Shown here in pieces: positions 1 to 64,000 of a stretch of DNA of 64,000 nucleotides. Position 1 is the stretch's first letter; each line of letters begins with the position of its first letter. Source of the stretch: Cobetia amphilecti (GTDB lineage Bacteria; Pseudomonadota; Gammaproteobacteria; Pseudomonadales; Halomonadaceae); contig NZ_CP084115.1 of NCBI RefSeq assembly GCF_020217465.1, positions 1,984,001 to 2,048,000 of the forward strand. Reading direction: 5' to 3'. The notes beneath the pieces were generated by a model. The model was not told the DNA's origin. It did not search any database and worked only from the letters and a program-made list of their open reading frames with translations. Made by a program: the position numbers and the translations under genes.

Positions 1-1481
1 TCCTTCAGGCGCGCGAAGCAGGCCTCGAAAGCGGCCTGGCGATGGCTGACGAAATCAGGGCGATAGAGGTCCGCCGGGCCGGTGTGGAAGGCGTGGAAGA
101 AGGCCCCCGGCAAGGGGGCGAACAGCACCTCCCAGCACAGCAGGGTGAAGAGCGCGGGAATCAGGCCATTCTCGACATAGAAGACCGGTGCCTCGGGCGT
201 GGCCAACGCATGGGCGGCCGCGCGCTCGACCCCGTGGATACCGTCAGCCGCCGAGGTGGCAAGGTCGGGCACCGTGAGGGCGATCTGTGGCGTGGTCGGC
301 GCCCTGGCGCGTCTGGGCGCGGGCAATCCGAGGCCACGGCACAGACGCGGCAGGGCGCGTTCGAGTGCCAGCTGCTCGTCCAGCGTGATCTCGGCGCGCG
401 CCAACCGCTCGCTGGCCAGCGCGTGAGCTGCGCTGATATCGCCCGACAGCTCCAGTGCTCTCACCCGGCGCGGCATGGCACGCGGGGCATATGCGGAATC
501 CTCGAGACAGGCGTACTGGCGGGCAGCCGCCTGATGCCAGCCCTGACGCTCGGCGTCGCGGGCCAGCGAGAAGCGCAGCCGGTCACGCCGCTGCGCCAGC
601 CAGGCATTGGCACGATCATCAATAGCACGCCCGCCAGTGGCATGAGCGTCAGTGAGCTGATGAGTCGCGGACGGCTCACTGTGGAGCTCGTTTGCCGCTG
701 CAGACGCCGTCGCATCCAGCGCCGCGACAATGCGCTGCCAGTGCCGCTCAAGTTCAGCGTTCGCCGTGCGGTCCAGCCGCTCGCTGGCTTGCTGCCAGTC
801 CTCACGCAGTTGCTCCAGCGCCAGATAGCGATCCACCTCCCAGCGATGGGTGAAGGCGCGAGAGGCCGGCGACAGGGCGACCGTCTCGCAACGCAGCAGG
901 CCCAGCTCGCTGAGTACGAAGTCCGACAGATTCTGGCGCAGGTTGCCGAAGAACATCAGGCTCAGGCGTCGCGACAGCTCACCCAGCCCGACACTCAAGG
1001 TGTCGGCTGCGGGGTCGTTCAACCAGGCTGGCAGTGGCCGTGGCGTGACGTCACCCAGCAGCTCGCTGATGGCATCATGCATGCGGCGCTTGGGCGTGCT
1101 TCTGGGCAGCTCGGCAAAGGCTGCCCGGAGGCGCGGCAAGGTCACCAGCGCCAGCATCTCGTCCAGACTCAGGTCGGCATTGTGGCGGCACAGGCCGTCA
1201 GGCGTGGCACTGTCGGCGAGCGGTGTGATCAATGGCTGGCATGCGGCCTCGATCGCACCGATCTCGGGATAATGCAGCTGCGAGCGTTCGAAATGATCGC
1301 CCTTGCGCATCAGCAGTCGCACCAGCAAGGCCCGCGAGGCATCCGGCAGGCGAGTGATGGCGTCCACCGTGGCACGCTCCGCCTCTGTCAGCAGATCGGC
1401 GTGACACTGGCAGACCCAGTCGATCAGGGTGTCGAAGTTGGCCAGGTAGTAGCGCGGATTGTCGAGGGGAGCGGCTTGCAT
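1..1481 (-). CDS. FAN1-like VRR-NUC nuclease, C-terminal part missing
   Basis: The frame is open from the ATG at 1481 to the left window edge, so about 493 N-terminal residues are present and the C-terminus is cut off. The start reads MQAAPLDNPRYYLANF, typical of bacterial FAN1/VRR-NUC proteins, and the segment near the edge contains FHTGPADLYRPDFVSHR, also typical of the family. The VRR-NUC nuclease domain itself would lie at the C-terminus, outside the window. The family cleaves branched DNA in crosslink repair (family knowledge). An in-frame ATG at 1529 would add 16 residues, but the family N-terminus favours 1481. Neither start has a strong Shine-Dalgarno. A LexA-like sequence lies just upstream. 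Confidence 0.8.
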   Translation of the reverse strand, partial: MQAAPLDNPRYYLANFDTLIDWVCQCHADLLTEAERATVDAITRLPDASRALLVRLLMRKGDHFERSQLHYPEIGAIEAACQPLITPLADSATPDGLCRHNADLSLDEMLALVTLPRLRAAFAELPRSTPKRRMHDAISELLGDVTPRPLPAWLNDPAADTLSVGLGELSRRLSLMFFGNLRQNLSDFVLSELGLLRCETVALSPASRAFTHRWEVDRYLALEQLREDWQQASERLDRTANAELERHWQRIVAALDATASAAANELHSEPSATHQLTDAHATGGRAIDDRANAWLAQRRDRLRFSLARDAERQGWHQAAARQYACLEDSAYAPRAMPRRVRALELSGDISAAHALASERLARAEITLDEQLALERALPRLCRGLGLPAPRRARAPTTPQIALTVPDLATSAADGIHGVERAAAHALATPEAPVFYVENGLIPALFTLLCWEVLFAPLPGAFFHAFHTGPADLYRPDFVSHRQAAFEACFARLK

Positions 1482-1527
1482 GGCGACCTGTCGAAGTGGC
1501 GGGCAGTGCGGCAGTTTGCCCGAAAGC

Positions 1528-1543
1528 ATGGGGTTATATACAG
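1528..1543 (-). promoter_or_regulatory. possible degenerate LexA box
   Basis: On the minus strand the sequence is CTG-TATATAACCC-CAT. This is one base from the CTG-N10-CAG LexA consensus and has the AT-rich centre. It lies 47 bases upstream of the 1481 start of a putative DNA-repair nuclease, which makes SOS control plausible but unproven. Confidence 0.25.
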
Positions 1544-1772
1544 TATATGGCCATCTGTCGCGCCGCAATCTCTTGCAAAGCCTGTCACGAGTCACCACCT
1601 GACTGTCATCCAGTGGTAAAATCGTTTCATCTGCATGTCTTGAAAGCTTCATGACACGACAGGTGGGCAGGCGTGACAGCGCGTCGACCGCGATTCCTCC
1701 CCTCGGAGGCATTTCCGCGATGGTTCAGGACGGACCATCGATCATCATTCAAGCAGGGCAGGAAGGCAGTCC

Positions 1773-2495
1773 ATGTTTCTTGATCAGTTTCACCGGGTCG
1801 AAGATGGCCGCGTGCGGATCACCGCCGAGCAGGCAAGTCGTTTCGCCAAGCAGATGGCGGGGGATTACAACCCCATTCATGACCCGGACGCGCGACGCTT
1901 CTGTGTGCCCGGCGACCTGCTGTTCTCCCTGTTGCTGGCGAAATTCGGTCTGTCGCAGTGCATGACCATCCGTTTCTGCGGCATGGTCGGCAACGATGTG
2001 CCCTTGATCTTCGAAGCGCTGGACGCCCCCGACGAGAATGGCGTGTCCCTGCTGGTGCGCGATGAAGCCGGCAAGGTCTACCTGACGGTCGAGCGCAGCG
2101 GCGATACCACCCATGACGAGGAAGTGGTCGCCAATTTCACTCGCCAGTATATCGCCTTCTCCGGGCGCAACTTCCCGCACTTCCTGCAGCCGTTGATGCT
2201 GGAGAAGGGCGTGATGTTCAACCCGGCCCGCCCGCTGGTGATCTACGACAGCATGGGCTTCTGTTTCGAGCGCCTGGATATCGCCGACCTGCACCTCGAC
2301 TTCGTGGGGTCCTCGCTCGAGGTCAACGGCAAGCGCGGCGATACCCTGCTCGAGTTCAGCATCCATGATGGCGAGCAGTGCATCGGCAGTGGTTCCAAGA
2401 AGCTGGTCGTCAGTGGGCTGCGGGATTACTGCGCCGAGACCATGGATGCGTTCGTGGAGTCCTTCGAGGCGCTCAAGCGCGAAGCCGAAGCCTGA
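1773..2495 (+). CDS. DUF3581 family protein
   Basis: This 240-residue protein begins MFLDQFHRVEDGRVRITAEQ and continues AGDYNPIHDPDARRFCVPGD, the conserved opening of the DUF3581 family found across marine gammaproteobacteria. The NPIHD segment resembles a hotdog/MaoC-like hydratase signature, so a thioester-related role is possible, but no biochemical function is established. No signal peptide or membrane segment is visible. It is a single gene ended by a strong hairpin at 2555-2590 and converges on the SelD fusion gene. The ATG at 1773 has only a weak GGAAGG-type ribosome site about nine bases upstream. Family assignment is firm; function is unknown. Confidence 0.85.
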   Translation: MFLDQFHRVEDGRVRITAEQASRFAKQMAGDYNPIHDPDARRFCVPGDLLFSLLLAKFGLSQCMTIRFCGMVGNDVPLIFEALDAPDENGVSLLVRDEAGKVYLTVERSGDTTHDEEVVANFTRQYIAFSGRNFPHFLQPLMLEKGVMFNPARPLVIYDSMGFCFERLDIADLHLDFVGSSLEVNGKRGDTLLEFSIHDGEQCIGSGSKKLVVSGLRDYCAETMDAFVESFEALKREAEA

Positions 2496-2554
2496 GGTAG
2501 CCGGTCAGTCTGAGGCTTGTTGCCAGACGCCCCGCGCATGAGTCGCCAGTCATG

Positions 2555-2590
2555 AAGATGCCCGCCAGAGAATTCTCTGGCGGGCATCTT
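2555..2590. terminator. bidirectional hairpin terminator
   Basis: This is a perfect 36-base palindrome starting AAGATGCCCGCCAGAGA, between two convergent genes. It ends in TT on either strand without a long T-run. It most likely terminates the DUF3581 gene and the SelD fusion gene. Confidence 0.75.
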
Positions 2591-2704
2591 GGCATCTGAA
2601 TGTCACAACGCTTAATGTCACAACGCTTGTGAAGCATCGCTGGGTGTCGCCGGTTGTCATTGACCGCCAACTGGCTGGCTCACCGTGTGACCCTCTAACC
2701 GTGC

Positions 2705-5104
2705 TCAGTGCTTGATGCTGATCGGCGCCAGTGCATCGCCCTGGGGGGTGATGCGCCCGATGATGGCGCTGGCGTGATAGCCAGCGGCCTTGAGCGCGGC
2801 CAGACAGGCCTCGGCTTCCCCGGGCGGCACACTGGCCAGCAGGCCACCGGCCGTCTGCGGATCGAACAGCAGCGGATAGCGCGGATGATCGATGACGCCG
2901 GCTTGGTCCTTCAGGGCACGCTTGAGGCGCAGATTGGCCGGTTGCAGCGAGCTGACCACGCCGCGGGCGACACAGTCCTCGGCGCCGTCGAGCACCGGCA
3001 GGGCATCGATCTCGAGCTCGGCATCCACGCCGCTGGCGCGGGTCATCTCGACCAGATGGCCGAGCAGACCGAAGCCGGTGACATCGGTGGAGGCGCTCGC
3101 CTGATGCGTGCTCAGAATATCCGCCGCGCGCTGACTGGATTGCTGCATGCTGTCCAGCGCGGCGTCGATCCAGCGGCCGCGGGCTTCCAGGCGTGCGTGC
3201 GCTGCCAACAGCGTGCCGGTGCCGATGGCCTTGGTAAGCAACAGCACATCACCCGGCTGCATGCCGCCCTTGCAGGTGACGCCGGCCAGGCTCTCCTCCA
3301 CCAGACCATTGAGCGCGAAGCCCAGTGCCAGCTCCTGACCTTCGCCGGTATGGCCGCCGACCAGACTGCAGCCCGCCTCGTTGAGCACCTCGGTCGCGCC
3401 TTGCATCAGCTCGCGTACCAGCGGCTCGACCTTGCGCTCGACCCCCTGTGGCACCGTGGCCACCGCCGTCGCCGTATGCGGCGTCGCGCCCATGGCGTAG
3501 AGATCGCCCAGCGCGTGATTGGCGGCGATGCGCCCGAACAGATAGGGGTCATCGATGAAGGCGCGGAAGAAGTCGACGCTGTGCACCAGCGCCTGTCCTT
3601 CGGGCACGCGCACGATGGCGGCATCATCCGGGGCATGCAGCCCGACCAGCACGTCCGGGTTCTCGCGCGGGGCCAGACTCTGCAGCGCTCGCGACAGCAC
3701 GCTGGCGCCGACCTTGGCCCCGCAGCCGCCGCAGCGCATCGCCAGTGCGGACAGGGCCTGGTGTGCCTCCTGCTCATCCAGCTCGGCTGTCAGGTGCGGA
3801 TGCAGCTTGCCAACGCGTCCCCTGAGTGCCTGCCAGGCAGCGCTGATGCGCTGGTGCAACCCGGAAAGGTCGCCGGCATTCGCGGCGTCCTGCATGCTGG
3901 GCAGTTCATTGAAGCGAGCCATGAACTGGCGGTCGATATGGTCCTTCCAGCGCCACAGCCACGGGCGCAGACGCGGCGCGACCAGCCCCAGCTTGCCGCG
4001 TGAGGCGATGGCATCGCGATCCCCGGTGCTGATCAGCGCCAGCCAGCGCGACTGCGGCACATGGTCCTTGAGTGGCTCGCCGCGCACGGCCCGTCGCAGA
4101 TTGTCGGCCAGCGGCCGGGCCTGGCGCACGGCAAACACGCCGGCCTTCTCGCGGGGATGGTTGAGCTGATGTGCGATATCGCCCGCGGCGAAGATGGCGT
4201 CATCCTCAAGTGTCTGCAGGCTATCGCGAACCTTGAGGAAGCCATCCTCGTCCAGGCTCAGTCCGGTCTTCTCCAGCCAGCGCGCACCACCGGCCCGTGT
4301 TACCCAGATGGCCTCATCGGCCTGATGGCAGGCACCGCTGGCACTGATCAGCTGGCGCTGGGCGGTCGAGGATGCGCGTTCGACGGCCGTGATCTCCTCA
4401 CCGAAATGCACCTGGATACCGCGCTCGTGCAGGGTAGTGGCAAGCGCCTCACTGACCGTGTGCGCATGGGTGGGCAACAGACGCTGACCGCGGGTGATCA
4501 GCGTCAGGTTCGGCGCGAGCGCATCGGGCAACTCGGTGGCAAGGCGCTGCTGGATGGCCAGCAGCAGTTCGACACCGCCGGCACCGCCGCCGACCAGCAC
4601 GATATCGAGCGGACGCTCGGCGCTCCTGGCGCGCTCGAGCAGACTCAGCCAGCGCTGCTGGAAGGTGCTGATCGGCTTGACCGCCACCACGGGGGCGTCT
4701 GCGGCTTCAGGGTCACCGATACCATCGATGTGGGACAGGCGAGGCGTGGAGCCGATATTGATCGACAGCAGGTCGTAGTCCACCGCCGGGCGCTCGGCGC
4801 AGATCACGCGGCGCTCGCGGCGGTCGATGTCGATCACCTGATCGCGATAGAAGCGGGCGCCGGCGAACTGACACAGCCGGCGCAGGTCGATATGCACATC
4901 GTCGAACGTATAATGACCGGCGACGTAGCCCGGCAACATGCCGGAATAGGGCGTGTCGGTGTCGCGACAGATGACGGTCAGGCGGACACCGGGCTCTGGC
5001 TGCATGGCAAAGCGCATCAGCACGCCGACGTGGCTGTGCCCACCGCCGATCAGGACGATATCACGCACGATAGGCGCTTTGACTGGCATGGAAGCGGACG
5101 GCAT
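2705..5104 (-). CDS. selD: NADH-dehydrogenase-like FAD oxidoreductase fused to selenide, water dikinase (SelD)
   Basis: The protein has 799 residues in two modules. Residues 14-390 are an FAD/NAD(P) oxidoreductase: DIVLIGGGHSHVG binds FAD near 15-27, LDIVLVGGGAGGVEL binds NAD near 167-180, and IFAAGDIA lies near 304. Residues 455-799 are SelD, which makes selenophosphate from selenide and ATP. The catalytic pair is Cys461 and Lys464 in CGGCGAK, matching E. coli Cys17/Lys20, so the enzyme is the Cys form. DVTGFGLLGH and DPQTAGGLL are also present. NDH-SelD fusions are known, and the first half may reduce or deliver selenium (inference). No selA, selB, tRNA-Sec or selU is in the window, and the local FdhA uses Cys. 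The start may be 5104 or the in-frame ATG at 5089. Confidence 0.93.
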   Translation of the reverse strand: MPSASMPVKAPIVRDIVLIGGGHSHVGVLMRFAMQPEPGVRLTVICRDTDTPYSGMLPGYVAGHYTFDDVHIDLRRLCQFAGARFYRDQVIDIDRRERRVICAERPAVDYDLLSINIGSTPRLSHIDGIGDPEAADAPVVAVKPISTFQQRWLSLLERARSAERPLDIVLVGGGAGGVELLLAIQQRLATELPDALAPNLTLITRGQRLLPTHAHTVSEALATTLHERGIQVHFGEEITAVERASSTAQRQLISASGACHQADEAIWVTRAGGARWLEKTGLSLDEDGFLKVRDSLQTLEDDAIFAAGDIAHQLNHPREKAGVFAVRQARPLADNLRRAVRGEPLKDHVPQSRWLALISTGDRDAIASRGKLGLVAPRLRPWLWRWKDHIDRQFMARFNELPSMQDAANAGDLSGLHQRISAAWQALRGRVGKLHPHLTAELDEQEAHQALSALAMRCGGCGAKVGASVLSRALQSLAPRENPDVLVGLHAPDDAAIVRVPEGQALVHSVDFFRAFIDDPYLFGRIAANHALGDLYAMGATPHTATAVATVPQGVERKVEPLVRELMQGATEVLNEAGCSLVGGHTGEGQELALGFALNGLVEESLAGVTCKGGMQPGDVLLLTKAIGTGTLLAAHARLEARGRWIDAALDSMQQSSQRAADILSTHQASASTDVTGFGLLGHLVEMTRASGVDAELEIDALPVLDGAEDCVARGVVSSLQPANLRLKRALKDQAGVIDHPRYPLLFDPQTAGGLLASVPPGEAEACLAALKAAGYHASAIIGRITPQGDALAPISIKH

Positions 5105-5213
5105 CGTGAATCTCGATAGTCAGTAGAGTTGGGAAACAGGAGCAGGGTATGCAGAGCCAGGGCGCGCCAGATGAGACCGGCGACAGGATTCGCAAAAGCA
5201 GGAGTCTAGCAAC

Positions 5214-5837
5214 TTGAACTTTCTCGGTCATGCACGCCTGAGTCTGGCGGGCAGCGATAACTTCCTGTTTGGCAACCTGATTGCCGATGGCGTGCGCGGC
5301 AGTGACCTGAGCGGCTGGTCGACGGAGGTAGAGGCGGGCATCCGCTTTCACCGCCGCTGTGACGCGGTGATCGACGCTCATCCCGAGACACGCTGGTTGT
5401 TGACCCAGGTGCCGCCTTCGTCGCGACGTGTCGCCGGTATCGCCTTCGACATGATGTGGGATCACCTGCTGGCCGCCGAGATGCACGATGACGATATCGA
5501 CCGCCTCTATCGCCTGCTGGCGCGTGAGGAGGTGCCGTCGCGCCTGTCGAGCCTGATCGAATGGATCCAGGTGCGCGATGCACTCAGGCGCTATCAGGAG
5601 CTGGAGTTCACGCTCGCGACCATTGCCAGCATCGGCGAGCGTATGACGGCCAGACGCCGCTTGCGCCAGACAAGTGATACTCGCAATGGAAGGCATACGC
5701 ACAAGGTGGGCAATTTGGATGCAGGCACCAATCCGCTGGCGGACATGACGCCGTGGCTGGCGGATAACCGCGCGATGCTCGAGGACAGCTTCGCGCGGTT
5801 GTGGCCGGACATGTTGGCATTGCGCCAGCCGGCCTAA
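5214..5837 (+). CDS. acpH: acyl carrier protein phosphodiesterase (AcpH family)
   Basis: This 207-residue protein begins (M)NFLGHARLSLAGSDNFLFG followed by NLIADGVRG, and it carries GIRFHRRCD near 43-51. These match E. coli AcpH, which removes the 4'-phosphopantetheine group from holo-ACP. There is no ATG: the family start coincides with a TTG at 5214, preceded by AGGAG nine bases upstream, so a TTG start is well supported. The gene diverges from the SelD fusion and converges on the carbonic anhydrase gene, with 19 bases between the stops. Soluble and cytoplasmic. An alternative reading is a related DUF479 phosphodiesterase of unknown substrate. Confidence 0.82.
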   Translation: MNFLGHARLSLAGSDNFLFGNLIADGVRGSDLSGWSTEVEAGIRFHRRCDAVIDAHPETRWLLTQVPPSSRRVAGIAFDMMWDHLLAAEMHDDDIDRLYRLLAREEVPSRLSSLIEWIQVRDALRRYQELEFTLATIASIGERMTARRRLRQTSDTRNGRHTHKVGNLDAGTNPLADMTPWLADNRAMLEDSFARLWPDMLALRQPA

Positions 5838-5856
5838 GTAGACGTGTTTTTGTCAA

Positions 5857-6663
5857 TCAGCGCTGAAGGGGGCGGGCATTCTCTCCGCCTTGCCATTCAT
5901 GGTAGGCGTCGATCTGTGCTTGGGAGGCTTCGATCGGCGTCTGCATGACAAACCAGGTGACGGGCTCAGAGCATGGCGGGGTGGTAAGCGAGCCGGAGTA
6001 CTGCCAGCCGGCATGTTCGCGTGGCAGCAGCAGGTTGGCAGACAGGCCGCTTGTCAGGGTCTCGGAGAGGCCGCGCTGGGGCAGACGGCTCAACAGGCGG
6101 CTGAGGGCCAGGTTGTCATGCCCTTCCTCGACCAGTACGGCCAGCACGGCCAGCTTGCCTTCCGGCGTGCTGTGCACCAGATGAATTTCCATGGCGGCAC
6201 GCTTGCCGTCGATGGCGTGCTCTGACGGCACATGCAGGTGCACCTGCGACAGGGTGTACTGGGTGCCATCCAGCGTCATGGTATTGCCGCTGGCCCCTTC
6301 GATCTGCAGGGTGTGGCCCGTATCGCGCGTGACGAGCAGCGGCGAATGGTAGTCGAGTTTCGGGCCCGCTTCATTCAGCGTGCGTGACTGGCTGTCGATA
6401 TCGATCGGCGACTGCTGGCTGCCGACCGAGCACTCGGCATAGCCCGGGGTGAGCTCTCCCCAATGCTCGGGGCCATTGGCTCCGGCGTTGGTGTCATCCG
6501 CGGATTCACTCGCATAGCTCCATTCGGTGACCGACGTGCCCGGCGCAGGCGACGTGGCAATGTCATCGGCGAGTGCCGGCAAGGATGACGACGTGGTGGC
6601 AAGCAGCACAGCCATGGCAAGTGGGCGTAACAGCGCGTGGGGCGACGAGGAAGAGGCTGGCAT
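5857..6663 (-). CDS. periplasmic alpha-type carbonic anhydrase
   Basis: This 268-residue protein interconverts CO2 and bicarbonate. A signal peptide of about 32 residues ends ALA-DD. The alpha-CA core follows, with HWGELTP near 67, QSPIDI near 84, zinc ligands His142 and His144 in QVHLHVPSEH, and His161 in MEIHLVH. The start at 6663 is preceded by AAGGA seven bases upstream. An in-frame extension to 6795 adds 44 residues ahead of the signal peptide and is rejected. It lies downstream of the moeA operon on the same strand, separated by 232 bases that hold a five-copy 12-bp repeat. Export to the periplasm is inferred from the signal peptide. Confidence 0.93.
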   Translation of the reverse strand: MPASSSSPHALLRPLAMAVLLATTSSSLPALADDIATSPAPGTSVTEWSYASESADDTNAGANGPEHWGELTPGYAECSVGSQQSPIDIDSQSRTLNEAGPKLDYHSPLLVTRDTGHTLQIEGASGNTMTLDGTQYTLSQVHLHVPSEHAIDGKRAAMEIHLVHSTPEGKLAVLAVLVEEGHDNLALSRLLSRLPQRGLSETLTSGLSANLLLPREHAGWQYSGSLTTPPCSEPVTWFVMQTPIEASQAQIDAYHEWQGGENARPLQR

Positions 6664-6818
6664 TGAGTTGTCCTTGCTCAAGAGTCCGTAACCGATCAGT
6701 GTCCTGAGCCGCCGTAGGCAGTCAGAACTCAGATGAATGAAGGCAGTCAGTGTGCCGGACTCAGGGGCGAGGTCAAGATGACGCTGGAGTGTCACTAGGG
6801 TGTCGCATTCCAGCGTCA

Positions 6819-6878
6819 GTTGTCGTGACAGTTATCGCGTCAGTAGTCACGACAGTTGTAAAGACAGTTGTCAAAACA
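6819..6878. repeat. five degenerate 12-bp tandem repeats after moeA
   Basis: The units start at 6819, 6831, 6843, 6855 and 6867. Their approximate form is GTTGTCNNGACA. The array ends 17 bases from the moeA stop codon, between moeA and the carbonic anhydrase gene. Confidence 0.8.
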
Positions 6879-6895
6879 GGGAGGGGGGAGCGGTG

Positions 6896-8215
6896 TCAGC
6901 GCTCGAGCCACAGGCATTCCACGCTGTCGCCGTGGTTGAGCTGTGCATGGGGCGGAATCACGGCCAGTGCCTGAGCACCGGCGCAGGAGGAGAGTACCGC
7001 CGAGTTCTGGTCCGGGAAGGCATGTGCCTCAAGCTGTCCATCACTGCCGGTGGCCAAGGTGACACGCAGATGGTCCTGACGGATGGCGGTGCGGGCTGAG
7101 AAGGCCGCGCGTACCGTGAGACGTTTCAGCTCGCGCAATGCAGAGCAGTCGGTCATCTCGCCCAGTAGCGGACGAAGGAACAACCAGCCACCGACCCAGC
7201 TGGAGACCGGATTGCCCGGCAGGCCCACGACACGCACCGTGTCACCCCGGGGGCTGTTGATACTCCCCAGCGCCAGCGGTTTACCCGGTTTGATGGCCAG
7301 GCGCCACAGATCCAGACTGCCGAGCGCCTCGATGGCGGGGCGGACGTGGTCTTCCTCGCCGACGCTGACCCCACCGCAGGTGACGATCAGGTCAGCCTGT
7401 TGCGCCGCCGAAGCGAGAGCATCACGGGTGGCCTCGAAGGTATCGGCCACATTGAGTGGCGCCAGCACCACCTCAGCCCCGAAGTTGCTGAGCATCTGGC
7501 TGAGCATCACGCGATTGGAATTGTAGATCTGGCCGGGCTTGAGCGGCTGGCCGGGTTCGATCAGTTCATCGCCGGTCGCGAACAAGGCCACTCGTACCTT
7601 GCGGCGCACCAGCACGTGACTTGCCCCCTGGCCACACAGCAGGCCCAGCGCGGCAGCGTCCAGTCGTGTGCCCGCCGCGAGCAATCGATTGCCCTTGCTG
7701 ACATCCCGGCCTTGAACGCGAATGTTGTCGCCGCGGGTGCGAGGCCCGGGCAGCCAGGCCAGAGTGGTGCCACCTTCGCCTTCACGCAGTGTCACCTCTT
7801 CCTGCATGACCACCACGTCACCGCCGTCTGGGATTTCCGCTCCGGTGAACAGGCGCGCACAACTCGCCACGGCCAGCGGCGTGGCAGGCTGGCCTGCCGC
7901 GATACGCTGACTGATCGGCAGCCAGGCACCGTCACCGATGTCCGCCACCCGGGCGCAGTAACCATCCATCTGGGAGTTGTCGGCAGGCGGCACGTCAAGC
8001 TCGGCATGCACGTCCTCGGCGAGCACACGTCCGGCGGCGTCACTGACTGCCACGCGCTCGGCTGGCATCAGCGGGCAGCTGTCACGTAGCGCTGCGAGTG
8101 CACTGGCCAGGGGCGCCAGCCCCTTGGCGCCGGCAGGCACGGCGTCGCAGCCACATTCTGCCGCCGCGGAAGGCGACGGCTGGGAATGCGGGTCTTTACT
8201 GGCGTCAGTGGGCAT
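6896..8215 (-). CDS. moeA: molybdopterin molybdenumtransferase MoeA
   Basis: This 439-residue enzyme inserts molybdate into adenylylated molybdopterin, the last shared step of molybdenum-cofactor synthesis. Recognisable segments are PPADNSQMDGY near 76, FTGAEIPDG, FATGDEL, the TCGGVSVGEEDHV loop, and the GLPGNPVSS motif near 355. The N-terminus carries a family-untypical Ser/Ala/Cys-rich stretch of about 30 residues. The gene overlaps moaB by 11 bases, so the two are translationally coupled. Its placement next to the formate dehydrogenase cluster fits supply of cofactor to FdhA. Cytoplasmic. Confidence 0.95.
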   Translation of the reverse strand: MPTDASKDPHSQPSPSAAAECGCDAVPAGAKGLAPLASALAALRDSCPLMPAERVAVSDAAGRVLAEDVHAELDVPPADNSQMDGYCARVADIGDGAWLPISQRIAAGQPATPLAVASCARLFTGAEIPDGGDVVVMQEEVTLREGEGGTTLAWLPGPRTRGDNIRVQGRDVSKGNRLLAAGTRLDAAALGLLCGQGASHVLVRRKVRVALFATGDELIEPGQPLKPGQIYNSNRVMLSQMLSNFGAEVVLAPLNVADTFEATRDALASAAQQADLIVTCGGVSVGEEDHVRPAIEALGSLDLWRLAIKPGKPLALGSINSPRGDTVRVVGLPGNPVSSWVGGWLFLRPLLGEMTDCSALRELKRLTVRAAFSARTAIRQDHLRVTLATGSDGQLEAHAFPDQNSAVLSSCAGAQALAVIPPHAQLNHGDSVECLWLER

Positions 8216-8735
8216 GGGTTCCGCGCTCCGGAATCACCAGGTTGGCGAAGTTGCAGGGGCGGTGACGGCTGTCGAGCTGCTCCTTGAGGATGCCGTTCCA
8301 GGCCGTCTTGCAGGCGCCGGTGGAGCCGGGCAGACAGAACACCACGGTACGGTTGGCCAGCCCTCCCAGACAGCGGCTCTGGATCGTCGAGCTGCCGACT
8401 TCCTGGTGTGAAAGCTGACGGAAGAGTTCGCCGAAGCCCTGGATTTCCTTGTCGAGCAGCACGCGAATGGCTTCCGGTGTGGAATCACGCCCGGTGAAGC
8501 CTGTGCCGCCCGTCGTCAGGATGACCTGCACGGCCGGGTCCGCGATCCACTCGCTGACCACGGCGCGCAGTTGGTAGACGTCATCGGGCACGATGCGCTT
8601 TTCATGCAGGCTGTGGCCAGCCGCCGTCAGGTTGTCGACCAGGGCGTCGCCGGAGCGGTCATTCTCTGCGGTGCGTGTATCCGAGACGGTCAATACCGCG
8701 ATGGTGAGGCCGATCTGTTCGTCATTGCCGCTCAT
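8205..8735 (-). CDS. moaB: molybdenum cofactor biosynthesis protein MoaB
   Basis: This 176-residue protein of the MoaB/Mog family adenylylates molybdopterin before metal insertion (family role). Visible motifs are [17 protein letters not shown] near 14-30, the [11 protein letters not shown] substrate loop near 75-85, and [13 protein letters not shown] near the C-terminus. AAGGA lies seven bases before the ATG. It sits two bases downstream of the DUF1244 gene and overlaps moeA by 11 bases, forming a tight three-gene operon. The only alternative is the closely related MogA; length and sequence favour MoaB. Confidence 0.93.
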
Positions 8736-8737
8736 GA

Positions 8738-9082
8738 TCAGTCCTTCTTGCCTTGTTGACGTGCCTCGAGCGCTGCCAGCTGCTCAGGTGTCGCCTTGGC
8801 CTGGTGATGTGTCTTCCACTCGGAATAGGGCATGCCGTAGACATGCTCGCGCGCCGCATCGTAATCGAAGCTCACGCCGCGCTCCTCGCCAGCGGCCATC
8901 AGCCACTTGGACAGGCAGTTGCGGCAGAAGTCGGCGAGGATCATCAGATCGATATTCTGGACATCCTTGTTGTCATCCAGATGCTTGAGCAGACGACGGA
9001 ACGCGGCCGCTTCCAGCTCGGTGCGGGTCTGTTCGTCCAGTTGGCTCAGGTCTTGTACGGCTTGAGGGGTCGGGTCGCTCAT
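8738..9082 (-). CDS. DUF1244 family protein
   Basis: This 114-residue soluble protein has the conserved core FRRLLKHLDDNKDVQNIDLM followed by LADFCRNCLSKW and YGMPYSEWK, diagnostic of DUF1244. The two Cys of FCRNC may bind metal (inference). The chosen ATG at 9082 has AGGAG six bases upstream. An in-frame ATG at 9109 adds nine residues but has no ribosome site. It leads the moaB-moeA operon. The family has no established function; the position hints at, but does not show, a link to molybdenum cofactor synthesis. Confidence 0.85.
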   Translation of the reverse strand: MSDPTPQAVQDLSQLDEQTRTELEAAAFRRLLKHLDDNKDVQNIDLMILADFCRNCLSKWLMAAGEERGVSFDYDAAREHVYGMPYSEWKTHHQAKATPEQLAALEARQQGKKD

Positions 9083-9206
9083 CGAATTCTCCTGAGAAGG
9101 CGCAGCCAAGCGCCAGCCTTCATGCTGTCGGGGTGCCTGGTGGGCCCAGGCGGGATATCTGAAACTTTACGCAACTAATGCAGAGCTGTGAACCAGTGCT
9201 GCACGC

Positions 9207-9254
9207 CTGTGGTTTGGTCTGTGGTTTGGCAGACGGATTGGCAGGCGGGTTGGC
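9207..9254. repeat. four 12-bp tandem repeats
   Basis: The units are CTGTGGTTTGGT, CTGTGGTTTGGC, AGACGGATTGGC and AGGCGGGTTGGC. They sit downstream of the cytochrome b gene and upstream of the DUF1244 operon. Confidence 0.75.
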
Positions 9255-9332
9255 CGGTGGAACGCCAGTGGGTGGCAGAGTCGCGAAAGAGTGTGCGCGG
9301 GCAAGCGAGAGAGCAGGCGCTGGCAAGCGAAA

Positions 9333-9361
9333 ACGCCCGGCAGGCGAACCTGACCGGGCGT
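9333..9361 (-). terminator. terminator of the formate dehydrogenase operon
   Basis: ACGCCCGG pairs with CCGGGCGT, with an inner CAGG/CCTG stem and a CGAA loop. On the minus strand the stem is followed by TTTTCGCTT. It lies 35 bases past the last gene of the operon. Confidence 0.75.
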
Positions 9362-9395
9362 ATCTTCACTCATCCAGCGGATGTCTGACGCCGCG

Positions 9396-10442
9396 CTAAT
9401 TCGGACGTTGCTGACGTGCCAGGCTATCGTCAGGTGCCGTGGCGGGGTCTGCTGCCGGGTCTGCCGCTTCGGCCTGCTTGACCTCGTCGTACCACAGATT
9501 GTGGTGCTGCTTGGCCCAAGTCTCATCGACGTAACCGGTCTTCATGCCCTCGAAGGCACCCTCGGTACCAGCGGTGCCGATATAGATGTGGCCGAAGGAC
9601 ACCGCGATCAGCATCAGCGAGGCGATGCCGTGGAAGACATTGGCCCACTGCATGTTGTCACGCGTCTGGCCGAAGATCGGGAAGTCCAGTACCAGCCCGC
9701 TGGCAATCACTACCAGGCCGACCGTCGCCAGAATCCAGTACCAGGCCTTTTCTCCACCATTGGCGAAGCCGGCGTCCGGATGCTTGCCCTTCATCATGCC
9801 GCCACCCTGACGGAACCAGTCAAGGTCATGCTTTTTGGGAAGATTGAGCTTCAGCCACTTGGCCAGCACCAGGATCAGCATGATCGAGAACAGGGGCCCC
9901 ACATAGTTGTGGATCACCTTGGTCGCCATGATCATGTTGGCCCAGAACACATCCCCGAATACATTGCGGAACACGAACTTGCCCCACAGCAGATTGATGC
10001 CGGTGATGGCCAGCGTCAGGAACAGCGTCGCCAGCGTCCAGTGCATGGCGCGCTCCAGTGCCGTCCAGCGCAGCATCAGCTTGCCGCTGCGCGGATGGTC
10101 CAGATTGTTGCGTCCCACCAGCAGGTAGAAGATCACCAGCACGGCCAGCATGCCACCCAGTGCGATCAGGCCGCCCGGTGAGATCCAGCGATTGCGGATC
10201 TGACGCCAGGTCTCGCCGCTCTGGTTGATCAGGCTGTAGTTGGAGTCATGTCGGCTGTCTATGGAGTTGCCCCCATTCTTGACCTGCCGCCAGGTATCGG
10301 CGTCCACCGTGCCGACCGCCTGACCGATCTCGCCGTCAGGGTTCGCGGCCAGTGCCTGAGGAGCCAGCCAGAGACTGGCCAGCATCAGGCACAGAAACAT
10401 GGCGACCACGGTCAACCGTGAAGCTGTAAAGTGCGCGCGCAT
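9396..10442 (-). CDS. fdhC: formate dehydrogenase cytochrome b (gamma) subunit
   Basis: This 348-residue membrane subunit carries heme b and passes electrons from the FdhAB pair to quinone. An N-terminal signal segment ends near ALAANPDGE at residue 33. At least four further membrane helices follow, near 93-110, 135-155, 180-195 and 235-255. His residues in ERAMHWTLA, KVIHNYVGP, NVFHGIASL and SFGHIYIG are plausible heme ligands. AAGGAGG precedes the ATG by six bases. It is the last gene of the cluster, nine bases after fdhB, and is followed by a hairpin. The C-terminal 30 residues are Ala/Pro/Asp rich and variable. Confidence 0.92.
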   Translation of the reverse strand: MRAHFTASRLTVVAMFLCLMLASLWLAPQALAANPDGEIGQAVGTVDADTWRQVKNGGNSIDSRHDSNYSLINQSGETWRQIRNRWISPGGLIALGGMLAVLVIFYLLVGRNNLDHPRSGKLMLRWTALERAMHWTLATLFLTLAITGINLLWGKFVFRNVFGDVFWANMIMATKVIHNYVGPLFSIMLILVLAKWLKLNLPKKHDLDWFRQGGGMMKGKHPDAGFANGGEKAWYWILATVGLVVIASGLVLDFPIFGQTRDNMQWANVFHGIASLMLIAVSFGHIYIGTAGTEGAFEGMKTGYVDETWAKQHHNLWYDEVKQAEAADPAADPATAPDDSLARQQRPN

Positions 10443-10451
10443 GTCGCCTCC

Positions 10452-11111
10452 TTACCCCTTGCGGGCTGCGTCGTAGGCCAGGTGGTCCGCCTGCTGAACG
10501 CTGCTGGTGGTCAGGTTGGCAGAGGTTTCCGGATGGCTGGCCTTGTCGACCGGCGACCAGGCGCCGTCTTCATGGCCCCGATAGACCACACGCTGACGGA
10601 AGATGTCGGAGACGGTCTCGGCATCGCCGGCCAGCAGGGCCTTGGTGGAGCACATCTCGGCGCACAGCGGCAGCTTGCCTTCGCTGATGCGGTTGGCACC
10701 GTACTTCTCGAACTCTTCTTCCGGGCTCTCGGCCGGGCCACCGGCGCAGAAGGTGCACTTGTCCATCTTGCCGCGCTCGCCGAAGGCGCCTTGCTGCGGG
10801 AACTGCGGGGCGCCGAACGGGCAGGCGTACAGGCAGTAGCCGCAGCCGATGCAGATGTCCTTGTCGTGCAGGACGATACCGTCATCGGTCTTGTAGAAGC
10901 AGTCGGTGGGGCAGACCGCCATGCACGGCGCGTCATCGCAATGCATGCACGCCACCGAGATGGAGACTTCACTCGGCTTGCCGTCGTCCAGGGTCACCAC
11001 GCGGCGACGCTGAACGCCCCATTCGGTCTCGTTGGCGTTCTTGCAGGCTGTCACGCAGCCATTGCACTCGATGCAGCGCTCTGCATCACACAAAAATTTC
11101 ATCTGGGCCAT
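10452..11111 (-). CDS. fdhB: formate dehydrogenase iron-sulfur (beta) subunit
   Basis: This 219-residue ferredoxin-like subunit links FdhA to the cytochrome b. Cys clusters for four 4Fe-4S centres are visible: CDAERCIECNGCVTACKN near 9-26, CMHCDDAPCMAVCPTDC near 55-71, CIGCGYCLYACPFGAPQ near 88-104, and CTFC near 120 paired with a later Cys. There is no signal peptide, so export would depend on the Tat signal of FdhA (inference). A good AAGGAG site precedes the ATG. It lies 130 bases after fdhA and nine bases before the cytochrome b gene. Confidence 0.95.
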   Translation of the reverse strand: MAQMKFLCDAERCIECNGCVTACKNANETEWGVQRRRVVTLDDGKPSEVSISVACMHCDDAPCMAVCPTDCFYKTDDGIVLHDKDICIGCGYCLYACPFGAPQFPQQGAFGERGKMDKCTFCAGGPAESPEEEFEKYGANRISEGKLPLCAEMCSTKALLAGDAETVSDIFRQRVVYRGHEDGAWSPVDKASHPETSANLTTSSVQQADHLAYDAARKG

Positions 11112-11241
11112 GGTGCTTCTCCTTCACGGCCTGTCGCCGGGTTCCTCGGTCAACAGGCCGGATGATTCTGGTAACGGATACGTCCGATCGTGTCTTGCGC
11201 TGCGTCCGGGCCGCGTCATCGGGACGCGGCCGTCACTCGAG

Positions 11242-14097
11242 TCAGGCGAGGCTGACGCGGCTGACGCGGCACAAGGTGACCTTGGTTTCCTGCATCAGGG
11301 TCACGGGGTCGTAGCCGTAGGTGGTCGCGGTATTGGCCGATTCACCGAGCACATAGGGCACGGTACCTTCCGGATAGCGGGACTCGAGGGATTCGCCCTC
11401 GTAATGCCCACCGAAGTGGAAGGGCATGAAGACGACATCCGGGCCGACACGCTCGGTGACCATCGCCATCACCTTGACGCGGCCGCCCTCGGCGCCCTCG
11501 ACCCAGACCATGTCGCCGTCCTTGATGCCCTGGTCATTGGCCAGTGCCGGATTGATCTCGACGAACATCTCCTGCTGCAGCTCGGCCAGCCACGGAATGG
11601 AACGTGTCTCTTCGCCACCCCCTTCGTATTCCACCAGGCGGCCCGAGGTCAGGGTGATCGGGTACTTGGCGCTGACGTCCTTCTCCTGGATGGAGGCGTA
11701 GAGCGTCGGCAGGCGATAGATGGACTCGGAATCCGGCCAGGTCGGGTAGTCCTTCACCAGGTCGCGACGCGCGGTATACAGCGGCTCGCGGTGCTTGGGG
11801 ATCGGGTCCGGGAAGGTCCACACCAGGGCACGCGCCTTGGCGTTGCCATACGGCATGCAGCCATGCTTGATGCACACGCGCTGGATGCCGCCAGAGAGAT
11901 CGGTCTTCCAGTTCTTGCCTTCCGCCGCCTGCTTTTCCTCGGCCGTCAGGTCATCCCACCAGCCCAGCTGCTTGAGCAGCTTGTCGGTGAATTCCGGATA
12001 GCCATCCTCGATCTCGGCGCCCTTGGACCAGGAGCCTTCCGCGAGGATGTTGGTGCCGTTGTGCTCCACGCCATAACGCGCGCGGAAGTTGCCGCCACCC
12101 TCGGCCACCGTCTTGGAGGTGTCATACAGGATGGGCGAGCCCGGGTGACCCATCTCCGGCGTGCCCCAGCACGGCCAGGGCAGGCCGTAGAAGTCGCCGT
12201 TGGCCGGGCCGCCACGGGCCTTGAGCGTCTCGAAGTCGAAGGTGTGCCAGTTCTGCTGGTGAGCCTTCAGGCGTTCAGGGCTCTGGGCGGTGTAACCCAC
12301 CGTCCACATGCCGGCATTGAACTCGCGCGTGATGTCCTCGACGACGGGCACGCTGCCCTCGACCTTGATGTTGCGGAACAGCTCGTCGGCGAAGCCCAGC
12401 TTGCGAGACAGCAGGTACATGATCTCGTGGTCAGGCTTGGACTCGAACATCGGCTCGATGACCTGATCGCGCCACTGCAGGGAGCGGCTTGAGTTGGTCA
12501 CGCTGCCGGTGGTCTCGAACTGGGTCGCGGCCGGCAGCAGGTAGACGCCGTCGGTACGGTCGTGCATGACGGCGGCGATGGTCGGGTAGGGGTCGACCAC
12601 CACCATCATGTCCAGCTTGGCCATCGCCTTCTTCATCTCCGGCCCGCGGGTCTGGGAGTTGACGGCATGACCCCAGTAGAACATCGCCTTGAGCGCGGTG
12701 CGCTGGGAGATGCGGTCCGGGTTCTCGAGCACGCCATCGACCCAGCGCGAGACGGTGATGCCGTTGGTGTGCATCGGCTTGCCGTCGTGATATTCGGTCT
12801 GGTCGTAGCGGTTCTGGATCCATTCGTAATCGACGTTCCAGACCTTGGACCAGTGCTTCCACGCGCCTTCTGAGAGGCCGTAGTAGCCCGGCAGGGAGTG
12901 GGACATCAGGCCCAGATCCGTGGCGCCCTGGACGTTGTCGTGGCCACGGAAGATGTTGGCGCCGCCACCGGACTTGCCGATGTTGCCCAGCGCCAGTTCC
13001 AGGATGCAGTAGGCGCGGGTGTTGTTGTTGCCGGTGGTGTGCTGGGTGCCGCCCATGCACCACACGACGCTGCCCGGACGGTTCTGGGACAGCCGGCGCG
13101 CGACGTCGAGCATGTCGGCCTCGGCTACGCCGGTGATGCGCTCGACTTCCGCCGGCGGGAACTTGGCGACTTCGGCACGCACTTCATCCATGCCGTAGAC
13201 ACGCTGCTGGATGTAGGCCTCATCTTCCCAGCCGTTCTCGAAGATGTGCCACAGCAGGCCCCAGATGTAGGCGACATCGGTACCCGGACGCAGGCGCACG
13301 TACTTGTTGGCCTTGGCGGCGGTCCGCGTGAAGCGCGGATCGACGACGATGATCTCGGCGTTGGAGCGCTCCTTGGCCAGCAGGATGTGCTGCATGGCCA
13401 CCGGATGCGCTTCGGACGGGTTGGAACCGATGAACAGGATCGAACGACAGTTGTGCATGTCGTTGAAGGAGTTGGTCATCGCCCCGTAGCCCCAGGTATT
13501 CGCGACCCCGGCCACCGTGGTGGAGTGGCAGATACGCGCCTGGTGATCGACGTTGTTGGTGCCGAACAGGGCCGCGAACTTGCGCATCAGGTAGGCCTGT
13601 TCATTGCTGAACTTGGCCGAGCCCAGCCAGTAGATGCTATCGGGGCCGTGCTCCTTGGTGAGCTCGAGCACCTTGTCGCCGACTTCCTCGATGGCCTGCT
13701 CCCAGGAGAGCTTCTTCCACTTGCCACCTTCGAGCTTCATCGGGTACTTGAGGCGACGGTCAGAGTGACCATGCTCACGCAGCGATGCGCCCTTGGCGCA
13801 GTGCGCGCCACGGTTGAAGGGGTGATCGAAGGCGGGTTCCTGCTTGGTCCAGACACCTTCCTGGACCTCGGCATAGACGCCGCAGCCCACGGAGCAGTGT
13901 GAGCAGATGGTGCGCTTCGTCTCGACCGGCGCATCAGACACTTCGGTCTTGGCTTCGGCGCGTTTCATCATCGGGGCGGCCATGAAGCTCGCGGCGGCAA
14001 GGCCGCCGGTGGCGACACCGCTGCGTTTCAGGAACTGGCGGCGGTTGATGCCGAGTCCTGAGGTCTCTTTGGCAGAGGGGGTGGGGGTCAGTCGCAT
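11242..14097 (-). CDS. fdhA: formate dehydrogenase catalytic (alpha) subunit, Tat-exported, cysteine type
   Basis: This 951-residue molybdopterin oxidoreductase oxidises formate to CO2. A Tat motif RRQFLK lies at 19-24, followed by a hydrophobic stretch. A 4Fe-4S site is formed by Cys65, Cys68, Cys72 and Cys100. The metal ligand is Cys190 in DHQARICHS, read as TGC, where E. coli FdnG has selenocysteine, so no Sec decoding is needed. The C-terminal molybdopterin-binding domain starts near PITLTSGRLVEYEGGG. The start at 14097 has GAGGAG upstream; ATG 14127 gives ten more residues but no ribosome site. It follows the small Tat protein by 214 bases. Periplasmic location is inferred from the Tat signal. 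Confidence 0.95.
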   Translation of the reverse strand: MRLTPTPSAKETSGLGINRRQFLKRSGVATGGLAAASFMAAPMMKRAEAKTEVSDAPVETKRTICSHCSVGCGVYAEVQEGVWTKQEPAFDHPFNRGAHCAKGASLREHGHSDRRLKYPMKLEGGKWKKLSWEQAIEEVGDKVLELTKEHGPDSIYWLGSAKFSNEQAYLMRKFAALFGTNNVDHQARICHSTTVAGVANTWGYGAMTNSFNDMHNCRSILFIGSNPSEAHPVAMQHILLAKERSNAEIIVVDPRFTRTAAKANKYVRLRPGTDVAYIWGLLWHIFENGWEDEAYIQQRVYGMDEVRAEVAKFPPAEVERITGVAEADMLDVARRLSQNRPGSVVWCMGGTQHTTGNNNTRAYCILELALGNIGKSGGGANIFRGHDNVQGATDLGLMSHSLPGYYGLSEGAWKHWSKVWNVDYEWIQNRYDQTEYHDGKPMHTNGITVSRWVDGVLENPDRISQRTALKAMFYWGHAVNSQTRGPEMKKAMAKLDMMVVVDPYPTIAAVMHDRTDGVYLLPAATQFETTGSVTNSSRSLQWRDQVIEPMFESKPDHEIMYLLSRKLGFADELFRNIKVEGSVPVVEDITREFNAGMWTVGYTAQSPERLKAHQQNWHTFDFETLKARGGPANGDFYGLPWPCWGTPEMGHPGSPILYDTSKTVAEGGGNFRARYGVEHNGTNILAEGSWSKGAEIEDGYPEFTDKLLKQLGWWDDLTAEEKQAAEGKNWKTDLSGGIQRVCIKHGCMPYGNAKARALVWTFPDPIPKHREPLYTARRDLVKDYPTWPDSESIYRLPTLYASIQEKDVSAKYPITLTSGRLVEYEGGGEETRSIPWLAELQQEMFVEINPALANDQGIKDGDMVWVEGAEGGRVKVMAMVTERVGPDVVFMPFHFGGHYEGESLESRYPEGTVPYVLGESANTATTYGYDPVTLMQETKVTLCRVSRVSLA

Positions 14098-14311
14098 GAC
14101 ATCATCTCTCCTCGTCACCCGAATCATTGCCCGGGCCGCGTGAGCGGGTCAGGGGGCAATGTCGGGAGCGGCGGTCTTTCAGATCAGGGGCAGTCCTGAT
14201 CCGTGCCGACTTGTCACTGTCGATGGCGGGCGGAAACCTCTCCGCGCTGCCCGTTGTTCAGGCCGCTGGCCGCGCGCATGGCGCAGGCTCGGGGCACTGT
14301 CTGTCTAGCAT

Positions 14312-14539
14312 TCAGTCACGCAGCGTGGCGTAGAAGGCCTTGACGTGATCACTCTCGCGATAGTTGTCACTGCCCTTGTCCTTGACGGGGGCCTCTGGCG
14401 CGGCCTGGTCCGGAATCACGGCACCGGCCAATGACCCTGCTGCGGCAACCCCTACGGTGCTGGCGCCCAGTACACGCAGGAATTTGCGGCGCCCCTGGCG
14501 CGCCTGGTTATGGCTGTCTTTTGCGTCATCAGTCTTCAT
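14312..14539 (-). CDS. small twin-arginine protein of formate dehydrogenase cluster (FdhX-like)
   Basis: This 75-residue protein begins MKTDDAKDSHNQARQ, carries a Tat-like motif GRRKFLRVLG near 17-26, and then an Ala/Gly-rich hydrophobic stretch. It ends YRESDHVKAFYATLRD, a conserved tail of the small proteins that precede fdhA in many FdhABC operons. The start at 14539 has AGGAG six bases upstream. In-frame upstream codons reach 14650 but overlap the TorD-like gene. A role in assembly or export of FdhA is inferred from position only. Confidence 0.82.
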   Translation of the reverse strand: MKTDDAKDSHNQARQGRRKFLRVLGASTVGVAAAGSLAGAVIPDQAAPEAPVKDKGSDNYRESDHVKAFYATLRD

Positions 14540-14624
14540 GCTGATCTCCTGTCGGCAATGCTGCTGGGTGATGCGAGATGGATAGCGTTGCAGTCTCGAA
14601 TGTTGCTTCACGTCATGCGTGACA

Positions 14625-15401
14625 TCAGTGTCTTGCGTCGGGCGCCACACTGGCTGGCGTGACGAGCTGGACGGCCTCGGCCGTCACCTGCACGCCAGAG
14701 TTGTTTTCGGTCGCCGCATGCAGCGGGATCGAGTCACCGAGGTTCAGGCGCTCTGCCCGCAGGAAGGCCTGCCCCAGGTAGCCGACGGCGGCATAGAAGG
14801 GGCTCTCGCGTCCCGCGAGGTCGGCGCAGCAGCGCTCGCCCCAGCTGGCCACATGGCGGCGGAAGAAATTGACCTGCTCGCCGGGCACCTCATCGATCAG
14901 CATGGCCATCACCTCGCACAGTGCGCCGAGGTGATCCTCGGGCTCATGCACATCGCTCTGGCGTTCGAAGCCGAGACGTTTCAGGTCCTGGCGCAGGGCG
15001 ACCAGCGGCATTTCCATCAGCGAGCCGGTGAGGTACCAGCTGGCGTAGGGCACTACCTCGCCCTGCACCACGCCTACCAGGCTCTGGAAGAAGTCGTCTT
15101 CCAGACGGCGCGAGTCGCTGACGCGGGCGGCCAATGACAGCGACGCCAGCGCGCGCGGCAGTTGTTGCTCGGCGGCCCCGGGCAGGCTGATTGCGTCATG
15201 GTCGAGTTCGGCCAGAAAGTCGATCAGTTCCGCATCCGGTGCCGCGCGCAATAGCCGCGCCAGCAGCCGGTAGAGGTCGGCGCGCAATGCCTGCTGTTCT
15301 TCACTATGGCTTATCAGAGAGTCGGCCGCAGTGGTGTCAGGTGCACGATCGTCAGTCCCACCTGCTGCAAAGTCGTCGGGAGTCGACGTGGGTGATGTCA
15401 T
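14625..15401 (-). CDS. TorD/DmsD-family molybdoenzyme chaperone
   Basis: This 258-residue protein has the all-helical TorD fold signature: LRADLYRLLARLLRAAPDAE near 39, YASWYLTGSLMEMPL near 119, and the EPEDHLGALCEVMAMLI motif near 153, in which E-P-x-D-H is family diagnostic. Such chaperones bind Tat signal peptides and hold the apo-enzyme for cofactor insertion; FdhA is the obvious client here. The ATG at 15401 lies four bases after the polyferredoxin gene. An upstream in-frame ATG at 15425 would overlap that gene and has no ribosome site. The N-terminal 30 residues are disordered. Confidence 0.88.
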   Translation of the reverse strand: MTSPTSTPDDFAAGGTDDRAPDTTAADSLISHSEEQQALRADLYRLLARLLRAAPDAELIDFLAELDHDAISLPGAAEQQLPRALASLSLAARVSDSRRLEDDFFQSLVGVVQGEVVPYASWYLTGSLMEMPLVALRQDLKRLGFERQSDVHEPEDHLGALCEVMAMLIDEVPGEQVNFFRRHVASWGERCCADLAGRESPFYAAVGYLGQAFLRAERLNLGDSIPLHAATENNSGVQVTAEAVQLVTPASVAPDARH

Positions 15402-15405
15402 TGGC

Positions 15406-17322
15406 TCAAACCTTGAGTTGGGCATCGGGATTGCGTGCCATTTCGTGCCAGATGTCCTTGACGCGGCAATCGCTGCACATCTTCAGGCGCAGTGCGCCAT
15501 CGCCCTGGAAGTAGGCATGCGAGGCCAGTTTGGTCTGCATCGCCGTGATGGTGGCGGTGGAGCCGAACGGCGTGCCGCAGCTGATGCAGGGGAAGGGCAC
15601 ATCCTGCTTGATCAGCTGCGGTTCGCGCCGCACGTCGGGCTGCGGGGCAAAGCCAGGCGTCAGGGTGATGACCTGCTCTGGGCATGCCTGCTCGCACAGG
15701 CCACACTGCACGCAGTCACCTTGAGTGAAGGATAGTGCAGGCGACGTGCGATTGGCCGAGAGGGCGCTGGTCGGGCAGACGGCGACGCAGCCCTGACACA
15801 GCGTGCAGTTGTCGCTGTCGACGTTCACCACGCCGAAGGGCGCGCCTGTCGGCACGGCGACGCTGTCCTGCGCCAGGTCCGCGACCGACAGGGTCGCCAG
15901 GTGATCGAGCACCCGATTGAGGCGTTCGCGCTTGCCGGGGCGTGCCTGCGGCTGACCCAGCAGCCAGTCACGGGCGATCGGCTGGCTGGGCTGCTGCTCT
16001 TCTTCACTGTCCGCGCCCGGTGCCAGAGCGACACACAGCGGCGTGATCAGGGGTAGGGCTTCAGTCTCGTAGCTATCCATTTGTGGCAGGGGGGATGGCA
16101 AAGAGACGAAGCGAATGCGCGGCTCGCCACTGTCCGCATTGGCAAGCCCCATGCTGTCGAGCAGGGTCAGTGCCAGGCGACGTTCGCTATCGAGCTGCTG
16201 GTGCTGGCCTGCGGGCAGGTCGTGGGGCAGTTCGACGATGACCTGCGTCGCGCCGAGTGCGAGAGCGGCCAGCCACTCGTCGTGCCCGGTGGCGGAGATT
16301 TCCTCGAGGGTGATATCGAGGCAGCGCTCTTGGTCGACACTCGCCAGGGCAGTCTGCGAGGCAGGGGATTGCTCCAGGCGATAGCGCAGCAGCGGGTAGA
16401 GGCCACCGCCATCCTGATAGCGCTCCAGCAGGCGCTGGATCTGCTCCATGCGCTGCTCGGCCGGGGGCTGGGTGAAGCTCAGCGCGCCGGTCGGGCAGGC
16501 GCTGACGCAGCTGGCCGCGCCGTGGCACAGGTAAGGGTCGATCTCGATATGCGCATTGCGACGACCGGCCACCGAGAAGATGGCATCGGCGCTGCACGAC
16601 GACAGGCAACGCGTACAGCCGATATTGCCGGCACTGGAGTGCGCGCAGGTATCGAGATTGACGGTCACGTAATTCGGTTTGTCGAAGTTGCCGATCAGAC
16701 CCGCGAACTGCATGGCCCAGGCGGTCAGCTGTGACAGTGATTCCTGAGAGGCCTCAGCATCGGCGACCAGCTGATCCAGCTCGGCGATGACGTCCGCGCC
16801 GGCTTGCAGATAGCCGGGCGGTGGCAGTTCCGCCTGGTTGAGCGGCTGGCTGGACAGGTCGGCGATCAGGTCGAAATGGGTCGCGCTGCCAGCACCTTGC
16901 GGCACCAGCGCGGCAGCCAGATTGACGCCATCACTGGCAAGGCTGAACTGGCCGAGGTGACCGCTCAGCGCGAGCATGTCACGCGGGGCACTGTGCACAG
17001 GCAGCGACTCACTGGCGGCGAGATGCTGTTCATCCATCGTCACCAGCGCACTGTTGTCCTGCTCACTGATCAATAGTGCCAGCGGCAGCTGAGCGGTGGC
17101 CGGCAGGCGGGACAGCAGACTCGCCAGTGCTCGCACTCGTGCTTCGCTGCCGATGATCACGGTGCGTCCCTGACTGTGATAGCGGATGGGGGCGCTACCG
17201 GCATCCGTCGCCAACAGCGGCAGACTTGAGGCAGGCGAGCCACCCATGGCGGATGACAGGGCGCGTTGGCGTGCTTGTTGATTGAGGGCGCGCTGAGCGC
17301 TCTCGAGGCTTGAGCTGAGCAT
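15406..17322 (-). CDS. multi-cluster 4Fe-4S protein of the formate dehydrogenase operon
   Basis: This protein of about 638 residues has a Cys-poor N-terminal third and two ferredoxin regions. The first carries NIGCTRCLSSCSADAIF and CHGAASCVSACPTGALSF. The second carries CTLCQGCVAVCPTSALS and CVQCGLCEQACPEQVI. Two more pairs, CISCG and CSDCR, lie near the C-terminus. No signal peptide is visible, so it is probably cytoplasmic and donates or accepts electrons during FdhA maturation or turnover (inference from operon). The second ATG at 17322 has AAGGA at good spacing; the ATG at 17328 does not. Homologues occur with DUF3305/3306 genes. Confidence 0.85.
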   Translation of the reverse strand: MLSSSLESAQRALNQQARQRALSSAMGGSPASSLPLLATDAGSAPIRYHSQGRTVIIGSEARVRALASLLSRLPATAQLPLALLISEQDNSALVTMDEQHLAASESLPVHSAPRDMLALSGHLGQFSLASDGVNLAAALVPQGAGSATHFDLIADLSSQPLNQAELPPPGYLQAGADVIAELDQLVADAEASQESLSQLTAWAMQFAGLIGNFDKPNYVTVNLDTCAHSSAGNIGCTRCLSSCSADAIFSVAGRRNAHIEIDPYLCHGAASCVSACPTGALSFTQPPAEQRMEQIQRLLERYQDGGGLYPLLRYRLEQSPASQTALASVDQERCLDITLEEISATGHDEWLAALALGATQVIVELPHDLPAGQHQQLDSERRLALTLLDSMGLANADSGEPRIRFVSLPSPLPQMDSYETEALPLITPLCVALAPGADSEEEQQPSQPIARDWLLGQPQARPGKRERLNRVLDHLATLSVADLAQDSVAVPTGAPFGVVNVDSDNCTLCQGCVAVCPTSALSANRTSPALSFTQGDCVQCGLCEQACPEQVITLTPGFAPQPDVRREPQLIKQDVPFPCISCGTPFGSTATITAMQTKLASHAYFQGDGALRLKMCSDCRVKDIWHEMARNPDAQLKV

Positions 17323-17802
17323 CCTCATCCTTATTCGGTCGTGGCGGACCTTGCATGCAAGCTGCCGTCAGGTGGCAGGCGGATGATGCAGGTCCCGGTC
17401 GTCGCTGATTCTCGCGGTCTCTCGCGGTCAGAGCCGGGTCGGCGATCGACAGTCGTTCAGTGGGGGATTCATGACAGGCCAACCATCTTTGCATGCTGTT
17501 GATGACATTGCCGTTTTCACGCCCGGCGAGAAGAGGGGCGCGGTCAGGTCGCGCAGGCACTCATCAGCGCAGGCGGTTGACGCCAGTCATCATCTTCAAG
17601 GGTTGGCATGTCATGCTGAATCTTGCATGTGCGTTGCAGTCAGTGCGCCTTGATGAGGCGCGTCAGGGTGACCCATGAGGCATCAGGATGACCTCGGTCA
17701 GACGTATCCGGCTTACTCGTGGGTCATAATGACGCATGTTGATTGTGCGGTGCGTCATCCTGACGCCTTGGCGCTGGAGGCGTCTGTGGGGCCAGCCCCG
17801 GC
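17323..17802. other. intergenic gap inside the formate dehydrogenase cluster
   Basis: This 480-base gap lies between the DUF3306 gene and the polyferredoxin gene, both on the minus strand. Short open frames here have no family features or codon bias and are not called. It probably holds an internal promoter; I see no confident sigma-70 boxes and no hairpin. Confidence 0.5.
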
Positions 17803-18588
17803 TCACGGCTTGTGGCGGACGCCGCCGACATCATCTGACGCGGGAGCTGGCTCGCGCGAGTCTTCTGCTCGTATCGCTTGCGGGTCAGGCGACTCGACTA
17901 TCTCGTCGCTGGGCGTCGCGTGTGACTCGCCCACTGGCGCCTCACCGTCAGGCGCCTGCTCAGCGATCTGGTCGTCTGTCTCCTGCGCCGTATCCGCCTG
18001 GGGTGTCTCGCTTGCCTCACCGAGCTTTTCCAGGCCTTCTTCGACCTTGCGGGTCCAGCTGCGCAGCGTGTCGGCGACACCTTCGGCGAGCGGGCGCATC
18101 TGGGAGAAGTCCTGGTCGTAGTCATCCAGCCCATCGCGCACCGAGTGCTCGCCCCCCATGAAGATGCGTCGCAGCGCACGCTGGCGTAGCGCCGGGTCCA
18201 CGCCGCTCTGCATGAAGGCGCTGATGTCGGCGTCTGGGGTCAGGGTGTCCGGGTCTGGCAGCTCGATGACTGGCACTTCAGCGTTGTCAGCGTCTGCTGC
18301 CTGCTGATCGCTCTCGGCGGTTGCCTGCTCTGCTGCCTGCTCTGCTGCCGAGGAGGGGCTATCGCCGCTCAGGGATTCGTGCTGCGAGCCGCGCGCTGCA
18401 GGGGTGTCAGCGCTACTTTCAGAGGCGACTCCCACCTGTGACGGCGGAAGGCTGTCGGCTTTACTCACCTCGGTGCTGTCCGGCTGTGACAGTTGGTCTT
18501 CACGGCGGCTGTCGCCTTGCTTGCGGCGTGACCAGCGCGAGAACAGCCCTTCATGGGCAGGGCTTGCGTTGTCGTCGTGCTGGCTCAT
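17803..18588 (-). CDS. DUF3306 family protein
   Basis: This 261-residue protein is mostly low complexity (Ser/Glu/Ala/Asp) around a conserved core: VIELPDPDTLTPDADISAF followed by VDPALRQRALRRIF near 105-143, which identifies DUF3306. An N-terminal FSRWSRRK motif is also typical. It overlaps the DUF3305 gene by four bases (ATGA). Function is unknown; the family co-occurs with FdhABC-type formate dehydrogenases and is presumed to aid assembly. The acidic C-terminal tail is unlike most relatives in length, as far as I can judge. Confidence 0.85.
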   Translation of the reverse strand: MSQHDDNASPAHEGLFSRWSRRKQGDSRREDQLSQPDSTEVSKADSLPPSQVGVASESSADTPAARGSQHESLSGDSPSSAAEQAAEQATAESDQQAADADNAEVPVIELPDPDTLTPDADISAFMQSGVDPALRQRALRRIFMGGEHSVRDGLDDYDQDFSQMRPLAEGVADTLRSWTRKVEEGLEKLGEASETPQADTAQETDDQIAEQAPDGEAPVGESHATPSDEIVESPDPQAIRAEDSREPAPASDDVGGVRHKP

Positions 18589-19142
18589 GACGTGCTTTCC
18601 GTACCATCACCGGGCTGATGAGTCTTGTTGGGCGTCACGGCGTGCTGCTCTGCCTGACTGGCGCGCCCGGCGCCCTTGCGTTTCTTCTTCTTGCCTTCGT
18701 CGAGTCGTTCGCCGTGACGCGCGAGGTAGGCTTCCAGCCACACCATCAAGGCCGGGGGCATCGGCACATCCAGCACCAGCTGGTCGCCATCCATCCAATG
18801 CGATGCTACCTCCTGACAGGCCGTCACCACGCGGGGCTGCATGCCGTCGGCTTCACGCTCATCGCATTGGACGAACAGGCGCGGCTGCTCGCAGCGCAGG
18901 TTGTAGCGGTAATCGGTGCGCTCGGTGAGGTGAAGCTGCAGCGGCAGGATGCGGCGATGCGCTACTTCATCAGCGGCGGCAGGCTCCGCTACGTGCGATT
19001 CCGTCTCTGGCGTTGCAGAGGGCGAGAGGTCGGCAATCCGCCAGGTGTCGATGCTGAAACGCCCCAGTTTCTGCGTGGTGGGCGCCAGGGTGACGCTCAA
19101 CCAGCGGGTGTCGTCACTGCGGGGAGGGATGGATTCAGACAT
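18585..19142 (-). CDS. DUF3305 family protein
   Basis: This 185-residue protein begins MSESIPPRSDDTRWLSVTLA and contains WRIADLSPS and RTDYRYNLRCEQPRLFVQC, typical of DUF3305. The N-terminal half pairs a short beta region with a Lys-rich C-terminal tail (GKKKKRKG) that is probably disordered. The chosen ATG at 19142 has AAGGA four bases upstream. The family travels with DUF3306 and formate dehydrogenase genes and has no known activity. It is the first gene of the minus-strand cluster and diverges from fdhD, with about 205 bases between the starts. Confidence 0.85.
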   Translation of the reverse strand: MSESIPPRSDDTRWLSVTLAPTTQKLGRFSIDTWRIADLSPSATPETESHVAEPAAADEVAHRRILPLQLHLTERTDYRYNLRCEQPRLFVQCDEREADGMQPRVVTACQEVASHWMDGDQLVLDVPMPPALMVWLEAYLARHGERLDEGKKKKRKGAGRASQAEQHAVTPNKTHQPGDGTESTS

Positions 19143-19347
19143 GGCTTCCTTGTTCACTGCTGTACCCGCAAGCGGGTCTGAAAAGAATGCTGCGATGGTG
19201 CTGGTGTGCAAGATACATGCCGGCGCATGCGATATCAGGGTTACCGTCAGTCAGTGCGGGGACAGCTCTGCCATCAGACTGGTACTCTACGGCGATTCAG
19301 CGCAAGAATTGCCATTCCAACCGGCTCGATCAGGGAGACCCGAGTTC

Positions 19348-20286
19348 ATGATGCCCTCTGCACGGCCAGCGATCAGTCGCGCCACACTACCCACTACGCT
19401 GGACATCGAAGTCATGGATGAGCGCGGTGAGCGCCATCAGCAGTCCATTGCCGCCGAGCGCTCGCTGACCATCTATCTCAATCGTCGCGAGATCGTCACC
19501 TTGATGACCCTGGGTGCCGAACCTGAGGCGCTGGTGGCCGGTTATCTGCGCAATCAGGGACTGCTGGGTGAGCTTGAGGACCTCGAAGCGCTGCAGGTGG
19601 ATTGGGAAGTCGAGAGCGCCTCGGTGGTGACGCGTCATCTACCCGAGGATATCGAGCAGCGCCTCGGCAAGCGCACCGTGACTACCGGCTGTGGGCAGGG
19701 CACGGTATTCGGCAATCTGCTGGAGCGCCAATCACTGGCTGCGCTGGATGCAGGCCCCTTCAGTCAGGCCCTGTTGTATCGCCTGCTGGAGGCGCTGGCG
19801 GCGCACAACGCGACTTATCGCAAGGCCGGCGCGGTTCACGGCTGCGCCCTGTGTCGGGATGATGAAGTGCTGGCGTTCATCGAGGATGTCGGCCGCCACA
19901 ACGCCGTCGATACGCTGGCGGGGCTGAGCTGGTTGGCGCCCCTGAGTGATGATGCCAGTGATTATCAGGGGGCCAACATCTTCTACACTACCGGTCGTCT
20001 GACTTCCGAGATGGTACTGAAGGTGGCTCAGGCGGGGGTCTCGGTGCTGGTCTCGCGTTCCGGCGTCACGCAGAAGGGAGTGGAGCTGGCGGAACGCTTT
20101 GGCGTGCTGTTGATCGCGCGCGCCAAGGGGCGCCACTTCCAGGCGGTGGACCCTGCCGGGCGGCTGGTGCTGGATGCCATCCCGCCGCTGCGTGCCGGCG
20201 ACGCTCTCAAATCATCGCGCCATGACGCGTCAGGCAAGCCATCTTCAGCAGACGGCGCAGCCGGACATGACAAGGGGGCGCAGTGA
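19348..20286 (+). CDS. fdhD: formate dehydrogenase accessory sulfurtransferase FdhD
   Basis: This 312-residue protein delivers sulfur to the molybdenum cofactor of formate dehydrogenase. It contains RSLTIYLNRREIVTLMTLG near 39-57, TTGCGQGT near 112, the sulfur-carrying pair Cys166 and Cys169 in VHGCALC, and EDVGRHNAVDTLAG. The frame is open far upstream to 18949, but that stretch lies antisense to the DUF3305 gene. The ATG at 19348 matches the family start and has GGGAG upstream. Divergent transcription from the DUF3305-fdh cluster suggests shared control. It is followed with a one-base overlap by the regulator gene. Confidence 0.95.
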   Translation: MMPSARPAISRATLPTTLDIEVMDERGERHQQSIAAERSLTIYLNRREIVTLMTLGAEPEALVAGYLRNQGLLGELEDLEALQVDWEVESASVVTRHLPEDIEQRLGKRTVTTGCGQGTVFGNLLERQSLAALDAGPFSQALLYRLLEALAAHNATYRKAGAVHGCALCRDDEVLAFIEDVGRHNAVDTLAGLSWLAPLSDDASDYQGANIFYTTGRLTSEMVLKVAQAGVSVLVSRSGVTQKGVELAERFGVLLIARAKGRHFQAVDPAGRLVLDAIPPLRAGDALKSSRHDASGKPSSADGAAGHDKGAQ

Positions 20287-21335
20287 TGAGTCGTCTTTCT
20301 TCGCCGCTGGGCGTCATACCCTCACAGGGCTTTTCCTCTGAACTCGGCGCACCTTCGGGCGGCTCTACCGCTGAGTCTTCAGGCGAGGCCCTGAATGCGG
20401 CCACCGGCCGGCAGGCTCCGGTTCCCCACGACAACCCCTTTCTGACGGTGCAGGAAGTCGCGCGCCTTCTGCACCTCAACGAGAAGAAGATCTATCAGCT
20501 GGCCAGTGACGGCACCATGCCGGCGACCAAGGTGACCGGCAAGTGGCTCTTTCCGCGGCGCCTGGTGGAGCAATGGATTCTCGAGTCCAGCCATCATGGT
20601 GTGCTGGCGGATCGCCTGATGATCACCGGCAGTGATGACCCGCTGCTGGCCGCGCTCTCCATGCGTCTCAATCAGCAGCATGCCGGTAGCGCCTTCTATG
20701 GCATGAGCGTCACCGGCACGCGTCTGGGGCTTGATCTGCTCAGCCAGGGGCGTGCTGACGTCTGCGCCATTCACTGGGGGCGCGCGGAGGAGGCGGCGCT
20801 GCGTCATCCGGCGCTGATTCGCGGCCATGATGGCTATCGTCAGTGGGTGATGGTGCGGCTTGCGCGCCGTACCCAGGGGCTGATCATCCGCAATGATGAT
20901 CGCCATCTGTCCATCGACCCCAGCGGCCTTTTCGGTTCGCAGCGGCGTTGGGCGGTGCGACAGGAGGGGGCAGGTTCGCAGCGCTTCCTGCAGGAGTGGC
21001 TGTCCGGCCATCAGATGCGTGCCGAGCAGCTCAACACCCTGGCGATCGCCTATTCCGAGCGTGAGGTGGCCTCGATGGTGGCGCGCGGCGAGGTGGATGT
21101 CGGCCCCGGTACGCTGTCGGCCGCCAATGAGTTCGGCCTCGGCTTCGTGCCGGTCTGTGAAGAGGCCTTCGACCTGGTGGTACCGCGCAATGTCTACTTC
21201 CGCGATCTCTTCCAGGGGTTGCTGGACTATCTTGCCACACCGAATGGCATCCAGCTGGCGCAATCCCTCGGCGGCTATGATCTGCGCGAATGCGGTCAGT
21301 TGATCTGGCGCGGCGATGCCGCACAGCACGATTGA
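20286..21335 (+). CDS. HTH regulator with molybdate-binding-type (COG1910/PBP-like) domain
   Basis: This 349-residue protein has an excisionase-like helix-turn-helix, FLTVQEVARLLHLNEKKIYQ near 49-68, ending KVTGKWLFPRRLVEQWI. A periplasmic-binding-protein-like domain follows: GSDDPLLAALSMRLNQ near 115, GLDLLSQGRADVCAIHWG, and GEVDVGPGTLSAANEFGLGF. No signal peptide is present, so the domain probably senses a cytoplasmic ligand. COG1910 homologues are linked to molybdate or tungstate. The ATG at 20286 overlaps the fdhD stop by one base, with AAGGGGG upstream; a GTG at 20283 is also possible. It is probably the local regulator of formate dehydrogenase (inference). Confidence 0.85.
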   Translation: MSRLSSPLGVIPSQGFSSELGAPSGGSTAESSGEALNAATGRQAPVPHDNPFLTVQEVARLLHLNEKKIYQLASDGTMPATKVTGKWLFPRRLVEQWILESSHHGVLADRLMITGSDDPLLAALSMRLNQQHAGSAFYGMSVTGTRLGLDLLSQGRADVCAIHWGRAEEAALRHPALIRGHDGYRQWVMVRLARRTQGLIIRNDDRHLSIDPSGLFGSQRRWAVRQEGAGSQRFLQEWLSGHQMRAEQLNTLAIAYSEREVASMVARGEVDVGPGTLSAANEFGLGFVPVCEEAFDLVVPRNVYFRDLFQGLLDYLATPNGIQLAQSLGGYDLRECGQLIWRGDAAQHD

Positions 21336-21376
21336 GACGCTCGGTATCGAGACGCTCTGTAATGAGACGCTCGATA
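21332..21376. repeat. three 15-bp tandem repeats containing a stop codon
   Basis: The units are TTGAGACGCTCGGTA, TCGAGACGCTCTGTA and ATGAGACGCTCGATA. The stop codon of the HTH regulator (TGA, 21333-21335) lies inside the first unit. TAA and TGA recur in the same frame at 21360 and 21363. Confidence 0.85.
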
Positions 21377-21445
21377 AACTGAACACCCAGTGGATGCTGG
21401 CGGTCAGGACTCGGCGCAAGCCATGAGTGTCTTTGCGATATCCAG

Positions 21446-21487
21446 AAAAATCGCCCATTAGCGCATGGCTAGTGGGCGATTTTTTTA
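21446..21487 (+). terminator. Rho-independent terminator
   Basis: AAAAATCGCCCATTAGC pairs with GGCTAGTGGGCGATTTTT around a short GCAT loop and runs into a T-tract. The A-tract on the left could also terminate the facing XRE-cupin gene. Confidence 0.9.
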
Positions 21488-21607
21488 TTTCGAGCTGACG
21501 GCGAGCATGGTCAAGCAAGTCATTGTTTTGAATGGACCGGCCAGGTGACGCTCGCGTTAAGGCAATCTTTGCGGTTTAGCTTCCTGCCAGTGCGTTACGT
21601 GGCTTGT

Positions 21608-21647
21608 CTCACTTCAACACAGCCCAGCTCACTTCAAATCAGATCAG
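21608..21647. repeat. two 20-bp tandem repeats spanning the XRE-cupin stop codon
   Basis: CTCACTTCAACACAGCCCAG (21608-21627) is followed by CTCACTTCAAATCAGATCAG (21628-21647). The TGA of the XRE-cupin gene occupies 21644-21646 of the second unit, and a partial third copy begins at 21648. Confidence 0.8.
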
Positions 21648-22282
21648 CTCGGATCCGAATCATTGCGAGTGCACACCGACAGCACGATGGCATCTTCTTC
21701 GCTGGTAGAAACCAGAGCGTGCCCCATGTCGGAGTCGAAATAGATGCTGTCACCCTCACCCAGCGGCAAGGGTTCATAGAATTCCGAATAGAGCAGAATG
21801 CTGCCCGCCAAGACCATCAGGAACTCCTCGCCGTCGTGACGCACCCAGTCGGGGAAGTCATCGAAGCTGCGCGCACGCACGCGAGTCTTGAAAGGAATCA
21901 TGCGTTTCTGCGCCAGCTGCCAGGACAGCAGCTCGTGCTCATAGGTCGGGGTCGGGTGTGACTTGCCATCACCGACGCGCGTCAGATCGCGACGCCCGAG
22001 TGTGCCACTCTGGCGCTTGGGCGGGCTCAGCAGCTGCGGCAGGTCGATGTTGAGACCATGAATCAGCTTCTGGACCGCCGTGAAGGTCGGCGAGATCTGC
22101 TCGTTCTCGATCTTGGACAATGTCGAGCGTGCCAGTCCCGTGCGCTGGCTGACATCTTCCAGCGTCCAGTGATGGGAGAGGCGGATCTGCTTCACGCGTT
22201 CGCCAAGCTTCAGGGGCTCAACGAAGGGTTTGCGACCGGAGGCGATCCGGACGGCGGCGTCCTTGTCTGTCGGTGTGCTCAT
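21644..22282 (-). CDS. XRE-family regulator with C-terminal cupin domain
   Basis: This 212-residue protein has an XRE helix-turn-helix, LGERVKQIRLSHHWTLEDVS then RTGLARSTLSKIENEQISPT, near 25-65. A cupin sensor follows with HDGEEFLMVLAGSILLYSE near 153 and SIYFDSDMGHALVS near 185. Relatives control polyamine, amino-acid or acid-degradation genes, and the ligand cannot be read from sequence. The ATG at 22282 has only a weak ribosome site; a GTG at 22321 would add 13 residues. A 13-bp inverted repeat lies 68 bases upstream and is a likely autoregulatory operator. No obvious target gene is co-directional. Confidence 0.88.
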   Translation of the reverse strand: MSTPTDKDAAVRIASGRKPFVEPLKLGERVKQIRLSHHWTLEDVSQRTGLARSTLSKIENEQISPTFTAVQKLIHGLNIDLPQLLSPPKRQSGTLGRRDLTRVGDGKSHPTPTYEHELLSWQLAQKRMIPFKTRVRARSFDDFPDWVRHDGEEFLMVLAGSILLYSEFYEPLPLGEGDSIYFDSDMGHALVSTSEEDAIVLSVCTRNDSDPS

Positions 22283-22349
22283 GAGAGTGGCTTCGCTATG
22301 GGCGTGATATTGGCGGCGCACGACATCGGGTGTCGCAGCGCTGTCAGCT

Positions 22350-22383
22350 GGCGATAAAGTTTACTATCGGAAACTTTATCGCC
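22350..22383. promoter_or_regulatory. perfect inverted repeat, probable operator of the XRE-cupin gene
   Basis: GGCGATAAAGTTT (22350-22362) and AAACTTTATCGCC (22371-22383) flank an eight-base spacer ACTATCGG. The inner part, GTTTACTATCGGAAAC, resembles the GTTT-N8-AAAC sites of XRE-cupin regulators. There is no T-tract, and the site is upstream of a start rather than after a stop, so an operator is more likely than a terminator. Confidence 0.6.
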
Positions 22384-22430
22384 AGCTTATCACAGCATGG
22401 CAAACGCGCATCATCCCGACACGTAGCCAA

Positions 22431-22475
22431 CATGGCTGTCCGCGACATGGCTGTCTGTGACATGGCTGTTCGCGA
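22431..22475. repeat. three 15-bp tandem repeats
   Basis: CATGGCTGTCCGCGA, CATGGCTGTCTGTGA and CATGGCTGTTCGCGA lie head to tail between the operator-like repeat and the end of the histone-deacetylase-like gene. Confidence 0.8.
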
Positions 22476-22508
22476 CACCGAAGGCTCGCTGGTGCTCCAA
22501 TGATGCAG

Positions 22509-22540
22509 CGACAGGTTTCCTGGCTGCGGGAAACCTGTCG
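22509..22540 (-). terminator. inverted repeat, possible terminator or operator
   Basis: CGACAGGTTTCC and GGAAACCTGTCG form a perfect 12-bp stem with loop TGGCTGCG. It lies 85 bases past the end of the histone-deacetylase-like gene. No T-tract follows on either strand, so the terminator role is uncertain. Confidence 0.4.
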
Positions 22541-22590
22541 TGAGGTGTGGTGTGCGTCAGGGAAAAAGTCACCGGTGCGGGGGATGCCCA

Positions 22591-22638
22591 GCGCTAGAAC
22601 AGTCGGGCACTAGAGCAGCCAGGCGCTAGAACAGCGGG
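22591..22638. repeat. three 16-bp tandem repeats spanning the HDAC-like stop codon
   Basis: GCGCTAGAACAGTCGG, GCACTAGAGCAGCCAG and GCGCTAGAACAGCGGG lie head to tail. The gene's TAG (22626-22628, minus strand) is in the third unit. Each unit contains a minus-strand TAG, and the 16-base period puts them in three different frames. Confidence 0.85.
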
Positions 22639-23777
22639 TGATCACGCTCATCCTCGGCGGGCTTGGCAAGCGACGGCTGGACGCCGTCTGGTGTGCCAGA
22701 GGCGGAGCGGGGCGGGAGGGCATCCACGGTGGGAGGCGCGAGATCGAGCTGGTCTGGCTCGGGTTTGTTTGACTCGGGTCGCTCTGACATGGGGTGCTTA
22801 GAAGGACGATGGCCGCCGGCACGTGCCTCGAGGCCATCCTGCATCGGCAAGCCCGCCAGCGCCTTGAGATGCGCCTCGGTGCTGCGCCCCAGCGCCTCCA
22901 GGCAATACCCGCCCTCCAGCACGGAGACGATACGCCCGTGGCAGTGACGCCGCGCGACATCCATCGCCAGTAGGGTGACCCAGTAATAGTCGTCATCTTC
23001 CAGGCACAGTTCTGCCATCGGGTCTTCACGGTGCGCGTCAAAGCCCGCCGAGATCAGGATCAACTCCGGCTTGAAATCATCAAGCTTCTTCAGCCATTGG
23101 GCTTCAATGGCGCGCCGGAAGGCCAGTGAGCCGCTGCCTTCGCTCAGGGGCGTGTTGTGGATGTGCTCCCAGCGGCTCTCCAGGTAGCGCCACGGGTACA
23201 TGGCGTCCTGAAAGGAGGAGCACACCAGCGTATCGGGGTCATGCTTGAAGATATCGACGGTGCCGTTGCCCTGGTGTACATCGAAATCGAGGATCGCGAT
23301 CCGCTTCACGCCGTAATGCTGGCGGGCGTGCAGAGCGCCCACCGCCACGTTGTTGTAGAAGCAGAAGCCCATCGCATCGGCGCGTTCGGCATGGTGGCCC
23401 GGGGGGCGCACGGCGCAGAAGACGTTGTCGGCCTGATCACGCATCACCTGGTCGACCCCGCGTACCACCGCGCCGGCGGCCAGTCGCGCCGCGACCAGGC
23501 TATCGGCACACATCACGGTGTCTTCGTTGATGGTCAGCAGCTGCCCGGCCTGGGGCGGACATTTCTCCAACGCCTGCAGGTGGCGCATGGGGTGCACGCG
23601 CGCCAGCTGCTCAAGCGTTGCCGCTCGCGCACTGTATTGCTGGACATGCTGAATCACGCCGCTCAGCGCCAGCTGACGCTCGATGGCCTGCAGACGCAGT
23701 GGGCTCTCGGGATGGGTGGGGCCCATGAAATGCTGACCGCAGTCGCGATGGGATATGTAGGAGGTGATCATCGGCAT
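22626..23777 (-). CDS. histone deacetylase family deacetylase
   Basis: This 383-residue zinc hydrolase belongs to the HDAC/acetoin-utilisation/acetylpolyamine amidohydrolase superfamily. The motifs are complete: RPPGHHAE with His128/His129, zinc ligands Asp166 and His168 in LDFDVHQGNGT, Asp247 in SAGFDAH, and EGGY near 288-291. Residues 1-310 are the catalytic domain. The last 70 residues are an unusual Pro/Ser/Glu-rich tail without homology that I recognise. It removes acetyl groups from lysine or polyamines (family). It diverges from an acyl-CoA synthetase/GNAT gene, so deacetylase and acetyltransferase are neighbours. Starts at 23777 and 23771 are both possible. Confidence 0.9.
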   Translation of the reverse strand: MPMITSYISHRDCGQHFMGPTHPESPLRLQAIERQLALSGVIQHVQQYSARAATLEQLARVHPMRHLQALEKCPPQAGQLLTINEDTVMCADSLVAARLAAGAVVRGVDQVMRDQADNVFCAVRPPGHHAERADAMGFCFYNNVAVGALHARQHYGVKRIAILDFDVHQGNGTVDIFKHDPDTLVCSSFQDAMYPWRYLESRWEHIHNTPLSEGSGSLAFRRAIEAQWLKKLDDFKPELILISAGFDAHREDPMAELCLEDDDYYWVTLLAMDVARRHCHGRIVSVLEGGYCLEALGRSTEAHLKALAGLPMQDGLEARAGGHRPSKHPMSERPESNKPEPDQLDLAPPTVDALPPRSASGTPDGVQPSLAKPAEDERDHPLF

Positions 23778-23972
23778 GCCTGCGTGAGTGTGCGGGTCAT
23801 AATGGTCTGCACCATGACGTAACAGTAAGAGTCGTCAATGGCATGAGCCAGTCGCCGATGGTCTACCTTGTTTCACGCATGAAGGGCGCGAGGATGGCTG
23901 TTCAGACCTGCGCTTTCGCGGCATGCTGCTCATATCGCGCTGACGAGGCGCAACCGCTGACAGGACAAGCCT

Positions 23973-26900
23973 ATGGGAACGCGATTTCTGCGCAATTTCT
24001 TCGAGCCCGCCAGTATCGTGGTGATCGGCGCCTCGGAAAAGCCGCATTCACTGGGCGGGCAGGTACTGCGCAATCTGCTTGAAGGGGGCTTCAAGGGCGC
24101 CCTGACGGTGGTCAACCCCAAGGGATATGAGACGGTGCATGGCGTGGCGTGCGTCAAGCGGGTCAGTGAGCTAGAGCAGGTGCCGGACCTGGCCATTCTG
24201 TGCTCACCGCCGGATACCTTGCCGCGTGTGGTCGAGAAGCTGGGCCGGCGCGGCGTCAAGGCGGCGCTGCTGATTTCGGGAGGTGTCGCGCCGACACCGG
24301 TCAGCTCGCTGGCCCGCGTCACCGGCAAGGGGCTTGAGATGCTGTCACGCCGCGACGGGCTGAACTTCACTGCCCCGCGTCTGCCGGGCATTCACAGGTC
24401 CACTACGGGCAAGCCAGGCCCCGAACCCTCCGTCACCGAGGCGTCGTCTTTGGATGAGGCCGGCGAGCCTGCCGCGCCGAGCGCCGAGCGCTACCCGCGG
24501 ATCGCCGACAGCACGGACGACGTGCTGGATGCCTCGCAGGCACGAGAGCCGGGTGTCGAAGTCCCGCGTATCCACCGTGATCAGGAAAGCCTCAACAGTC
24601 GGTTGCTCAAGGCCGCCCGAGGCAGTGGGATTCGCCTGCTCGGGCCGGAATGCATGGGCATCTGCGTGCCAAATCGGCACCTGAATGCCTCCTTCAGCGG
24701 GCAGCCAGTGGCCAAGGGCAAGGTCGCCTATCTCGGCCAGTCGGGGATGCTGGGCAATGCGATGATCGACTGGGCGGCAGGGCGCGGCATCGGCTTCTCG
24801 CATCTGGTGACCCTGGGCGACAGCGTCGATGTGATGCTGCCCGATCTGATCGACTATCTGAACCAGTACGGGCCGTCGCAGGCCTTGCTGTTGCACCTGG
24901 AGCGCATTCACGACCCGATGCACTTCATGACCGCGCTGCGCGAGGCGTCCCGCAATCGGCTGGTGCTGGCGATCAAGAGTGGCCGTACCCCGGAAGCCGA
25001 CCTGTTCGGCACACATGTCACACGTGGCGTGCCCAATCGCGACCGGATCGTCGATGTTGCCCTCGCGCGTGCCGGGGTGGTGCGCGTCAATGACAGCGAA
25101 GACATGTTCGATGCGCTGGAGACGCTGAATCGCATGAAGCCGTTGCGCGGTGATCGGCTGGCGATCGTCTCCAATGGGTTGGGCCCGGCCTTGCTGGCCA
25201 TCGACAAGCTGATGGCGGGTGGCGGCAAGCTGGCCGAGCTGAGCGAGGAGAGCCGCCAGGCGCTGCTCAAGGCCGAGCTGGATGTCAGCCTGCCGGGGCG
25301 CAATCCGGTGGATCTGGGCGGCAATGCCACGCCGGAAGATTTCCTGGCCGCGGTCAACATCGTGGCCAATGACCGTGGCGTGGACGCCGTGCTGGTCGTG
25401 CATGCGCCGACACGCCTTGCTCCCTCACGGGCAACGGCCGAGGCCCTGGTGGCGCATCGCAAGCAATTCCGACGCAACCTGCTGACCAGCTGGATGGGGC
25501 TCGAGCAGGCGCTTTCAGCCCGCCATGAATGCCATCTGGCCGGCATTCCGACCTATCTGTCGCCGGAGAAGGGCGTCAAGGCCTTCTTGCAGATGGTCGA
25601 TTACCACCGTGTGCAGACACTGTTGCAGCAGACGCCGCCGAGCCTGGCCTTCTCGACCAGTGCCGAGATCCGCGCCCGCGCCCATGATCTGGTGCACAGT
25701 GCGCGGCGTGCCGGCCGTGAATGGTTGACCCACTCGGAAACGGCGCAGGTGCTCGATACCTACGGCATCGCGACCGCGCCCAGTCGCTATGTGCTCGACG
25801 CCGCCGAAGGCGCGCGCGCCATCGTCGAATTGCAGCGATCTGCCACGGATGACGACAAGCCTTCTCGCCAGGGCCCCTATGCGCTGCGCGTGGTGCATGA
25901 ACACAACAGCCAGCCGTTCCGCTATCGCCGCTACCCACAGCGGCTGTCTTCCGGCGTGGTGCAGGACCTTTCCGGTCCGGAGGATATCGCGCTGGCGATT
26001 CGCCGCATCACCCAGAAGGTGGCGGAGGGCGATGCCGAGCGTGGCCGCGGTGACCACGAGCGCACGCGCATTCATGAGTTCTGCCTGCAGCCGATGCAGC
26101 GTGGCAAACACTCGCTGCAGTTGAGCGCAGGCATCACGCGCGATGACGAATTCGGCCCGGTGATCGTGTTCGGTATCGGCGGTTACAAGGTCAATGTGCT
26201 GGCGGACCGCCAGGTGGCCTTGCCGCCCCTCAACATGACACTGGCGCGTGAGCTGATCTCGCGCAGCCATGCCTCCCGCCTGATCGCCGAGCACTCGCCG
26301 GACCCGGAGCGCGATTTCGAGCGCGTCAGCACGCTGTTGATCAAGCTCTCACAGTTGGCATCGGATTTGCGTGACATAAGAGGGTTGGAAATCAATCCGT
26401 TGTTGCTCAATCGCGAGGAGGCCGTGGCAGTGGACTTCGCGCTGGATCTCGGCAAACCGGCCCGTTTCGCGATCATGCCGTATCCGGAGGAGCTGCGTGA
26501 ATGGGTGTCGCTGGACAATGGCATGCACGTCGAGGTTCGCCCGATACGCGGCGAGGATGCGCCCTTGATCACGGCCTTCCATGCGCGGCTATCCGAGGAG
26601 AGCATTCGTTTCCGCTACTTCCACCACAAGGCGGCGCTGACTCAGCGAGATCTCGCGTTGCTCGCCCAGATCAATTACGACCGCCAGATGGCCTTCATCG
26701 CCGAGCGTGAAGTGGAAGCCCAGTCAGGTGAGTCGCCGCAGCGCGAGATGCTGGGGGTGGTGCGGGTATGGAATGACCCGGACAACATTCGCACCGAATT
26801 CTCCGTCATCATCCGTGATGACATGCAAGGCGAGGGGATCGGCAGTCTGCTGATGGAGAAGATGCTGCGCTATTGCCGCTCGCTGGGCACGCTGGAGATG

Positions 26901-27062
26901 GTCGGCAAGATCATGATCGACAACCACCCGATGCGCGCCCTGATGAAGCACCTCGGTTTCACCTGCCGCTACAACATGGAGGAGCAGGTCATCGATGCCA
27001 GCATCCGTCTCAACGAGCCAGTCAGTGATTGGCAGCGCCTGAGGCTGGAAGCCGAGGCCTGA
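23973..27062 (+). CDS. ADP-forming acyl-CoA synthetase fused to GNAT acetyltransferase (Pat-like)
   Basis: This 1029-residue protein has a CoA-binding domain (FFEPASIVVIGASEKPHSLGG, 9-29), a ligase/CoA-ligase part with RLLGPECMGICVP near 221, an ATP-grasp domain with GPVIVFGIGGYKVNV... near 730 (core GVFGIGG-like), and a GNAT domain at about 845-1015 ending FSVIIRDDMQGEGIGSLLM. The layout is that of Pat-type protein lysine acetyltransferases, which silence acetyl-CoA synthetase. Between residues about 104 and 205 lies a low-complexity insertion splitting LLISGG from RLLGP. The SHTGA active-site motif is altered to GTHVTRG. AGGA precedes the ATG by eight bases. Whether the synthetase half is active is unclear. 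Confidence 0.88.
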   Translation: MGTRFLRNFFEPASIVVIGASEKPHSLGGQVLRNLLEGGFKGALTVVNPKGYETVHGVACVKRVSELEQVPDLAILCSPPDTLPRVVEKLGRRGVKAALLISGGVAPTPVSSLARVTGKGLEMLSRRDGLNFTAPRLPGIHRSTTGKPGPEPSVTEASSLDEAGEPAAPSAERYPRIADSTDDVLDASQAREPGVEVPRIHRDQESLNSRLLKAARGSGIRLLGPECMGICVPNRHLNASFSGQPVAKGKVAYLGQSGMLGNAMIDWAAGRGIGFSHLVTLGDSVDVMLPDLIDYLNQYGPSQALLLHLERIHDPMHFMTALREASRNRLVLAIKSGRTPEADLFGTHVTRGVPNRDRIVDVALARAGVVRVNDSEDMFDALETLNRMKPLRGDRLAIVSNGLGPALLAIDKLMAGGGKLAELSEESRQALLKAELDVSLPGRNPVDLGGNATPEDFLAAVNIVANDRGVDAVLVVHAPTRLAPSRATAEALVAHRKQFRRNLLTSWMGLEQALSARHECHLAGIPTYLSPEKGVKAFLQMVDYHRVQTLLQQTPPSLAFSTSAEIRARAHDLVHSARRAGREWLTHSETAQVLDTYGIATAPSRYVLDAAEGARAIVELQRSATDDDKPSRQGPYALRVVHEHNSQPFRYRRYPQRLSSGVVQDLSGPEDIALAIRRITQKVAEGDAERGRGDHERTRIHEFCLQPMQRGKHSLQLSAGITRDDEFGPVIVFGIGGYKVNVLADRQVALPPLNMTLARELISRSHASRLIAEHSPDPERDFERVSTLLIKLSQLASDLRDIRGLEINPLLLNREEAVAVDFALDLGKPARFAIMPYPEELREWVSLDNGMHVEVRPIRGEDAPLITAFHARLSEESIRFRYFHHKAALTQRDLALLAQINYDRQMAFIAEREVEAQSGESPQREMLGVVRVWNDPDNIRTEFSVIIRDDMQGEGIGSLLMEKMLRYCRSLGTLEMVGKIMIDNHPMRALMKHLGFTCRYNMEEQVIDASIRLNEPVSDWQRLRLEAEA

Positions 27063-27523
27063 TGCGCCTTGATGGTGCAAGGGCCTGTTGATAGGCGTGT
27101 GCCTGGGCTTGTTGATAGGCGTGTGCGGGGGGTGTTCAAGGGCGCGTGCGCGGGCTTGCCAGGCGGTTCTCGGCAACACGCAATGCGTCAGGGAATGGAG
27201 AGCAATAGACCAATAACAACATGCAATGTCGTGATTCAGGGAGGTATCAGCAGAAGCGTCAAGGGCATACCACCTTGGTCGTATAAGCGTCTGTTCGTGT
27301 TTGAGCGCTTATCAATAAAACTGTATTGTAATTACAAATATAAGAATCCTTTATGGATAATGGCGCAGGGGATGACACAGTATTCTGTCAGCAGGTCGGC
27401 AAGCGATGCTTGCGGCCAGATTGCGCGATGTCAGCGGCAGGGCGAGCCATTCTCCCTGCCGGATTGAGTGCGTAATTGACAGAATCCGTGGATATTTCCT
27501 GCCCGCTGACGACAGGAAAGCCA
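27063..27523. other. intergenic: repeats and probable proVWX promoter
   Basis: No gene is called. It holds the 24-bp repeat at 27081-27128. Around 27305-27365 there is a markedly AT-rich stretch (for example AATTACAAATATAAG) that stands out from the GC-rich background and probably contains the osmotically controlled promoter of proVWX. Confidence 0.55.
27081..27128. repeat. two 24-bp direct repeats
   Basis: The shared core TTGATAGGCGTGTGC occurs in units 27081-27104 and 27105-27128. They lie 19 bases past the stop of the acyl-CoA synthetase/GNAT gene. Confidence 0.85.
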
Positions 27524-28732
27524 ATGACTGACACTCGCGACGTGAAGATTCGAGTGCGCAATCTGAGCAAGGTGTTCGGCAATCAGCCCGACAAGGCGCT
27601 CAAATTGCGTGATGAGGGCATGAAACGCCCCGAGATTCTCGAGAAGACTGGCCAGACGTTGGGGCTTTCCAACGTGGACTTTGATGTGATGGAAGGCGAG
27701 TTGCTGGTCATCATGGGGTTGTCCGGTTCCGGAAAATCGACCCTGATCCGCTGCCTGAACCGGTTGATCGAACCGACGGAGGGCGAGATCCTCATCGACG
27801 GCGATGATGTCGCCAAGCTGGATGACAAGTCGCTGCTGCGCTGTCGTCGCAAGCATTTCTCGATGGTGTTCCAGAATTTCGCGCTCTTCCCGCACCGCAC
27901 CGTGCAGCAGAATGCCGAGTTCGGGCTTGAGGTGCGCGGCGAGGAGAAGGAAGTCTGTTATCAGCGCGGTCGCGATGCGCTCAAGCAGGTCGGCCTTGAT
28001 GGCTGGGAAGATGCCTACCCCAGCCAGCTCTCCGGCGGCATGCAACAACGTGTCGGCCTGGCGCGAGCGCTGGCCAACGACTCCACGGTGCTGTTGATGG
28101 ATGAGGCCTTCTCGGCGCTTGATCCCCTGATCCGCAAGGACATGCAGCAGGAATTGCTGGCGCTGCAACACAAGATGAAGAAGACCACCATCTTCATCAC
28201 CCACGATCTTGATGAAGCCCTCTCCATCGGCGACCGCATCATCCTGCTCAAGGATGGCGAGATCGTGCAGATCGGCTCCCCCGAAAGCATCCTCACTTCC
28301 CCGGCCAATGATTATGTGGCGCGCTTCGTCGAAGGCGTCGACATGTCGCGCATCCTCACTGCCCGCTCGGCGATGACCGATGTCCGTGCCACCGCACGCG
28401 ATGATGATGGCCCGCGCACGGCGCTGCGCAAGATGGGCGACAACGGCCTCGATAGCCTGTTCGTGGTGCGTCGTGATCGCACTGTGCTCGGGATCATCAC
28501 CGCCGAGGATACCGAACGTGCCGTGCGCGAGAATCTCACCGATCTCTCGAGCATCATCCACTCCGATTGCTGTCAGGTCTCGCCGGAAGAACCGCTGCAC
28601 AACCTGTTCGCGATGTTTGCCGGTCATCACCATCCGCTGGCGGTGGTCGATGAGCAATCCCGCCTGTTGGGCGTGGTGATCAAAGGGTCCGTACTCGCGG
28701 AACTGGCGGAAGCAGGGGAGGCACACGCATGA
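27524..28732 (+). CDS. proV: glycine betaine/proline ABC transporter ATPase ProV
   Basis: This 402-residue ATPase energises osmoprotectant import. It has Walker A GLSGSGKST near 64, the ABC signature LSGGMQQRVGLARAL near 167, Walker B VLLMDEAFSALDP and the HDLDEAL switch. Tandem CBS domains occupy about 285-395 and sense ionic strength in the OpuA family. The start at 27524 has AGGAA seven bases upstream and matches the family; an upstream in-frame start at 27476 is rejected. It overlaps proW by four bases. A long AT-rich leader precedes it. Confidence 0.95.
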   Translation: MTDTRDVKIRVRNLSKVFGNQPDKALKLRDEGMKRPEILEKTGQTLGLSNVDFDVMEGELLVIMGLSGSGKSTLIRCLNRLIEPTEGEILIDGDDVAKLDDKSLLRCRRKHFSMVFQNFALFPHRTVQQNAEFGLEVRGEEKEVCYQRGRDALKQVGLDGWEDAYPSQLSGGMQQRVGLARALANDSTVLLMDEAFSALDPLIRKDMQQELLALQHKMKKTTIFITHDLDEALSIGDRIILLKDGEIVQIGSPESILTSPANDYVARFVEGVDMSRILTARSAMTDVRATARDDDGPRTALRKMGDNGLDSLFVVRRDRTVLGIITAEDTERAVRENLTDLSSIIHSDCCQVSPEEPLHNLFAMFAGHHHPLAVVDEQSRLLGVVIKGSVLAELAEAGEAHA

Positions 28733-29586
28733 GCGACGCAACCGGTTTTACCATCCCGAAGATAGAGCTGGGTGACTGGATCGAGACGGGGCTTGATTAC
28801 CTGACGACCAACTACTCCAGCATCACGCGCGGCATCTCCAAGTTCACCGAGACCGGCATCGACGTCCTGAACGATGCGCTGATGTGGCTGCCCGAGTGGG
28901 CGCTGATCGCCCTGGTGACGCTGCTGTGCTGGCGGCTGGCCGGCACGCGCCTGGCCATCGGTTCCGTACTGGGGCTGGGACTGATCTGGAACCTGGATCT
29001 GTGGGACCCGATGATCGAATCGCTGACCCTGGTGGTGATCGCCACCCTGGTCGCCGTGGTCATCGCGGTACCGCTGGGGATACTGGCGGCACTCTCTGAC
29101 CGCTTCTACAAGGTCATCATGCCGGTGCTGGATTTCATGCAGACGATGCCGGCCTTCGTCTACCTGATCCCGGCGATCCCCTTCTTCGGCATCGGCTCGG
29201 TCTCCGCTATCTTCGCCACCGTGATCTTCTCGATGCCGCCAGCGATTCGCTTCACCACGCTGGGCATTCGTCAGGTGCCCAATGACCTGATCGAAGCCGC
29301 CGATGCCTTCGGCGCCACCCGCAGCCAGAAGCTCTTCAAGCTGCAGCTGCCGCTTTCCCTGCCCACCGTGATGGCCGGCATCAACCAGACCATCATGCTG
29401 GCACTGTCGATGGTGGTGATCGCGGCCATGATCGGCGCCGATGGCCTGGGGAATGAGGTCTGGAAAGCCATCCAGCGCCTGCGTCCGGGAGATGGTTTCG
29501 AAGCGGGCATCGCGGTGGTCATCCTGGCCATGCTGCTCGACCGCCTGACCCAGACCTTCAGCAAGGAAAAGAAGCCCCGTTCATGA
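28729..29586 (+). CDS. proW: glycine betaine/proline ABC transporter permease ProW
   Basis: This 285-residue inner-membrane permease has a soluble N-terminal 55 residues and then about seven membrane helices. The cytoplasmic coupling loop is GIRQVPNDLIEAADAFGAT near 181-199, followed by QLPLSLPTVMAGINQTIML, typical of ProW/OpuAB. It starts inside the proV stop (ATGA overlap), so the two are translationally coupled. A 150-base gap with an AT-rich part separates it from proX. Confidence 0.95.
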   Translation: MSDATGFTIPKIELGDWIETGLDYLTTNYSSITRGISKFTETGIDVLNDALMWLPEWALIALVTLLCWRLAGTRLAIGSVLGLGLIWNLDLWDPMIESLTLVVIATLVAVVIAVPLGILAALSDRFYKVIMPVLDFMQTMPAFVYLIPAIPFFGIGSVSAIFATVIFSMPPAIRFTTLGIRQVPNDLIEAADAFGATRSQKLFKLQLPLSLPTVMAGINQTIMLALSMVVIAAMIGADGLGNEVWKAIQRLRPGDGFEAGIAVVILAMLLDRLTQTFSKEKKPRS

Positions 29587-29736
29587 GGGGATTCACCAGC
29601 GGCCTCCGTGTATTGCCTGGCCCATGCGGAGGCCGCCTCGAGCACTTCCATACCCGACTCAACGTTTGGCCGTCGACACACGTTTTTCGACAGACGTGCT
29701 TCGATAAACAATGAGTAAATTCGAATAAAGGGGAAA

Positions 29737-30660
29737 ATGATGAACAAGCAAGATGCCTCCCACACTACCTTGAACGTCACCGCGAAGATGAATGCCGCCA
29801 CCAAGGCATTGCTGCTCGGCGCTGTCATGTCCTCCTCACTGGCCGGGGCAAGCGCCGTGTATGCCGCCGGTGACAAGGGCGATGTGACGCTGGCCTACGT
29901 CGAATGGTCCTCTGAAGTCGCCTCCACCAATGTGGTCAAGGCGGTGCTCGAATCACAGGGCTACAACGTCGAACTCAAGGCGCTGTCTGCGGCGGCGATG
30001 TTCCAGGCAGTCGCCTTCGGCGATGCCGACGGCATGGTCGGTGCGTGGCTCCCCACCACCCACGAAGACTACATGGCCAAGATCGCCGACAAGGTCGACG
30101 ACCTGGGCGTCAACCTCGAAGGCACCAAGCTCGGGCTGGTCGTGCCGTCCTACAGCAAGCTCGAGACCATCGACGACATCAAGACCCACGCCGAGGATAT
30201 CGATGAGCGCATCGTCGGCATCGAGCCGGGCGCAGGTCTGACGCGTCTGACCGAGCAGGTGCTGGAGGACTACGATCTCGAGGACATCGACCTGACCACC
30301 GGCAGCGGTGCGACCATGACCGCCGCGCTGAGCAATGCGATCAAGGGTGAGCGTGAGATCGTCGTCACCGGCTGGACGCCGCATTGGATGTTCGCCCGCT
30401 GGGACCTCAAGTATCTGGATGACCCGAAGGGCGTCTACGGCGGTGCCGAGGAGATTCACACCCTGGCGCGTAAGGGGCTCGAGGAAGACATGCCGGAGGT
30501 CTACGCGATTCTCGACAACTTCGCCTGGACCCCGGCTGACATGGGCGAAGTGATGCTCAACAACCAAGAAGACGACGCTGACCCCTACGAAACCGCCAAG
30601 GCGTGGGTGGAAAGCCATCAGGATATCGTCAAGGAATGGCTGCCGGCCGCGGCTGAGTGA
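29737..30660 (+). CDS. proX: glycine betaine/proline ABC transporter binding protein ProX
   Basis: This 307-residue periplasmic protein captures the osmoprotectant. The signal peptide is about 43 residues long, ending VYAAGDKG. Tryptophans in YVEWSS, VGAWLPTTHEDY and GWTPHWMF are in positions expected for the aromatic betaine cage of ProX (family comparison). AAGGGG precedes the ATG, though the spacing is short; a second ATG at 29740 is equally usable. A perfect 18-bp hairpin follows the gene. It is the last gene of proVWX. Confidence 0.94.
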   Translation: MMNKQDASHTTLNVTAKMNAATKALLLGAVMSSSLAGASAVYAAGDKGDVTLAYVEWSSEVASTNVVKAVLESQGYNVELKALSAAAMFQAVAFGDADGMVGAWLPTTHEDYMAKIADKVDDLGVNLEGTKLGLVVPSYSKLETIDDIKTHAEDIDERIVGIEPGAGLTRLTEQVLEDYDLEDIDLTTGSGATMTAALSNAIKGEREIVVTGWTPHWMFARWDLKYLDDPKGVYGGAEEIHTLARKGLEEDMPEVYAILDNFAWTPADMGEVMLNNQEDDADPYETAKAWVESHQDIVKEWLPAAAE

Positions 30661-30692
30661 TGCCTGACGCATGACTCGCTGAGTCATGAATG

Positions 30693-30732
30693 ACGAAACG
30701 CCCCCACAGGGTCTCCTGTGGGGGCGTTTCGT
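30693..30732 (+). terminator. terminator after proX
   Basis: Perfect 18-bp arms starting ACGAAACGCCCCCACAGG surround a GTCT loop. The tail TTTCGTTGTGT has scattered Ts. It may also serve the facing pseudouridine synthase gene. Confidence 0.85.
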
Positions 30733-30783
30733 TGTGTGCCTGCAAATGACGCGTCGCTCACCCCGGGCGAGCGGGAGCGGAAT

Positions 30784-30842
30784 GGCTCAGAACGGACTGG
30801 CTTAGCCTGACCTGATCAGAACGGGCGGGCTCAGAAAGGACA
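30784..30842. repeat. four degenerate 14-15-bp repeats spanning the rluA stop codon
   Basis: Units start at 30784, 30799, 30814 and 30828, with the best-conserved form GGCTCAGAACGGACT. The rluA stop (30831-30833) is in the last unit. Minus-strand stop triplets recur at 30816, 30802 and 30787. Confidence 0.65.
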
Positions 30843-31502
30843 GGGACTGCGCACTTCCATGCGCTCACCACTCACCGGGTGATCGAAGCTGATCATCTCG
30901 GCATGCAGCATCAGGCGCTCGGCCATGAAGAAGGCCTCATCCGTCGCATAGAGGTCGCAGCCCAGGATCGGGTGGCCGATCTGCTGGCTATGGATGCGCA
31001 ACTGATGCGTGCGACCTGACACCGGCGTGAACTCGACTCGCGTGCGCGCCGGATTCTCCAGGCGCTCGATGACGCGGAAATCGCTGATGGCGGTCTTGCC
31101 GGTCTCGTGGCAGATCTTCTGCAGCGGGAACTGGTCGACGTCCTTGGCGATGGGCAGCGAGATGCGCCCGCTGTCCTCCTCCAGATGGCCATGCAGGATC
31201 GCGGTGTAGGACTTGCCGATGTTGCGGTCCTGAAACTGGTGGGTCAGGTTGCCGTTGGCCGGCTTGTTGAGCGCGACCAGCATGATGCCGGAGGTGCCGA
31301 AATCGAGCCGGTGCAGCAGCTTGGCGCTGGGGTATTCCTTGACCAGGCGATGATGCAGCGAATCCAGATTGAGCGGATGCTTGCCGGAAAGGCTGAGCAG
31401 GCCACTGGGCTTGTGGATCAGCAGGATGTCATCGTCGGCGTACAGCACCGCGTAGGTTTCGTGGCAGACGGGAACGATGAACGGGTCGGCTTGTGGCTGC
31501 AT
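30831..31502 (-). CDS. rluA: RluA-family pseudouridine synthase
   Basis: This 223-residue enzyme isomerises uridine in structured RNA. The catalytic motif is HRLDFGTSGIMLVALNK near 64-80, with Asp67 as the nucleophile. It is followed by KSYTAILHGH, KICHETGKTAISDF and GRTHQLRIHSQQIGHPILG. The length and the CHETGK segment are close to E. coli RluA (23S rRNA and tRNA-Phe position 32), so rluA is favoured over rluC/D, which carry an S4 domain absent here. No clear ribosome site precedes the ATG. Confidence 0.87.
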   Translation of the reverse strand: MQPQADPFIVPVCHETYAVLYADDDILLIHKPSGLLSLSGKHPLNLDSLHHRLVKEYPSAKLLHRLDFGTSGIMLVALNKPANGNLTHQFQDRNIGKSYTAILHGHLEEDSGRISLPIAKDVDQFPLQKICHETGKTAISDFRVIERLENPARTRVEFTPVSGRTHQLRIHSQQIGHPILGCDLYATDEAFFMAERLMLHAEMISFDHPVSGERMEVRSPCPF

Positions 31503-31560
31503 AAGGGCTCGTCAGTGACATCAAGGAGGGCGGGGCGAAACGGCAAGTGAGGCAATTGCT

Positions 31561-31596
31561 GGCGTGCTCTAGAGCGCTGGCGCGGTCTAGAGCGCG
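31561..31596. repeat. two 18-bp repeats spanning a stop codon
   Basis: GGCGTGCTCTAGAGCGCT and GGCGCGGTCTAGAGCGCG lie head to tail. The stop of the hypothetical gene (TAG on minus, 31587-31589) is in the second unit, and an in-frame TAG recurs in the first unit. Confidence 0.75.
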
Positions 31597-32114
31597 ATAT
31601 CCTGCCAATGATACTCGTACTCGTCGTCCTCACCATCCTCTGGCGCACGACCGATGAAGAGGCTGGCGGTGAAGGCGCGCACGAAGATCACCTGGCTGCC
31701 ATCCAGTGCGGTCAGCAGCTCACCCTTCTTGAGCTTCTTGATCTTGCGCTTGCGTGCTGCGGCGGCATCACGCGCCGCGCGGGTGTCGGCGCGCCACTGG
31801 GCGGCAATCTCACCGGGCGCTGTCGACTGTTCGAGCAGCTCCTCGGGGCATTGCAGCGGAATGTCTGGCGTGCCTTCGTCACGGATATGGTATTCCCAGC
31901 GGCTGGGGTCACCATTCTTGGGAGCCTGCATCAGGTGCTGGCGAATGAAGGTATGGCCGTGAGGATGTTCCAGCACGGTATACAGCACATTGCCGACCAC
32001 GGCGTGATCGACCAGCGAGATGCCATGACTGTCGGACGGCGTATAACCGGCCAGCAGACGGTCTACCAGTGTCTGACGTGCCACCTTGGGGGTGCCGCTG
32101 TCATCCCAGGCCAT
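31587..32114 (-). CDS. hypothetical protein
   Basis: I do not recognise this 175-residue protein. It begins MAWDDSGTPKVARQTLVDRL and has no signal peptide or membrane segment. A basic, probably helical stretch near 115-145 reads RDAAAARKRKIKKLKKGELL. The tail is acidic (GEDDEYEYHWQ). The ATG at 32114 has GGAGG six bases upstream. An in-frame extension to 32363 is Arg/Cys rich and reads like non-coding sequence, so it is left out. It lies between rluA and pdxH on the same strand. Coding is supported by the ribosome site and amino-acid composition; the function is unknown. Confidence 0.7.
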   Translation of the reverse strand: MAWDDSGTPKVARQTLVDRLLAGYTPSDSHGISLVDHAVVGNVLYTVLEHPHGHTFIRQHLMQAPKNGDPSRWEYHIRDEGTPDIPLQCPEELLEQSTAPGEIAAQWRADTRAARDAAAARKRKIKKLKKGELLTALDGSQVIFVRAFTASLFIGRAPEDGEDDEYEYHWQDIAL

Positions 32115-32447
32115 GAAGCCTCCAATCTGAGCGTGTCTGGCATCGCAGGCCATGTCGGATGCGCTATGAATGACGCAGGCTGACTGGCGTTCCAGAGGCC
32201 GAAAGGGCGGCCATTGTCCGGCTTGTGCCCGGCGAGGGCAAGCCGCTGAACGCGCGAATCTGCGCCGGCGGGGTCTCAAGGAATAGCGCAAGCGATAACA
32301 CAAGCGGCAACCCGGCCGGCGCCCCGCACGGTAACCCGAACGGCAACGCAAGAGGCCCCGCATGAGCGGAGCCTCGAGAAGAGCGCCTGTTGTGGCGCAG
32401 ACTGGCTATCGGCACAGACTGGCTAGCGGCAGAGACTGGCTAGCGGG
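32115..32447. other. intergenic between the hypothetical gene and pdxH
   Basis: It contains a weak GAGGC/GCCTC hairpin at 32352-32375 that may terminate pdxH, several short GC-rich direct repeats (CGGCAAC, GGTAACC), and the 17-bp repeats that run into the pdxH stop. No gene is supported. Confidence 0.5.
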
Positions 32448-32448
32448 T
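32398..32448. repeat. three 17-bp tandem repeats abutting the pdxH stop codon
   Basis: CAGACTGGCTATCGGCA, CAGACTGGCTAGCGGCA and GAGACTGGCTAGCGGGT lie head to tail. The pdxH stop (TGA, minus, 32448-32450) begins in the third unit. Each unit has a minus-strand TAG, at 32440, 32423 and 32406, one per reading frame. Confidence 0.85.
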
Positions 32449-33098
32449 CAGGGTGCCAGCAGTTGCTTGTGCCATTCGCCGTCTTCCGTGTCCAGGCGCT
32501 GGTAGCGTACGCGATCGTGCAGGCGCGAGGGCTGCCCCTGCCAGAATTCGATCATTTCCGGCACTACGCGGTAGCCGCCCCAATGCTCCGGACGCGGCAC
32601 TTCGGTGGTGGCATAGACCTGCTCGAAGCGACCCTGACGCTCGCTGAGCCATTCGCGATCGGGAATCTCGACACTCTGCTGCGAGACCCAGGCGCCCAGC
32701 TGGCTCTCCTTGGGGCGTGAGGCGAAGTACTGATCGGAGGTGGCATCCGCGACCTTCTCGACGCTGCCTTCGATACGCACCTGGCGCTCCAGCGCGGGCC
32801 ACCAGAAGGTCAGCGCGGCGAAGGGCACATTGGCCAGCTCGCTGCCCTTGTGGCTCTGATAGTTGGTATAGAAGATGAAGCCTTCACTGTCGCAGCCCTT
32901 GAGCAGCACGATGCGCGCATGCGGCTTGCCCTGGCTGTCGACGGTGGAGAGCGTCATGACATTGGCGTCGTTGTCATCGGCGGACAGGGCGCTGGTCAAC
33001 CACTCCTGAAACAGCTCGAAGGGTTCCAGCGGTGTGTTCGCAAGGCTCAGGCCATCACCGGAATAGGTTCTGCGCACATCGGCGATATCGCGGTTCAT
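32448..33098 (-). CDS. pdxH: pyridoxamine 5'-phosphate oxidase
   Basis: This 216-residue FMN enzyme makes pyridoxal 5'-phosphate. It begins MNRDIADVRRTYSGDGL, then has PLEPFELFQEWL, RIVLLKGCDSEGFIFYTNYQ, SHKGSELANVPFAALTFWW, SRPKESQLGAWVS, and RLHDRVRY near the C-terminus, all PdxH hallmarks. The C-terminal KQLLAP replaces the usual RLAP. AAGGGAG precedes the ATG by about eight bases. An in-frame extension to 33236 overlaps azlD and is rejected. Confidence 0.95.
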   Translation of the reverse strand: MNRDIADVRRTYSGDGLSLANTPLEPFELFQEWLTSALSADDNDANVMTLSTVDSQGKPHARIVLLKGCDSEGFIFYTNYQSHKGSELANVPFAALTFWWPALERQVRIEGSVEKVADATSDQYFASRPKESQLGAWVSQQSVEIPDREWLSERQGRFEQVYATTEVPRPEHWGGYRVVPEMIEFWQGQPSRLHDRVRYQRLDTEDGEWHKQLLAP

Positions 33099-33168
33099 GG
33101 TGGGCTCCCTTGATGAATTGCTCATGTAATGACATGACTGTGACCGCTCACGTGCTGGATCGCAAGCA

Positions 33169-33543
33169 TCAGACACCGCCCAGCTGCAGCCACGCCATGT
33201 AAAGCCCGGTACCGACGGCAATCGAGAGCAGCGCATTGCGTCGCCACAGATGCAGTCCCGCCACGCAGAGGGCCGCGACCAGCATGCCGGCGCCCTCGGC
33301 GCTTACGAGCCAGCTTTGCCAGGCCGAGATGTGGTGCGCAGACTCTGACATGTCAGGCAGTTGCATGGCCGACAGCGAGACGATGATCAGCACGACCATG
33401 ACGATGGCCGGCAGATAGCGGCCCATATGCAGAATCAGCGGATGGGCCGAATGGCGGGACAGGAACACGAAGGGCAGCGCGCGCGTGGCGAAGGTCGCGC
33501 CGGCTGACACGGCGATCAACAGCAAGGCCTGCAGGGTCGTCAT
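33169..33543 (-). CDS. azlD: AzlD family branched-chain amino acid transporter subunit
   Basis: This 124-residue protein has four hydrophobic segments and the AzlD opening ATFATRALPFVFLSR near 16-30. AzlD partners AzlC in export of branched-chain amino acids or analogues. It starts inside the azlC stop with a four-base overlap, so the two are coupled. Its stop lies 71 bases from pdxH on the same strand. Inner membrane. Confidence 0.88.
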   Translation of the reverse strand: MTTLQALLLIAVSAGATFATRALPFVFLSRHSAHPLILHMGRYLPAIVMVVLIIVSLSAMQLPDMSESAHHISAWQSWLVSAEGAGMLVAALCVAGLHLWRRNALLSIAVGTGLYMAWLQLGGV

Positions 33544-34430
33544 GGGGTGGTGTGCTCCGAGGCTTGATTGTGTTCAGTCCGGCGCGCGCCAGACTTGCCG
33601 TGTGGGGGATGATCGTCACGCGGGGCAGGCGTGACGTGTGGCTGTTGTTTGCCACGCTGGTAATGATACTGCCCGAGCAGGAGGGCGCAGGCTGCCGCGA
33701 TGCTGCCCAGCAACAGCTGATCTTCCGGCAGCAGCCACAGGCCCGCGAGCGTGACCAGCAGGCCGAGCATGAAGGGCCAGCGCTCGCGCAGGGCGAACCA
33801 TTGTTCGATGCCCAGCACCACGAACAGCGCCGTCAACGCGAACTCGATGCCGCTGCTGTCAAAGCTGAGCTGTCCGGCTGCCAGACCCAGCAGCGTCCCC
33901 AGTACCCACCAGGATTGGTTGAGGAAGGTGATGCGCAACATCAGGCGCTGGTCATCACGGCGCGCCACGGGATCATCGCGTTCGCCGCTGCGTGGCAGGC
34001 TGGCCAGCAGCGAGTAGGTTTCATCGGTCAGCCCGAAGATGAGATAGAGCTTGCCAAGCCCCGCCGCGCGGAAGCGCTCCAGCAGCGACAGGCCGTAGAA
34101 GAGGTGGCGCGAATTGAGCAGCAGAGTGGCCACAAAGACCTCGGTGATGCCGGCGCCCGCACCGAGCAGCGCTACCGCCAGGAACTGGCCGGCCCCGGCC
34201 AGGATGACCAGTGACATCAAAAGGCCCAGCCAGGGGCTCAACGGCAGCTGGGTGAACAGCACGCCGAAGGCAGCGCCCAGCGGGATATAGCCGAACATCA
34301 CCGGCAGGGTCTTGTTGAGTGCCTGTTGCCATAGGTGACGACTGCTGACTGGCTGCCGGGGAGGCGAGCCCGCACAGGTGGTGTCGTCCCGGGAGGCGTG
34401 CGAGGTACCGGTCGTGGAAGGCGATGACAT
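33540..34430 (-). CDS. azlC: AzlC family branched-chain amino acid transporter permease
   Basis: The protein has about 296 residues and roughly six membrane helices. Family segments include TLPVMFGYIPLGAAFGVLF near 43, ILAGAGQFLAVALLGAGAG, LLLNSRHLFYGLSLLERF and LTDETYSLL. It forms a two-part exporter with AzlD (family knowledge). The hydrophilic C-terminal 45 residues look disordered. The start could be ATG 34430 or GTG 34475; neither has a strong ribosome site. It diverges from the cytochrome b561 gene across about 335 bases. Confidence 0.87.
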   Translation of the reverse strand: MSSPSTTGTSHASRDDTTCAGSPPRQPVSSRHLWQQALNKTLPVMFGYIPLGAAFGVLFTQLPLSPWLGLLMSLVILAGAGQFLAVALLGAGAGITEVFVATLLLNSRHLFYGLSLLERFRAAGLGKLYLIFGLTDETYSLLASLPRSGERDDPVARRDDQRLMLRITFLNQSWWVLGTLLGLAAGQLSFDSSGIEFALTALFVVLGIEQWFALRERWPFMLGLLVTLAGLWLLPEDQLLLGSIAAACALLLGQYHYQRGKQQPHVTPAPRDDHPPHGKSGARRTEHNQASEHTTP

Positions 34431-34766
34431 GGCGAGAGTTCCGTTCTGCGCAGGCGGGGTGAAGACGGGCGACACATGCCGGGAGCCTTCAAGAGGCCGA
34501 GACCCGGTAAGCCGCAGGCAATCTACGCAGCATATAATGTCATCAAGCGTCAGGCGATGCTGCCAAGGTGGCAGCTGGCAGTGGAAAGTGCTGAATCAGC
34601 GCTTCATTGCTGATATTTCACATGTCTCATGGCGGCACGGCCGATTGATTTGCCGTGAGCCGCCAGACCGAGTCCACCTATACTGGCCTGTAGTCGCTCG
34701 TTGGCTGCCTATCGCTGCCTGATCACGTGTGCCATCAAAGGTTCATTCGCTGAGGGAGTCATCAGG

Positions 34767-35525
34767 ATGAGTTCGAACCGATTCCGCAAGTCCTCGTCTG
34801 AGACGGTGCTTCATGATCAGGGTGAGCCTTCGCCGCTGCGCAGTGTCGTGATCTGGGGGCTGGCCATCCGGCTGTTTCACCTGCTGCTGATTCTGGCGAT
34901 CACCGGCATGTGGTACACCGCCGAGGTGGGCGCAGGACTCGATTTTCCGATGGTCTGGCACGCACGGTTGGGATATTGCGTGATCGGGCTGGTGGCGTTT
35001 CGCGTCATCTGGGGGCTGGTGGGCAGCGGGCATGCTCGCTTCAGCCGCTTCGTGGCGTCACCGCGCACGACCTGGCGCTACGCCGCTGACTTTCTGGCGG
35101 GACGCGCGCCACGCCATGCAGGCCACAATCCCCTGGGTGGCTGGATGACGCTGGCCATGTTGCTGGTGCTGGCGATTCAGGCCTCGAGCGGGCTGTTTCT
35201 CACCGATGATCTGCTGTTCGAAGGGCCCCTGCATGATCGGGTCCCAGCGAGTGTCGCCGAGGGGCTGGCCTGGGTGCATCACACCAATATCACGCTGCTG
35301 TGGGGGCTGATCGCCCTGCATCTGATGGCCATCGTCTGGCATGGCCTGCGCGGTGAGTGGCTGATCTGGGCGATGGTGCATGGCCGCAAGCATTTCAGGC
35401 GCGATGAATCGGTAGTGGATGAGGGCGAGCCAGTGCCACCTTTACGCCCACGCAGGAGGCTCGCGCTGGGGTTGGCGATCGGCATTGCCGTTCTGGTCAT
35501 CTGGCAGGGGGCGCAGTTGCCGTAA
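34767..35525 (+). CDS. cytochrome b561-family membrane protein
   Basis: This 252-residue inner-membrane protein has four helices of the bacterial cytochrome b561 / Ni-Fe hydrogenase b type plus a C-terminal helix. Candidate heme histidines are in IRLFHLLLIL near 39, VWHARLGY near 69, WVHHTNITLLW and ALHLMAIVWHGLRGEW. The start at 34767 has AGGGAG about nine bases upstream. It faces a cytochrome c' gene and shares a 20-bp terminator with it. Such b561/c' neighbours are common and suggest electron transfer between the two. Confidence 0.87.
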   Translation: MSSNRFRKSSSETVLHDQGEPSPLRSVVIWGLAIRLFHLLLILAITGMWYTAEVGAGLDFPMVWHARLGYCVIGLVAFRVIWGLVGSGHARFSRFVASPRTTWRYAADFLAGRAPRHAGHNPLGGWMTLAMLLVLAIQASSGLFLTDDLLFEGPLHDRVPASVAEGLAWVHHTNITLLWGLIALHLMAIVWHGLRGEWLIWAMVHGRKHFRRDESVVDEGEPVPPLRPRRRLALGLAIGIAVLVIWQGAQLP

Positions 35526-35591
35526 GCTCTGCTCGCTTTCACTCATGCTTTCGCTATGACTTTTACTCTCACTTTCGCCCTCATGTATGCC

Positions 35592-35643
35592 AAGACGCAA
35601 AAGCGCCGCCACGAGCAATCTCATGGCGGCGCTTTTGCGTCTT
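35592..35643. terminator. shared terminator of cytochrome b561 and cytochrome c' genes
   Basis: AAGACGCAAAAGCGCCGCCA and its exact complement form a 20-bp stem around a 12-base loop. The stem contains TTTT on both strands and lies between two convergent stops. Confidence 0.88.
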
Positions 35644-35661
35644 GACGGAGCTTTGGCTATA

Positions 35662-36171
35662 TCAGTCAGCGCGATACTGCTGATGACAGCCCTTGCAGGT
35701 CTTGGCTGTCTCGACGAACTGGCTGCGCAGGGCATCAAGGTCCTGACTGGCGGCGGCGTCAGCCAATGCCCGGCTCTGGGTCATCAGCGCCTCGGCACGC
35801 TTGTCGAAGCCTGCACGGTCGCTCTCTATCTTGCTCAGCGCGTCGGTATCACCGTCATAGGAACCGGCGATGAAGCCCTCCCATGGCATCTGAGCCAACA
35901 GCGCCAGTCGCTCGGCGCGGGTGCGAAACTCCTCGGCATCATAGTCCTGCTTGCCCTTGACCATCGCACCCATCGGACTGAACTGCCACGCCAGCGTCTG
36001 GAAGACTGCCTGGCGATACTGGATGGCATCTTCCGTCTTGTCAGCCAGTGCCGCTGGCGACGCCAACAGGCTGGCAAGCACCACGCCAGCCGCCAGCACG
36101 CCAGTGGTCAGGCGGTTGCGCGATACGCCCGCAGGGCGCGGAAAAGACAAGTGTGTTGTCAGGCCGATCAT
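35662..36171 (-). CDS. cytochrome c'
   Basis: This 169-residue periplasmic protein has a signal peptide of about 43 residues ending ALADKTED. The mature part is an all-helical c' fold with TLAWQFSPMGAMVKGKQDYD near 58-77 and a single C-terminal heme motif CKGCH at 159-163. Cytochromes c' bind NO or act in electron transfer (family knowledge). GAGG precedes the ATG by eight bases. It is convergent with the cytochrome b561 gene. Confidence 0.92.
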   Translation of the reverse strand: MIGLTTHLSFPRPAGVSRNRLTTGVLAAGVVLASLLASPAALADKTEDAIQYRQAVFQTLAWQFSPMGAMVKGKQDYDAEEFRTRAERLALLAQMPWEGFIAGSYDGDTDALSKIESDRAGFDKRAEALMTQSRALADAAASQDLDALRSQFVETAKTCKGCHQQYRAD

Positions 36172-36312
36172 GGCAAAGCCTCGCTGTAATCAACTCGCAA
36201 AGCCGATACAGCATGGGCGGCTCGCGATGGTTGAGGAGACACGCTGGGAAAAGCAGTGGGTAGCGGCGGGGTAAGTGGCAAGCCGCCGTGGGAGGGCGCA
36301 AACCGATACCCG

Positions 36313-36388
36313 CCATTCTAGTCGGCTATTTTACGGCTATTCTAGTCGCCTATTTTAGTCGGCTATTCTAGCCGCCAATTTTAGTCGA
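36313..36388. repeat. six degenerate 13-bp tandem repeats
   Basis: Unit consensus is CTATTYTAGTCGS. Units start at 36313, 36326 (11 bases), 36337, 36350, 36363 and 36376. The array begins 46 bases beyond the DUF2069 stop and lies about 140 bases upstream of the cytochrome c' start. Stop triplets occur in most units on both strands. Confidence 0.85.
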
Positions 36389-36434
36389 TTATGGCGCGAC
36401 GAGAAGGGCGGGCAATGGAGAGGCCAGGGCTTGA

Positions 36435-36842
36435 TCAGGCCTGCGGCTGACGCTTGAGGTTGCGCGAGCGGAAACGGGCGTAAGCCATGCTGGAAATGAA
36501 CAGCCCCAGTGCCGCCAGTGCTTCCAGAACGCCGATGACGGCGTGGCCAGGCACACCGGCCAGCATCACGCCCTGCATGATGTAGAGCAGGCTGACGAAG
36601 GCCAGCCAGACATGGCCACGTGCCCGGCGGGTGAAGATGGCGGGCAGGAATAGTGCGATGGGCAGCAGGCGGATCAACAGCGGCAGCAGGCCGCTGTTCT
36701 CGCTCTGCGCCATTAGCTGAATGCCGCCGATCAGCAGCAGCAGGGCGACGGCCGCAAAACTTGCGATCACACCGCGACGGCTCTTGGCTTCGAGCGTGTC
36801 GAGGCCCTGCTCACGTTCCAGTCGTTCAAGCCAGGCGCGCAT
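36435..36842 (-). CDS. DUF2069 membrane protein
   Basis: This 135-residue protein has four hydrophobic helices near 24-42, 52-68, 76-92 and 100-118. The segment LPIALFLPAIFTRRARGHVW followed by LYIMQGV is characteristic of DUF2069, a family that usually neighbours wrbA and arsC, as here. Its ATG directly abuts the wrbA stop with no gap. Function is unknown. Confidence 0.85.
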   Translation of the reverse strand: MRAWLERLEREQGLDTLEAKSRRGVIASFAAVALLLLIGGIQLMAQSENSGLLPLLIRLLPIALFLPAIFTRRARGHVWLAFVSLLYIMQGVMLAGVPGHAVIGVLEALAALGLFISSMAYARFRSRNLKRQPQA

Positions 36843-37475
36843 CTATTTCGTCTCCCTGAGAGGTTGCATGGCAAGGGCCAGGCGAGCGATACGCTTGCCT
36901 TGCGCCAGTGCCAGGCGCTGTTCGTTGTCATCGACATCGTTGTCGCCACGCTTGCCGCTGACGTGGGTCGTGCCGTAGGGCGTGCCGCCCTGGGTGGTCT
37001 CGAGCAACTCGGTGGCGCTGTAGGGCACACCGGCATACACCATGCCATGATGCAGCAGCGGTATCAGCATGGTGATCAGCGTGGTTTCCTGACCGCCATG
37101 CAGAGAGCTTGAGGCGCTGAAGGCGGTGGCAGGCTTGTCGATCAAGGCGCCGTTCATCCACAGCTCGCTGGTGGAGTCCAGGAAGTACTTGAGCGGCGCC
37201 GCCATGTTGCCGAAGCGGGTCGGACTGCCCAGCGCGAGGCCCGAACAGTGACGCAGGTCGTCCAGCTCGACGTACATGGCCCCGCTGTCGGGGATTTCCG
37301 GCTCGGTCTGCTCGCAGGTGGCCGAGATCTCGGGCACCCGGCGCAGGCGTGCCTCGACACCGCTGATGGACTCGATGCCGGCGGCGATCTGCTCGGCCAG
37401 CGTGCGGGTCGCACCATGGCGCGAGTAATAGAGGACGAGGACGTACGGCGTCGCGTCGGGGGTCGTTGCGGACAT
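36843..37475 (-). CDS. wrbA: WrbA-like NAD(P)H:quinone oxidoreductase
   Basis: This 210-residue flavodoxin-like FMN enzyme makes two-electron reductions of quinones. It has LVLYYSRHGATRTLAEQIA near 13-31 (phosphate loop), GSPTRFGNMAAPLKYFLD near 83-100, the SSSLHGGQETTLITMLIPLL segment near 122, and HHGMVYAGVPYS. AGGAA precedes the ATG. It is in one unit with DUF2069 and probably arsC. Confident family call; the exact substrate is unknown. Confidence 0.92.
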   Translation of the reverse strand: MSATTPDATPYVLVLYYSRHGATRTLAEQIAAGIESISGVEARLRRVPEISATCEQTEPEIPDSGAMYVELDDLRHCSGLALGSPTRFGNMAAPLKYFLDSTSELWMNGALIDKPATAFSASSSLHGGQETTLITMLIPLLHHGMVYAGVPYSATELLETTQGGTPYGTTHVSGKRGDNDVDDNEQRLALAQGKRIARLALAMQPLRETK

Positions 37476-37551
37476 GAGCTTCCTCAGGTGGATGACAATC
37501 TATCGAAAGGGGCAAGCGGGGCTTGCGTGAGCACACTCTGTCATCAGGGGA

Positions 37552-37911
37552 TCAGGCGTCGCTCAACAGCACCAGCACATCTTCGGGCGGGCGACCGATG
37601 ACGGCACGGGTGCCATCATCGAGAATCGGCCGCTGCATCAATTTCGGCGTTGCGGCAATCGCGTCAAGGCGTTGCGCATCGCTGGGGTCTACAAGGCCCA
37701 GCGCCTTCCACTCGGCTTCGTTCTCGCGGGTCAGAGCCCGCGCCCCGCCTTCCACTCGGGCGGCCAGGGCCTCGAGCTGCTCACGATCGAGGGGGTCTTC
37801 CAGGTAGCGGACGGTCTCGAAGGCATCGCCCTCGAGGCGCGCGGTCAAAAGCGCCAGTGTTTCCCGTGACTTGGAGCAGCGTGGGTTATGGTAGAGTTTC
37901 AATATTGACAT
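37552..37911 (-). CDS. arsC: ArsC-family arsenate reductase (glutaredoxin type)
   Basis: This 119-residue protein begins MSILKLYHNPRCSKSRETLA, where Cys12 is the catalytic residue of the ArsC/YfgD fold. It also has FETVRYLEDPLDREQLEALA and LIDDG-type tail residues (PILDDGTRAVIGRP). GGAG precedes the ATG by eight bases. An in-frame start at 38025 overlaps the divergent yihY and is rejected. No ars operon partners (arsR, arsB) are seen, so it may be a general YfgD-like reductase rather than an arsenic-specific one. Confidence 0.88.
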   Translation of the reverse strand: MSILKLYHNPRCSKSRETLALLTARLEGDAFETVRYLEDPLDREQLEALAARVEGGARALTRENEAEWKALGLVDPSDAQRLDAIAATPKLMQRPILDDGTRAVIGRPPEDVLVLLSDA

Positions 37912-37980
37912 GACTGTCTCCGTTTCCGGACAGGTGATGGGTTTCACGCAAGCGCTACTGGCCATGGCCGGCGGTGGCGA

Positions 37981-39300
37981 ATGAATCAGGAACGCATTGT
38001 AGAGGGGCGCACAAGAATGCCACAACTGCCAGGGATCTCGCGGGTCATGCCCGCCATCGGCGTCATCCTCAAGCTGGTATCACGTTTCAACTATCACGAC
38101 GGCAAGAAGACCGCGTCGGCACTGACCTATACGACGCTGTTCGCCATCGTGCCCTTGATGACGGTCATCTATGCGATGTTCGCCGTCATTCCGAGTTTCG
38201 ACGGCGTGGGCGATCAACTGCAGACCACGGTGTTCTCCCAGTTTCTGCCCTCGACCGGCGCCACGGTGCTCGAGTATCTCAACGAGTTCTCCGGTCAGGC
38301 GCGCAATCTGACCTCGGTGGGTCTGATCTTCCTGTTCGTGACCTCGGTGATGATGATGATCACCATCGAAGGCGCCTTCAATGCCATCTGGCAGGTGCCG
38401 GAAGGGCGCAAGGGACTGTCGAGCTTCCTGATGTACTGGGCCGTCCTGACGCTGGGGCCGCTGATGCTGGGCTCGGGCTTTCTGCTGTCGTCCTTTCTGA
38501 CCTCGCTGTCCTTCTTCGACTCGGCCGCCGAGATGCTGGGCGGCAAGGCACTGTTGCTGCGTCTGTTGCCGCCGCTGTTGAGCGCTGCGGCCTTCACCTT
38601 CATCTATGCCGCGGTGCCCAACTGCAAGGTTCGCCTGCGTGACGCCGCGGTCGGCGCGCTGACCACGGCGCTGGCGCTGGAGCTGGCCAAGGCGGGCTTC
38701 TCGCTCTACGTGACGCATTTCCCGTCCTATCAGGCCATCTACGGCGCCTTCGCGGCCGTTCCGCTCTTCCTGCTGTGGGTGTTCCTGTCCTGGTGCATCG
38801 TGCTGCTGGGGGCGGAAGTCGCGGCCTGGATGGGCGAGCGCTCCAATGCTGACTGGCATCGCTGGCCACCGTTCTGGCAGACCCTCGGTGCCGTGATGCT
38901 GCTCAAGGATGCCCATGAACGCGGTGAGCCGCTGTCCGATGATCGACTCACGGAAGTGCTGGGCAGTCGTTACCGTCGTGTGCTCAAGCCGCTGATCGCC
39001 GAGAACATCGCCAGCCAGACCCAGGATGGCCAATGGGTGCTCGGGCGTGATCTCAGTCATTACTCGCTGTGGGAGATGGCGCACGCCTTGCCGTGGGAAC
39101 TGCCGGCCGGCGAGGCGGGCGAAGCGCCGCATCCGCGCCTGGAACCCCTGCGTGAGGCGCTGGCGCGTGCGCGTGCCGCCGAGAAGGAGCGCATGACCTG
39201 CGGTCTGGTCGAGGTGCTGCCCAGTGTCGGTGAGGTGGGTGATGAGGCCATGACTCAGGAGGAAAAAGACCCGCAAGATCCGCGACTTGCGACTTCCTGA
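37981..39300 (+). CDS. yihY: YihY/UPF0761 family inner-membrane protein
   Basis: This 439-residue protein has about six membrane helices in residues 45-285. Conserved pieces are KTASALTYTTLFAIVPLMTV near 42-61, EGAFNAIWQVPEGRKG near 130 and YGAFAAVPLFLLWVFLSW near 254, followed by a cytoplasmic winged-helix-like region. It was once called ribonuclease BN, a label now considered wrong for this family; its function is unknown. Divergent from arsC. The start may also be ATG 38017; neither has a strong ribosome site. Confidence 0.87.
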   Translation: MNQERIVEGRTRMPQLPGISRVMPAIGVILKLVSRFNYHDGKKTASALTYTTLFAIVPLMTVIYAMFAVIPSFDGVGDQLQTTVFSQFLPSTGATVLEYLNEFSGQARNLTSVGLIFLFVTSVMMMITIEGAFNAIWQVPEGRKGLSSFLMYWAVLTLGPLMLGSGFLLSSFLTSLSFFDSAAEMLGGKALLLRLLPPLLSAAAFTFIYAAVPNCKVRLRDAAVGALTTALALELAKAGFSLYVTHFPSYQAIYGAFAAVPLFLLWVFLSWCIVLLGAEVAAWMGERSNADWHRWPPFWQTLGAVMLLKDAHERGEPLSDDRLTEVLGSRYRRVLKPLIAENIASQTQDGQWVLGRDLSHYSLWEMAHALPWELPAGEAGEAPHPRLEPLREALARARAAEKERMTCGLVEVLPSVGEVGDEAMTQEEKDPQDPRLATS

Positions 39301-39844
39301 GCGGCACAGGAACGTGATTGCAAGGTGACAGCCTGAAGCCGAATGGGCAGAATGCGCACCCTGTGCCGTCTGCTCATCCCGACGGGGGTTGAGGCGGATG
39401 CCGATGCCCCGATATCGAAAGCGATGACGGCAATGAAAAGGCCCGACACCTGTTCGGGCCTTTTCCTTTGTCTCTCGCACATCAACCGGAACCGCTCGCC
39501 TGCCTTGCCGCAATTCGGCCTGCACGCTGGAGAGCCAGGGTGAGGAGTGAGCGAGGTAAGGGTGAGGCGTGGTCGAGGCATGAATGAGACAGGTCAGCTG
39601 GCAGCGGCTCGCCGGGCAGACACGCAAGTGAAAGGTTGGCATGCCAGACTGGCGACGGCGCCTTTCCGCTGTCTGATGTGACCTTTGCGCGACCTGCGCG
39701 CCAGCGCCAAAGCGAGCGGCGAGAGCTGGCAGTCAGCCGGTGGCCAGGCACGATGGAATTGACGATGTGGCGTGCCAGTCCCTGGCGCGCCTGACATGCA
39801 TGAGGGTGCCGTTCGCGACGCCCGCTGGAGGTGACAACCCGCCG
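39301..39844. other. intergenic with the yihY terminator and the potABCD leader
   Basis: The stretch holds the hairpin at 39436-39464 and then about 380 bases without a convincing gene. It must contain the pot operon promoter, which I could not define. Confidence 0.5.
39436..39464 (+). terminator. Rho-independent terminator after yihY
   Basis: AAAAGGCCCGA and TCGGGCCTTTT form an 11-bp stem with a CACCTGT loop and a following CCTTTG tail. It lies about 135 bases past the yihY stop. Confidence 0.85.
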
Positions 39845-40978
39845 ATGAAAAGCTCTGCTCCTGAGAAGGCCCCGCTGGTCAAGCTGCGTGGCATTTCCAA
39901 GACCTTTGGTGATCGCAAGGTGTTGGACAGCCTTGACCTGGATTTGAACGATGGTGAGTTCGTCACGCTGCTGGGCCCGTCCGGTTGCGGCAAGACCACC
40001 GTGCTGAGAATGATCGCCGGCTTCGAATCGCCGGATAGCGGCACCATCACGCTCGAGTCGACGGCCTTGCATGAGCGTCCCGCTCACCAGCGCCCGGTCA
40101 ATACCGTCTTCCAGAGCTATGCGCTGTTTCCGCACATGAACCTCTACGACAACGTGGCCTTCGGGCTGCGCATGGAAAAGGTCGCCAAGGCCGAGATTCA
40201 TGAGCGGGTGCGCGAAGCGCTGGAGATGGTGCAACTGGCCCATCTGTCGGACCGCCGCCCGGACCAGCTCTCCGGCGGGCAGCAGCAGCGCATCGCGATT
40301 GCCCGCGCCGTGGTCAAGCGTCCCCGCGTCCTGCTGCTCGATGAGCCGCTGTCGGCGCTGGATTACAAGCTGCGCAAGCAGATGCAGAACGAGCTCAAGC
40401 GCCTGCAGCGTCGCTTGGGCATCACCTTCGTGTTCGTCACCCACGATCAGGAAGAGGCGCTGTCGATGTCCGATCGCGTGGTGGTGATGCGCGAAGGCGG
40501 CATCGAGCAGATCGGCACGCCGCGTGAGGTCTATGAATCGCCGAGCACGCTGTTCGTGGCGCGCTTCGTCGGTGAGATCAACCAGCTGGCGGCGCAGGTC
40601 GTGCGCCCCGCGGCGACGGCCGGGCGCATCGAGATCACGCTGCTCGGTCAGACGCTGGAACTCAGCAGCCATGGTCGCACCTATCAGGGCGGAGAGGCGG
40701 TGCAGGTGTTGCTGCGCCCGGAAGACATGCGACTCAAGGGCGCCGAGGACAGCGAAGGTTTCCCGGCGCGCGTCATCGAGCGCAACTACAAGGGCATGAC
40801 CCTGGACACGGTGCTGGAGCTGGACAGCGGTCAGCAGTTGTTGGCCAGCGAGTTCTTCGACGAGGATGACCCTGACTTCGATTACCGCCTCGGCGAGCGC
40901 GTGCGCGTCAGCTGGGTACCGGACTGGGAGATCATCCTGCCCGATGATGAGCCGGCCGTGACGGGGGCGGGTGCATGA
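39845..40978 (+). CDS. potA: spermidine/putrescine ABC transporter ATPase PotA
   Basis: This 377-residue ATPase drives polyamine uptake. Walker A is [18 protein letters not shown] near 42-59, the signature is [20 protein letters not shown] near 141, and Walker B is [14 protein letters not shown]-terminal TOBE-type domain follows from about 260. GGAGGTGA lies upstream of the ATG at 39845, though with wide spacing; ATG 39800 in frame is an alternative. It overlaps potB by four bases. Confidence 0.93.
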
Positions 40979-41856
40979 GTCTGGTGCGCAATCCCTTCAA
41001 GACCGCCACCCTGACCATCATCTGGGGCTGGCTGATCGTGCTGGTGCTGGCCCCGACGCTGCTGGTGGTGCTGGTCAGTCTGATGCCGGAAAACACCGGC
41101 CAGCTGCTGGGCGGTGAGCTGTCGCTGAGCACGCTGTGGCAGGGCTTTCTGACCAACTATGGCCAGATGATCAGTCCGGTGTACCTGAGCGTCTTCGGCC
41201 ATTCGCTGTGGATCGGCCTGATCACGACGCTGATCTGTCTGCTGCTCGGCTATCCCTTCGCGTGGATGATATCGCGGGCCAGCCCGCGCCTGCAGCCCTT
41301 GCTGCTGCTGTTGGTGATCATTCCGTTCTGGACCAACTCGCTGATCCGCATCTATGCCCTGCGCACGCTGATCGCGACGCGCGGGCTGCTCAATGATGTG
41401 CTGATGAATCTCGGCCTGATCGATGCGCCGCTGCGTCTGCTGTATACCGAGGAGGCGGTGATCGTGGGGCTGGTCTACATGCTGCTGCCGTTCATGATCC
41501 TGCCGCTGTATGCCGTCTTCGAGCAGCTGAGCCGCCCGACGCTGGAGGCGGCCCGCGACCTTGGTGCCAATGGCCTGGCCACCTTCCGCCATATCGTGCT
41601 GCCGCTGACCATGCCGGGCATCATCGCGGGCGTGCTGCTGGTGTTCCTGCCGGCGATGGGCATGTTCTATGTCTCGGACCTGCTGGGCGGCTCGCGCCAT
41701 CCGCTGATCGGCAACATCATCAAGGGCCAGTTCCTGGAGGCCAACAACTGGACCTTCGGCGCGGCGATCAGCGTGATGCTGACACTGGTGATGGCGTTCC
41801 TGCTGCTGGCCTATTACCGCAGCGTCAAGCTCTTCAAGCGTGAGGTGACCCTATGA
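40975..41856 (+). CDS. potB: spermidine/putrescine ABC transporter permease PotB
   Basis: This 293-residue permease has about six membrane helices. It shows [39 protein letters not shown] near 115-133 and the coupling loop [20 protein letters not shown] near 183-202, all PotB-like. It starts in the potA stop and overlaps potC by four bases, so the operon is translationally coupled. Confidence 0.94.
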
Positions 41857-42635
41857 AGGCGAGCGCCACGCTGCGTTGGTTCAGCCGCTGTTATCTGACG
41901 CTGATCTTCACTCTGTTGTATGTGCCGATCCTGGTGTTGATCGGCATCTCGTTCAATGACTCACGCAACCCCTTCGTGTGGGGCGGCTTCAGCCTGCGCT
42001 GGTACGACAAGCTGCTGGGCAATGGCAATCTGATGGAGGCTGCGCTCAATACGCTGTGGCTCGGGGTGACGGCGGCGACGCTGGCGACCCTGATCGGCAC
42101 GCTGACGGCCACTGCGCTTTATCGCTATCGCTTCCGCGGCAAGCCGCTGCTCAATGGCATGCTGTTCACGGTGATGATGATGCCGGACATCGTGATGGCG
42201 ATCGCCTTCCTGGCGCTGTTCATTGCGTTGGGTATCCAGCTGGGCTATTTCTCGCTGCTGGTCTCGCACGCCACTTTCTGTCTGCCGTTCGTGGTGATCA
42301 CCGTCTATTCCCGCCTGACGGGCATCAACCCGCAGTTGCTGGAAGCGGCGCGTGATCTGGGTGCCAGTGAAGCCCGCGCCGTCTGGCACGTGCTGGTACC
42401 GGCGCTGATGCCGGCGATCGCCTCCGGCTGGCTGCTGAGCTTCACCCTGTCGCTGGATGATGTGGTGATCTCGACCTTCGTCACCGGGCCGACCTTCGAG
42501 GTGCTGCCATTGCGCATCTACTCGATGGTGCGACTGGGGCTCAAACCTGAAGTGAATGCATTGGCAACCCTGCTGTTGGGGCTGTCGCTCTGTCTGCTGT
42601 TGATTTCACAGTTGTTGCTCAAGGAGAAAAAATAA
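41853..42635 (+). CDS. potC: spermidine/putrescine ABC transporter permease PotC
   Basis: This 260-residue second permease has six helices. The family signature is LYVPILVLIGISFNDS near 22-37, with MPDIVMAIAFLALFIALG and the coupling loop [21 protein letters not shown] near 162. A four-base overlap joins it to potB, and potD starts one base after its stop, preceded by AAGGAGAAAAAATAAC, a good ribosome site. Confidence 0.94.
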   Translation: MKASATLRWFSRCYLTLIFTLLYVPILVLIGISFNDSRNPFVWGGFSLRWYDKLLGNGNLMEAALNTLWLGVTAATLATLIGTLTATALYRYRFRGKPLLNGMLFTVMMMPDIVMAIAFLALFIALGIQLGYFSLLVSHATFCLPFVVITVYSRLTGINPQLLEAARDLGASEARAVWHVLVPALMPAIASGWLLSFTLSLDDVVISTFVTGPTFEVLPLRIYSMVRLGLKPEVNALATLLLGLSLCLLLISQLLLKEKK

Positions 42636-42636
42636 C

Positions 42637-43713
42637 ATGCAAGGTACCCGTTTCTCGCTGCGTGCCGCTGGCCTGATGGCTGCCGTCAGCCTGGCTTCCG
42701 TGGCCACATCCGCCCCCGTTCTGGCCGCGGATGACAGCGACAAGGTCCTCTATGTCTACAACTGGACCGAGTACATGCCCGATGAAGTCATCGAGCGCTT
42801 CGAAGAGCAGACCGGCATCGATGTCGTCTACTCCACCTTCGATTCCAACGAAGCGATGTACGCCAAGCTCAAGCTGCTGGACAGCGACAACAGCTACGAC
42901 CTCGTCTTCCCGTCGACCTATTACATCGACAAGATGGCGCGTGAAGGTCTGCTGCAGAAGCTGGATGTCAGCAAGCTCGACCATTTCGAGGACCTCGACC
43001 CCAACCTGGTCGATCGTGACTTCGACAAGGGCAACCAGTACAGCGTGCCTTACATGTGGGGCAGCGCCGGTATCGGTTACAACCCGGACTATGTCGAAGA
43101 GGGCGCACTGACCAGCTGGAACGACCTGTGGAACGACAAGTATCGTGACAAGCTGCTGCTCTCCAACGACATGCGTGAAGTCTTCCATGTCGCACTGGCA
43201 AGCCTTGGCTTCAGTGGCAACACCACGGACCCGGACGAGATCAAGGCGGCCTACGAGAAGCTGACCCAGCTGATGCCCAACGTGCGTGCCTTCAACTCCG
43301 ACGCGGCGCGCGTGCCCTTCATGCAGGGCGAGGTCGATGCCGGTCTGATCTGGAACGGTGAGGTCTATCAGGCGAACCAGGAAGGCGTGCCGGTCGAGTA
43401 TGTCTATCCCAAGGAAGGCATCATCCTGTGGATGGACACCATGGCGATTCCGTCCAACGCGCGTCACGTCGATGCGGCCTATCAGTTCATCGATTACCTG
43501 ATCAGCCCGGAAGTCAGCAAGGAAATCAGCGAGTACGTGGGTTACACCACGCCGAGCCTGGCGGCCAAGAACATGATGGACCCGGAAGTGCGTGACAACC
43601 CGGTGGTCTTCCCGACTCAGCAGGATCTCGCCCGCGGCGAATTCCAGACCGATGTCGGCGATGCGCTGTCGATCTATCAGAAGTACTGGGAGCAGCTCAA
43701 GACCGGGCATTGA
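42637..43713 (+). CDS. potD: spermidine/putrescine-binding protein PotD
   Basis: This 358-residue periplasmic protein has a signal peptide ending VLAADDS near 31. It aligns closely by eye with E. coli PotD: YNWTEYMPDEVIERFEEQTG, FPSTYYIDKMAREGLLQKLD, SNDMREVFHVAL, LIWNGEVYQ and ILWMDTMAIPS. The Trp, Asp and Glu residues of the polyamine pocket are retained in these segments. Similarity is higher to PotD than to the putrescine-only PotF. It is the last operon gene, followed by a terminator at 43768-43802. Confidence 0.94.
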   Translation: MQGTRFSLRAAGLMAAVSLASVATSAPVLAADDSDKVLYVYNWTEYMPDEVIERFEEQTGIDVVYSTFDSNEAMYAKLKLLDSDNSYDLVFPSTYYIDKMAREGLLQKLDVSKLDHFEDLDPNLVDRDFDKGNQYSVPYMWGSAGIGYNPDYVEEGALTSWNDLWNDKYRDKLLLSNDMREVFHVALASLGFSGNTTDPDEIKAAYEKLTQLMPNVRAFNSDAARVPFMQGEVDAGLIWNGEVYQANQEGVPVEYVYPKEGIILWMDTMAIPSNARHVDAAYQFIDYLISPEVSKEISEYVGYTTPSLAAKNMMDPEVRDNPVVFPTQQDLARGEFQTDVGDALSIYQKYWEQLKTGH

Positions 43714-43767
43714 TCCGCCCTTTAGGCGTGATGACGCAAGAAATCACGTCAGCGACTTGAGCTGAAC

Positions 43768-43802
43768 CGACGCCCCGAGGCATGCTCTGTCTCGGGGCGT
43801 CG
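43768..43802 (+). terminator. terminator of potABCD
   Basis: CGACGCCCCGAG and CTCGGGGCGTCG form a 12-bp stem with an 11-base loop, followed by TCGTTTGTTG. It lies 55 bases past potD. Confidence 0.85.
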
Positions 43803-43868
43803 TCGTTTGTTGACCTTGGCTGCGCGCTCCACGTAATTGACACGTCCTGGTGAAGACTGGAGGGTGCC

Positions 43869-44510
43869 ATGTCACGTTTTTCCCCTGCAATGATGTCGGC
43901 GGCGCATGCCCGTGAGTTGAGCAGTGCCGAGGCGGATGATCTGTTCAGTCGTGAGATGCAAGGCGTTGCTCCCCTGACGCGCGGCAAGGACCGCGCCGAT
44001 GTCACCACGGCCCGCAAGGGCCCCAGCGAGGCTCAGCTGGCACGGCGTGAAGACGCGCAGAAGACCCTGGGCAATGAGCTGGACGGGCTGTCCGACAGCT
44101 ACGTGGAGCATCTCTCGCCGCATGACCCGGTCGAGTTTCGCCGTGATGGCATCCAGACCGGTGTGCTGGAGCGCTTGCGCCAGGGCGGCTACCCACCCGA
44201 GGCGCAGCTCAATCTTATGCGTCGTCCGCTCATCGAGTGTCGCCGTGAGGTGCACCGCTTCATCCAGGATGCCTGGCGCAGCGAGTTGCGCTGCCTGCTG
44301 GTGATTCATGGCAAGGGGCGTGACAGCGAATCGCATGCCGCCTTGATTCGTGCCTACCTGGTGCACTGGCTGGAGCAGATGCCCGAGGTGCAGGCCTGGA
44401 GCAGTGCCACGCCGCGCCACGGTGGGCTGGGGGCGACGCTGGTGATGTTGCGCAAATCCCGCGCGGCGCGTGACACCAACCGCGAACGGCATCAGAAGCG
44501 GCGCGGCTGA
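43869..44510 (+). CDS. SmrA-like Smr-domain protein with altered LDLH motif
   Basis: This 213-residue protein follows the SmrA layout: LFSREMQGVAPL near 25, DPVEFRRDGIQTGVLERLRQ near 86-105, then an Smr domain with VIHGKGRDSESHAALIRAYL near 145 and SATPRHGGLGATLVML near 178. Family Smr domains normally carry LDLH; here the equivalent residues 114-117 read LNLM, losing both Asp and His. HGKG is intact. Smr domains nick or bind nucleic acid (family knowledge); loss of LDLH suggests altered or absent nuclease activity (inference). Confidence 0.82.
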   Translation: MSRFSPAMMSAAHARELSSAEADDLFSREMQGVAPLTRGKDRADVTTARKGPSEAQLARREDAQKTLGNELDGLSDSYVEHLSPHDPVEFRRDGIQTGVLERLRQGGYPPEAQLNLMRRPLIECRREVHRFIQDAWRSELRCLLVIHGKGRDSESHAALIRAYLVHWLEQMPEVQAWSSATPRHGGLGATLVMLRKSRAARDTNRERHQKRRG

Positions 44511-44523
44511 TCGCCACGAGCAG

Positions 44524-44557
44524 CAAATCCCGCAAGCAGTCAAATCCCGCAAGCAGT
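44524..44557. repeat. two-and-a-half 17-bp tandem repeats
   Basis: CAAATCCCGCAAGCAGT occurs twice exactly (44524-44540, 44541-44557), with a decayed third copy CAAATCAGACAGCAG after it. The array lies 13 bases past the Smr-gene stop and just before its terminator. Confidence 0.88.
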
Positions 44558-44593
44558 CAAATCAGACAGCAGAAAGCCGACAATGGACACAAG

Positions 44594-44638
44594 AAAGCCC
44601 CGCCAGGCCGCGATCATCGCGAGCTGGCGGGGCTTTTT
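44594..44638 (+). terminator. terminator after the Smr gene
   Basis: AAAGCCCCGCCA and TGGCGGGGCTTT form a 12-bp stem with a partly paired loop (CGCGATCATCGCG) and a TTTTT tail. Confidence 0.88.
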
Positions 44639-44659
44639 CATGCTCATGGCTCAAGCAGA

Positions 44660-45217
44660 CTATTGCACGCTGTAACCGCGACCGGTGAAGCAGGCACTCA
44701 GCGCGCGGCGATAGGTGTCTGCGTTGCTGGCGGTCACGGGCGGCGCCGCGGAATTGGCTTCGGCGCCACTCTGCTGATTGGCCCAGCGATGGCACTCATA
44801 GCGATCACGCGCTTGCTGGTCTTCGCTCTGGCCCTTGGTGGGGTAGGCGATGACATCGACTGCCGCGGCCGTGAGTGTCGCCTGAGCGGGGGCCTGGACG
44901 GGCAGATACTGCTGCTGACTCTCTTCCCACAGGTAATAGGTGCCTGCCGCCAGGAAATACAGCGTAGCGCCCACCCAGACACCGCGCGCCCCGGCGGGCA
45001 GGCCATGACCGTGCCCAGGGCCACCCGGTGCCCAGCGAATCAGCCGACCGGGCTCACCATGCCCGATCACGATGTCGGGGCCTATGTAGCCCAGCCCATC
45101 GAAGCGCCCATGCCCCGGGCCCGCCATGGCGGACGTGGTCGGCAGGGCACTCAACAGGGCGAGAGACAGCGCGAGCGCGCGCAGGGGGGCCTTGCCGGAA
45201 TGACGATTGCGACTCAT
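44660..45217 (-). CDS. secreted DUF6515-like protein
   Basis: This 185-residue protein has a signal peptide of about 32 residues ending SAMAGPGHG. A Gly/His/Pro-rich region (GGPGHGHGLPAGARGVWVG) and a YYLWEESQQQYLPVQAP stretch precede a conserved tail, AYPTKGQSEDQQARDRYECH then RWANQQSG, which is typical of DUF6515-type envelope proteins. AGGAG precedes the ATG by eight bases. Function is unknown; envelope location is inferred. It diverges from the BCCT transporter gene across a 267-base AT-richer gap. Confidence 0.75.
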   Translation of the reverse strand: MSRNRHSGKAPLRALALSLALLSALPTTSAMAGPGHGRFDGLGYIGPDIVIGHGEPGRLIRWAPGGPGHGHGLPAGARGVWVGATLYFLAAGTYYLWEESQQQYLPVQAPAQATLTAAAVDVIAYPTKGQSEDQQARDRYECHRWANQQSGAEANSAAPPVTASNADTYRRALSACFTGRGYSVQ

Positions 45218-45484
45218 GCGTTAACTCCTGTGTGACCAGCATGGCATTTGAGTGTGCCGATGACGTTGGGTGCCAGCGTGCAAGCATCAAGAAAACAAAT
45301 GGCATCCTGCGCCATGTGTACGCCGAGAAGTTGGACGGTAGTTGGACAAGACATTGGTCATGTAGGCATCAGGTGATATTATCCGCGCGCAATCTGATCA
45401 TGTTTTTTCATTATAGTGTTGTTTGCCAGCAGGGCGCCGAGACAGCTCACGGCGTCTCTCCCGGACACTCACAAGGAAATCTCC

Positions 45485-47512
45485 ATGCGCAATACCCCTG
45501 CAGCGGGCGGTGGCGAAGATGCCAGTGCCGAGCCGCGCACCGGCTTGTTTGCCAAGGTCAACCCGCCGGTCTTCTTCGGCGCGAATGCCATCATCCTGTT
45601 ATTGGTGATCTTCACCGCGGTGTTCTCGGATACGGCCATGTCCGTGTTCGAGTCGGTCCAGCATTGGATCACCAACACCGTGAGCTGGTTCTACATCCTG
45701 TGCGTGGCCATCGTGCTGATCTCGGTGGTGTATGTCGGCTTCTCACGCCATGGCGAGATTCGCCTGGGGCCGGACCACTCACTGCCGGACTACAGCAACG
45801 TCACCTGGTTCGCGATGCTGTTCTCGGCGGGCATGGGCATCGGTCTGATGTTCTTCGGCGTGGCCGAGCCGGTGATGCACTTCCTCAACCCGCCGACAGG
45901 CACCCCGGAGCAGGTCGAGACCGCACGTGAAGCGATGAAGCTGACCTTCTTCCACTGGGGGCTGCATGCCTGGTCGATCTACGCCATCGTCGCGCTGATT
46001 CTGGCCTACTTCAGCTATCGCCATGACCTGCCGCTGACGCTGCGCAGTGCCTTGTATCCTCTGATCGGCAAGCGCATCTACGGTCCGATCGGCCATGCGG
46101 TGGACATCTTCGCCATCGTCGGCACTGTCTGTGGTGTCGCCACCACGCTGGGCTACGGTGTGGCACAGGTCAATGCCGGGCTCTCGCACCTGACCGGCAT
46201 GCCGAACAACGACTGGACCCAGGTCGCGATCATCGTCGTGATCACCGGCCTTGCCACCATCTCGGTCGTGACCGGCCTGGACAAGGGCATCCGTATCCTG
46301 TCCGAGATCAACCTCGGCCTCGCCGTGGTGCTGTTGCTGTTCGTGCTGCTGCTCGGCCCGACCGCCTTCCTGCTCAAGGCCTTCGTCCAGAATTCCGGCT
46401 TCTACATGGCCGATATCGTCGGCAAGACCTTCGAACTCTACGCCTACGAACCCAATGACTGGATCGGTGGCTGGACGCTGCTCTACTGGGGTTGGTGGAT
46501 GTCCTGGTCTCCGTTCGTCGGCATGTTCATCGCGCGTGTCTCGCGTGGCCGTACCATCCGGGAATTCGTGATCGGCGTGCTGTTCGTGCCGGCCGGTTTC
46601 ACCCTGCTGTGGATGACCATCTTCGGCAACACCGCCATCTCGATGATTCTGGAGCAGAACGTCACGGCGCTGGTCGATACCGTCAACGACAACTATTCGC
46701 TGGCCCTGTTCACCTTCCTCGAGCAGCTGCCGCTGTCGTCCATCACCTCGGTGATCGCGCTGGTGATGGTCATCGTGTTCTTCGTCACCTCGGCGGATTC
46801 CGGCTCGATGGTGGTCGACATGCTGGCCTCCGGTGGTCGTGAAGACACCCCGATCTGGCAGCGTATCTACTGGGCCTTCACGGTGGGTCTTTTGGCCATC
46901 GTGCTGATGCTGGCCGGTGGGCTGGGGGCGCTGCAGACCGCCACCATCGCCACCGCCTTGCCGTTCGGCATGATTCTGCTGGCCGCGATCTTCGGCTTGC
47001 TGCGTCAGCTCAATCTCGAGTCCGTCAAGCGCCGCTCGCTGTCGGTGAACACCGCAGCCGCGACGCCGATGGGCGAGAAGGGCAACTGGCGCAAGCGTGC
47101 CCAGCACCTGATGAGCTTCCCGACGCGCGCCATGGTACGTGGCTTCCTGCGCGGCACTGTCGCGGAAGGCATGCAGGAGCTGGCCGAAGAGCTGCGTAGC
47201 CAGGGACTGGAAGTCGACGTCACCATCAGCCGTGATCGCGTCTACTTCAATGCACGCCATGGTGAGGAAGATGACTTCATCTACGGCGTGCGCATTCGCT
47301 CTCACCTGCGTCCGGACCTCAATCTGGATCAGGAAGACGAGGGGGATGAAGAGGACTACTGTCGTGCCGAGGTCTTCCTCAAGGAAGGCGGTCAGTCCTA
47401 TGACCTGATGGGCTACAGCAAGGACCAGGTCATCAATGATCTGCTCGAGCAGTACGAGCGTCATATGCACTACCTGCACCAGCTGCGTCTGAGCCAGTCC
47501 GTCGGTCAATGA
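45485..47512 (+). CDS. betT: BCCT transporter, BetT-like (choline)
   Basis: This 675-residue carrier has 12 predicted membrane helices and the BCCT signature WTLLYWGWWMSWSPFVGMFI followed by ARVSRGRTIREF near 335. The long hydrophilic C-terminal domain (about residues 510-675) resembles the osmo-sensing tail of BetT-type choline carriers. FVTSADSGSMVVDML is also present. AAGGA precedes the ATG at 45485; an in-frame start at 45416 is rejected. BetT imports choline with protons (family). No betIBA genes are nearby, so choline specificity is likely but not proven. Confidence 0.88.
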   Translation: MRNTPAAGGGEDASAEPRTGLFAKVNPPVFFGANAIILLLVIFTAVFSDTAMSVFESVQHWITNTVSWFYILCVAIVLISVVYVGFSRHGEIRLGPDHSLPDYSNVTWFAMLFSAGMGIGLMFFGVAEPVMHFLNPPTGTPEQVETAREAMKLTFFHWGLHAWSIYAIVALILAYFSYRHDLPLTLRSALYPLIGKRIYGPIGHAVDIFAIVGTVCGVATTLGYGVAQVNAGLSHLTGMPNNDWTQVAIIVVITGLATISVVTGLDKGIRILSEINLGLAVVLLLFVLLLGPTAFLLKAFVQNSGFYMADIVGKTFELYAYEPNDWIGGWTLLYWGWWMSWSPFVGMFIARVSRGRTIREFVIGVLFVPAGFTLLWMTIFGNTAISMILEQNVTALVDTVNDNYSLALFTFLEQLPLSSITSVIALVMVIVFFVTSADSGSMVVDMLASGGREDTPIWQRIYWAFTVGLLAIVLMLAGGLGALQTATIATALPFGMILLAAIFGLLRQLNLESVKRRSLSVNTAAATPMGEKGNWRKRAQHLMSFPTRAMVRGFLRGTVAEGMQELAEELRSQGLEVDVTISRDRVYFNARHGEEDDFIYGVRIRSHLRPDLNLDQEDEGDEEDYCRAEVFLKEGGQSYDLMGYSKDQVINDLLEQYERHMHYLHQLRLSQSVGQ

Positions 47513-47992
47513 TCCGAGCGGGCAGTCAGTGACGCTTCACGCGTCGCCATGACGCAAGAGCCCCTTGTGGAGAGATCCGCCGGGGGCTTTTGTCTGTCTG
47601 GATGAGGTTCCCTGAAGGATGCGGCCTGGATAGGACCTCTGTCGAAAGACGCCAGAATGTGAGGCCTCTTTTTCTCGGCTCAGGCATTAGCGCTGCTTAT
47701 CCAGACGGCGTCGAGATCTTATTGGTCTCGCAAGCGGGGGGCCTATAGCATGGACTCTCCCCACAAAGTCGCATATCGGCTGGGGTCAGATGACATGCCG
47801 TGGCGTTGTCGTCTGCCAAGGTTCCCGCCCATGTCTGGCCGAAGGTGAACGCGATCTGTCCGCAATGTCCCCATGACGACTGAGGTTCCTTGAGCCCCGG
47901 CATCCGCAGTCATGAACAACGATACCGCTGTCACGAACGACGATAGCGGCATCATGAAAAATGATAATAAAAACCCGTCACGAGGTAGAAAC
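47513..47992. other. intergenic between the two BCCT genes
   Basis: It contains the weak hairpin at 47559-47588. Further on, 47912-47992 is an open stretch of degenerate repeats (GATAGCGG, AACGAT) that could be an extended N-terminus of the next gene but has no ribosome site. The region before 47993 is AT-rich (AAAAATGATAATAAAAA) and may be the promoter. Confidence 0.5.
47559..47588 (+). terminator. weak terminator after betT
   Basis: AGCCCC and GGGGCT form a six-bp stem with an 18-base loop, followed by TTTTGTCTG. It lies 46 bases past the betT stop. Confidence 0.5.
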
Positions 47993-49726
47993 ATGTTGAA
48001 AGGAAAGGAACTGGATGCACTCATCGAGCAGCGAGGTGTCCTGAAGGGACTCAACTCGACGCTCGGTATCACCGCGATCACCATGACCGTGTTCTTCATT
48101 CTCTATGCGATTCTGTTGGGCAAGACGGCCAGCGATCAGTTTCTGGGCATCAAGGCCTGGATAGAGAGCACCCTGGGCTGGTACTACGTGCTGGTGATGT
48201 TCTCGACCTTCGTGGTCTGTCTTTACGTGATGTGTTCGCGTGTCGGGAAGATTCGGCTGGGGCGTGACGATGAGCGTCCCGAGTTCAGCAATTTTGCCTG
48301 GTTCTCGATGCTGTTCGGCTGCGGGACCGGCGCGGGCATGCTGTTCTTCTCGATGTCCGAGCCCATGATCCATTTCGCGAGTGACTGGAGCGGCGGCAAT
48401 CCGTTTCTGAGTGCTGACGTCAAGGCGGCCGTTGCCGCCTTCTTCGAGGCCAAGCAGGCCGCCCTGGCGAGTGGTCTCATGCCGGGGGACGAAGGCTTCC
48501 CGGTGCCTGACAGCCGCGTCGCGGAAGCGGCCGCCGGGGGCATCAAGCTCACCGTCTTCCACTGGGGCACGATCGCCTGGGCCATGTATGCCATCGTCGG
48601 GCTGTCACTGGCTTATTTCGCCTTCCGCAAGGGCCTGCCGCTCTCGATGCGCTCGGCCCTCTATCCGCTGATCGGCAACCGGATCTACGGGCCCATCGGG
48701 CACACCGTCGATATCCTGACCGTGTTCGGTACCATTTTCGGCATCGCCACCACGCTCGGTCTGGGCGTCGAGCAGATCGGCTCCGGCCTGATGTCACTGG
48801 GCCTCATCGAAGAGAAGTCGCGCATGGTGACCGTGGTCTCCATCGTGTTGATCAGCGTCATCGCTACCCTGTCAGCGACCAGCGGCGTTGCACGCGGCAT
48901 CAAGCTGCTTTCCACCTTTAATACCTGGGTCTGCCTCGGCATCCTGGCCTACTTCCTGCTGGTGAGCGACGCCAACTATCTGATTGCGAGCTCCATCACC
49001 GCGCTCGGGGATTACCTCACCGATGGCGTCTCGATGACACTGTGGACGGCGCGCACGCCGGACGAGCAAGTGTGGCAGGGCGGTTGGACCATCTTCTACT
49101 GGGGCTGGTGGATCGCCTGGGCCGGTTTCGTCGGCATGTTCATTGCCCGCATCTCGCGCGGCCGGACCATCCGTGAATTCATTCTCGGGGTGATGGTCAT
49201 CCCTTCCATCGTGGCGCTGGTCTGGTTCGGCGTCATCGGCTCGGCGGGGATCTATCAGTCCCTGTACGGGGCCGACATGGGCATCTACACGGCTGCGGTC
49301 ACCAACTGGGACTACGCCGGCACCCTCTACCACTCGTTCGAGGTGCTCACTCCCGGCATCGCCGCGACCGTGGCCAAGGTGGCCGCGCTGGTCGTGGTGA
49401 TCATCTTCTTCGTCACGTCTGCGGATTCCGGCACCCTGGTGCTGGGACGCCTGCTGGCCTTCGGTCGTCGCCCCCCGGTTCAGCAACGCATCATCTGGGG
49501 CATGATGCTGGGCGCCGTGACCTTGATCCTGCTGTTGCTGGGGGGCGATCAGGCGCTCAAGTCCCTGCAGGCGGCCTCGATCGCCGGCGCCTTGCCGTTC
49601 ACCTTCGTGCTGATCGCCATGATGATCGGACTGTTGAAATCGCTGCGCGAGGATGGCGAATCGATGATCGAGAACGAGGAGCATATCCGCAAGATGATCG
49701 AGAACGAGGTCCGCGACCTCTCCTGA
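47993..49726 (+). CDS. BCCT transporter (betaine/carnitine/ectoine type)
   Basis: The protein has 577 residues and 12 helices, with the BCCT core WTIFYWGWWIAWAGFVGMFI and ARISRGRTIREF near 365. It lacks the long C-terminal domain of the preceding BetT-like carrier. The residues GCGTGAGMLFFSMSEPM near 100 form the unwound substrate helix; that Gly-rich segment reads GAGM, as in sodium-coupled betaine carriers (family comparison). GAGG precedes ATG 47993 by eight bases. In-frame ATGs at 47912 and 47954 are less likely. Substrate is not assignable from sequence alone. Confidence 0.88.
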   Translation: MLKGKELDALIEQRGVLKGLNSTLGITAITMTVFFILYAILLGKTASDQFLGIKAWIESTLGWYYVLVMFSTFVVCLYVMCSRVGKIRLGRDDERPEFSNFAWFSMLFGCGTGAGMLFFSMSEPMIHFASDWSGGNPFLSADVKAAVAAFFEAKQAALASGLMPGDEGFPVPDSRVAEAAAGGIKLTVFHWGTIAWAMYAIVGLSLAYFAFRKGLPLSMRSALYPLIGNRIYGPIGHTVDILTVFGTIFGIATTLGLGVEQIGSGLMSLGLIEEKSRMVTVVSIVLISVIATLSATSGVARGIKLLSTFNTWVCLGILAYFLLVSDANYLIASSITALGDYLTDGVSMTLWTARTPDEQVWQGGWTIFYWGWWIAWAGFVGMFIARISRGRTIREFILGVMVIPSIVALVWFGVIGSAGIYQSLYGADMGIYTAAVTNWDYAGTLYHSFEVLTPGIAATVAKVAALVVVIIFFVTSADSGTLVLGRLLAFGRRPPVQQRIIWGMMLGAVTLILLLLGGDQALKSLQAASIAGALPFTFVLIAMMIGLLKSLREDGESMIENEEHIRKMIENEVRDLS

Positions 49727-50212
49727 GTTGCCGTTTGCCAGACGTATGCGCCTGACGCATGCGTTCGGTGTGCAAGACATGAGGCCTCTGCCCCCCGGCA
49801 GGGGCCTCGTTGTTTCTCGCTTTCGGGTCAGGGCTGTTTACCTCCTTGGGCTCAGGGCTGTTTCCCTTCTTGGGCTCAGGGCTGTTTCCCTGCTCCAGAG
49901 CAGGCCTGCGCATGTCACCAAGGTCGCAAGGCAATATCAAACGTACGTATGTTCCAATGCTGACAGGTCCATCGATTTCGCCAACGGCGCGCAGCATCGG
50001 TTTGCGGCTATGCTGTCGACAGTGAAGGGCCCACAGGCTGATACCCACCCGACGGAGTCCCGACAGCGCCTCACCACGCATCTCACCACGATGTCTTACG
50101 ACCTGGTCTCACGACGACGTCTTGCAACGAGGTCTTACAACGACGTCTACAACAACAAGGTAGCGGGGGCAATGATGCCGAGCGCCCCACGTACTGATCA
50201 AGGAGCAACGCC
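49727..50212. other. intergenic with tandem repeats before the acyl-CoA ligase
   Basis: It holds the 24-bp array at 49824-49895 and, at about 50093-50160, degenerate 13-bp repeats of the type ACGACGTCTTACA. No gene is supported. There is no clear hairpin after the BCCT gene beyond a GCATGCG-type short repeat. Confidence 0.5.
49824..49895. repeat. three 24-bp tandem repeats
   Basis: The shared core CTCAGGGCTGTTTCCCT occurs in units 49824-49847, 49848-49871 and 49872-49895; the first copy is the most diverged. It lies 98 bases past the BCCT stop. Confidence 0.88.
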
Positions 50213-52015
50213 ATGCATGATCCCCTAGCGGCTCGACCCGATGAGTCAGGCAAGTCCACTACCGATACCACTGCCGATTCCACTACAGAACCTTCCCACG
50301 TGGCAGATGCCTCGCCCGACGCTTCGCGAGCACAGCCAACGGCAGGCGACATGAGTGGCATGTCGTGCCTGCGGTCTTCTCAGGAGGTGGATTTCAGCGG
50401 CTACGACTCCCTGATGGACATGCTGGAGAAGGCCTGCTCGGCGCATGGCGAGCGTCCTGCCTTTACCTGCATGGACCGCACCATGACGTTTGCGGAGCTG
50501 GATGCCACCAGTCGTCAGCTGGCGGATTGGTTCCAGCATGAAACTGACCTCAAGCTGGGCGATCGGGTCGCCATCCAGCTGCCCAATACGCTGATGTTTC
50601 CGGTGGTGGCCTTCGCCGTGCTGCGTGCAGGCCTGGTGCTGGTGAATACCAATCCGTTGTATACCGAACGTGAGATGGAGCATCAGTTCAATGACTCCGG
50701 CGCGCGGGCGTTGGTGGTGCTGGCCAACATGGCGGACAAGGTCGAACGCGTGCGGGAGCGCACTGGTCTCGAGTACGTGCTGGTCTGTGAGCTGGGCGAC
50801 ATGCACCCGGCCTTCAAGCGGCTGTTGATCAACACCGTGGTCAAGCACGTCAAGAAACTGGTGCCGAGCTATCATCTGCCCGACGCCATTTCGCTGCGCA
50901 CGGCCATCTCGCAGGGCAAGTCCGAGCGCTGGGAACGGCCGACACTGGCACTCGATGATGTCGCTGTGCTGCAGTACACCGGCGGCACCACCGGGGTCGC
51001 CAAGGGCGCGATGCTGACTCACCGCAACCTGCTCGCCAACATGCTGCAAGGCAAGATGGCCCTCACGCAGGGCTTGAATCCCGGCCATGAGACGCTGGTG
51101 GCGCCGCTGCCGCTCTATCACATCTACGCCTTCACCATTCATCTGGCCTGCATGCTCAGTGAAGGCAATCACACCCTGCTGATTCCCAATCCGCGCGATA
51201 TCCCGGGCTTCGTCAAGACGCTGCAAAAGCACGACTTCACGATGTTCGTCGGTCTCAATACGCTGTTCGTGGCGCTGTGCAACAACCCCGGCTTCCAGGC
51301 ACTGGACTTCTCGAAGCTCAAGATCACCACCTCAGGGGGCGTGGCGCTGACGCGCAAGGCGGCAGAAGAGTGGAAGCGGGTCACCGGCAGCGATATCTCC
51401 GAGGGCTACGGCATGACCGAGACCTCGCCGATCGTGTCGTTCAACCCGCTGGATGCCATTCAGCTCGGCACCATCGGTCGGCCGATGCCCTCCACCGAGG
51501 TGCGCCTATATGACGATGAAGGCGCGCTGGTCGCGATGGGGGAGCCGGGCGAGCTGTGCGTGAAGGGGCCGCAGGTGATGAAGGGCTACTGGCAGCGTGA
51601 GCAGGCGACCAAGGACAGCTTCACTGCCGATGGCTTCCTGCGCACCGGTGATATCGCGGTCTTCCAGGACGATGGCTATATGCGCATCGTCGATCGCAAG
51701 AAGGACATGATCATCGTTTCCGGCTTCAACGTGTATCCCAATGAGGTCGAGGACGTCATCGTGCGTCACCCGGACGTGCTCGAGGCGGCCGCCGTCTCGG
51801 TGGTGGATGAGCGCAGTGGTGAGGCGATCAAGCTGTATGTCGTGCTCAAGGATGGCGCAGAGCTCGAGGCGGATGCGCTGCGAGACTGGTCGCGCAAGGA
51901 ACTGGCCAGCTACAAGGTGCCGCGTCAGGTGGTCTTCATCGACGAGCTGCCCAAGACCAACGTCGGCAAGGTGCTCAGACGTGAGCTGCGCGACTCGCCG
52001 CCGGAATCTGCCTGA
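50213..52015 (+). CDS. fadD: long-chain acyl-CoA ligase (FadD-like)
   Basis: This 600-residue AMP-forming ligase activates fatty acids to acyl-CoA. The AMP motif is LQYTGGTTGVAKGAMLTHRN near 251-270, followed by GYGMTETSPIVSFNP near 392, DGFLRTGDIAVFQDDGYM near 473 and the hinge IVDRKKDMIIVSGFNVYP near 494, with catalytic Lys in KTNVGKVLRRELR near the C-terminus. The first 55 residues are a Thr/Ser/Ala-rich extension not typical of FadD. AAGGAG precedes the ATG by nine bases. It is convergent with the symporter gene across a 24-bp hairpin. Confidence 0.92.
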   Translation: MHDPLAARPDESGKSTTDTTADSTTEPSHVADASPDASRAQPTAGDMSGMSCLRSSQEVDFSGYDSLMDMLEKACSAHGERPAFTCMDRTMTFAELDATSRQLADWFQHETDLKLGDRVAIQLPNTLMFPVVAFAVLRAGLVLVNTNPLYTEREMEHQFNDSGARALVVLANMADKVERVRERTGLEYVLVCELGDMHPAFKRLLINTVVKHVKKLVPSYHLPDAISLRTAISQGKSERWERPTLALDDVAVLQYTGGTTGVAKGAMLTHRNLLANMLQGKMALTQGLNPGHETLVAPLPLYHIYAFTIHLACMLSEGNHTLLIPNPRDIPGFVKTLQKHDFTMFVGLNTLFVALCNNPGFQALDFSKLKITTSGGVALTRKAAEEWKRVTGSDISEGYGMTETSPIVSFNPLDAIQLGTIGRPMPSTEVRLYDDEGALVAMGEPGELCVKGPQVMKGYWQREQATKDSFTADGFLRTGDIAVFQDDGYMRIVDRKKDMIIVSGFNVYPNEVEDVIVRHPDVLEAAAVSVVDERSGEAIKLYVVLKDGAELEADALRDWSRKELASYKVPRQVVFIDELPKTNVGKVLRRELRDSPPESA

Positions 52016-52074
52016 CCTTGCCTTTGTGCTCTCCCCGTTGGTGACAGCCTGAAATACGGAGCCTAAACACAGCC

Positions 52075-52123
52075 CTTGAAACACGAACGCCCCGCTCAAT
52101 GAGCGGGGCGTTCGTGTTTCAAG
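52075..52123. terminator. bidirectional terminator
   Basis: This near-perfect inverted repeat has 24-base arms beginning CTTGAAACACGAACGCCCC, closing on a tiny loop around 52099. It lies between the convergent fadD-like and symporter genes. Confidence 0.88.
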
Positions 52124-52156
52124 GCAAGGCGCTGGCGAGAATGCCTGCGCCTGGCG

Positions 52157-53413
52157 TCAGGCGTCTTTCTTGGGCTGGGTCGCGTTGTAGACCTCGAGGT
52201 CCAGCTCGTTCTCGGACTTGCCGACCAGGGTGGTGACCATCAGGTCGCCCGCGACATTCACGGTGGTACGCGCCATGTCGAGGATACGGTCGATACCGGC
52301 GATCACCGCGATGGCTTCCAGCGGCAGGCCTACCTGGCTCAGCACGATGGAGAGCATGATCAGGCCGGCGCCCGGCACACCGGCGGTGCCGATGGAGGCC
52401 AGGGTACCGGTCAGCACGATCATGCCGTAGTCCATCATCGACAGCTCGATGCCGGTCATCTGGGCGATGAACAGTGCCACCACGCCCTGATAGATGGCGG
52501 TGCCATCCATGTTGATGGTCGCGCCGACCGGCAGCACGAAGCCGGAGACACCTTCCGAGACGCCGAGGTTCTTCTGGGCGCAGCGAATGGAGATCGGCAG
52601 GGTGCCGGAGCTTGAAGCCGAGGAGAAGGCCACGACCAGTGCATCGACGATACCGCGCAGATAGCGCACCGGGTTCAGCTTGCCCAGCGTCGCCAGCAGG
52701 CCGGAGTAGACCACCAGCACGTGCACGATGCTCGCCAGATAGGCCACGCCGATCACCTTGGCCAGCGGCAGCAGCACATCCAGGCCGTAGTTGCCGGAGA
52801 CATGCGCCATCAGACCGAAGACACCGAACGGCGCGAAGGCCATCACGAACTCGGTCAGCTTGTACATCACTTCGGCGAAGCTATCGAAGACGCGCACGAC
52901 CGGCTCGCCCTTGTCGCCGATCATGATCAGCGAGATGCCGATCCCGATGGCGAAGACGATGATCTGCATGATGTTGCCGTTGGCCAGCGCATCGATCGGG
53001 TTGCTCGGCACCAGGTCGACCAGAATCTGCACCAGTGAGGGCGCATCCTTGGTTTCCATCGCCTTGTCGAAGTTGAACTCGAAGCCGGCACCTGGCTGGA
53101 AGATGCTGGAGGCCAGCATGCCGATGGCGATCGCGAAGGCGGTCGTCAGCAGGTAGAGGGCGATGGTCTTGCCGCCTATGCGGCCCATCTTCTGCGGGTC
53201 ACGCATCGAGGTGATACCGACCACCAGGGTGCTGAAGACCAGCGGCACGATCAGCATCTTGATCGCATTGATGAAGATATCGCCCAGCGGCTTGAACATG
53301 CTGGCGCTTTCTCCCATCAGGGCACCAGCGAGTACCCCCAGGGCGAGGCCGCCCAGGATCTTCTGCCACAACGGCAAACGGCGCCACAGGTTAGGGCGGG
53401 AGGAATCACTCAT
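52157..53413 (-). CDS. dicarboxylate/amino acid:cation symporter (DAACS family)
   Basis: This 418-residue carrier has eight helices plus two re-entrant hairpins. The serine-rich hairpin reads SSASSSGTLPIS near 265-276, and the substrate region reads VGATINMDGTAIYQGV near 295-310, both DAACS hallmarks. IDRILDMARTTVNVAGD near 372 carries the conserved Asp residues that bind amino acid. It imports glutamate, aspartate or C4-dicarboxylates with Na+ or H+ (family). AAGGA precedes the ATG. The presence of aspA in the window gives aspartate a plausible use, but the two are not linked. Confidence 0.92.
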   Translation of the reverse strand: MSDSSRPNLWRRLPLWQKILGGLALGVLAGALMGESASMFKPLGDIFINAIKMLIVPLVFSTLVVGITSMRDPQKMGRIGGKTIALYLLTTAFAIAIGMLASSIFQPGAGFEFNFDKAMETKDAPSLVQILVDLVPSNPIDALANGNIMQIIVFAIGIGISLIMIGDKGEPVVRVFDSFAEVMYKLTEFVMAFAPFGVFGLMAHVSGNYGLDVLLPLAKVIGVAYLASIVHVLVVYSGLLATLGKLNPVRYLRGIVDALVVAFSSASSSGTLPISIRCAQKNLGVSEGVSGFVLPVGATINMDGTAIYQGVVALFIAQMTGIELSMMDYGMIVLTGTLASIGTAGVPGAGLIMLSIVLSQVGLPLEAIAVIAGIDRILDMARTTVNVAGDLMVTTLVGKSENELDLEVYNATQPKKDA

Positions 53414-53899
53414 GGAACTGTCCTTAGGTGTCTAGCGATGATCATCGCTGATGATGCTCAGGGCGCGCCCGAGTCTGTCGTCTCGATGCCTTGTCACGAT
53501 TGCGCACTGCATTAAGCACTTTTTTGGTGCGGGAAGATTAACAGTCAGCCTTCACTCACCCTCTGCACCTTTAGTCGCAAAAAAGCGTTCTTACAGGCGA
53601 ATTCAGCTTTCCATGCCGAACGCGCATGAGCCCATGCCGCAAAAGGTTCCACCAAAGAAGTAGTTGTCAGGCAGGCATATCGTCTGTCTTTGCGTTACCT
53701 TGACGTTAACGTTAACTGTTGGGCCGCCAGAGCGACTTTCCACTAGTCTGATGGTAGGCACTGTTGTCATCGTCGAATCGACAGCTTCCGGTTCGGCAGC
53801 TTGCGGTTCGACATTCATGAAGGTACGCCATTGCCTGCCCGGCCTCACGAGGGCTGGGTAATCCCTCAAACGCCTGATCGGTAAGAGAGGACGCTGAGC
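53414..53899. other. intergenic: divergent promoters, palindrome, doubtful small ORF
   Basis: This gap separates the symporter (minus) and bkd genes (plus). A perfect 12-bp palindrome GTTAACGTTAAC lies at 53705-53716, about 185 bases before the bkd start, and could be an operator. A 71-codon minus-strand open frame (53603-53818) overlaps it; it lacks a ribosome site and is not called as a gene. Confidence 0.45.
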
Positions 53900-55339
53900 A
53901 TGTCCGATACAACAACACGCGGACCCGTATCCCCGGGGACCGCGCCGCCCGATGGCTCACAGCCAGAGCTCAATGACTTGACCGCCATGCCGACGGCAGA
54001 CCAGATCGCGCCGCAGGGGCCGACGGTGCTGCATCACCTGGCCTTCATGACCGGCGATGAACTCTGCATCCCGATCTTCAAGCGCCTGCGTCAGGACGGC
54101 ACCCTTTATCCCGTCGATGTGCCACAGGGGCAGAGTGACGATACCCGGGGAGGCCAGTCGCAGGACAGTTCACCTATCGACCGCGACACGGCGCTCAAGA
54201 TCTACCGGACGATGCTGTTCACCCGGGTGCTGGATGAGCGCATGCTGGCCGCCCAGCGCCAGGGGCGCTTGAGCTTCTACATGCAATGCACCGGCGAGGA
54301 AGCCACGGTGATCGGCAGTGCGGCGGCGCTTCAAGACGATGACATGATCATGGCGCAATACCGTGAGCAGGGGGCGCTGGCCTGGCGCGGCTTCAGCTGC
54401 GACGAATTCATGAACCAGATGTTCGGCAACGAGCGCGACTACGGCAAGGGCCGTCAGATGCCGATCCACTATGGGTCGCGTGACCTGCACTACATGACCA
54501 TCTCCTCGCCGCTGGCGACCCAGATTCCCCAGGCGACCGGCTATGCCTACGGCCAGAAGCTGGCGGGCAAGGGGCAGTGCACCATCACCATCTTCGGTGA
54601 AGGGGCCGCCTCCGAGGGCGATTTCCATGCCGCCCTCAACATGGCCTCCGTGCATCGGGTGCCGTGCATCTTCCTGTGTCGCAACAATGGCTATGCCATT
54701 TCCACCCCGTCATGCGAGCAATTCGCTGCCGATGGCATCGCGCCACGCGCCTTCGGCTATCACATGCAGAGCATCCGGGTGGATGGCAATGACGTGATCG
54801 CCGTCTACGAAGCCACCCTGGCGGCGCGCAAGATCGCGGTCGAGACGAATCAGCCGGTATTGATCGAGGCGATGACCTATCGTCTGGCAGCGCACTCCTC
54901 CTCGGATGACCCCTCCGGGTATCGCAGCAAGAAGGAGGAGGCCATCTGGCGTGACAAGGACCCCATCCTGCGCATGCGCAACTGGCTGGAAGCGCAAGGC
55001 TGGTGGAGCGAGGAGGAGGAAAAGGCCACTGGCGATCAACTGCGTCGCGAAGTGCTTGAGTCCATGAAGCGTGCCGAGAAACTGGCGCCACCGGCGCTGG
55101 ACACGCTGATCAGCGATGTCTACGACACGCCGACGCCGTTGCTCACGCAGCAGCTCGAAGACGTGAAACAGCATATTCGCAAGTATCCGCATGCCTATCC
55201 CAAGGGCGCCGCCAGCATGGGGTTCACTGCGCAGGAGCTGGAAGACAGTCGCAAGGCGTATCAGGCACGTCAGCAGCGCATGCAGAGCCATCAGCCGGTA
55301 GAGAGCCATCAGCCTGTGGATGGAGGCCAGACATCATGA
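53900..55339 (+). CDS. bkdA1: branched-chain 2-oxoacid dehydrogenase E1 alpha
   Basis: This 479-residue subunit decarboxylates branched-chain 2-oxoacids with thiamine diphosphate. It has [15 protein letters not shown]-like helices near 110 ([16 protein letters not shown]), the TPP motif [18 protein letters not shown] near 234-251 ending CRNNGYAIS, and the phosphorylation-loop-like [16 protein letters not shown] near 326. The N-terminal 40 residues and the C-terminal tail (two copies of ESHQPV/SHQPV) are extra. GAGAGGA precedes the ATG. It overlaps the E1 beta gene by four bases. The sequence type is Bkd rather than pyruvate E1. Confidence 0.92.
55284..55319. repeat. two 18-bp repeats inside the C-terminal end of bkdA1
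   Basis: AGAGCCATCAGCCGGTAG and AGAGCCATCAGCCTGTGG lie head to tail. They encode the duplicated [12 protein letters not shown] tail and end 20 bases before the stop. Confidence 0.85.
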
Positions 55340-56442
55340 GTGAGCAGATGAGTGAACAGCCGTTGGAGAAAACGCCAGTGACAGACTCAGCTGCGGCGAG
55401 TTCAGCGGCGAAAGAAGCGTCTGCGGCGACGGGCAGCAAGGATGGAGCAGCCTCGGCCTCGGGCAAGAAACAGATGAACATGCTGCAGGCGATCAACAAT
55501 GCGTTGGATATCGCCATGGCCGCCAATCCCCGTGTGGTGCTGTTCGGGGAGGACGTCGGGGTATTCGGCGGCGTTTTCCGGGCCACCAGCCACCTGCAGG
55601 ACAAATACGGTCGAGAGCGCTGCTTCAATACGCCACTCACCGAGCAGGGCATCATCGGGTTCGCCAACGGGCTGGCGGCGCAGGGCTCGACGCCGGTGGC
55701 CGAGATCCAGTTCGCCGACTACATCTTCCCCGCCTTTGACCAGATCGTGAACGAGGCGGCCAAGTTCCGCTATCGCTCCGGTGATCTGTTCGATGTCGGC
55801 GGCCTGACGATTCGCACGCCCTATGGTGGCGGCATCGCAGGCGGGCTCTATCACTCCCAGTCGCCCGAGGCCTATTTCGCGCATACCCCGGGCCTCAAGA
55901 TCGTGATGCCACGCAATCCCCACCAGGCCAAGGGGCTCTTGCTGGCGGCGATTCGCGATCCCAATCCGGTGCTGTTCATGGAGCCCAAGCGGCTCTATCG
56001 CGCCTCGGTGGGTGAGGTGCCAGAAGCCGATTACGAACTGCCCCTGGGCGTGGCCGACGTCATTCGTGAAGGCCGCGATATCACGTTGCTCGGCTGGGGC
56101 GCTCAGATGGAGGTCATCGAGAAGGCCGCTGCGCTCGCCGAGCAGGATGGCATCGACTGCGAGATCATTGACCTGCGCAGCATTCTGCCCTGGGACATCG
56201 AGACGGTGTGTGACTCGGTGCTCAAGACGGGGCGCCTGGTAGTCAGTCATGAAGCGCCGCTGACGGGAGGTTTTGCCAGCGAGATTGCCGCCACCGTGCA
56301 GGAGCGTTGCTTTTTGTATCTCGAGGCGCCGATCCGACGCGTCACTGGCCTTGATACGCCGTTCCCGCTGGTGCTCGAGAAGGAGCATCTGCCGGACGAG
56401 CTCAAGATCTACGAGGCCATCAAGCAAAGCTTGAATTACTGA
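55336..56442 (+). CDS. bkdA2: branched-chain 2-oxoacid dehydrogenase E1 beta
   Basis: This 368-residue subunit pairs with E1 alpha. The core starts at [20 protein letters not shown] near 49, with [35 protein letters not shown] near 96, [16 protein letters not shown] and [20 protein letters not shown] near 175. The first 45 residues are an Ala/Ser/Lys-rich extension not seen in most homologues. It starts within the E1 alpha stop (ATGA). The protein ends [10 protein letters not shown]. Confidence 0.92.
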
Positions 56443-56463
56443 TGACAGGGAGTGATGCGCGCC

Positions 56464-58281
56464 ATGAATGATTTCATCCTGCCCGATATCGGCGAAGGCA
56501 TCGTCGAGTGCGAGCTGGTCAAGTGGTTGATCAAGGAAGGCGACGTGATCGAGGAAGATCAGCCGGTGGCCGAGGTCATGACAGACAAGGCGTTGGTGGA
56601 AATCCCCGCGCCCCACGCCGGCACCGTGGTCAAGCTTTACTGTCAGGAAGGCGAGATTGCCCGAGTCCATGCGCCGCTGTTTGCGGTGGATGATGGCAGT
56701 GACAGTGATGGTGACAAGACCGGACACGGCGAGCGTGAGGATGACCACGCCGGCGATGTCATGACGGTTGCCGCGCCTGCTCGCTCGACGGCACAGACTC
56801 AGTCAGCTGCCAGCCAGGCGACCAGCAGTCAGTCGGATGTCACAACGTCAGCACCCGCGGCGGCAGCTACCAATGGTGCAGCTACCACACCAACAGCCGC
56901 GGTCCTTGAGCGGCGCTCGCGTGATTTCATCCTGCCGGATATCGGCGAAGGCATCGTCGAATGTGAAGTGGTCACCTGGCACGTCGCGGAAGGCGACACG
57001 GTGGAAGAAGACCAGACGATCGTGGATGTTATGACCGACAAGGCGCTGGTCGAGATCACCGCCTCGGAGCCCGGGCGTATCGTGCGCTTTCATTACGCCC
57101 AGGGCGAGAATGCCCGAGTGCATACGCCGCTGTATGCCTATGTGCCTGATGAGGAGGCAGAGGCTGAAAGCGCTGAGAGCGCTGAGGGCGACGTCACCGC
57201 GCCTGAGCGCAAGCAGGCTCAGCCAGAGCGTCTGGCGAAGCACCGCCAGGAGGGCGACTACAAGAGCGACAAAAAGAGTGGGCAAGACGGGCGTCACGAG
57301 GAGAGCCGGCCTCGCATACCCGCGACCCCTGCCGTGCGCCGCCTATTGCGCGAACATCAGCTCGATATCCAGGCCATTGCTGGCTCGGGGCGTAACGGCC
57401 GGGTGCTGAAGGAAGATGTGTTGGCATATCTCAAGCAATCCGAGGCTCGCGAGATTGACGCGACGCCTGATGACTCTCACAAGGTCGGCGCTGCCGCCGA
57501 GACCGACAAGGCAGCTGCCGAAGCGTGTGCTGTGGCCAGTGACGTGTCCAGTCACGAGGTGCGATCGTCACGCCTTGAGTCGAAAGCGGTACCGCTCAAG
57601 GGTGTCGCGGCGGTAATGGCTCGGCGCATGGTGCAGGCCAGCACGCAGATCCCGCATTTCCATTACGGCGATGAGCTCGATATCACCGACCTGCTGGCGT
57701 TGCGGGCCCGCCTCAAGGTACGCGCCGAGCAGCAGGGCATTCGCCTGACCCTGATGCCGTTCATCATGAAGGCCATGGCGCTGGCGGTCATCGAGGAGCC
57801 GATTCTCAATGCGCGTCTCAGTGAGGATGAGAGCGAGATTCTCTATCAGGGCGCCTGCAACATCGGCATGGCGGTGGACAGTGCCAGCGGGCTGATGGTG
57901 CCGAATGTGAAGGGCGTCGAGCGTCTGAGCATTCTCGAGATCGCGCGTGAGGTCGGGCGGCTGACCGAGGCTGCGCGCAGCGGGCGCGTTGCCCAGGCGG
58001 ACCTCAAGGGCGGCACCTTGACGATCTCCAATATCGGGGCTCTGGGCGGCACCTACGCCGCGCCGATCATCAACCAGCCGGAGGTCGCCATCGTCGCGCT
58101 GGGGCGCACTCAGCGTCTACCGCGCTTCGATGGCGAGGGCAATGTCTGTGCGCGTGACATCATGACCATCACCTGGGCGGGGGATCATCGCATCATCGAT
58201 GGCGGGACCATCGCGCGCTTCAGCAATCTGTGGAAGCACTATCTCGAGCACCTTGACGAAATGCTGCTGTCGCTGTCATGA
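56464..58281 (+). CDS. bkdB: branched-chain 2-oxoacid dehydrogenase E2 with two lipoyl domains
   Basis: This 605-residue acyltransferase core has two lipoyl domains, 1-76 and about 152-228, each with MTDKALVEI carrying the lipoyl Lys (Lys42 and Lys193). An Ala/Ser/Thr-rich hinge separates them. The E1/E3-binding domain RIPATPAVRRLLREHQLDIQ lies near 283, and the catalytic domain with GDHRIIDGGTIARF is at the C-terminus. Bkd E2 usually has a single lipoyl domain, so the duplication is notable. The ATG at 56464 matches the family start; 56452 (GTG) and 56455 are alternatives. No E3 (lpd) gene follows, so E3 is presumably shared from elsewhere. Confidence 0.92.
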   Translation: MNDFILPDIGEGIVECELVKWLIKEGDVIEEDQPVAEVMTDKALVEIPAPHAGTVVKLYCQEGEIARVHAPLFAVDDGSDSDGDKTGHGEREDDHAGDVMTVAAPARSTAQTQSAASQATSSQSDVTTSAPAAAATNGAATTPTAAVLERRSRDFILPDIGEGIVECEVVTWHVAEGDTVEEDQTIVDVMTDKALVEITASEPGRIVRFHYAQGENARVHTPLYAYVPDEEAEAESAESAEGDVTAPERKQAQPERLAKHRQEGDYKSDKKSGQDGRHEESRPRIPATPAVRRLLREHQLDIQAIAGSGRNGRVLKEDVLAYLKQSEAREIDATPDDSHKVGAAAETDKAAAEACAVASDVSSHEVRSSRLESKAVPLKGVAAVMARRMVQASTQIPHFHYGDELDITDLLALRARLKVRAEQQGIRLTLMPFIMKAMALAVIEEPILNARLSEDESEILYQGACNIGMAVDSASGLMVPNVKGVERLSILEIAREVGRLTEAARSGRVAQADLKGGTLTISNIGALGGTYAAPIINQPEVAIVALGRTQRLPRFDGEGNVCARDIMTITWAGDHRIIDGGTIARFSNLWKHYLEHLDEMLLSLS

Positions 58282-58323
58282 GGCGCTGCTTGCTCCAGAG
58301 GCCCCAGCTAGAGAGCATCTCGC

Positions 58324-60213
58324 ATGAGTGATGCGCGCGCCCACGAGCGTCTGCAACAGTTCTATATCCCGGAAGAGCAGTCGATCTATCTGCTCTCGCA
58401 TCATGATGCCAAGAAGCTCAAGGACTGGGTGGCGCTGTGCATCGCCCAGCTCGAGGGGCTTGGCTACCGGGATATCCATCTGGTCGGCAAGGGCGCCTAC
58501 GGTTTCGTGTTCGCCGGCTGGCGCCTGGGCGAAGACCGGCGCACGCGTGAAGAACATGTCTTCAAGTTCACGCGGGTGACTCTTCCCCAGGCCCTGCAGG
58601 ACCGCCTGGAGGAAGAGGCCTACATGCTCGACCAGGTCGCTCACCCGCTGATTCCGCGTCTGGTCAGCTATCAGCGGGTACGGCGGCAGTCGATTCTGGT
58701 CATGCAGCGCGCGCCGGGCATCAATCTCGAGGAATATTCGCTGCGTCACGGGCGCATGTCGCCGCGTCTGGTGGTCAAGATCGCCAGTCAGCTGGCCGAC
58801 ATTCTCAAGTCGCTGCGCGGGTCATCGACAGGGGCAGGCACGCCACCAGTCGTGCATGGTGACATCAAGCCGTCGAATCTGGTCTTCGATGTCGAGCGGG
58901 AACAGGTGGCATTGATCGACTGGGGCAGTTCGGTATTCGCTCAGCTCGATGAGCATCAGCAGTTCATCACCACCAACGTGATGCAGCTGATGTCGGATAA
59001 CCTGCAACAGACCAATGCGCGTCTGGGCGATGTCTATTTCATCGGCGAGGAGCAGCTCAATGGTGCGCTGTCCTCGCCGCGCTTCGATGAGCAGGGCGTG
59101 GCCGCCACACTCTATGCGCTGGCGTCTGGCCAGTCGTGTCGCTTCGGCGTGCGCGCCATTCCGGCGGTGTCGCTGGGGTTACCCCGGGAATTCGCGCGTC
59201 TGCTCGATGGCATGCTGGCGGATGACCCGCAGCTGCGCATGCAGGCCGGCGACTACTTCCTGCGCGAGATGGGCAGGATCTCGCGGCTGGTGATGCCGGA
59301 ATTGCCTCTCGAGCCGCCACAGTCTCTGCTGCCGGTATGGGTGAGGCCGGCAACGCGCGAGATCGACACGGTCGTCTATACCTCGCGCAAATCCTTCCTG
59401 CGTGAGGCCTTCGAGGCAGACGAGACCGGCGAACATGCTGGCAACGCGCTGGACGCCGTCAATGATGTCCAGCTGGATCGTTACTACAAGAACTTCATGC
59501 AAGGCATGGGCGGCACCGAAAAAGCCTTCCTGGCCGCGGTCAGTCGTCTGGGCAAATACCCTATCGTCGGCGGTCTGGCGATTCGCTGGGAGCCGCAAGG
59601 CATCTTCGTGGATACTGCGCTGCACCTGCATGACCCTGCCTTGAAGGCCGCCTTCGTCGTCGCGATCAACAACATGGTCGCTCTGGCGCGTGCCATCTAT
59701 CGCCAGGGCGTGTTCAAGGCGTGTCTGTTCAATGCCCGCGATACCCTGCATCTGGAGCGGGAAGACCCGGAGGCCGCCTTCGTCTTCGCGCCGACGGCAG
59801 ACGGGGAGGCCAGACCTCGCTTGAGCTATGAGGTCAGTGCGGTGCCGGAGCTCGAGGATGACTCGCGCGTGCACTCCTACTTCGAGGACGGCCCGGACCC
59901 TGAAGAACTGCTGGTGCTGCCCGAGGAGATATTGAAGGCACTGGAGTCACTCAATGCCATCCACCACACCGGCATGCTGATCTTCGAAGCCCTGCCACAC
60001 CACCTCAAGATTCACAGTTATTACCGACTGCTGGACCCCTCGCGAGAGCAGGAATTCGCGCGTCTGCTGGCGGAGATTCTCGATGCCGTGCCGCTGATCT
60101 CCGGGTTGGGAATTTCCGGCTTCATGAAGATGCCCTACAAGAACACCAAGCATTTCGATCATATCGAGGCGCAACCCGAACGCTTCTATCCTCGGGACCC
60201 GCGTGCGGTGTGA
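58324..60213 (+). CDS. Hanks-type serine/threonine kinase-like protein with unknown C-terminal domain
   Basis: This 629-residue protein has kinase-like motifs: glycine loop GKGAYGFVFAG at 55-65, a candidate ATP-binding Lys81 in VFKF, catalytic HGDIKPSNL with Asp180 and Asn185, and DWG at 199-201 in place of DFG. The N-lobe precedes residue 130 and the C-lobe ends near 330. Residues about 340-629 form a second domain I do not recognise, including NFMQGMGGTEKAFLAAVSRL and KIHSYYRLLDPSREQEFARL. No membrane segment is seen. It lies 42 bases after the E2 gene on the same strand, with a weak ribosome site, so it may be co-transcribed. A role in regulating Bkd is speculation. Confidence 0.75.
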   Translation: MSDARAHERLQQFYIPEEQSIYLLSHHDAKKLKDWVALCIAQLEGLGYRDIHLVGKGAYGFVFAGWRLGEDRRTREEHVFKFTRVTLPQALQDRLEEEAYMLDQVAHPLIPRLVSYQRVRRQSILVMQRAPGINLEEYSLRHGRMSPRLVVKIASQLADILKSLRGSSTGAGTPPVVHGDIKPSNLVFDVEREQVALIDWGSSVFAQLDEHQQFITTNVMQLMSDNLQQTNARLGDVYFIGEEQLNGALSSPRFDEQGVAATLYALASGQSCRFGVRAIPAVSLGLPREFARLLDGMLADDPQLRMQAGDYFLREMGRISRLVMPELPLEPPQSLLPVWVRPATREIDTVVYTSRKSFLREAFEADETGEHAGNALDAVNDVQLDRYYKNFMQGMGGTEKAFLAAVSRLGKYPIVGGLAIRWEPQGIFVDTALHLHDPALKAAFVVAINNMVALARAIYRQGVFKACLFNARDTLHLEREDPEAAFVFAPTADGEARPRLSYEVSAVPELEDDSRVHSYFEDGPDPEELLVLPEEILKALESLNAIHHTGMLIFEALPHHLKIHSYYRLLDPSREQEFARLLAEILDAVPLISGLGISGFMKMPYKNTKHFDHIEAQPERFYPRDPRAV

Positions 60214-60371
60214 AAAGGAGTTTGCCTTGGAAGGCAGTCGCATGGTGATGTCGATTTATATAACCGTGATTATCGTGATTCGTGTTAGTGTCACATCGCG
60301 TGATCATTGCTGATCTTGCTGAACTCAATAATCAGATCGATTAAAATCGATAACCTACAGGGAACGTACTC
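60214..60371. promoter_or_regulatory. AT-rich promoter region of the lipoprotein gene
   Basis: The stretch is markedly AT-rich against the GC-rich background. ATCGAT-TAAA-ATCGAT (60336-60351) is a short inverted repeat just before the ribosome site AGGGA and ATG 60372; it overlaps a plausible -10 (TTAAAAT). It suggests an independent promoter. Confidence 0.45.
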
Positions 60372-60860
60372 ATGTCTCGACCTATCGCCCGGAAATTGCG
60401 TCAAGCCTCAGGTGGTCTGGCTATTCTGGCGCTGCTGGCAGGATGTAGCGCGCATACGACGATCAGCAGCCCGTCAGAGACCGCGCGTATCAACTTGAAA
60501 GATGTCACCAGAGATCAGTCTACCGTTCAAGAAACGCTACCCACCACCAGCTTCGGCAATTACGAGTTTGAAGTAGTGGATGACAACAAGATGCCCATGT
60601 ATGGCATTCTGCCGCTGAAGTTCAATGGTGGTTATCTGGCGCTTGATATCCTGTTCTTTGCCCCCGCCGCATTCTTCAATCTGCGTGAAGTCCACCCTTA
60701 TTACGAAATCGACCATGACGAGGGTGTCGTGCGTTATCGTGATGAGAAGGGCGGAGAATGGACACCCTATACACCCACCGAGGAAGAAGCCGAGCGTGCA
60801 CGCAAATACTTTGCCGCGCATCGTGATGATGTAATCTCGCAGACCAGCGCACAGCAGTAA
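60372..60860 (+). CDS. putative lipoprotein
   Basis: This 162-residue protein has a lipoprotein signal: a basic start MSRPIARKLR, a hydrophobic stretch and the lipobox LLAGC with Cys25. The mature part contains YEFEVVDDNKMPMYGILP near 59 and a hydrophobic ALDILFFAPAAFFNLREVHP near 90-109 that could be a membrane or packing segment, then an acidic helix TEEEAERARKYFAAH. I do not recognise the family. AGGGA precedes the ATG. Codon choice is less GC-biased than in the neighbours, which may indicate acquisition. Envelope location is inferred. Confidence 0.75.
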   Translation: MSRPIARKLRQASGGLAILALLAGCSAHTTISSPSETARINLKDVTRDQSTVQETLPTTSFGNYEFEVVDDNKMPMYGILPLKFNGGYLALDILFFAPAAFFNLREVHPYYEIDHDEGVVRYRDEKGGEWTPYTPTEEEAERARKYFAAHRDDVISQTSAQQ

Positions 60861-60907
60861 GCGTGATGCCCGAAGTCGGTAAAGTCGTCTGATTTATTGC
60901 TTTGATA

Positions 60908-60948
60908 CGACAGCGCCGCACCAGAGGCTTTCTGGTGCGGCGCTGTCG
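60908..60948. terminator. terminator between the lipoprotein gene and aspA
   Basis: CGACAGCGCCGCACCAGA and its exact complement form an 18-bp stem with loop GGCTT. No T-tract follows on the plus strand, and only scattered Ts on minus. It lies between convergent genes. Confidence 0.75.
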
Positions 60949-60997
60949 CATGTGACAACAGGTTGATGCGGCAAGCGAGCAGACTCTCGCTGAAGGG

Positions 60998-62497
60998 TCA
61001 GTCCTTCATCTGACGCGGGCGCGTCATGGCCTGCGGGGACAGCAGTGCCTCCAGGCGTGCTTCATCCAGCAGGCCTTCCTCGCGTACCAGTTCCAGCACG
61101 CTGCGACCGCTGACCAGGGCTTCCTTGGCGATGCGGGTGGCGTTGTCATAGCCGATATACGGGTTGAGCGCGGTGATCAGGCCGATGGAATTGTTGACCA
61201 GCTCGGCGCAGCGATCACGGTTGGCGGTGATGCCGATCACGCAGCGATTCTTGAGCATGGTCATGGCACGGCTCAGCTGGCGGATGGAGTCGAGCAGCTT
61301 GTAGGCGATCAGCGGCTCCATCACGTTGAGCTGCAGCTGGCCGGCTTCCGCCGCCATGGTCAGCGCGGTGTCGTTGCCGATGACATCGAAGGCGACCTGA
61401 TTGACGGCTTCCGGAATCACCGGGTTGACCTTGCCCGGCATGATCGAGCTGCCCGGCTGCTGAGGCGGCAGGTTGATCTCGTTGAAGCCGGTGCGCGGGC
61501 CTGAGGACAGCAGGCGCAGGTCGTTGCAGATCTTGGATAGCTTGACCGCCAGGCGCTTGAGCATGCCGTGGAAGAGCACGAAGGCACCCATGTCGCTGGT
61601 GGCCTCGACCAGGTCCGATGCCGGGCGGAAGTCGATGCCGGAACGACGTGCCAGAGCCTCGATCGCCAGAGCGCTGTAGCGCGGGTCGGCATTGATGCCG
61701 GTGCCGATCGCGGTCCCGCCCAGATTGACCTCCTTGAGCAACTCATTGAGGTTGGCGATGCGATCGACGTCTTCCCGCAGAGTGTTGGCGAAGGCGCGGA
61801 ATTCCTGGCCCAGCGTCATCGGCACCGCGTCCTGCAGCTGGGTGCGACCCATCTTGACCACGTCATCGAATTCCAGCGCCTTGGTGGCGAAGGCATTGGC
61901 CAGTTCGCTCAGCGCATCCACCAGCATCGAGTGGCTGCGCAGCAGGCCGACACGGATGGCGGTCGGGTAGGCGTCGTTGGTGGACTGCGCCATGTTGACG
62001 TGATTGTTGGGGTGCAGCTGCTGGTAATCGCCTTTCTCGTAGCCCAGGAACTCGAGACCAAGATTGGCGATCACTTCGTTGGCATTCATGTTGGTCGAGG
62101 TGCCGGCGCCGCCCTGGATCATGTCGACCACGAACTGATCATGATGATCGCCATTCATCAGACGCGCACAGGCGTGCTGGATGGCATCGTGTTCGCGTGT
62201 CTCGAGATAGCCCAGCGCATGGTTGGCTTCGGCGGCGGCGGCCTTGACCAGCGCGAGCCCTTCGACGAGACGCGGGAAGTGCGACAACGGCACGCCGGAG
62301 AGGTGGAAGTTGTTCAGCGCGCGCTGGGTCTGCACACCGTAGTAGGCATCAGCCGGCACCGGCTCGCGCCCGAGGAGATCCTTTTCAAGTCGGAAGCCGT
62401 TGGCCAGTGCCTCACGCTCGGCATGGCTCAAGTCGGCCGGCGTGGCAGTTGCCGGGGTGGCATTGGCGGCGATGGGGGTTTCCGAGAGATGGTTCAC
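60998..62497 (-). CDS. aspA: aspartate ammonia-lyase
   Basis: This 499-residue enzyme converts aspartate to fumarate and ammonia. It has LEKDLLGREPVPADAYYGVQ near 33, GGAGTSTNMNANEVIANLG near 130, MGRTQLQDAVPMTLGQEFRA near 220 and the superfamily signature GSSIMPGKVNP. The last motif and the overall sequence favour aspartase over fumarase C, though the signature alone does not separate them. No ATG fits; a GTG at 62497 with AGGAG ten bases upstream gives the expected N-terminus. An upstream frame to 62812 runs into the divergent regulator and is rejected. Confidence 0.92.
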   Translation of the reverse strand: MNHLSETPIAANATPATATPADLSHAEREALANGFRLEKDLLGREPVPADAYYGVQTQRALNNFHLSGVPLSHFPRLVEGLALVKAAAAEANHALGYLETREHDAIQHACARLMNGDHHDQFVVDMIQGGAGTSTNMNANEVIANLGLEFLGYEKGDYQQLHPNNHVNMAQSTNDAYPTAIRVGLLRSHSMLVDALSELANAFATKALEFDDVVKMGRTQLQDAVPMTLGQEFRAFANTLREDVDRIANLNELLKEVNLGGTAIGTGINADPRYSALAIEALARRSGIDFRPASDLVEATSDMGAFVLFHGMLKRLAVKLSKICNDLRLLSSGPRTGFNEINLPPQQPGSSIMPGKVNPVIPEAVNQVAFDVIGNDTALTMAAEAGQLQLNVMEPLIAYKLLDSIRQLSRAMTMLKNRCVIGITANRDRCAELVNNSIGLITALNPYIGYDNATRIAKEALVSGRSVLELVREEGLLDEARLEALLSPQAMTRPRQMKD

Positions 62498-62728
62498 TTG
62501 GGCGGAACTCCTGGCTGAAGTACACTGTGGCGCTTGAATGGCGGCTAGGTGGACAAGGGTAACCAGCGCAGCCCCTCGGCGGCCAATGCCATTCAACGCT
62601 GCCGTATACGTCAAACGCATAAGACGAAGGTGGTGGTGCGCCGCGACGCACCATTCTCCATGACAAGACCCTGCATGACCGGCCAGGCAAGCCTCGCTTG
62701 GGCATGTTCGACATTTTTGGGAGTTCGG
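62498..62728. promoter_or_regulatory. divergent promoter region aspA / LysR-type regulator
   Basis: The 231-base gap between two divergent GTG starts is where a LysR protein would normally bind. I found no clean T-N11-A palindrome that I would single out, and no hairpin. Confidence 0.4.
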
Positions 62729-63661
62729 GTGAACCTGGAAACTAAGTGGTTGGAAGATTTCGTTGCGCTGTCCAATACCCGCAGCTTCTCCACCTCGGCT
62801 CGCCTGCGACACGTTACCCAGCCTGCGTTCAGTCGCCGCATCCGTGCGCTTGAACAGGCCGTGGGCACTACGCTGGTCGACCGCTCGACGACCCCGGTCA
62901 GTCTGACGCCGGAGGGCCAGCTGTTCCTGGTCACCGCGCGCAACCTGACAGAGCAGCTGTCAGAGTGTCTCGCCCACCTGCGCGGGCTGGGCATGGCCAA
63001 CGAGACCCTGGATATCGCGGCCGCGCATTCGCTGGCGCTGGCCTTCTTCCCCAAGTGGATCTCGCGTCTCCAGCAGGGCCTGGGGGAGTTGCCGACACGC
63101 CTATCCGCGATGAATGTCGGCGACGCCATTCACTCGCTGCGCGAAGGCAACTGCGACTTGATGCTCGCCTATTACGACCCTTACGCCAGCATGCAGCTGG
63201 ACGCCGAGGCCTTCCCGTCCTTCTCTGTCGCCAAGGTCAACATGCTGCCGGTATGCGTGCCGCTGGAGAATGGCGAGCCCCGCTTCCCGCTGACCGGGCA
63301 GAGCGAGACCAGCCAGGATGCGATTCCCCTGCTGTCCTACACCCAGGGCGCATTTCTGGGCCGTAGCGTGAAGATGCTGCTCAAGAATGATCCGCTGCGC
63401 CTGCGCCTGCGCACCGTCTATGAGATGGCGATGGCCGAGGGCCTCAAGGGCATGGCCTTGCAGGGCGTCGGCATGGCGTGGATTCCGGATTTCTGCATTC
63501 GCGATGAGCTGGAAAGCGGCAAGCTGGTGCGCGCGGGCAACGAGGCGTGGGATATCCCGCTGGAGATTCGTCTCTATCGTTGCTCCCTTGTCCACAAGCC
63601 CGGCATCGACAAGCTGTGGAAGCAGCTGATGAATCTGCCGCGAGATTTCCTCGAAGCCTGA
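62729..63661 (+). CDS. LysR-type regulator, HypT/YjiE-like
   Basis: This 310-residue regulator begins (M)NLETKWLEDFVALSNTRSF, with a LysR helix-turn-helix VTQPAFSRRIRALEQAVG near 29-46 and a substrate-binding domain from about 90 (DIAAAHSLALAFFPKWISRL). The NIETKW-like start, SRRIRALEQ and AAHSLxLxxxP stretches are shared with E. coli HypT (YjiE), a hypochlorite-responsive regulator. Start is a GTG at 62729 with GGGAG six bases upstream. It diverges from aspA and probably controls it or itself (inference). The methionines used by HypT for sensing cannot be assigned here. Confidence 0.85.
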   Translation: MNLETKWLEDFVALSNTRSFSTSARLRHVTQPAFSRRIRALEQAVGTTLVDRSTTPVSLTPEGQLFLVTARNLTEQLSECLAHLRGLGMANETLDIAAAHSLALAFFPKWISRLQQGLGELPTRLSAMNVGDAIHSLREGNCDLMLAYYDPYASMQLDAEAFPSFSVAKVNMLPVCVPLENGEPRFPLTGQSETSQDAIPLLSYTQGAFLGRSVKMLLKNDPLRLRLRTVYEMAMAEGLKGMALQGVGMAWIPDFCIRDELESGKLVRAGNEAWDIPLEIRLYRCSLVHKPGIDKLWKQLMNLPRDFLEA

Positions 63662-63745
63662 GCCTGAGAGTTGCAAGCGAAGACAAAGACAAAGTCAAAG
63701 GCGAAGGCGAAGACAAAAGAAAGCCAGGTGTCTTGTGATGAAAAC

Positions 63746-63765
63746 GGCAGCCCCGCGGGGCTGCC
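63746..63765. terminator. terminator after the LysR-type gene
   Basis: GGCAGCCCC-GC-GGGGCTGCC is preceded by AAAA and followed by ATTTTCGTT, so it can act on both strands. Before it, 63676-63718 is a purine-rich run of degenerate hexamers (GACAAA, GGCGAA). Confidence 0.85.
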
Positions 63766-63824
63766 ATTTTCGTTGTGCTGATGCAGGGAAGTGTGCGAGC
63801 GCCTGCATGGGCCGTTCCGGGAAG

Positions 63825-64000
63825 TCAGAAACTGCTTTGGCCTGCATGCAGGCCGAGGAAATTCTGAATGATAAAGAAGTGGTCCTCGAAGAGAGTGTCG
63901 GGCTCCAGATCCGCCAGTGCGACCCAGCGTGCCTGCTCCTCGTTCTCGCCTCCGCCGCTTCTGAGCTTGGGAAGCTGCTGCTCCGGGCGCAGGGCGAAGT
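63825..64000 (-). CDS. Nudix-domain protein, C-terminal end only
   Basis: The frame is open from the right window edge to the TGA at 63825-63827 and encodes about 58 residues. It contains FALRPEQQLPKLRSGGGENE and then EEQARWVALADL, followed by DTLFEDHFFIIQNFLG. The pattern resembles the C-terminus of bifunctional NMN adenylyltransferase/Nudix hydrolase proteins of NAD metabolism, and more generally of Nudix hydrolases. The Nudix box itself lies outside the window. The family call is moderate; the specific NadM-Nudix label is tentative. Confidence 0.6.
   Translation of the reverse strand, partial: FALRPEQQLPKLRSGGGENEEQARWVALADLEPDTLFEDHFFIIQNFLGLHAGQSSF

Follow-up and report, generated by a model that had tools for sequence, protein, structure and literature searches.

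Short tandem arrays beyond stop codons in Cobetia are probably young minisatellites filtered by purifying selection

The short tandem arrays found at and beyond gene ends in Cobetia are probably young minisatellites that stem from high, lineage-specific birth and slippage and are filtered by purifying selection, so that their position "at gene 3′ ends" reflects mainly a filter rather than a target. We analyzed a window of 64,000 nucleotides from Cobetia amphilecti (NZ_CP084115.1, positions 1,984,001 to 2,048,000), for which an original prediction had listed 12 repeat loci at the ends of unrelated genes. TRF recovered a tandem array at all 12 loci, with coordinates off by a few bases at most and copy numbers that agreed in outline, not in exact values; a score of 50 was reached by 11 of the 12, the exception being the fdhC locus. 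The list proved incomplete, as 8 of the 19 arrays in the window (score ≥50, period 10–40; 17 intergenic and 2 within genes) were absent from it. These eight are marked "new" below, where the TRF calls are given with their counterparts in relatives; no strand is assigned unless stated.

2599–2628: 15 bp × 2.0, perfect, in a convergent spacer (new)
6817–6879: 12 bp × 5.2, degenerate, 16 nt past the moeA stop codon; variable in relatives
9207–9254: two abutting 12-bp arrays with different units (scores 46 and 44), cytochrome b561-type gene, beyond a terminator-like hairpin; a 12-bp copy is missing from G004 and a longer stretch from G005
9283–9332: 22 bp × 2.3, abutting that same terminator-like hairpin (new)
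18322–18349: 12 bp × 2.3, within predicted gene 17803–18588 (new, gene-internal)
21334–21377: 15 bp × 2.9, holding the stop codon of an HTH/PBP-like regulator (Pfam); 30 bp × 2.9 in G005 (about six 15-bp copies)
21608–21650: 20 bp × 2.2, holding the stop codon of an XRE-cupin gene (Pfam); × 3.6 in G004 and × 2.8 in G005
22430–22477: 15 bp × 3.2, mid-spacer (new); about two copies in the alignment of G004 and G005, under the TRF cut in both
22591–22635: 16 bp × 2.8, holding the stop codon of a histone-deacetylase-like gene (Pfam); an additional 14-nt segment in G005
27081–27126: 24 bp × 1.9, 18 nt past the stop codon of an acyl-CoA synthetase/GNAT gene
30778–30841: 15 bp × 4.3, only 64% matches, holding the stop codon of an rluA-like gene
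31558–31595: 18 bp × 2.1, holding the stop codon of a hypothetical gene; × 2.0 in G004, none detected in G005, G001 or G002
32394–32446: 17 bp × 3.1, at the pdxH stop codon; × 5.1 in G005
36311–36387: 13 bp × 6.2 or 26 bp × 2.9, 47 nt past the DUF2069 stop codon; 26 bp × 2.1 in G005, none detected in G004
39537–39578: 22 bp × 1.9, mid-spacer (new); 11-bp units in G004 and G005
44519–44563: 17 bp × 2.7, near-perfect, 8 nt past the Smr-gene stop codon; none detected in four relatives
47904–47966, plus strand: 21 bp × 3.0, spanning the BCCT gene start (new, gene-internal); G004 and G001 carry two copies, and none was detected in G005
49828–49891: 24 bp × 2.7, past the BCCT stop codon; 23 bp × 2.6 in G001
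50081–50153: 26/13 bp, 354 nt past the BCCT stop codon (new)
53778–53813: 15 bp × 2.4, remote from all gene ends (new)

The Pfam domain expected from the predicted gene name was present in 10 of the 12 array genes scanned; the gene called fdhC gave a cytochrome b561 domain, which is compatible with that name, and the hypothetical gene had no Pfam match at 1e-5. Stop codons lay inside five arrays (21334, 21608, 22591, 30778, and 31558) rather than the six or more that had been claimed, the sixth candidate, 32394–32446, ending 1 nt from the stop codon without containing it. The description "at or just past gene ends" did not fit the fdhC and BCCT loci, whose arrays are mid-spacer: about 140 nt separate the fdhC arrays from the stop codon, with a putative terminator hairpin, judged by eye, in between, and the BCCT array at 49828–49891 lies 101 nt beyond the stop codon of its gene.

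Arrays were far denser than expected by chance. In 464 kb of the genome (score ≥50, 20 shuffles), convergent spacers carried 2.01 arrays/kb versus 0.006 in shuffled sequence, co-directional spacers 0.73 versus 0.008, divergent spacers 0.34 versus 0.008, and genes 0.073 versus 0.016, spacer repeats thus being about 40–330 times denser than in shuffles. Genes were called with a codon-usage finder made for this analysis, whose starts are approximate and whose missed genes inflate the spacers (coding fraction 0.80 in this sample).

The density was also specific to the lineage. Four Cobetia genomes carried 0.91 arrays/kb of 3′-side spacer (112 in 123.0 kb) versus 0.14/kb across 14 further genera of the family (11 in 76.5 kb; ratio 6.3, P = 2e-13), with the proviso that orthologous arrays recur among the four genomes in the counts of densities, periods, occupancy, and stop-overlap placement. 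The contrast was weaker when 8-base matches at lags 11–17 were counted instead: the four genomes had 9.4–17.2 of them per 10 kb, G002 had 4.1, and G015, G017, G029, and G012 had 4.7, 6.3, 6.0, and 8.6, respectively. An E. coli control had no arrays in 10.7 kb of 3′-side spacer, a sample too small to carry much weight.

Copy number varied between species: the array at 27081 had 1.9, 1, and 3.1 copies in G000, G004, and G005, respectively. Array copy numbers and units differed between species in general (one genome per species), and arrays had been gained and lost. The copy number of short repeats is prone to error in some assemblies, and an assembly or sequencing artefact might be suspected on that general ground; since similar arrays were present in four assemblies of the clade, many with diverged copies, and few were found in most other genera of the same collection, we consider this explanation extremely improbable.

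The units themselves appeared unrelated. REP/BIME elements of E. coli are palindromic units that are intergenic and clustered and form a family with a common consensus. The Cobetia arrays are likewise intergenic and clustered, but their units had no shared consensus: 98 distinct units were found among the 128 arrays of the four genomes, and no 6-mer among these units passed correction. A weak excess of AACAG (11 of the 98 units versus 2.7 expected; Bonferroni 0.033) and 12-base matches elsewhere in 584 kb for 40 of the 65 G000 units, a count with no control run and a hand estimate of about one chance match per unit, are all that favor a dispersed family or mobile element inserted at gene ends, which is very improbable. 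Since the 27081 unit is present as a single copy in place in G004, that unit is local. These observations uphold the original view that the repeats are local duplications without common sequence, and no convincing shared motif or dispersed family emerged. E. coli REP/BIME palindromic units are named in PMC2884548.

Unit length was metered, mostly 11–17 bp with a peak at 14–15 bp. At lags 14–15, the four genomes gave 79 matches versus 4.3 in shuffles, and the peak was not seen in the 14 other genera (5 versus 1.0). A count of perfect duplications reproduced the peak, the lag method under-detecting old 8–10-bp duplications and the perfect-duplication count being biased in the opposite direction. 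Doubling of 5–7-nt units was rejected as the origin of peaks at 12 and 14, as it explained only 5 of 41 places, and excluding these left the peak in place. Divergent spacers, which contain no stop codon, had fewer arrays with a similar unit-length peak at 15–16 bp. Of 54 arrays within genes in the four genomes, 50 had a period divisible by 3; outside predicted genes this held for 51 of 132 and failed for 81, so that the spacer arrays do not behave as protein-coding repeats. Coding indels of 12 bp (8, of which 6 were of the tandem type) and 15 bp (6) were more numerous than those of 9 bp (5) and 18 bp (1), though outnumbered by those of 3 bp (21) and 6 bp (14). Perfect duplications within genes were of 9 bp at 31 of 41 places and for this reason show no 14–15-bp peak. 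As regards microhomology at duplication borders, of 34 perfect spacer arrays with fewer than 2.9 copies, 7 had no extra match, 7 had one base, and 20 had two or more, the last group being contaminated by old multi-copy arrays.

Such a preferred length could also be set by a sequence-independent duplicating machine with a built-in ruler in the Cobetia clade, in which a fixed-size intermediate, such as the flap of an Okazaki primer left in place or a patch from nucleotide-excision repair, would be ligated in and double about 11–17 nt, most often 14–15, chromosome-wide. We regard this as unlikely; if true, it would constitute a lineage-specific mutation signature. A search covering Ku, the Pol I 5′ nuclease, SbcC, RecJ, and ExoI revealed no causal repair defect. 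Ku was found in 1 of 23 genomes and was missing from all six that belong to the genus, which speaks against an origin of the duplications by end joining there. A lost Pol I 5′ nuclease was rejected as well, since all 23 genomes have the domain and an alignment of nine shows it to be conserved. The idea that SbcC, RecJ, or ExoI had been lost was rejected because each of the six Cobetia genomes had matches to all three, SbcC and RecJ falling below the curated cut-off in these six as they did in 22 and 12, respectively, of all 23 genomes searched. Seemingly longer Pol I open frames were largely explained by read-through from upstream together with a longer linker; the Cobetia linker between the 5′ nuclease and the polymerase is 28–37 residues longer than in the three other genera aligned. 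This linker is a possible but unproven cause of the duplications; G002 and G003 have a long linker too, but fewer arrays.

Arrays do concentrate past stop codons, as the original prediction stated. It put this down to a local process near translation ends or to selection acting there, and a duplication process focused on translation or transcription ends, through ribosome release, RNA polymerase pausing, or collisions at terminators, would have this effect. Between stop codon and terminator (predicted with a simple finder made for this analysis), arrays occupied 7.0% of bases in co-directional gaps and 7.6% in convergent ones, and beyond the terminator of co-directional gaps 6.8%, the comparison resting on the 89 of 435 co-directional gaps with a predicted terminator; the other 346 had only 3.4%. 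Equal density on either side of the terminator argues against a bias toward transcribed regions and against an end-focused process. Occupancy was only 1.6% in the last 150 nt upstream of starts, 1.7% in divergent spacers, and 0.1–0.2% in terminator hairpins.

Indels were scored against G004 and G005, so that events on the G000 branch are counted twice; summed over these two relatives, tandem indels numbered 13, 8, 5, and 6 in successive quarters of co-directional gaps from stop to start, and non-tandem indels 35, 19, 5, and 6. The stop bias of the non-tandem indels is thus at least equal to that of the tandem ones (chi-square P = 0.29). A regression over 630 usable windows of ≤40 bp, only 33 of them with arrays, showed that G004–G005 divergence predicted G000 arrays (coefficient 0.33 per 0.1; bootstrap 0.04 to 0.59) and that proximity to a start reduced them (−0.96; −2.27 to −0.11); with both controlled, stop proximity had no significant effect (0.26; −0.68 to 1.07). 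In-frame 12- and 15-bp indels within genes, with 18 of the 31 coding indels of ≥9 bp lying more than 500 bp from the gene 3′ end, and the 15–16-bp peak in divergent spacers further oppose an end-focused process. What speaks for it is a mild residual excess, about 1.5-fold, over the 50 nt that follow stop codons, with occupancy of about 8% at 10–40 nt past the stop versus about 5% at 60–120 nt. Stop-overlapping arrays numbered 22 of 71 placed versus 14.1 expected under a null excluding promoters and hairpins (P = 0.043 convergent, 0.087 co-directional), after 39 arrays, 37 of them co-directional, had been dropped; a cruder null, uniform within the gap, gave 31 of 110 versus 14.4. The original prediction had named equal density in other intergenic sequence as the outcome that would count against it, and far from starts this is what was observed, apart from the excess just described. 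Taken together, an end-focused process appears rather unlikely.

Selection favoring the arrays, for instance as stop–terminator spacers or elements of the 3′ untranslated region, is quite improbable. Several arrays do lie between stop and terminator, and unrelated 12-bp and 16-bp units arose at the rluA gene end in G001 and G002. However, spacer length was not kept at the two gaps compared (21336–21643: 308, 337, 365, 140, and 221 bp across five genomes; 9083–9395: 313, 301, 256, 222, and 251 bp), arrays were equally dense past terminators, and they had been gained and lost between species.

We thus favor minisatellite birth followed by filtering. The length spectra suggest that replication or repair in the Cobetia clade may often duplicate any short sequence, mostly of 11–17 bp. 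Once two copies are present, their number would change, as the species comparison shows and presumably by slippage, and the copies would decay. Purifying selection would then purge arrays from terminator hairpins, from the last 150 nt upstream of starts, and from genes unless they are in frame, a step suggested by correlation, and the arrays would need no function of their own. With such selection acting elsewhere, arrays would persist in weakly constrained spacer, which in a compact genome is mostly the stretch 3′ of genes. Constraint tolerance matched array density bin by bin only loosely: at substitution rates of 0.085–0.092, near-stop bins had 5.2–7.8% array bases, mid-spacer 5.9%, and one near-start bin 2.7%. 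Also weighing against this reading are the residual excess near stop codons, the small number of array windows in the regression, the prevalence of 9-bp units among perfect duplications within genes, the 3.4% occupancy of co-directional gaps lacking a predicted terminator, the weaker lineage contrast given by 8-base matches, and the fact that the search for a causal repair defect found none.

The original prediction held that no feature type names these arrays; they are in fact minisatellites of the VNTR type, although their density and metered unit length are unusual. Bacterial VNTR loci are described as short head-to-tail copies that are variable between related genomes and often intergenic, with copy number usually changing by slippage, and minisatellites (units ≥20 bp, palindromic units apart) made up 2–4% of variable loci in an E. 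coli survey (PMC2884548). The Cobetia arrays share these features, with head-to-tail units within about 10–60 bp and copy numbers that vary between related genomes, but unlike the loci described there they reach about 1 array/kb of 3′-side spacer in the clade, have mostly 2–3 copies, and peak at 14–15 bp. Subirana and Messeguer described repeats of constant size and variable sequence, with units of 20–21 or 52 nt in four copies or more (PMC8161180, PMC6749651), as well as 12-, 14-, and 16-nt repeats derived from 6–8-nt units in two Burkholderia species and a 14-nt family in Chloroflexus (PMC6749651). As in those cases, many arrays of similar unit size and unrelated sequence occur within a species, and one lineage is high while its neighbors are low; unlike them, the Cobetia peak lies at 14–15 bp (lags to 60), is not constant, and survives removal of 5–7-nt units, and copies are usually fewer (17 of the 19 window arrays have fewer than the four required at 60% equal length). 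The main text of PMC6749651 mentions neither Cobetia nor Halomonas. In penA of Burkholderia thailandensis, new two-copy duplications arose with or without direct-repeat borders (PMC4169377); Cobetia has similar two-copy duplications, some apparently with and some without direct repeats at their borders, but genome-wide and without known selection rather than in one gene under drug selection. Our literature search found no papers on Cobetia tandem repeats, nor any linking repeats to stop codons and convergent genes, and no report of the pattern in this genus was seen among the matches listed for related topics.

For annotation, these results mean that tandem arrays beyond Cobetia stop codons should not automatically be read as regulatory elements. 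The birth of minisatellites is less well understood than their subsequent slippage, and Cobetia spacers, which record many duplications of one favored length, offer a natural test bed for it; because the size peak was not seen in 14 other genera, the question of which enzyme sets the length becomes testable.

The original prediction described unrelated tandem repeats at gene 3′ ends. TRF recovered an array at all 12 loci named there and, at a score of ≥50 and a period of 10–40, found 19 arrays in the window, comprising 11 of the named arrays and eight unlisted ones. A stop codon had been placed within at least six arrays; this was so for five, the sixth ending one base away. Across 21 stretches (464 kb) of the single-contig, 4.16-Mb genome (G000; window, 1984001–2048000), convergent spacers contained 17 arrays in 8.4 kb, co-directional spacers 37 in 51.0 kb, divergent spacers 10 in 29.5 kb, and genes 27, against a chance level of 0.006 to 0.016 arrays per kb in shuffled sequence. 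The pattern is genuine and greatly exceeds chance. Separately, a hexamer microsatellite (AAGACA ×6.3; window 63680–63717) was observed directly beyond a gene end.

No consensus common to the array units was found, in keeping with the earlier view that they are unrelated and do not form one dispersed family; a REP/BIME-like family is disfavored for the same reason. By definition, the arrays are minisatellites. Although similar to the repeats that Subirana and Messeguer described as constant in size and variable in sequence (PMC8161180; PMC6749651), they differ in copy number and in size, the criterion for the latter being 20–21 or 52 nt. A study of de novo duplications in Burkholderia describes two-copy ones, with and without direct repeats at their borders (PMC4169377).

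An 8-kb query against five other Cobetia genomes identified two colinear relatives, G004 (94% identical) and G005 (91%), the rest being lower. Array copies were gained and lost in place between orthologous spacers. In the spacer alignment, three species had 1.9, 1, and 3.1 copies of a 24-bp unit downstream of the acyl-CoA synthetase gene, and the 17-bp unit past pdxH had 3.1 copies in G000 and 5.1 in G005. The Smr array was not detected in four relatives, and the rluA gene end carried unrelated units of 12 and 16 bp in G001 and G002 (two further Cobetia genomes). Spacer indels between G000 and G004 were distributed non-monotonically by size (1–3 bp, 75; 4–7 bp, 14; 8–11 bp, 15; 12–15 bp, 22; 16–20 bp, 11; 21–30 bp, 15). 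Among those of 12–15 bp, 10 of 22 (G004) and 13 of 22 (G005) were of tandem type, where about none was expected. Counts for single sizes over both relatives included 15 bp (n = 19), 9 bp (12), 30 bp (11), 12 bp (10), and 14 bp (8).

Two elements were conserved within variable spacers. A long inverted repeat, AGCTGGCGATAAAGTTT...AAACTTTATCGCCAGCT (window 22346–22387), immediately 5′ of the XRE-cupin gene, was identical in G004 and G005 though the surrounding spacer varied, and is probably the operator of this regulator. A block at 9164–9193, ACTTTACGCAACTAATG followed by GAGCTGTGAAC, was kept in all five aligned Cobetia genomes while the remaining spacer was not conserved; it may serve the gene at 8738–9109 as promoter or operator.

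Arrays in spacer past gene ends (3′-side spacer) numbered 67 in 60.4 kb in G000, 17 in 23.6 kb in G004, 15 in 22.1 kb in G005, and 13 in 16.9 kb in G001, compared with 5 in 19.3 kb and 0 in 2.5 kb in the Cobetia genomes G002 and G003. Fourteen other genera of the family, Halomonadaceae, had 11 in 76.5 kb, five of them in 8.6 kb of G015 alone; outside the family, none was found in 6.6 kb of G029 (same order) or 10.7 kb of E. coli. The four array-rich genomes exceeded the 14 genera 6.3-fold (P = 2e-13) and G002 plus G003 4.0-fold (P = 4e-4), P values that overstate the evidence because arrays are common to related species. Each of the four had a higher density than every other genome, G015 (0.58 arrays per kb) nearing G005 (0.68). 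The 11–17 lag count gave a weaker lineage contrast, being likewise elevated in G015, G017, G029, and G012.

An initial lag spectrum showed maxima at 12, 14, and 15. Since some 12- and 14-bp units were doubled 6- or 7-mers, it was recomputed using 8-base matches without multiples of short units. In 133.9 kb of Cobetia 3′-side spacer, lags 14–15 gave 79 matches versus 4.3 in shuffles (8–10, 11 versus 8.0; 11–13, 54 versus 8.0; 16–18, 39 versus 8.0; 19–23, 38 versus 12.0). Divergent spacers peaked at 15–16 (10 and 7 matches; shuffles, 0.7 each); 81.1 kb from 14 other genera showed no peak (lags 14–15, 5 versus 1.0). True periods at 41 perfect spacer duplications were 15 bp (n = 7), 14 bp (6), 11 and 12 bp (4 each), and 9, 17, and 7 bp (3 each), others occurring once or twice. 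Within genes (144 and 149 kb aligned), indels of 12 bp (n = 8) and 15 bp (6) exceeded those of 9 bp (5) and 18 bp (1) but were outnumbered by those of 3 bp (21) and 6 bp (14), and 31 of 41 perfect duplications were of 9 bp. The preference for a certain length is therefore evident in spacers, whereas genes only hint at it.

Possible rulers for unit length are flap ligation and patches left by excision repair. Ku was not found in the Cobetia genomes searched; SbcC, RecJ, ExoI, and the Pol I 5′ nuclease were all present. In an alignment of nine sequences, the linker joining this nuclease to the polymerase part was 28–37 residues longer in Cobetia than in G015, G006, and G008 (other genera):
G000:C1:257401–261500, DNA polymerase I with the long linker, by alignment; common to six Cobetia genomes
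The long linker also occurs in G002 and G003, which hold fewer arrays. As separate observations, SbcC (G000:C1:560574–564125) has long open frames of 1195–1252 aa in the four array-rich genomes, and its match to the family model is broken into pieces and scores lower than in most other genera of the family; the recJ match of G003 (G003:C87:26979–28648) is split over two adjacent open frames, which could be a frameshift or draft error.

The original prediction also invoked a process or selection aimed at translation ends. In 584 kb of G000, array occupancy climbed from <2% to 7–8% within 50 nt past the stop and was 3–7% up to 200 nt, compared with 1.4–3.3% in the 125 nt upstream of starts. In the four genomes, an intrinsic terminator was predicted in 89 of 435 co-directional gaps; there, arrays occupied 7.0% of bases from stop to terminator, 6.8% past it, 0.1% of hairpins, and 1.6% of the final 150 nt ahead of the start (gaps lacking a predicted terminator, 3.4%). 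Convergent spacers had 7.6% ahead of the first terminator and 8.7% past it (5.8% where none was predicted), and divergent spacers 1.7%. Outside arrays, G000–G004 substitution rates were 0.148 in the first 30-nt bin past stops, 0.124 in the second, and 0.047–0.089 across the five bins ahead of starts, agreeing loosely with array density bin by bin. Of 636 windows, 630 were usable, and 33 of these held arrays; in a regression on them, divergence between two other species predicted arrays and start nearness reduced them, while stop nearness had no significant effect. The stop bias of non-tandem indels was at least that of tandem ones. Against this, arrays overlapped stop codons in 22 of 71 cases versus 14.1 expected under a null without promoters and hairpins (39 arrays excluded), and in 31 of 110 versus 14.4 under a cruder null. 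Weighed together, these results indicate that tolerance accounts for the bulk of the pattern; the residual, approximately 1.5-fold stop excess may reflect either constraint that is relaxed more strongly there or a slight local influence. A duplication process focused on translation or transcription ends is unlikely, though it gains slightly, and the main reading loses slightly, from the excess of 9-bp duplications in genes and from a bin-level fit that is loose. We consider it likely that Cobetia minisatellites are born, and slip, at a high lineage-specific rate and are filtered by selection.
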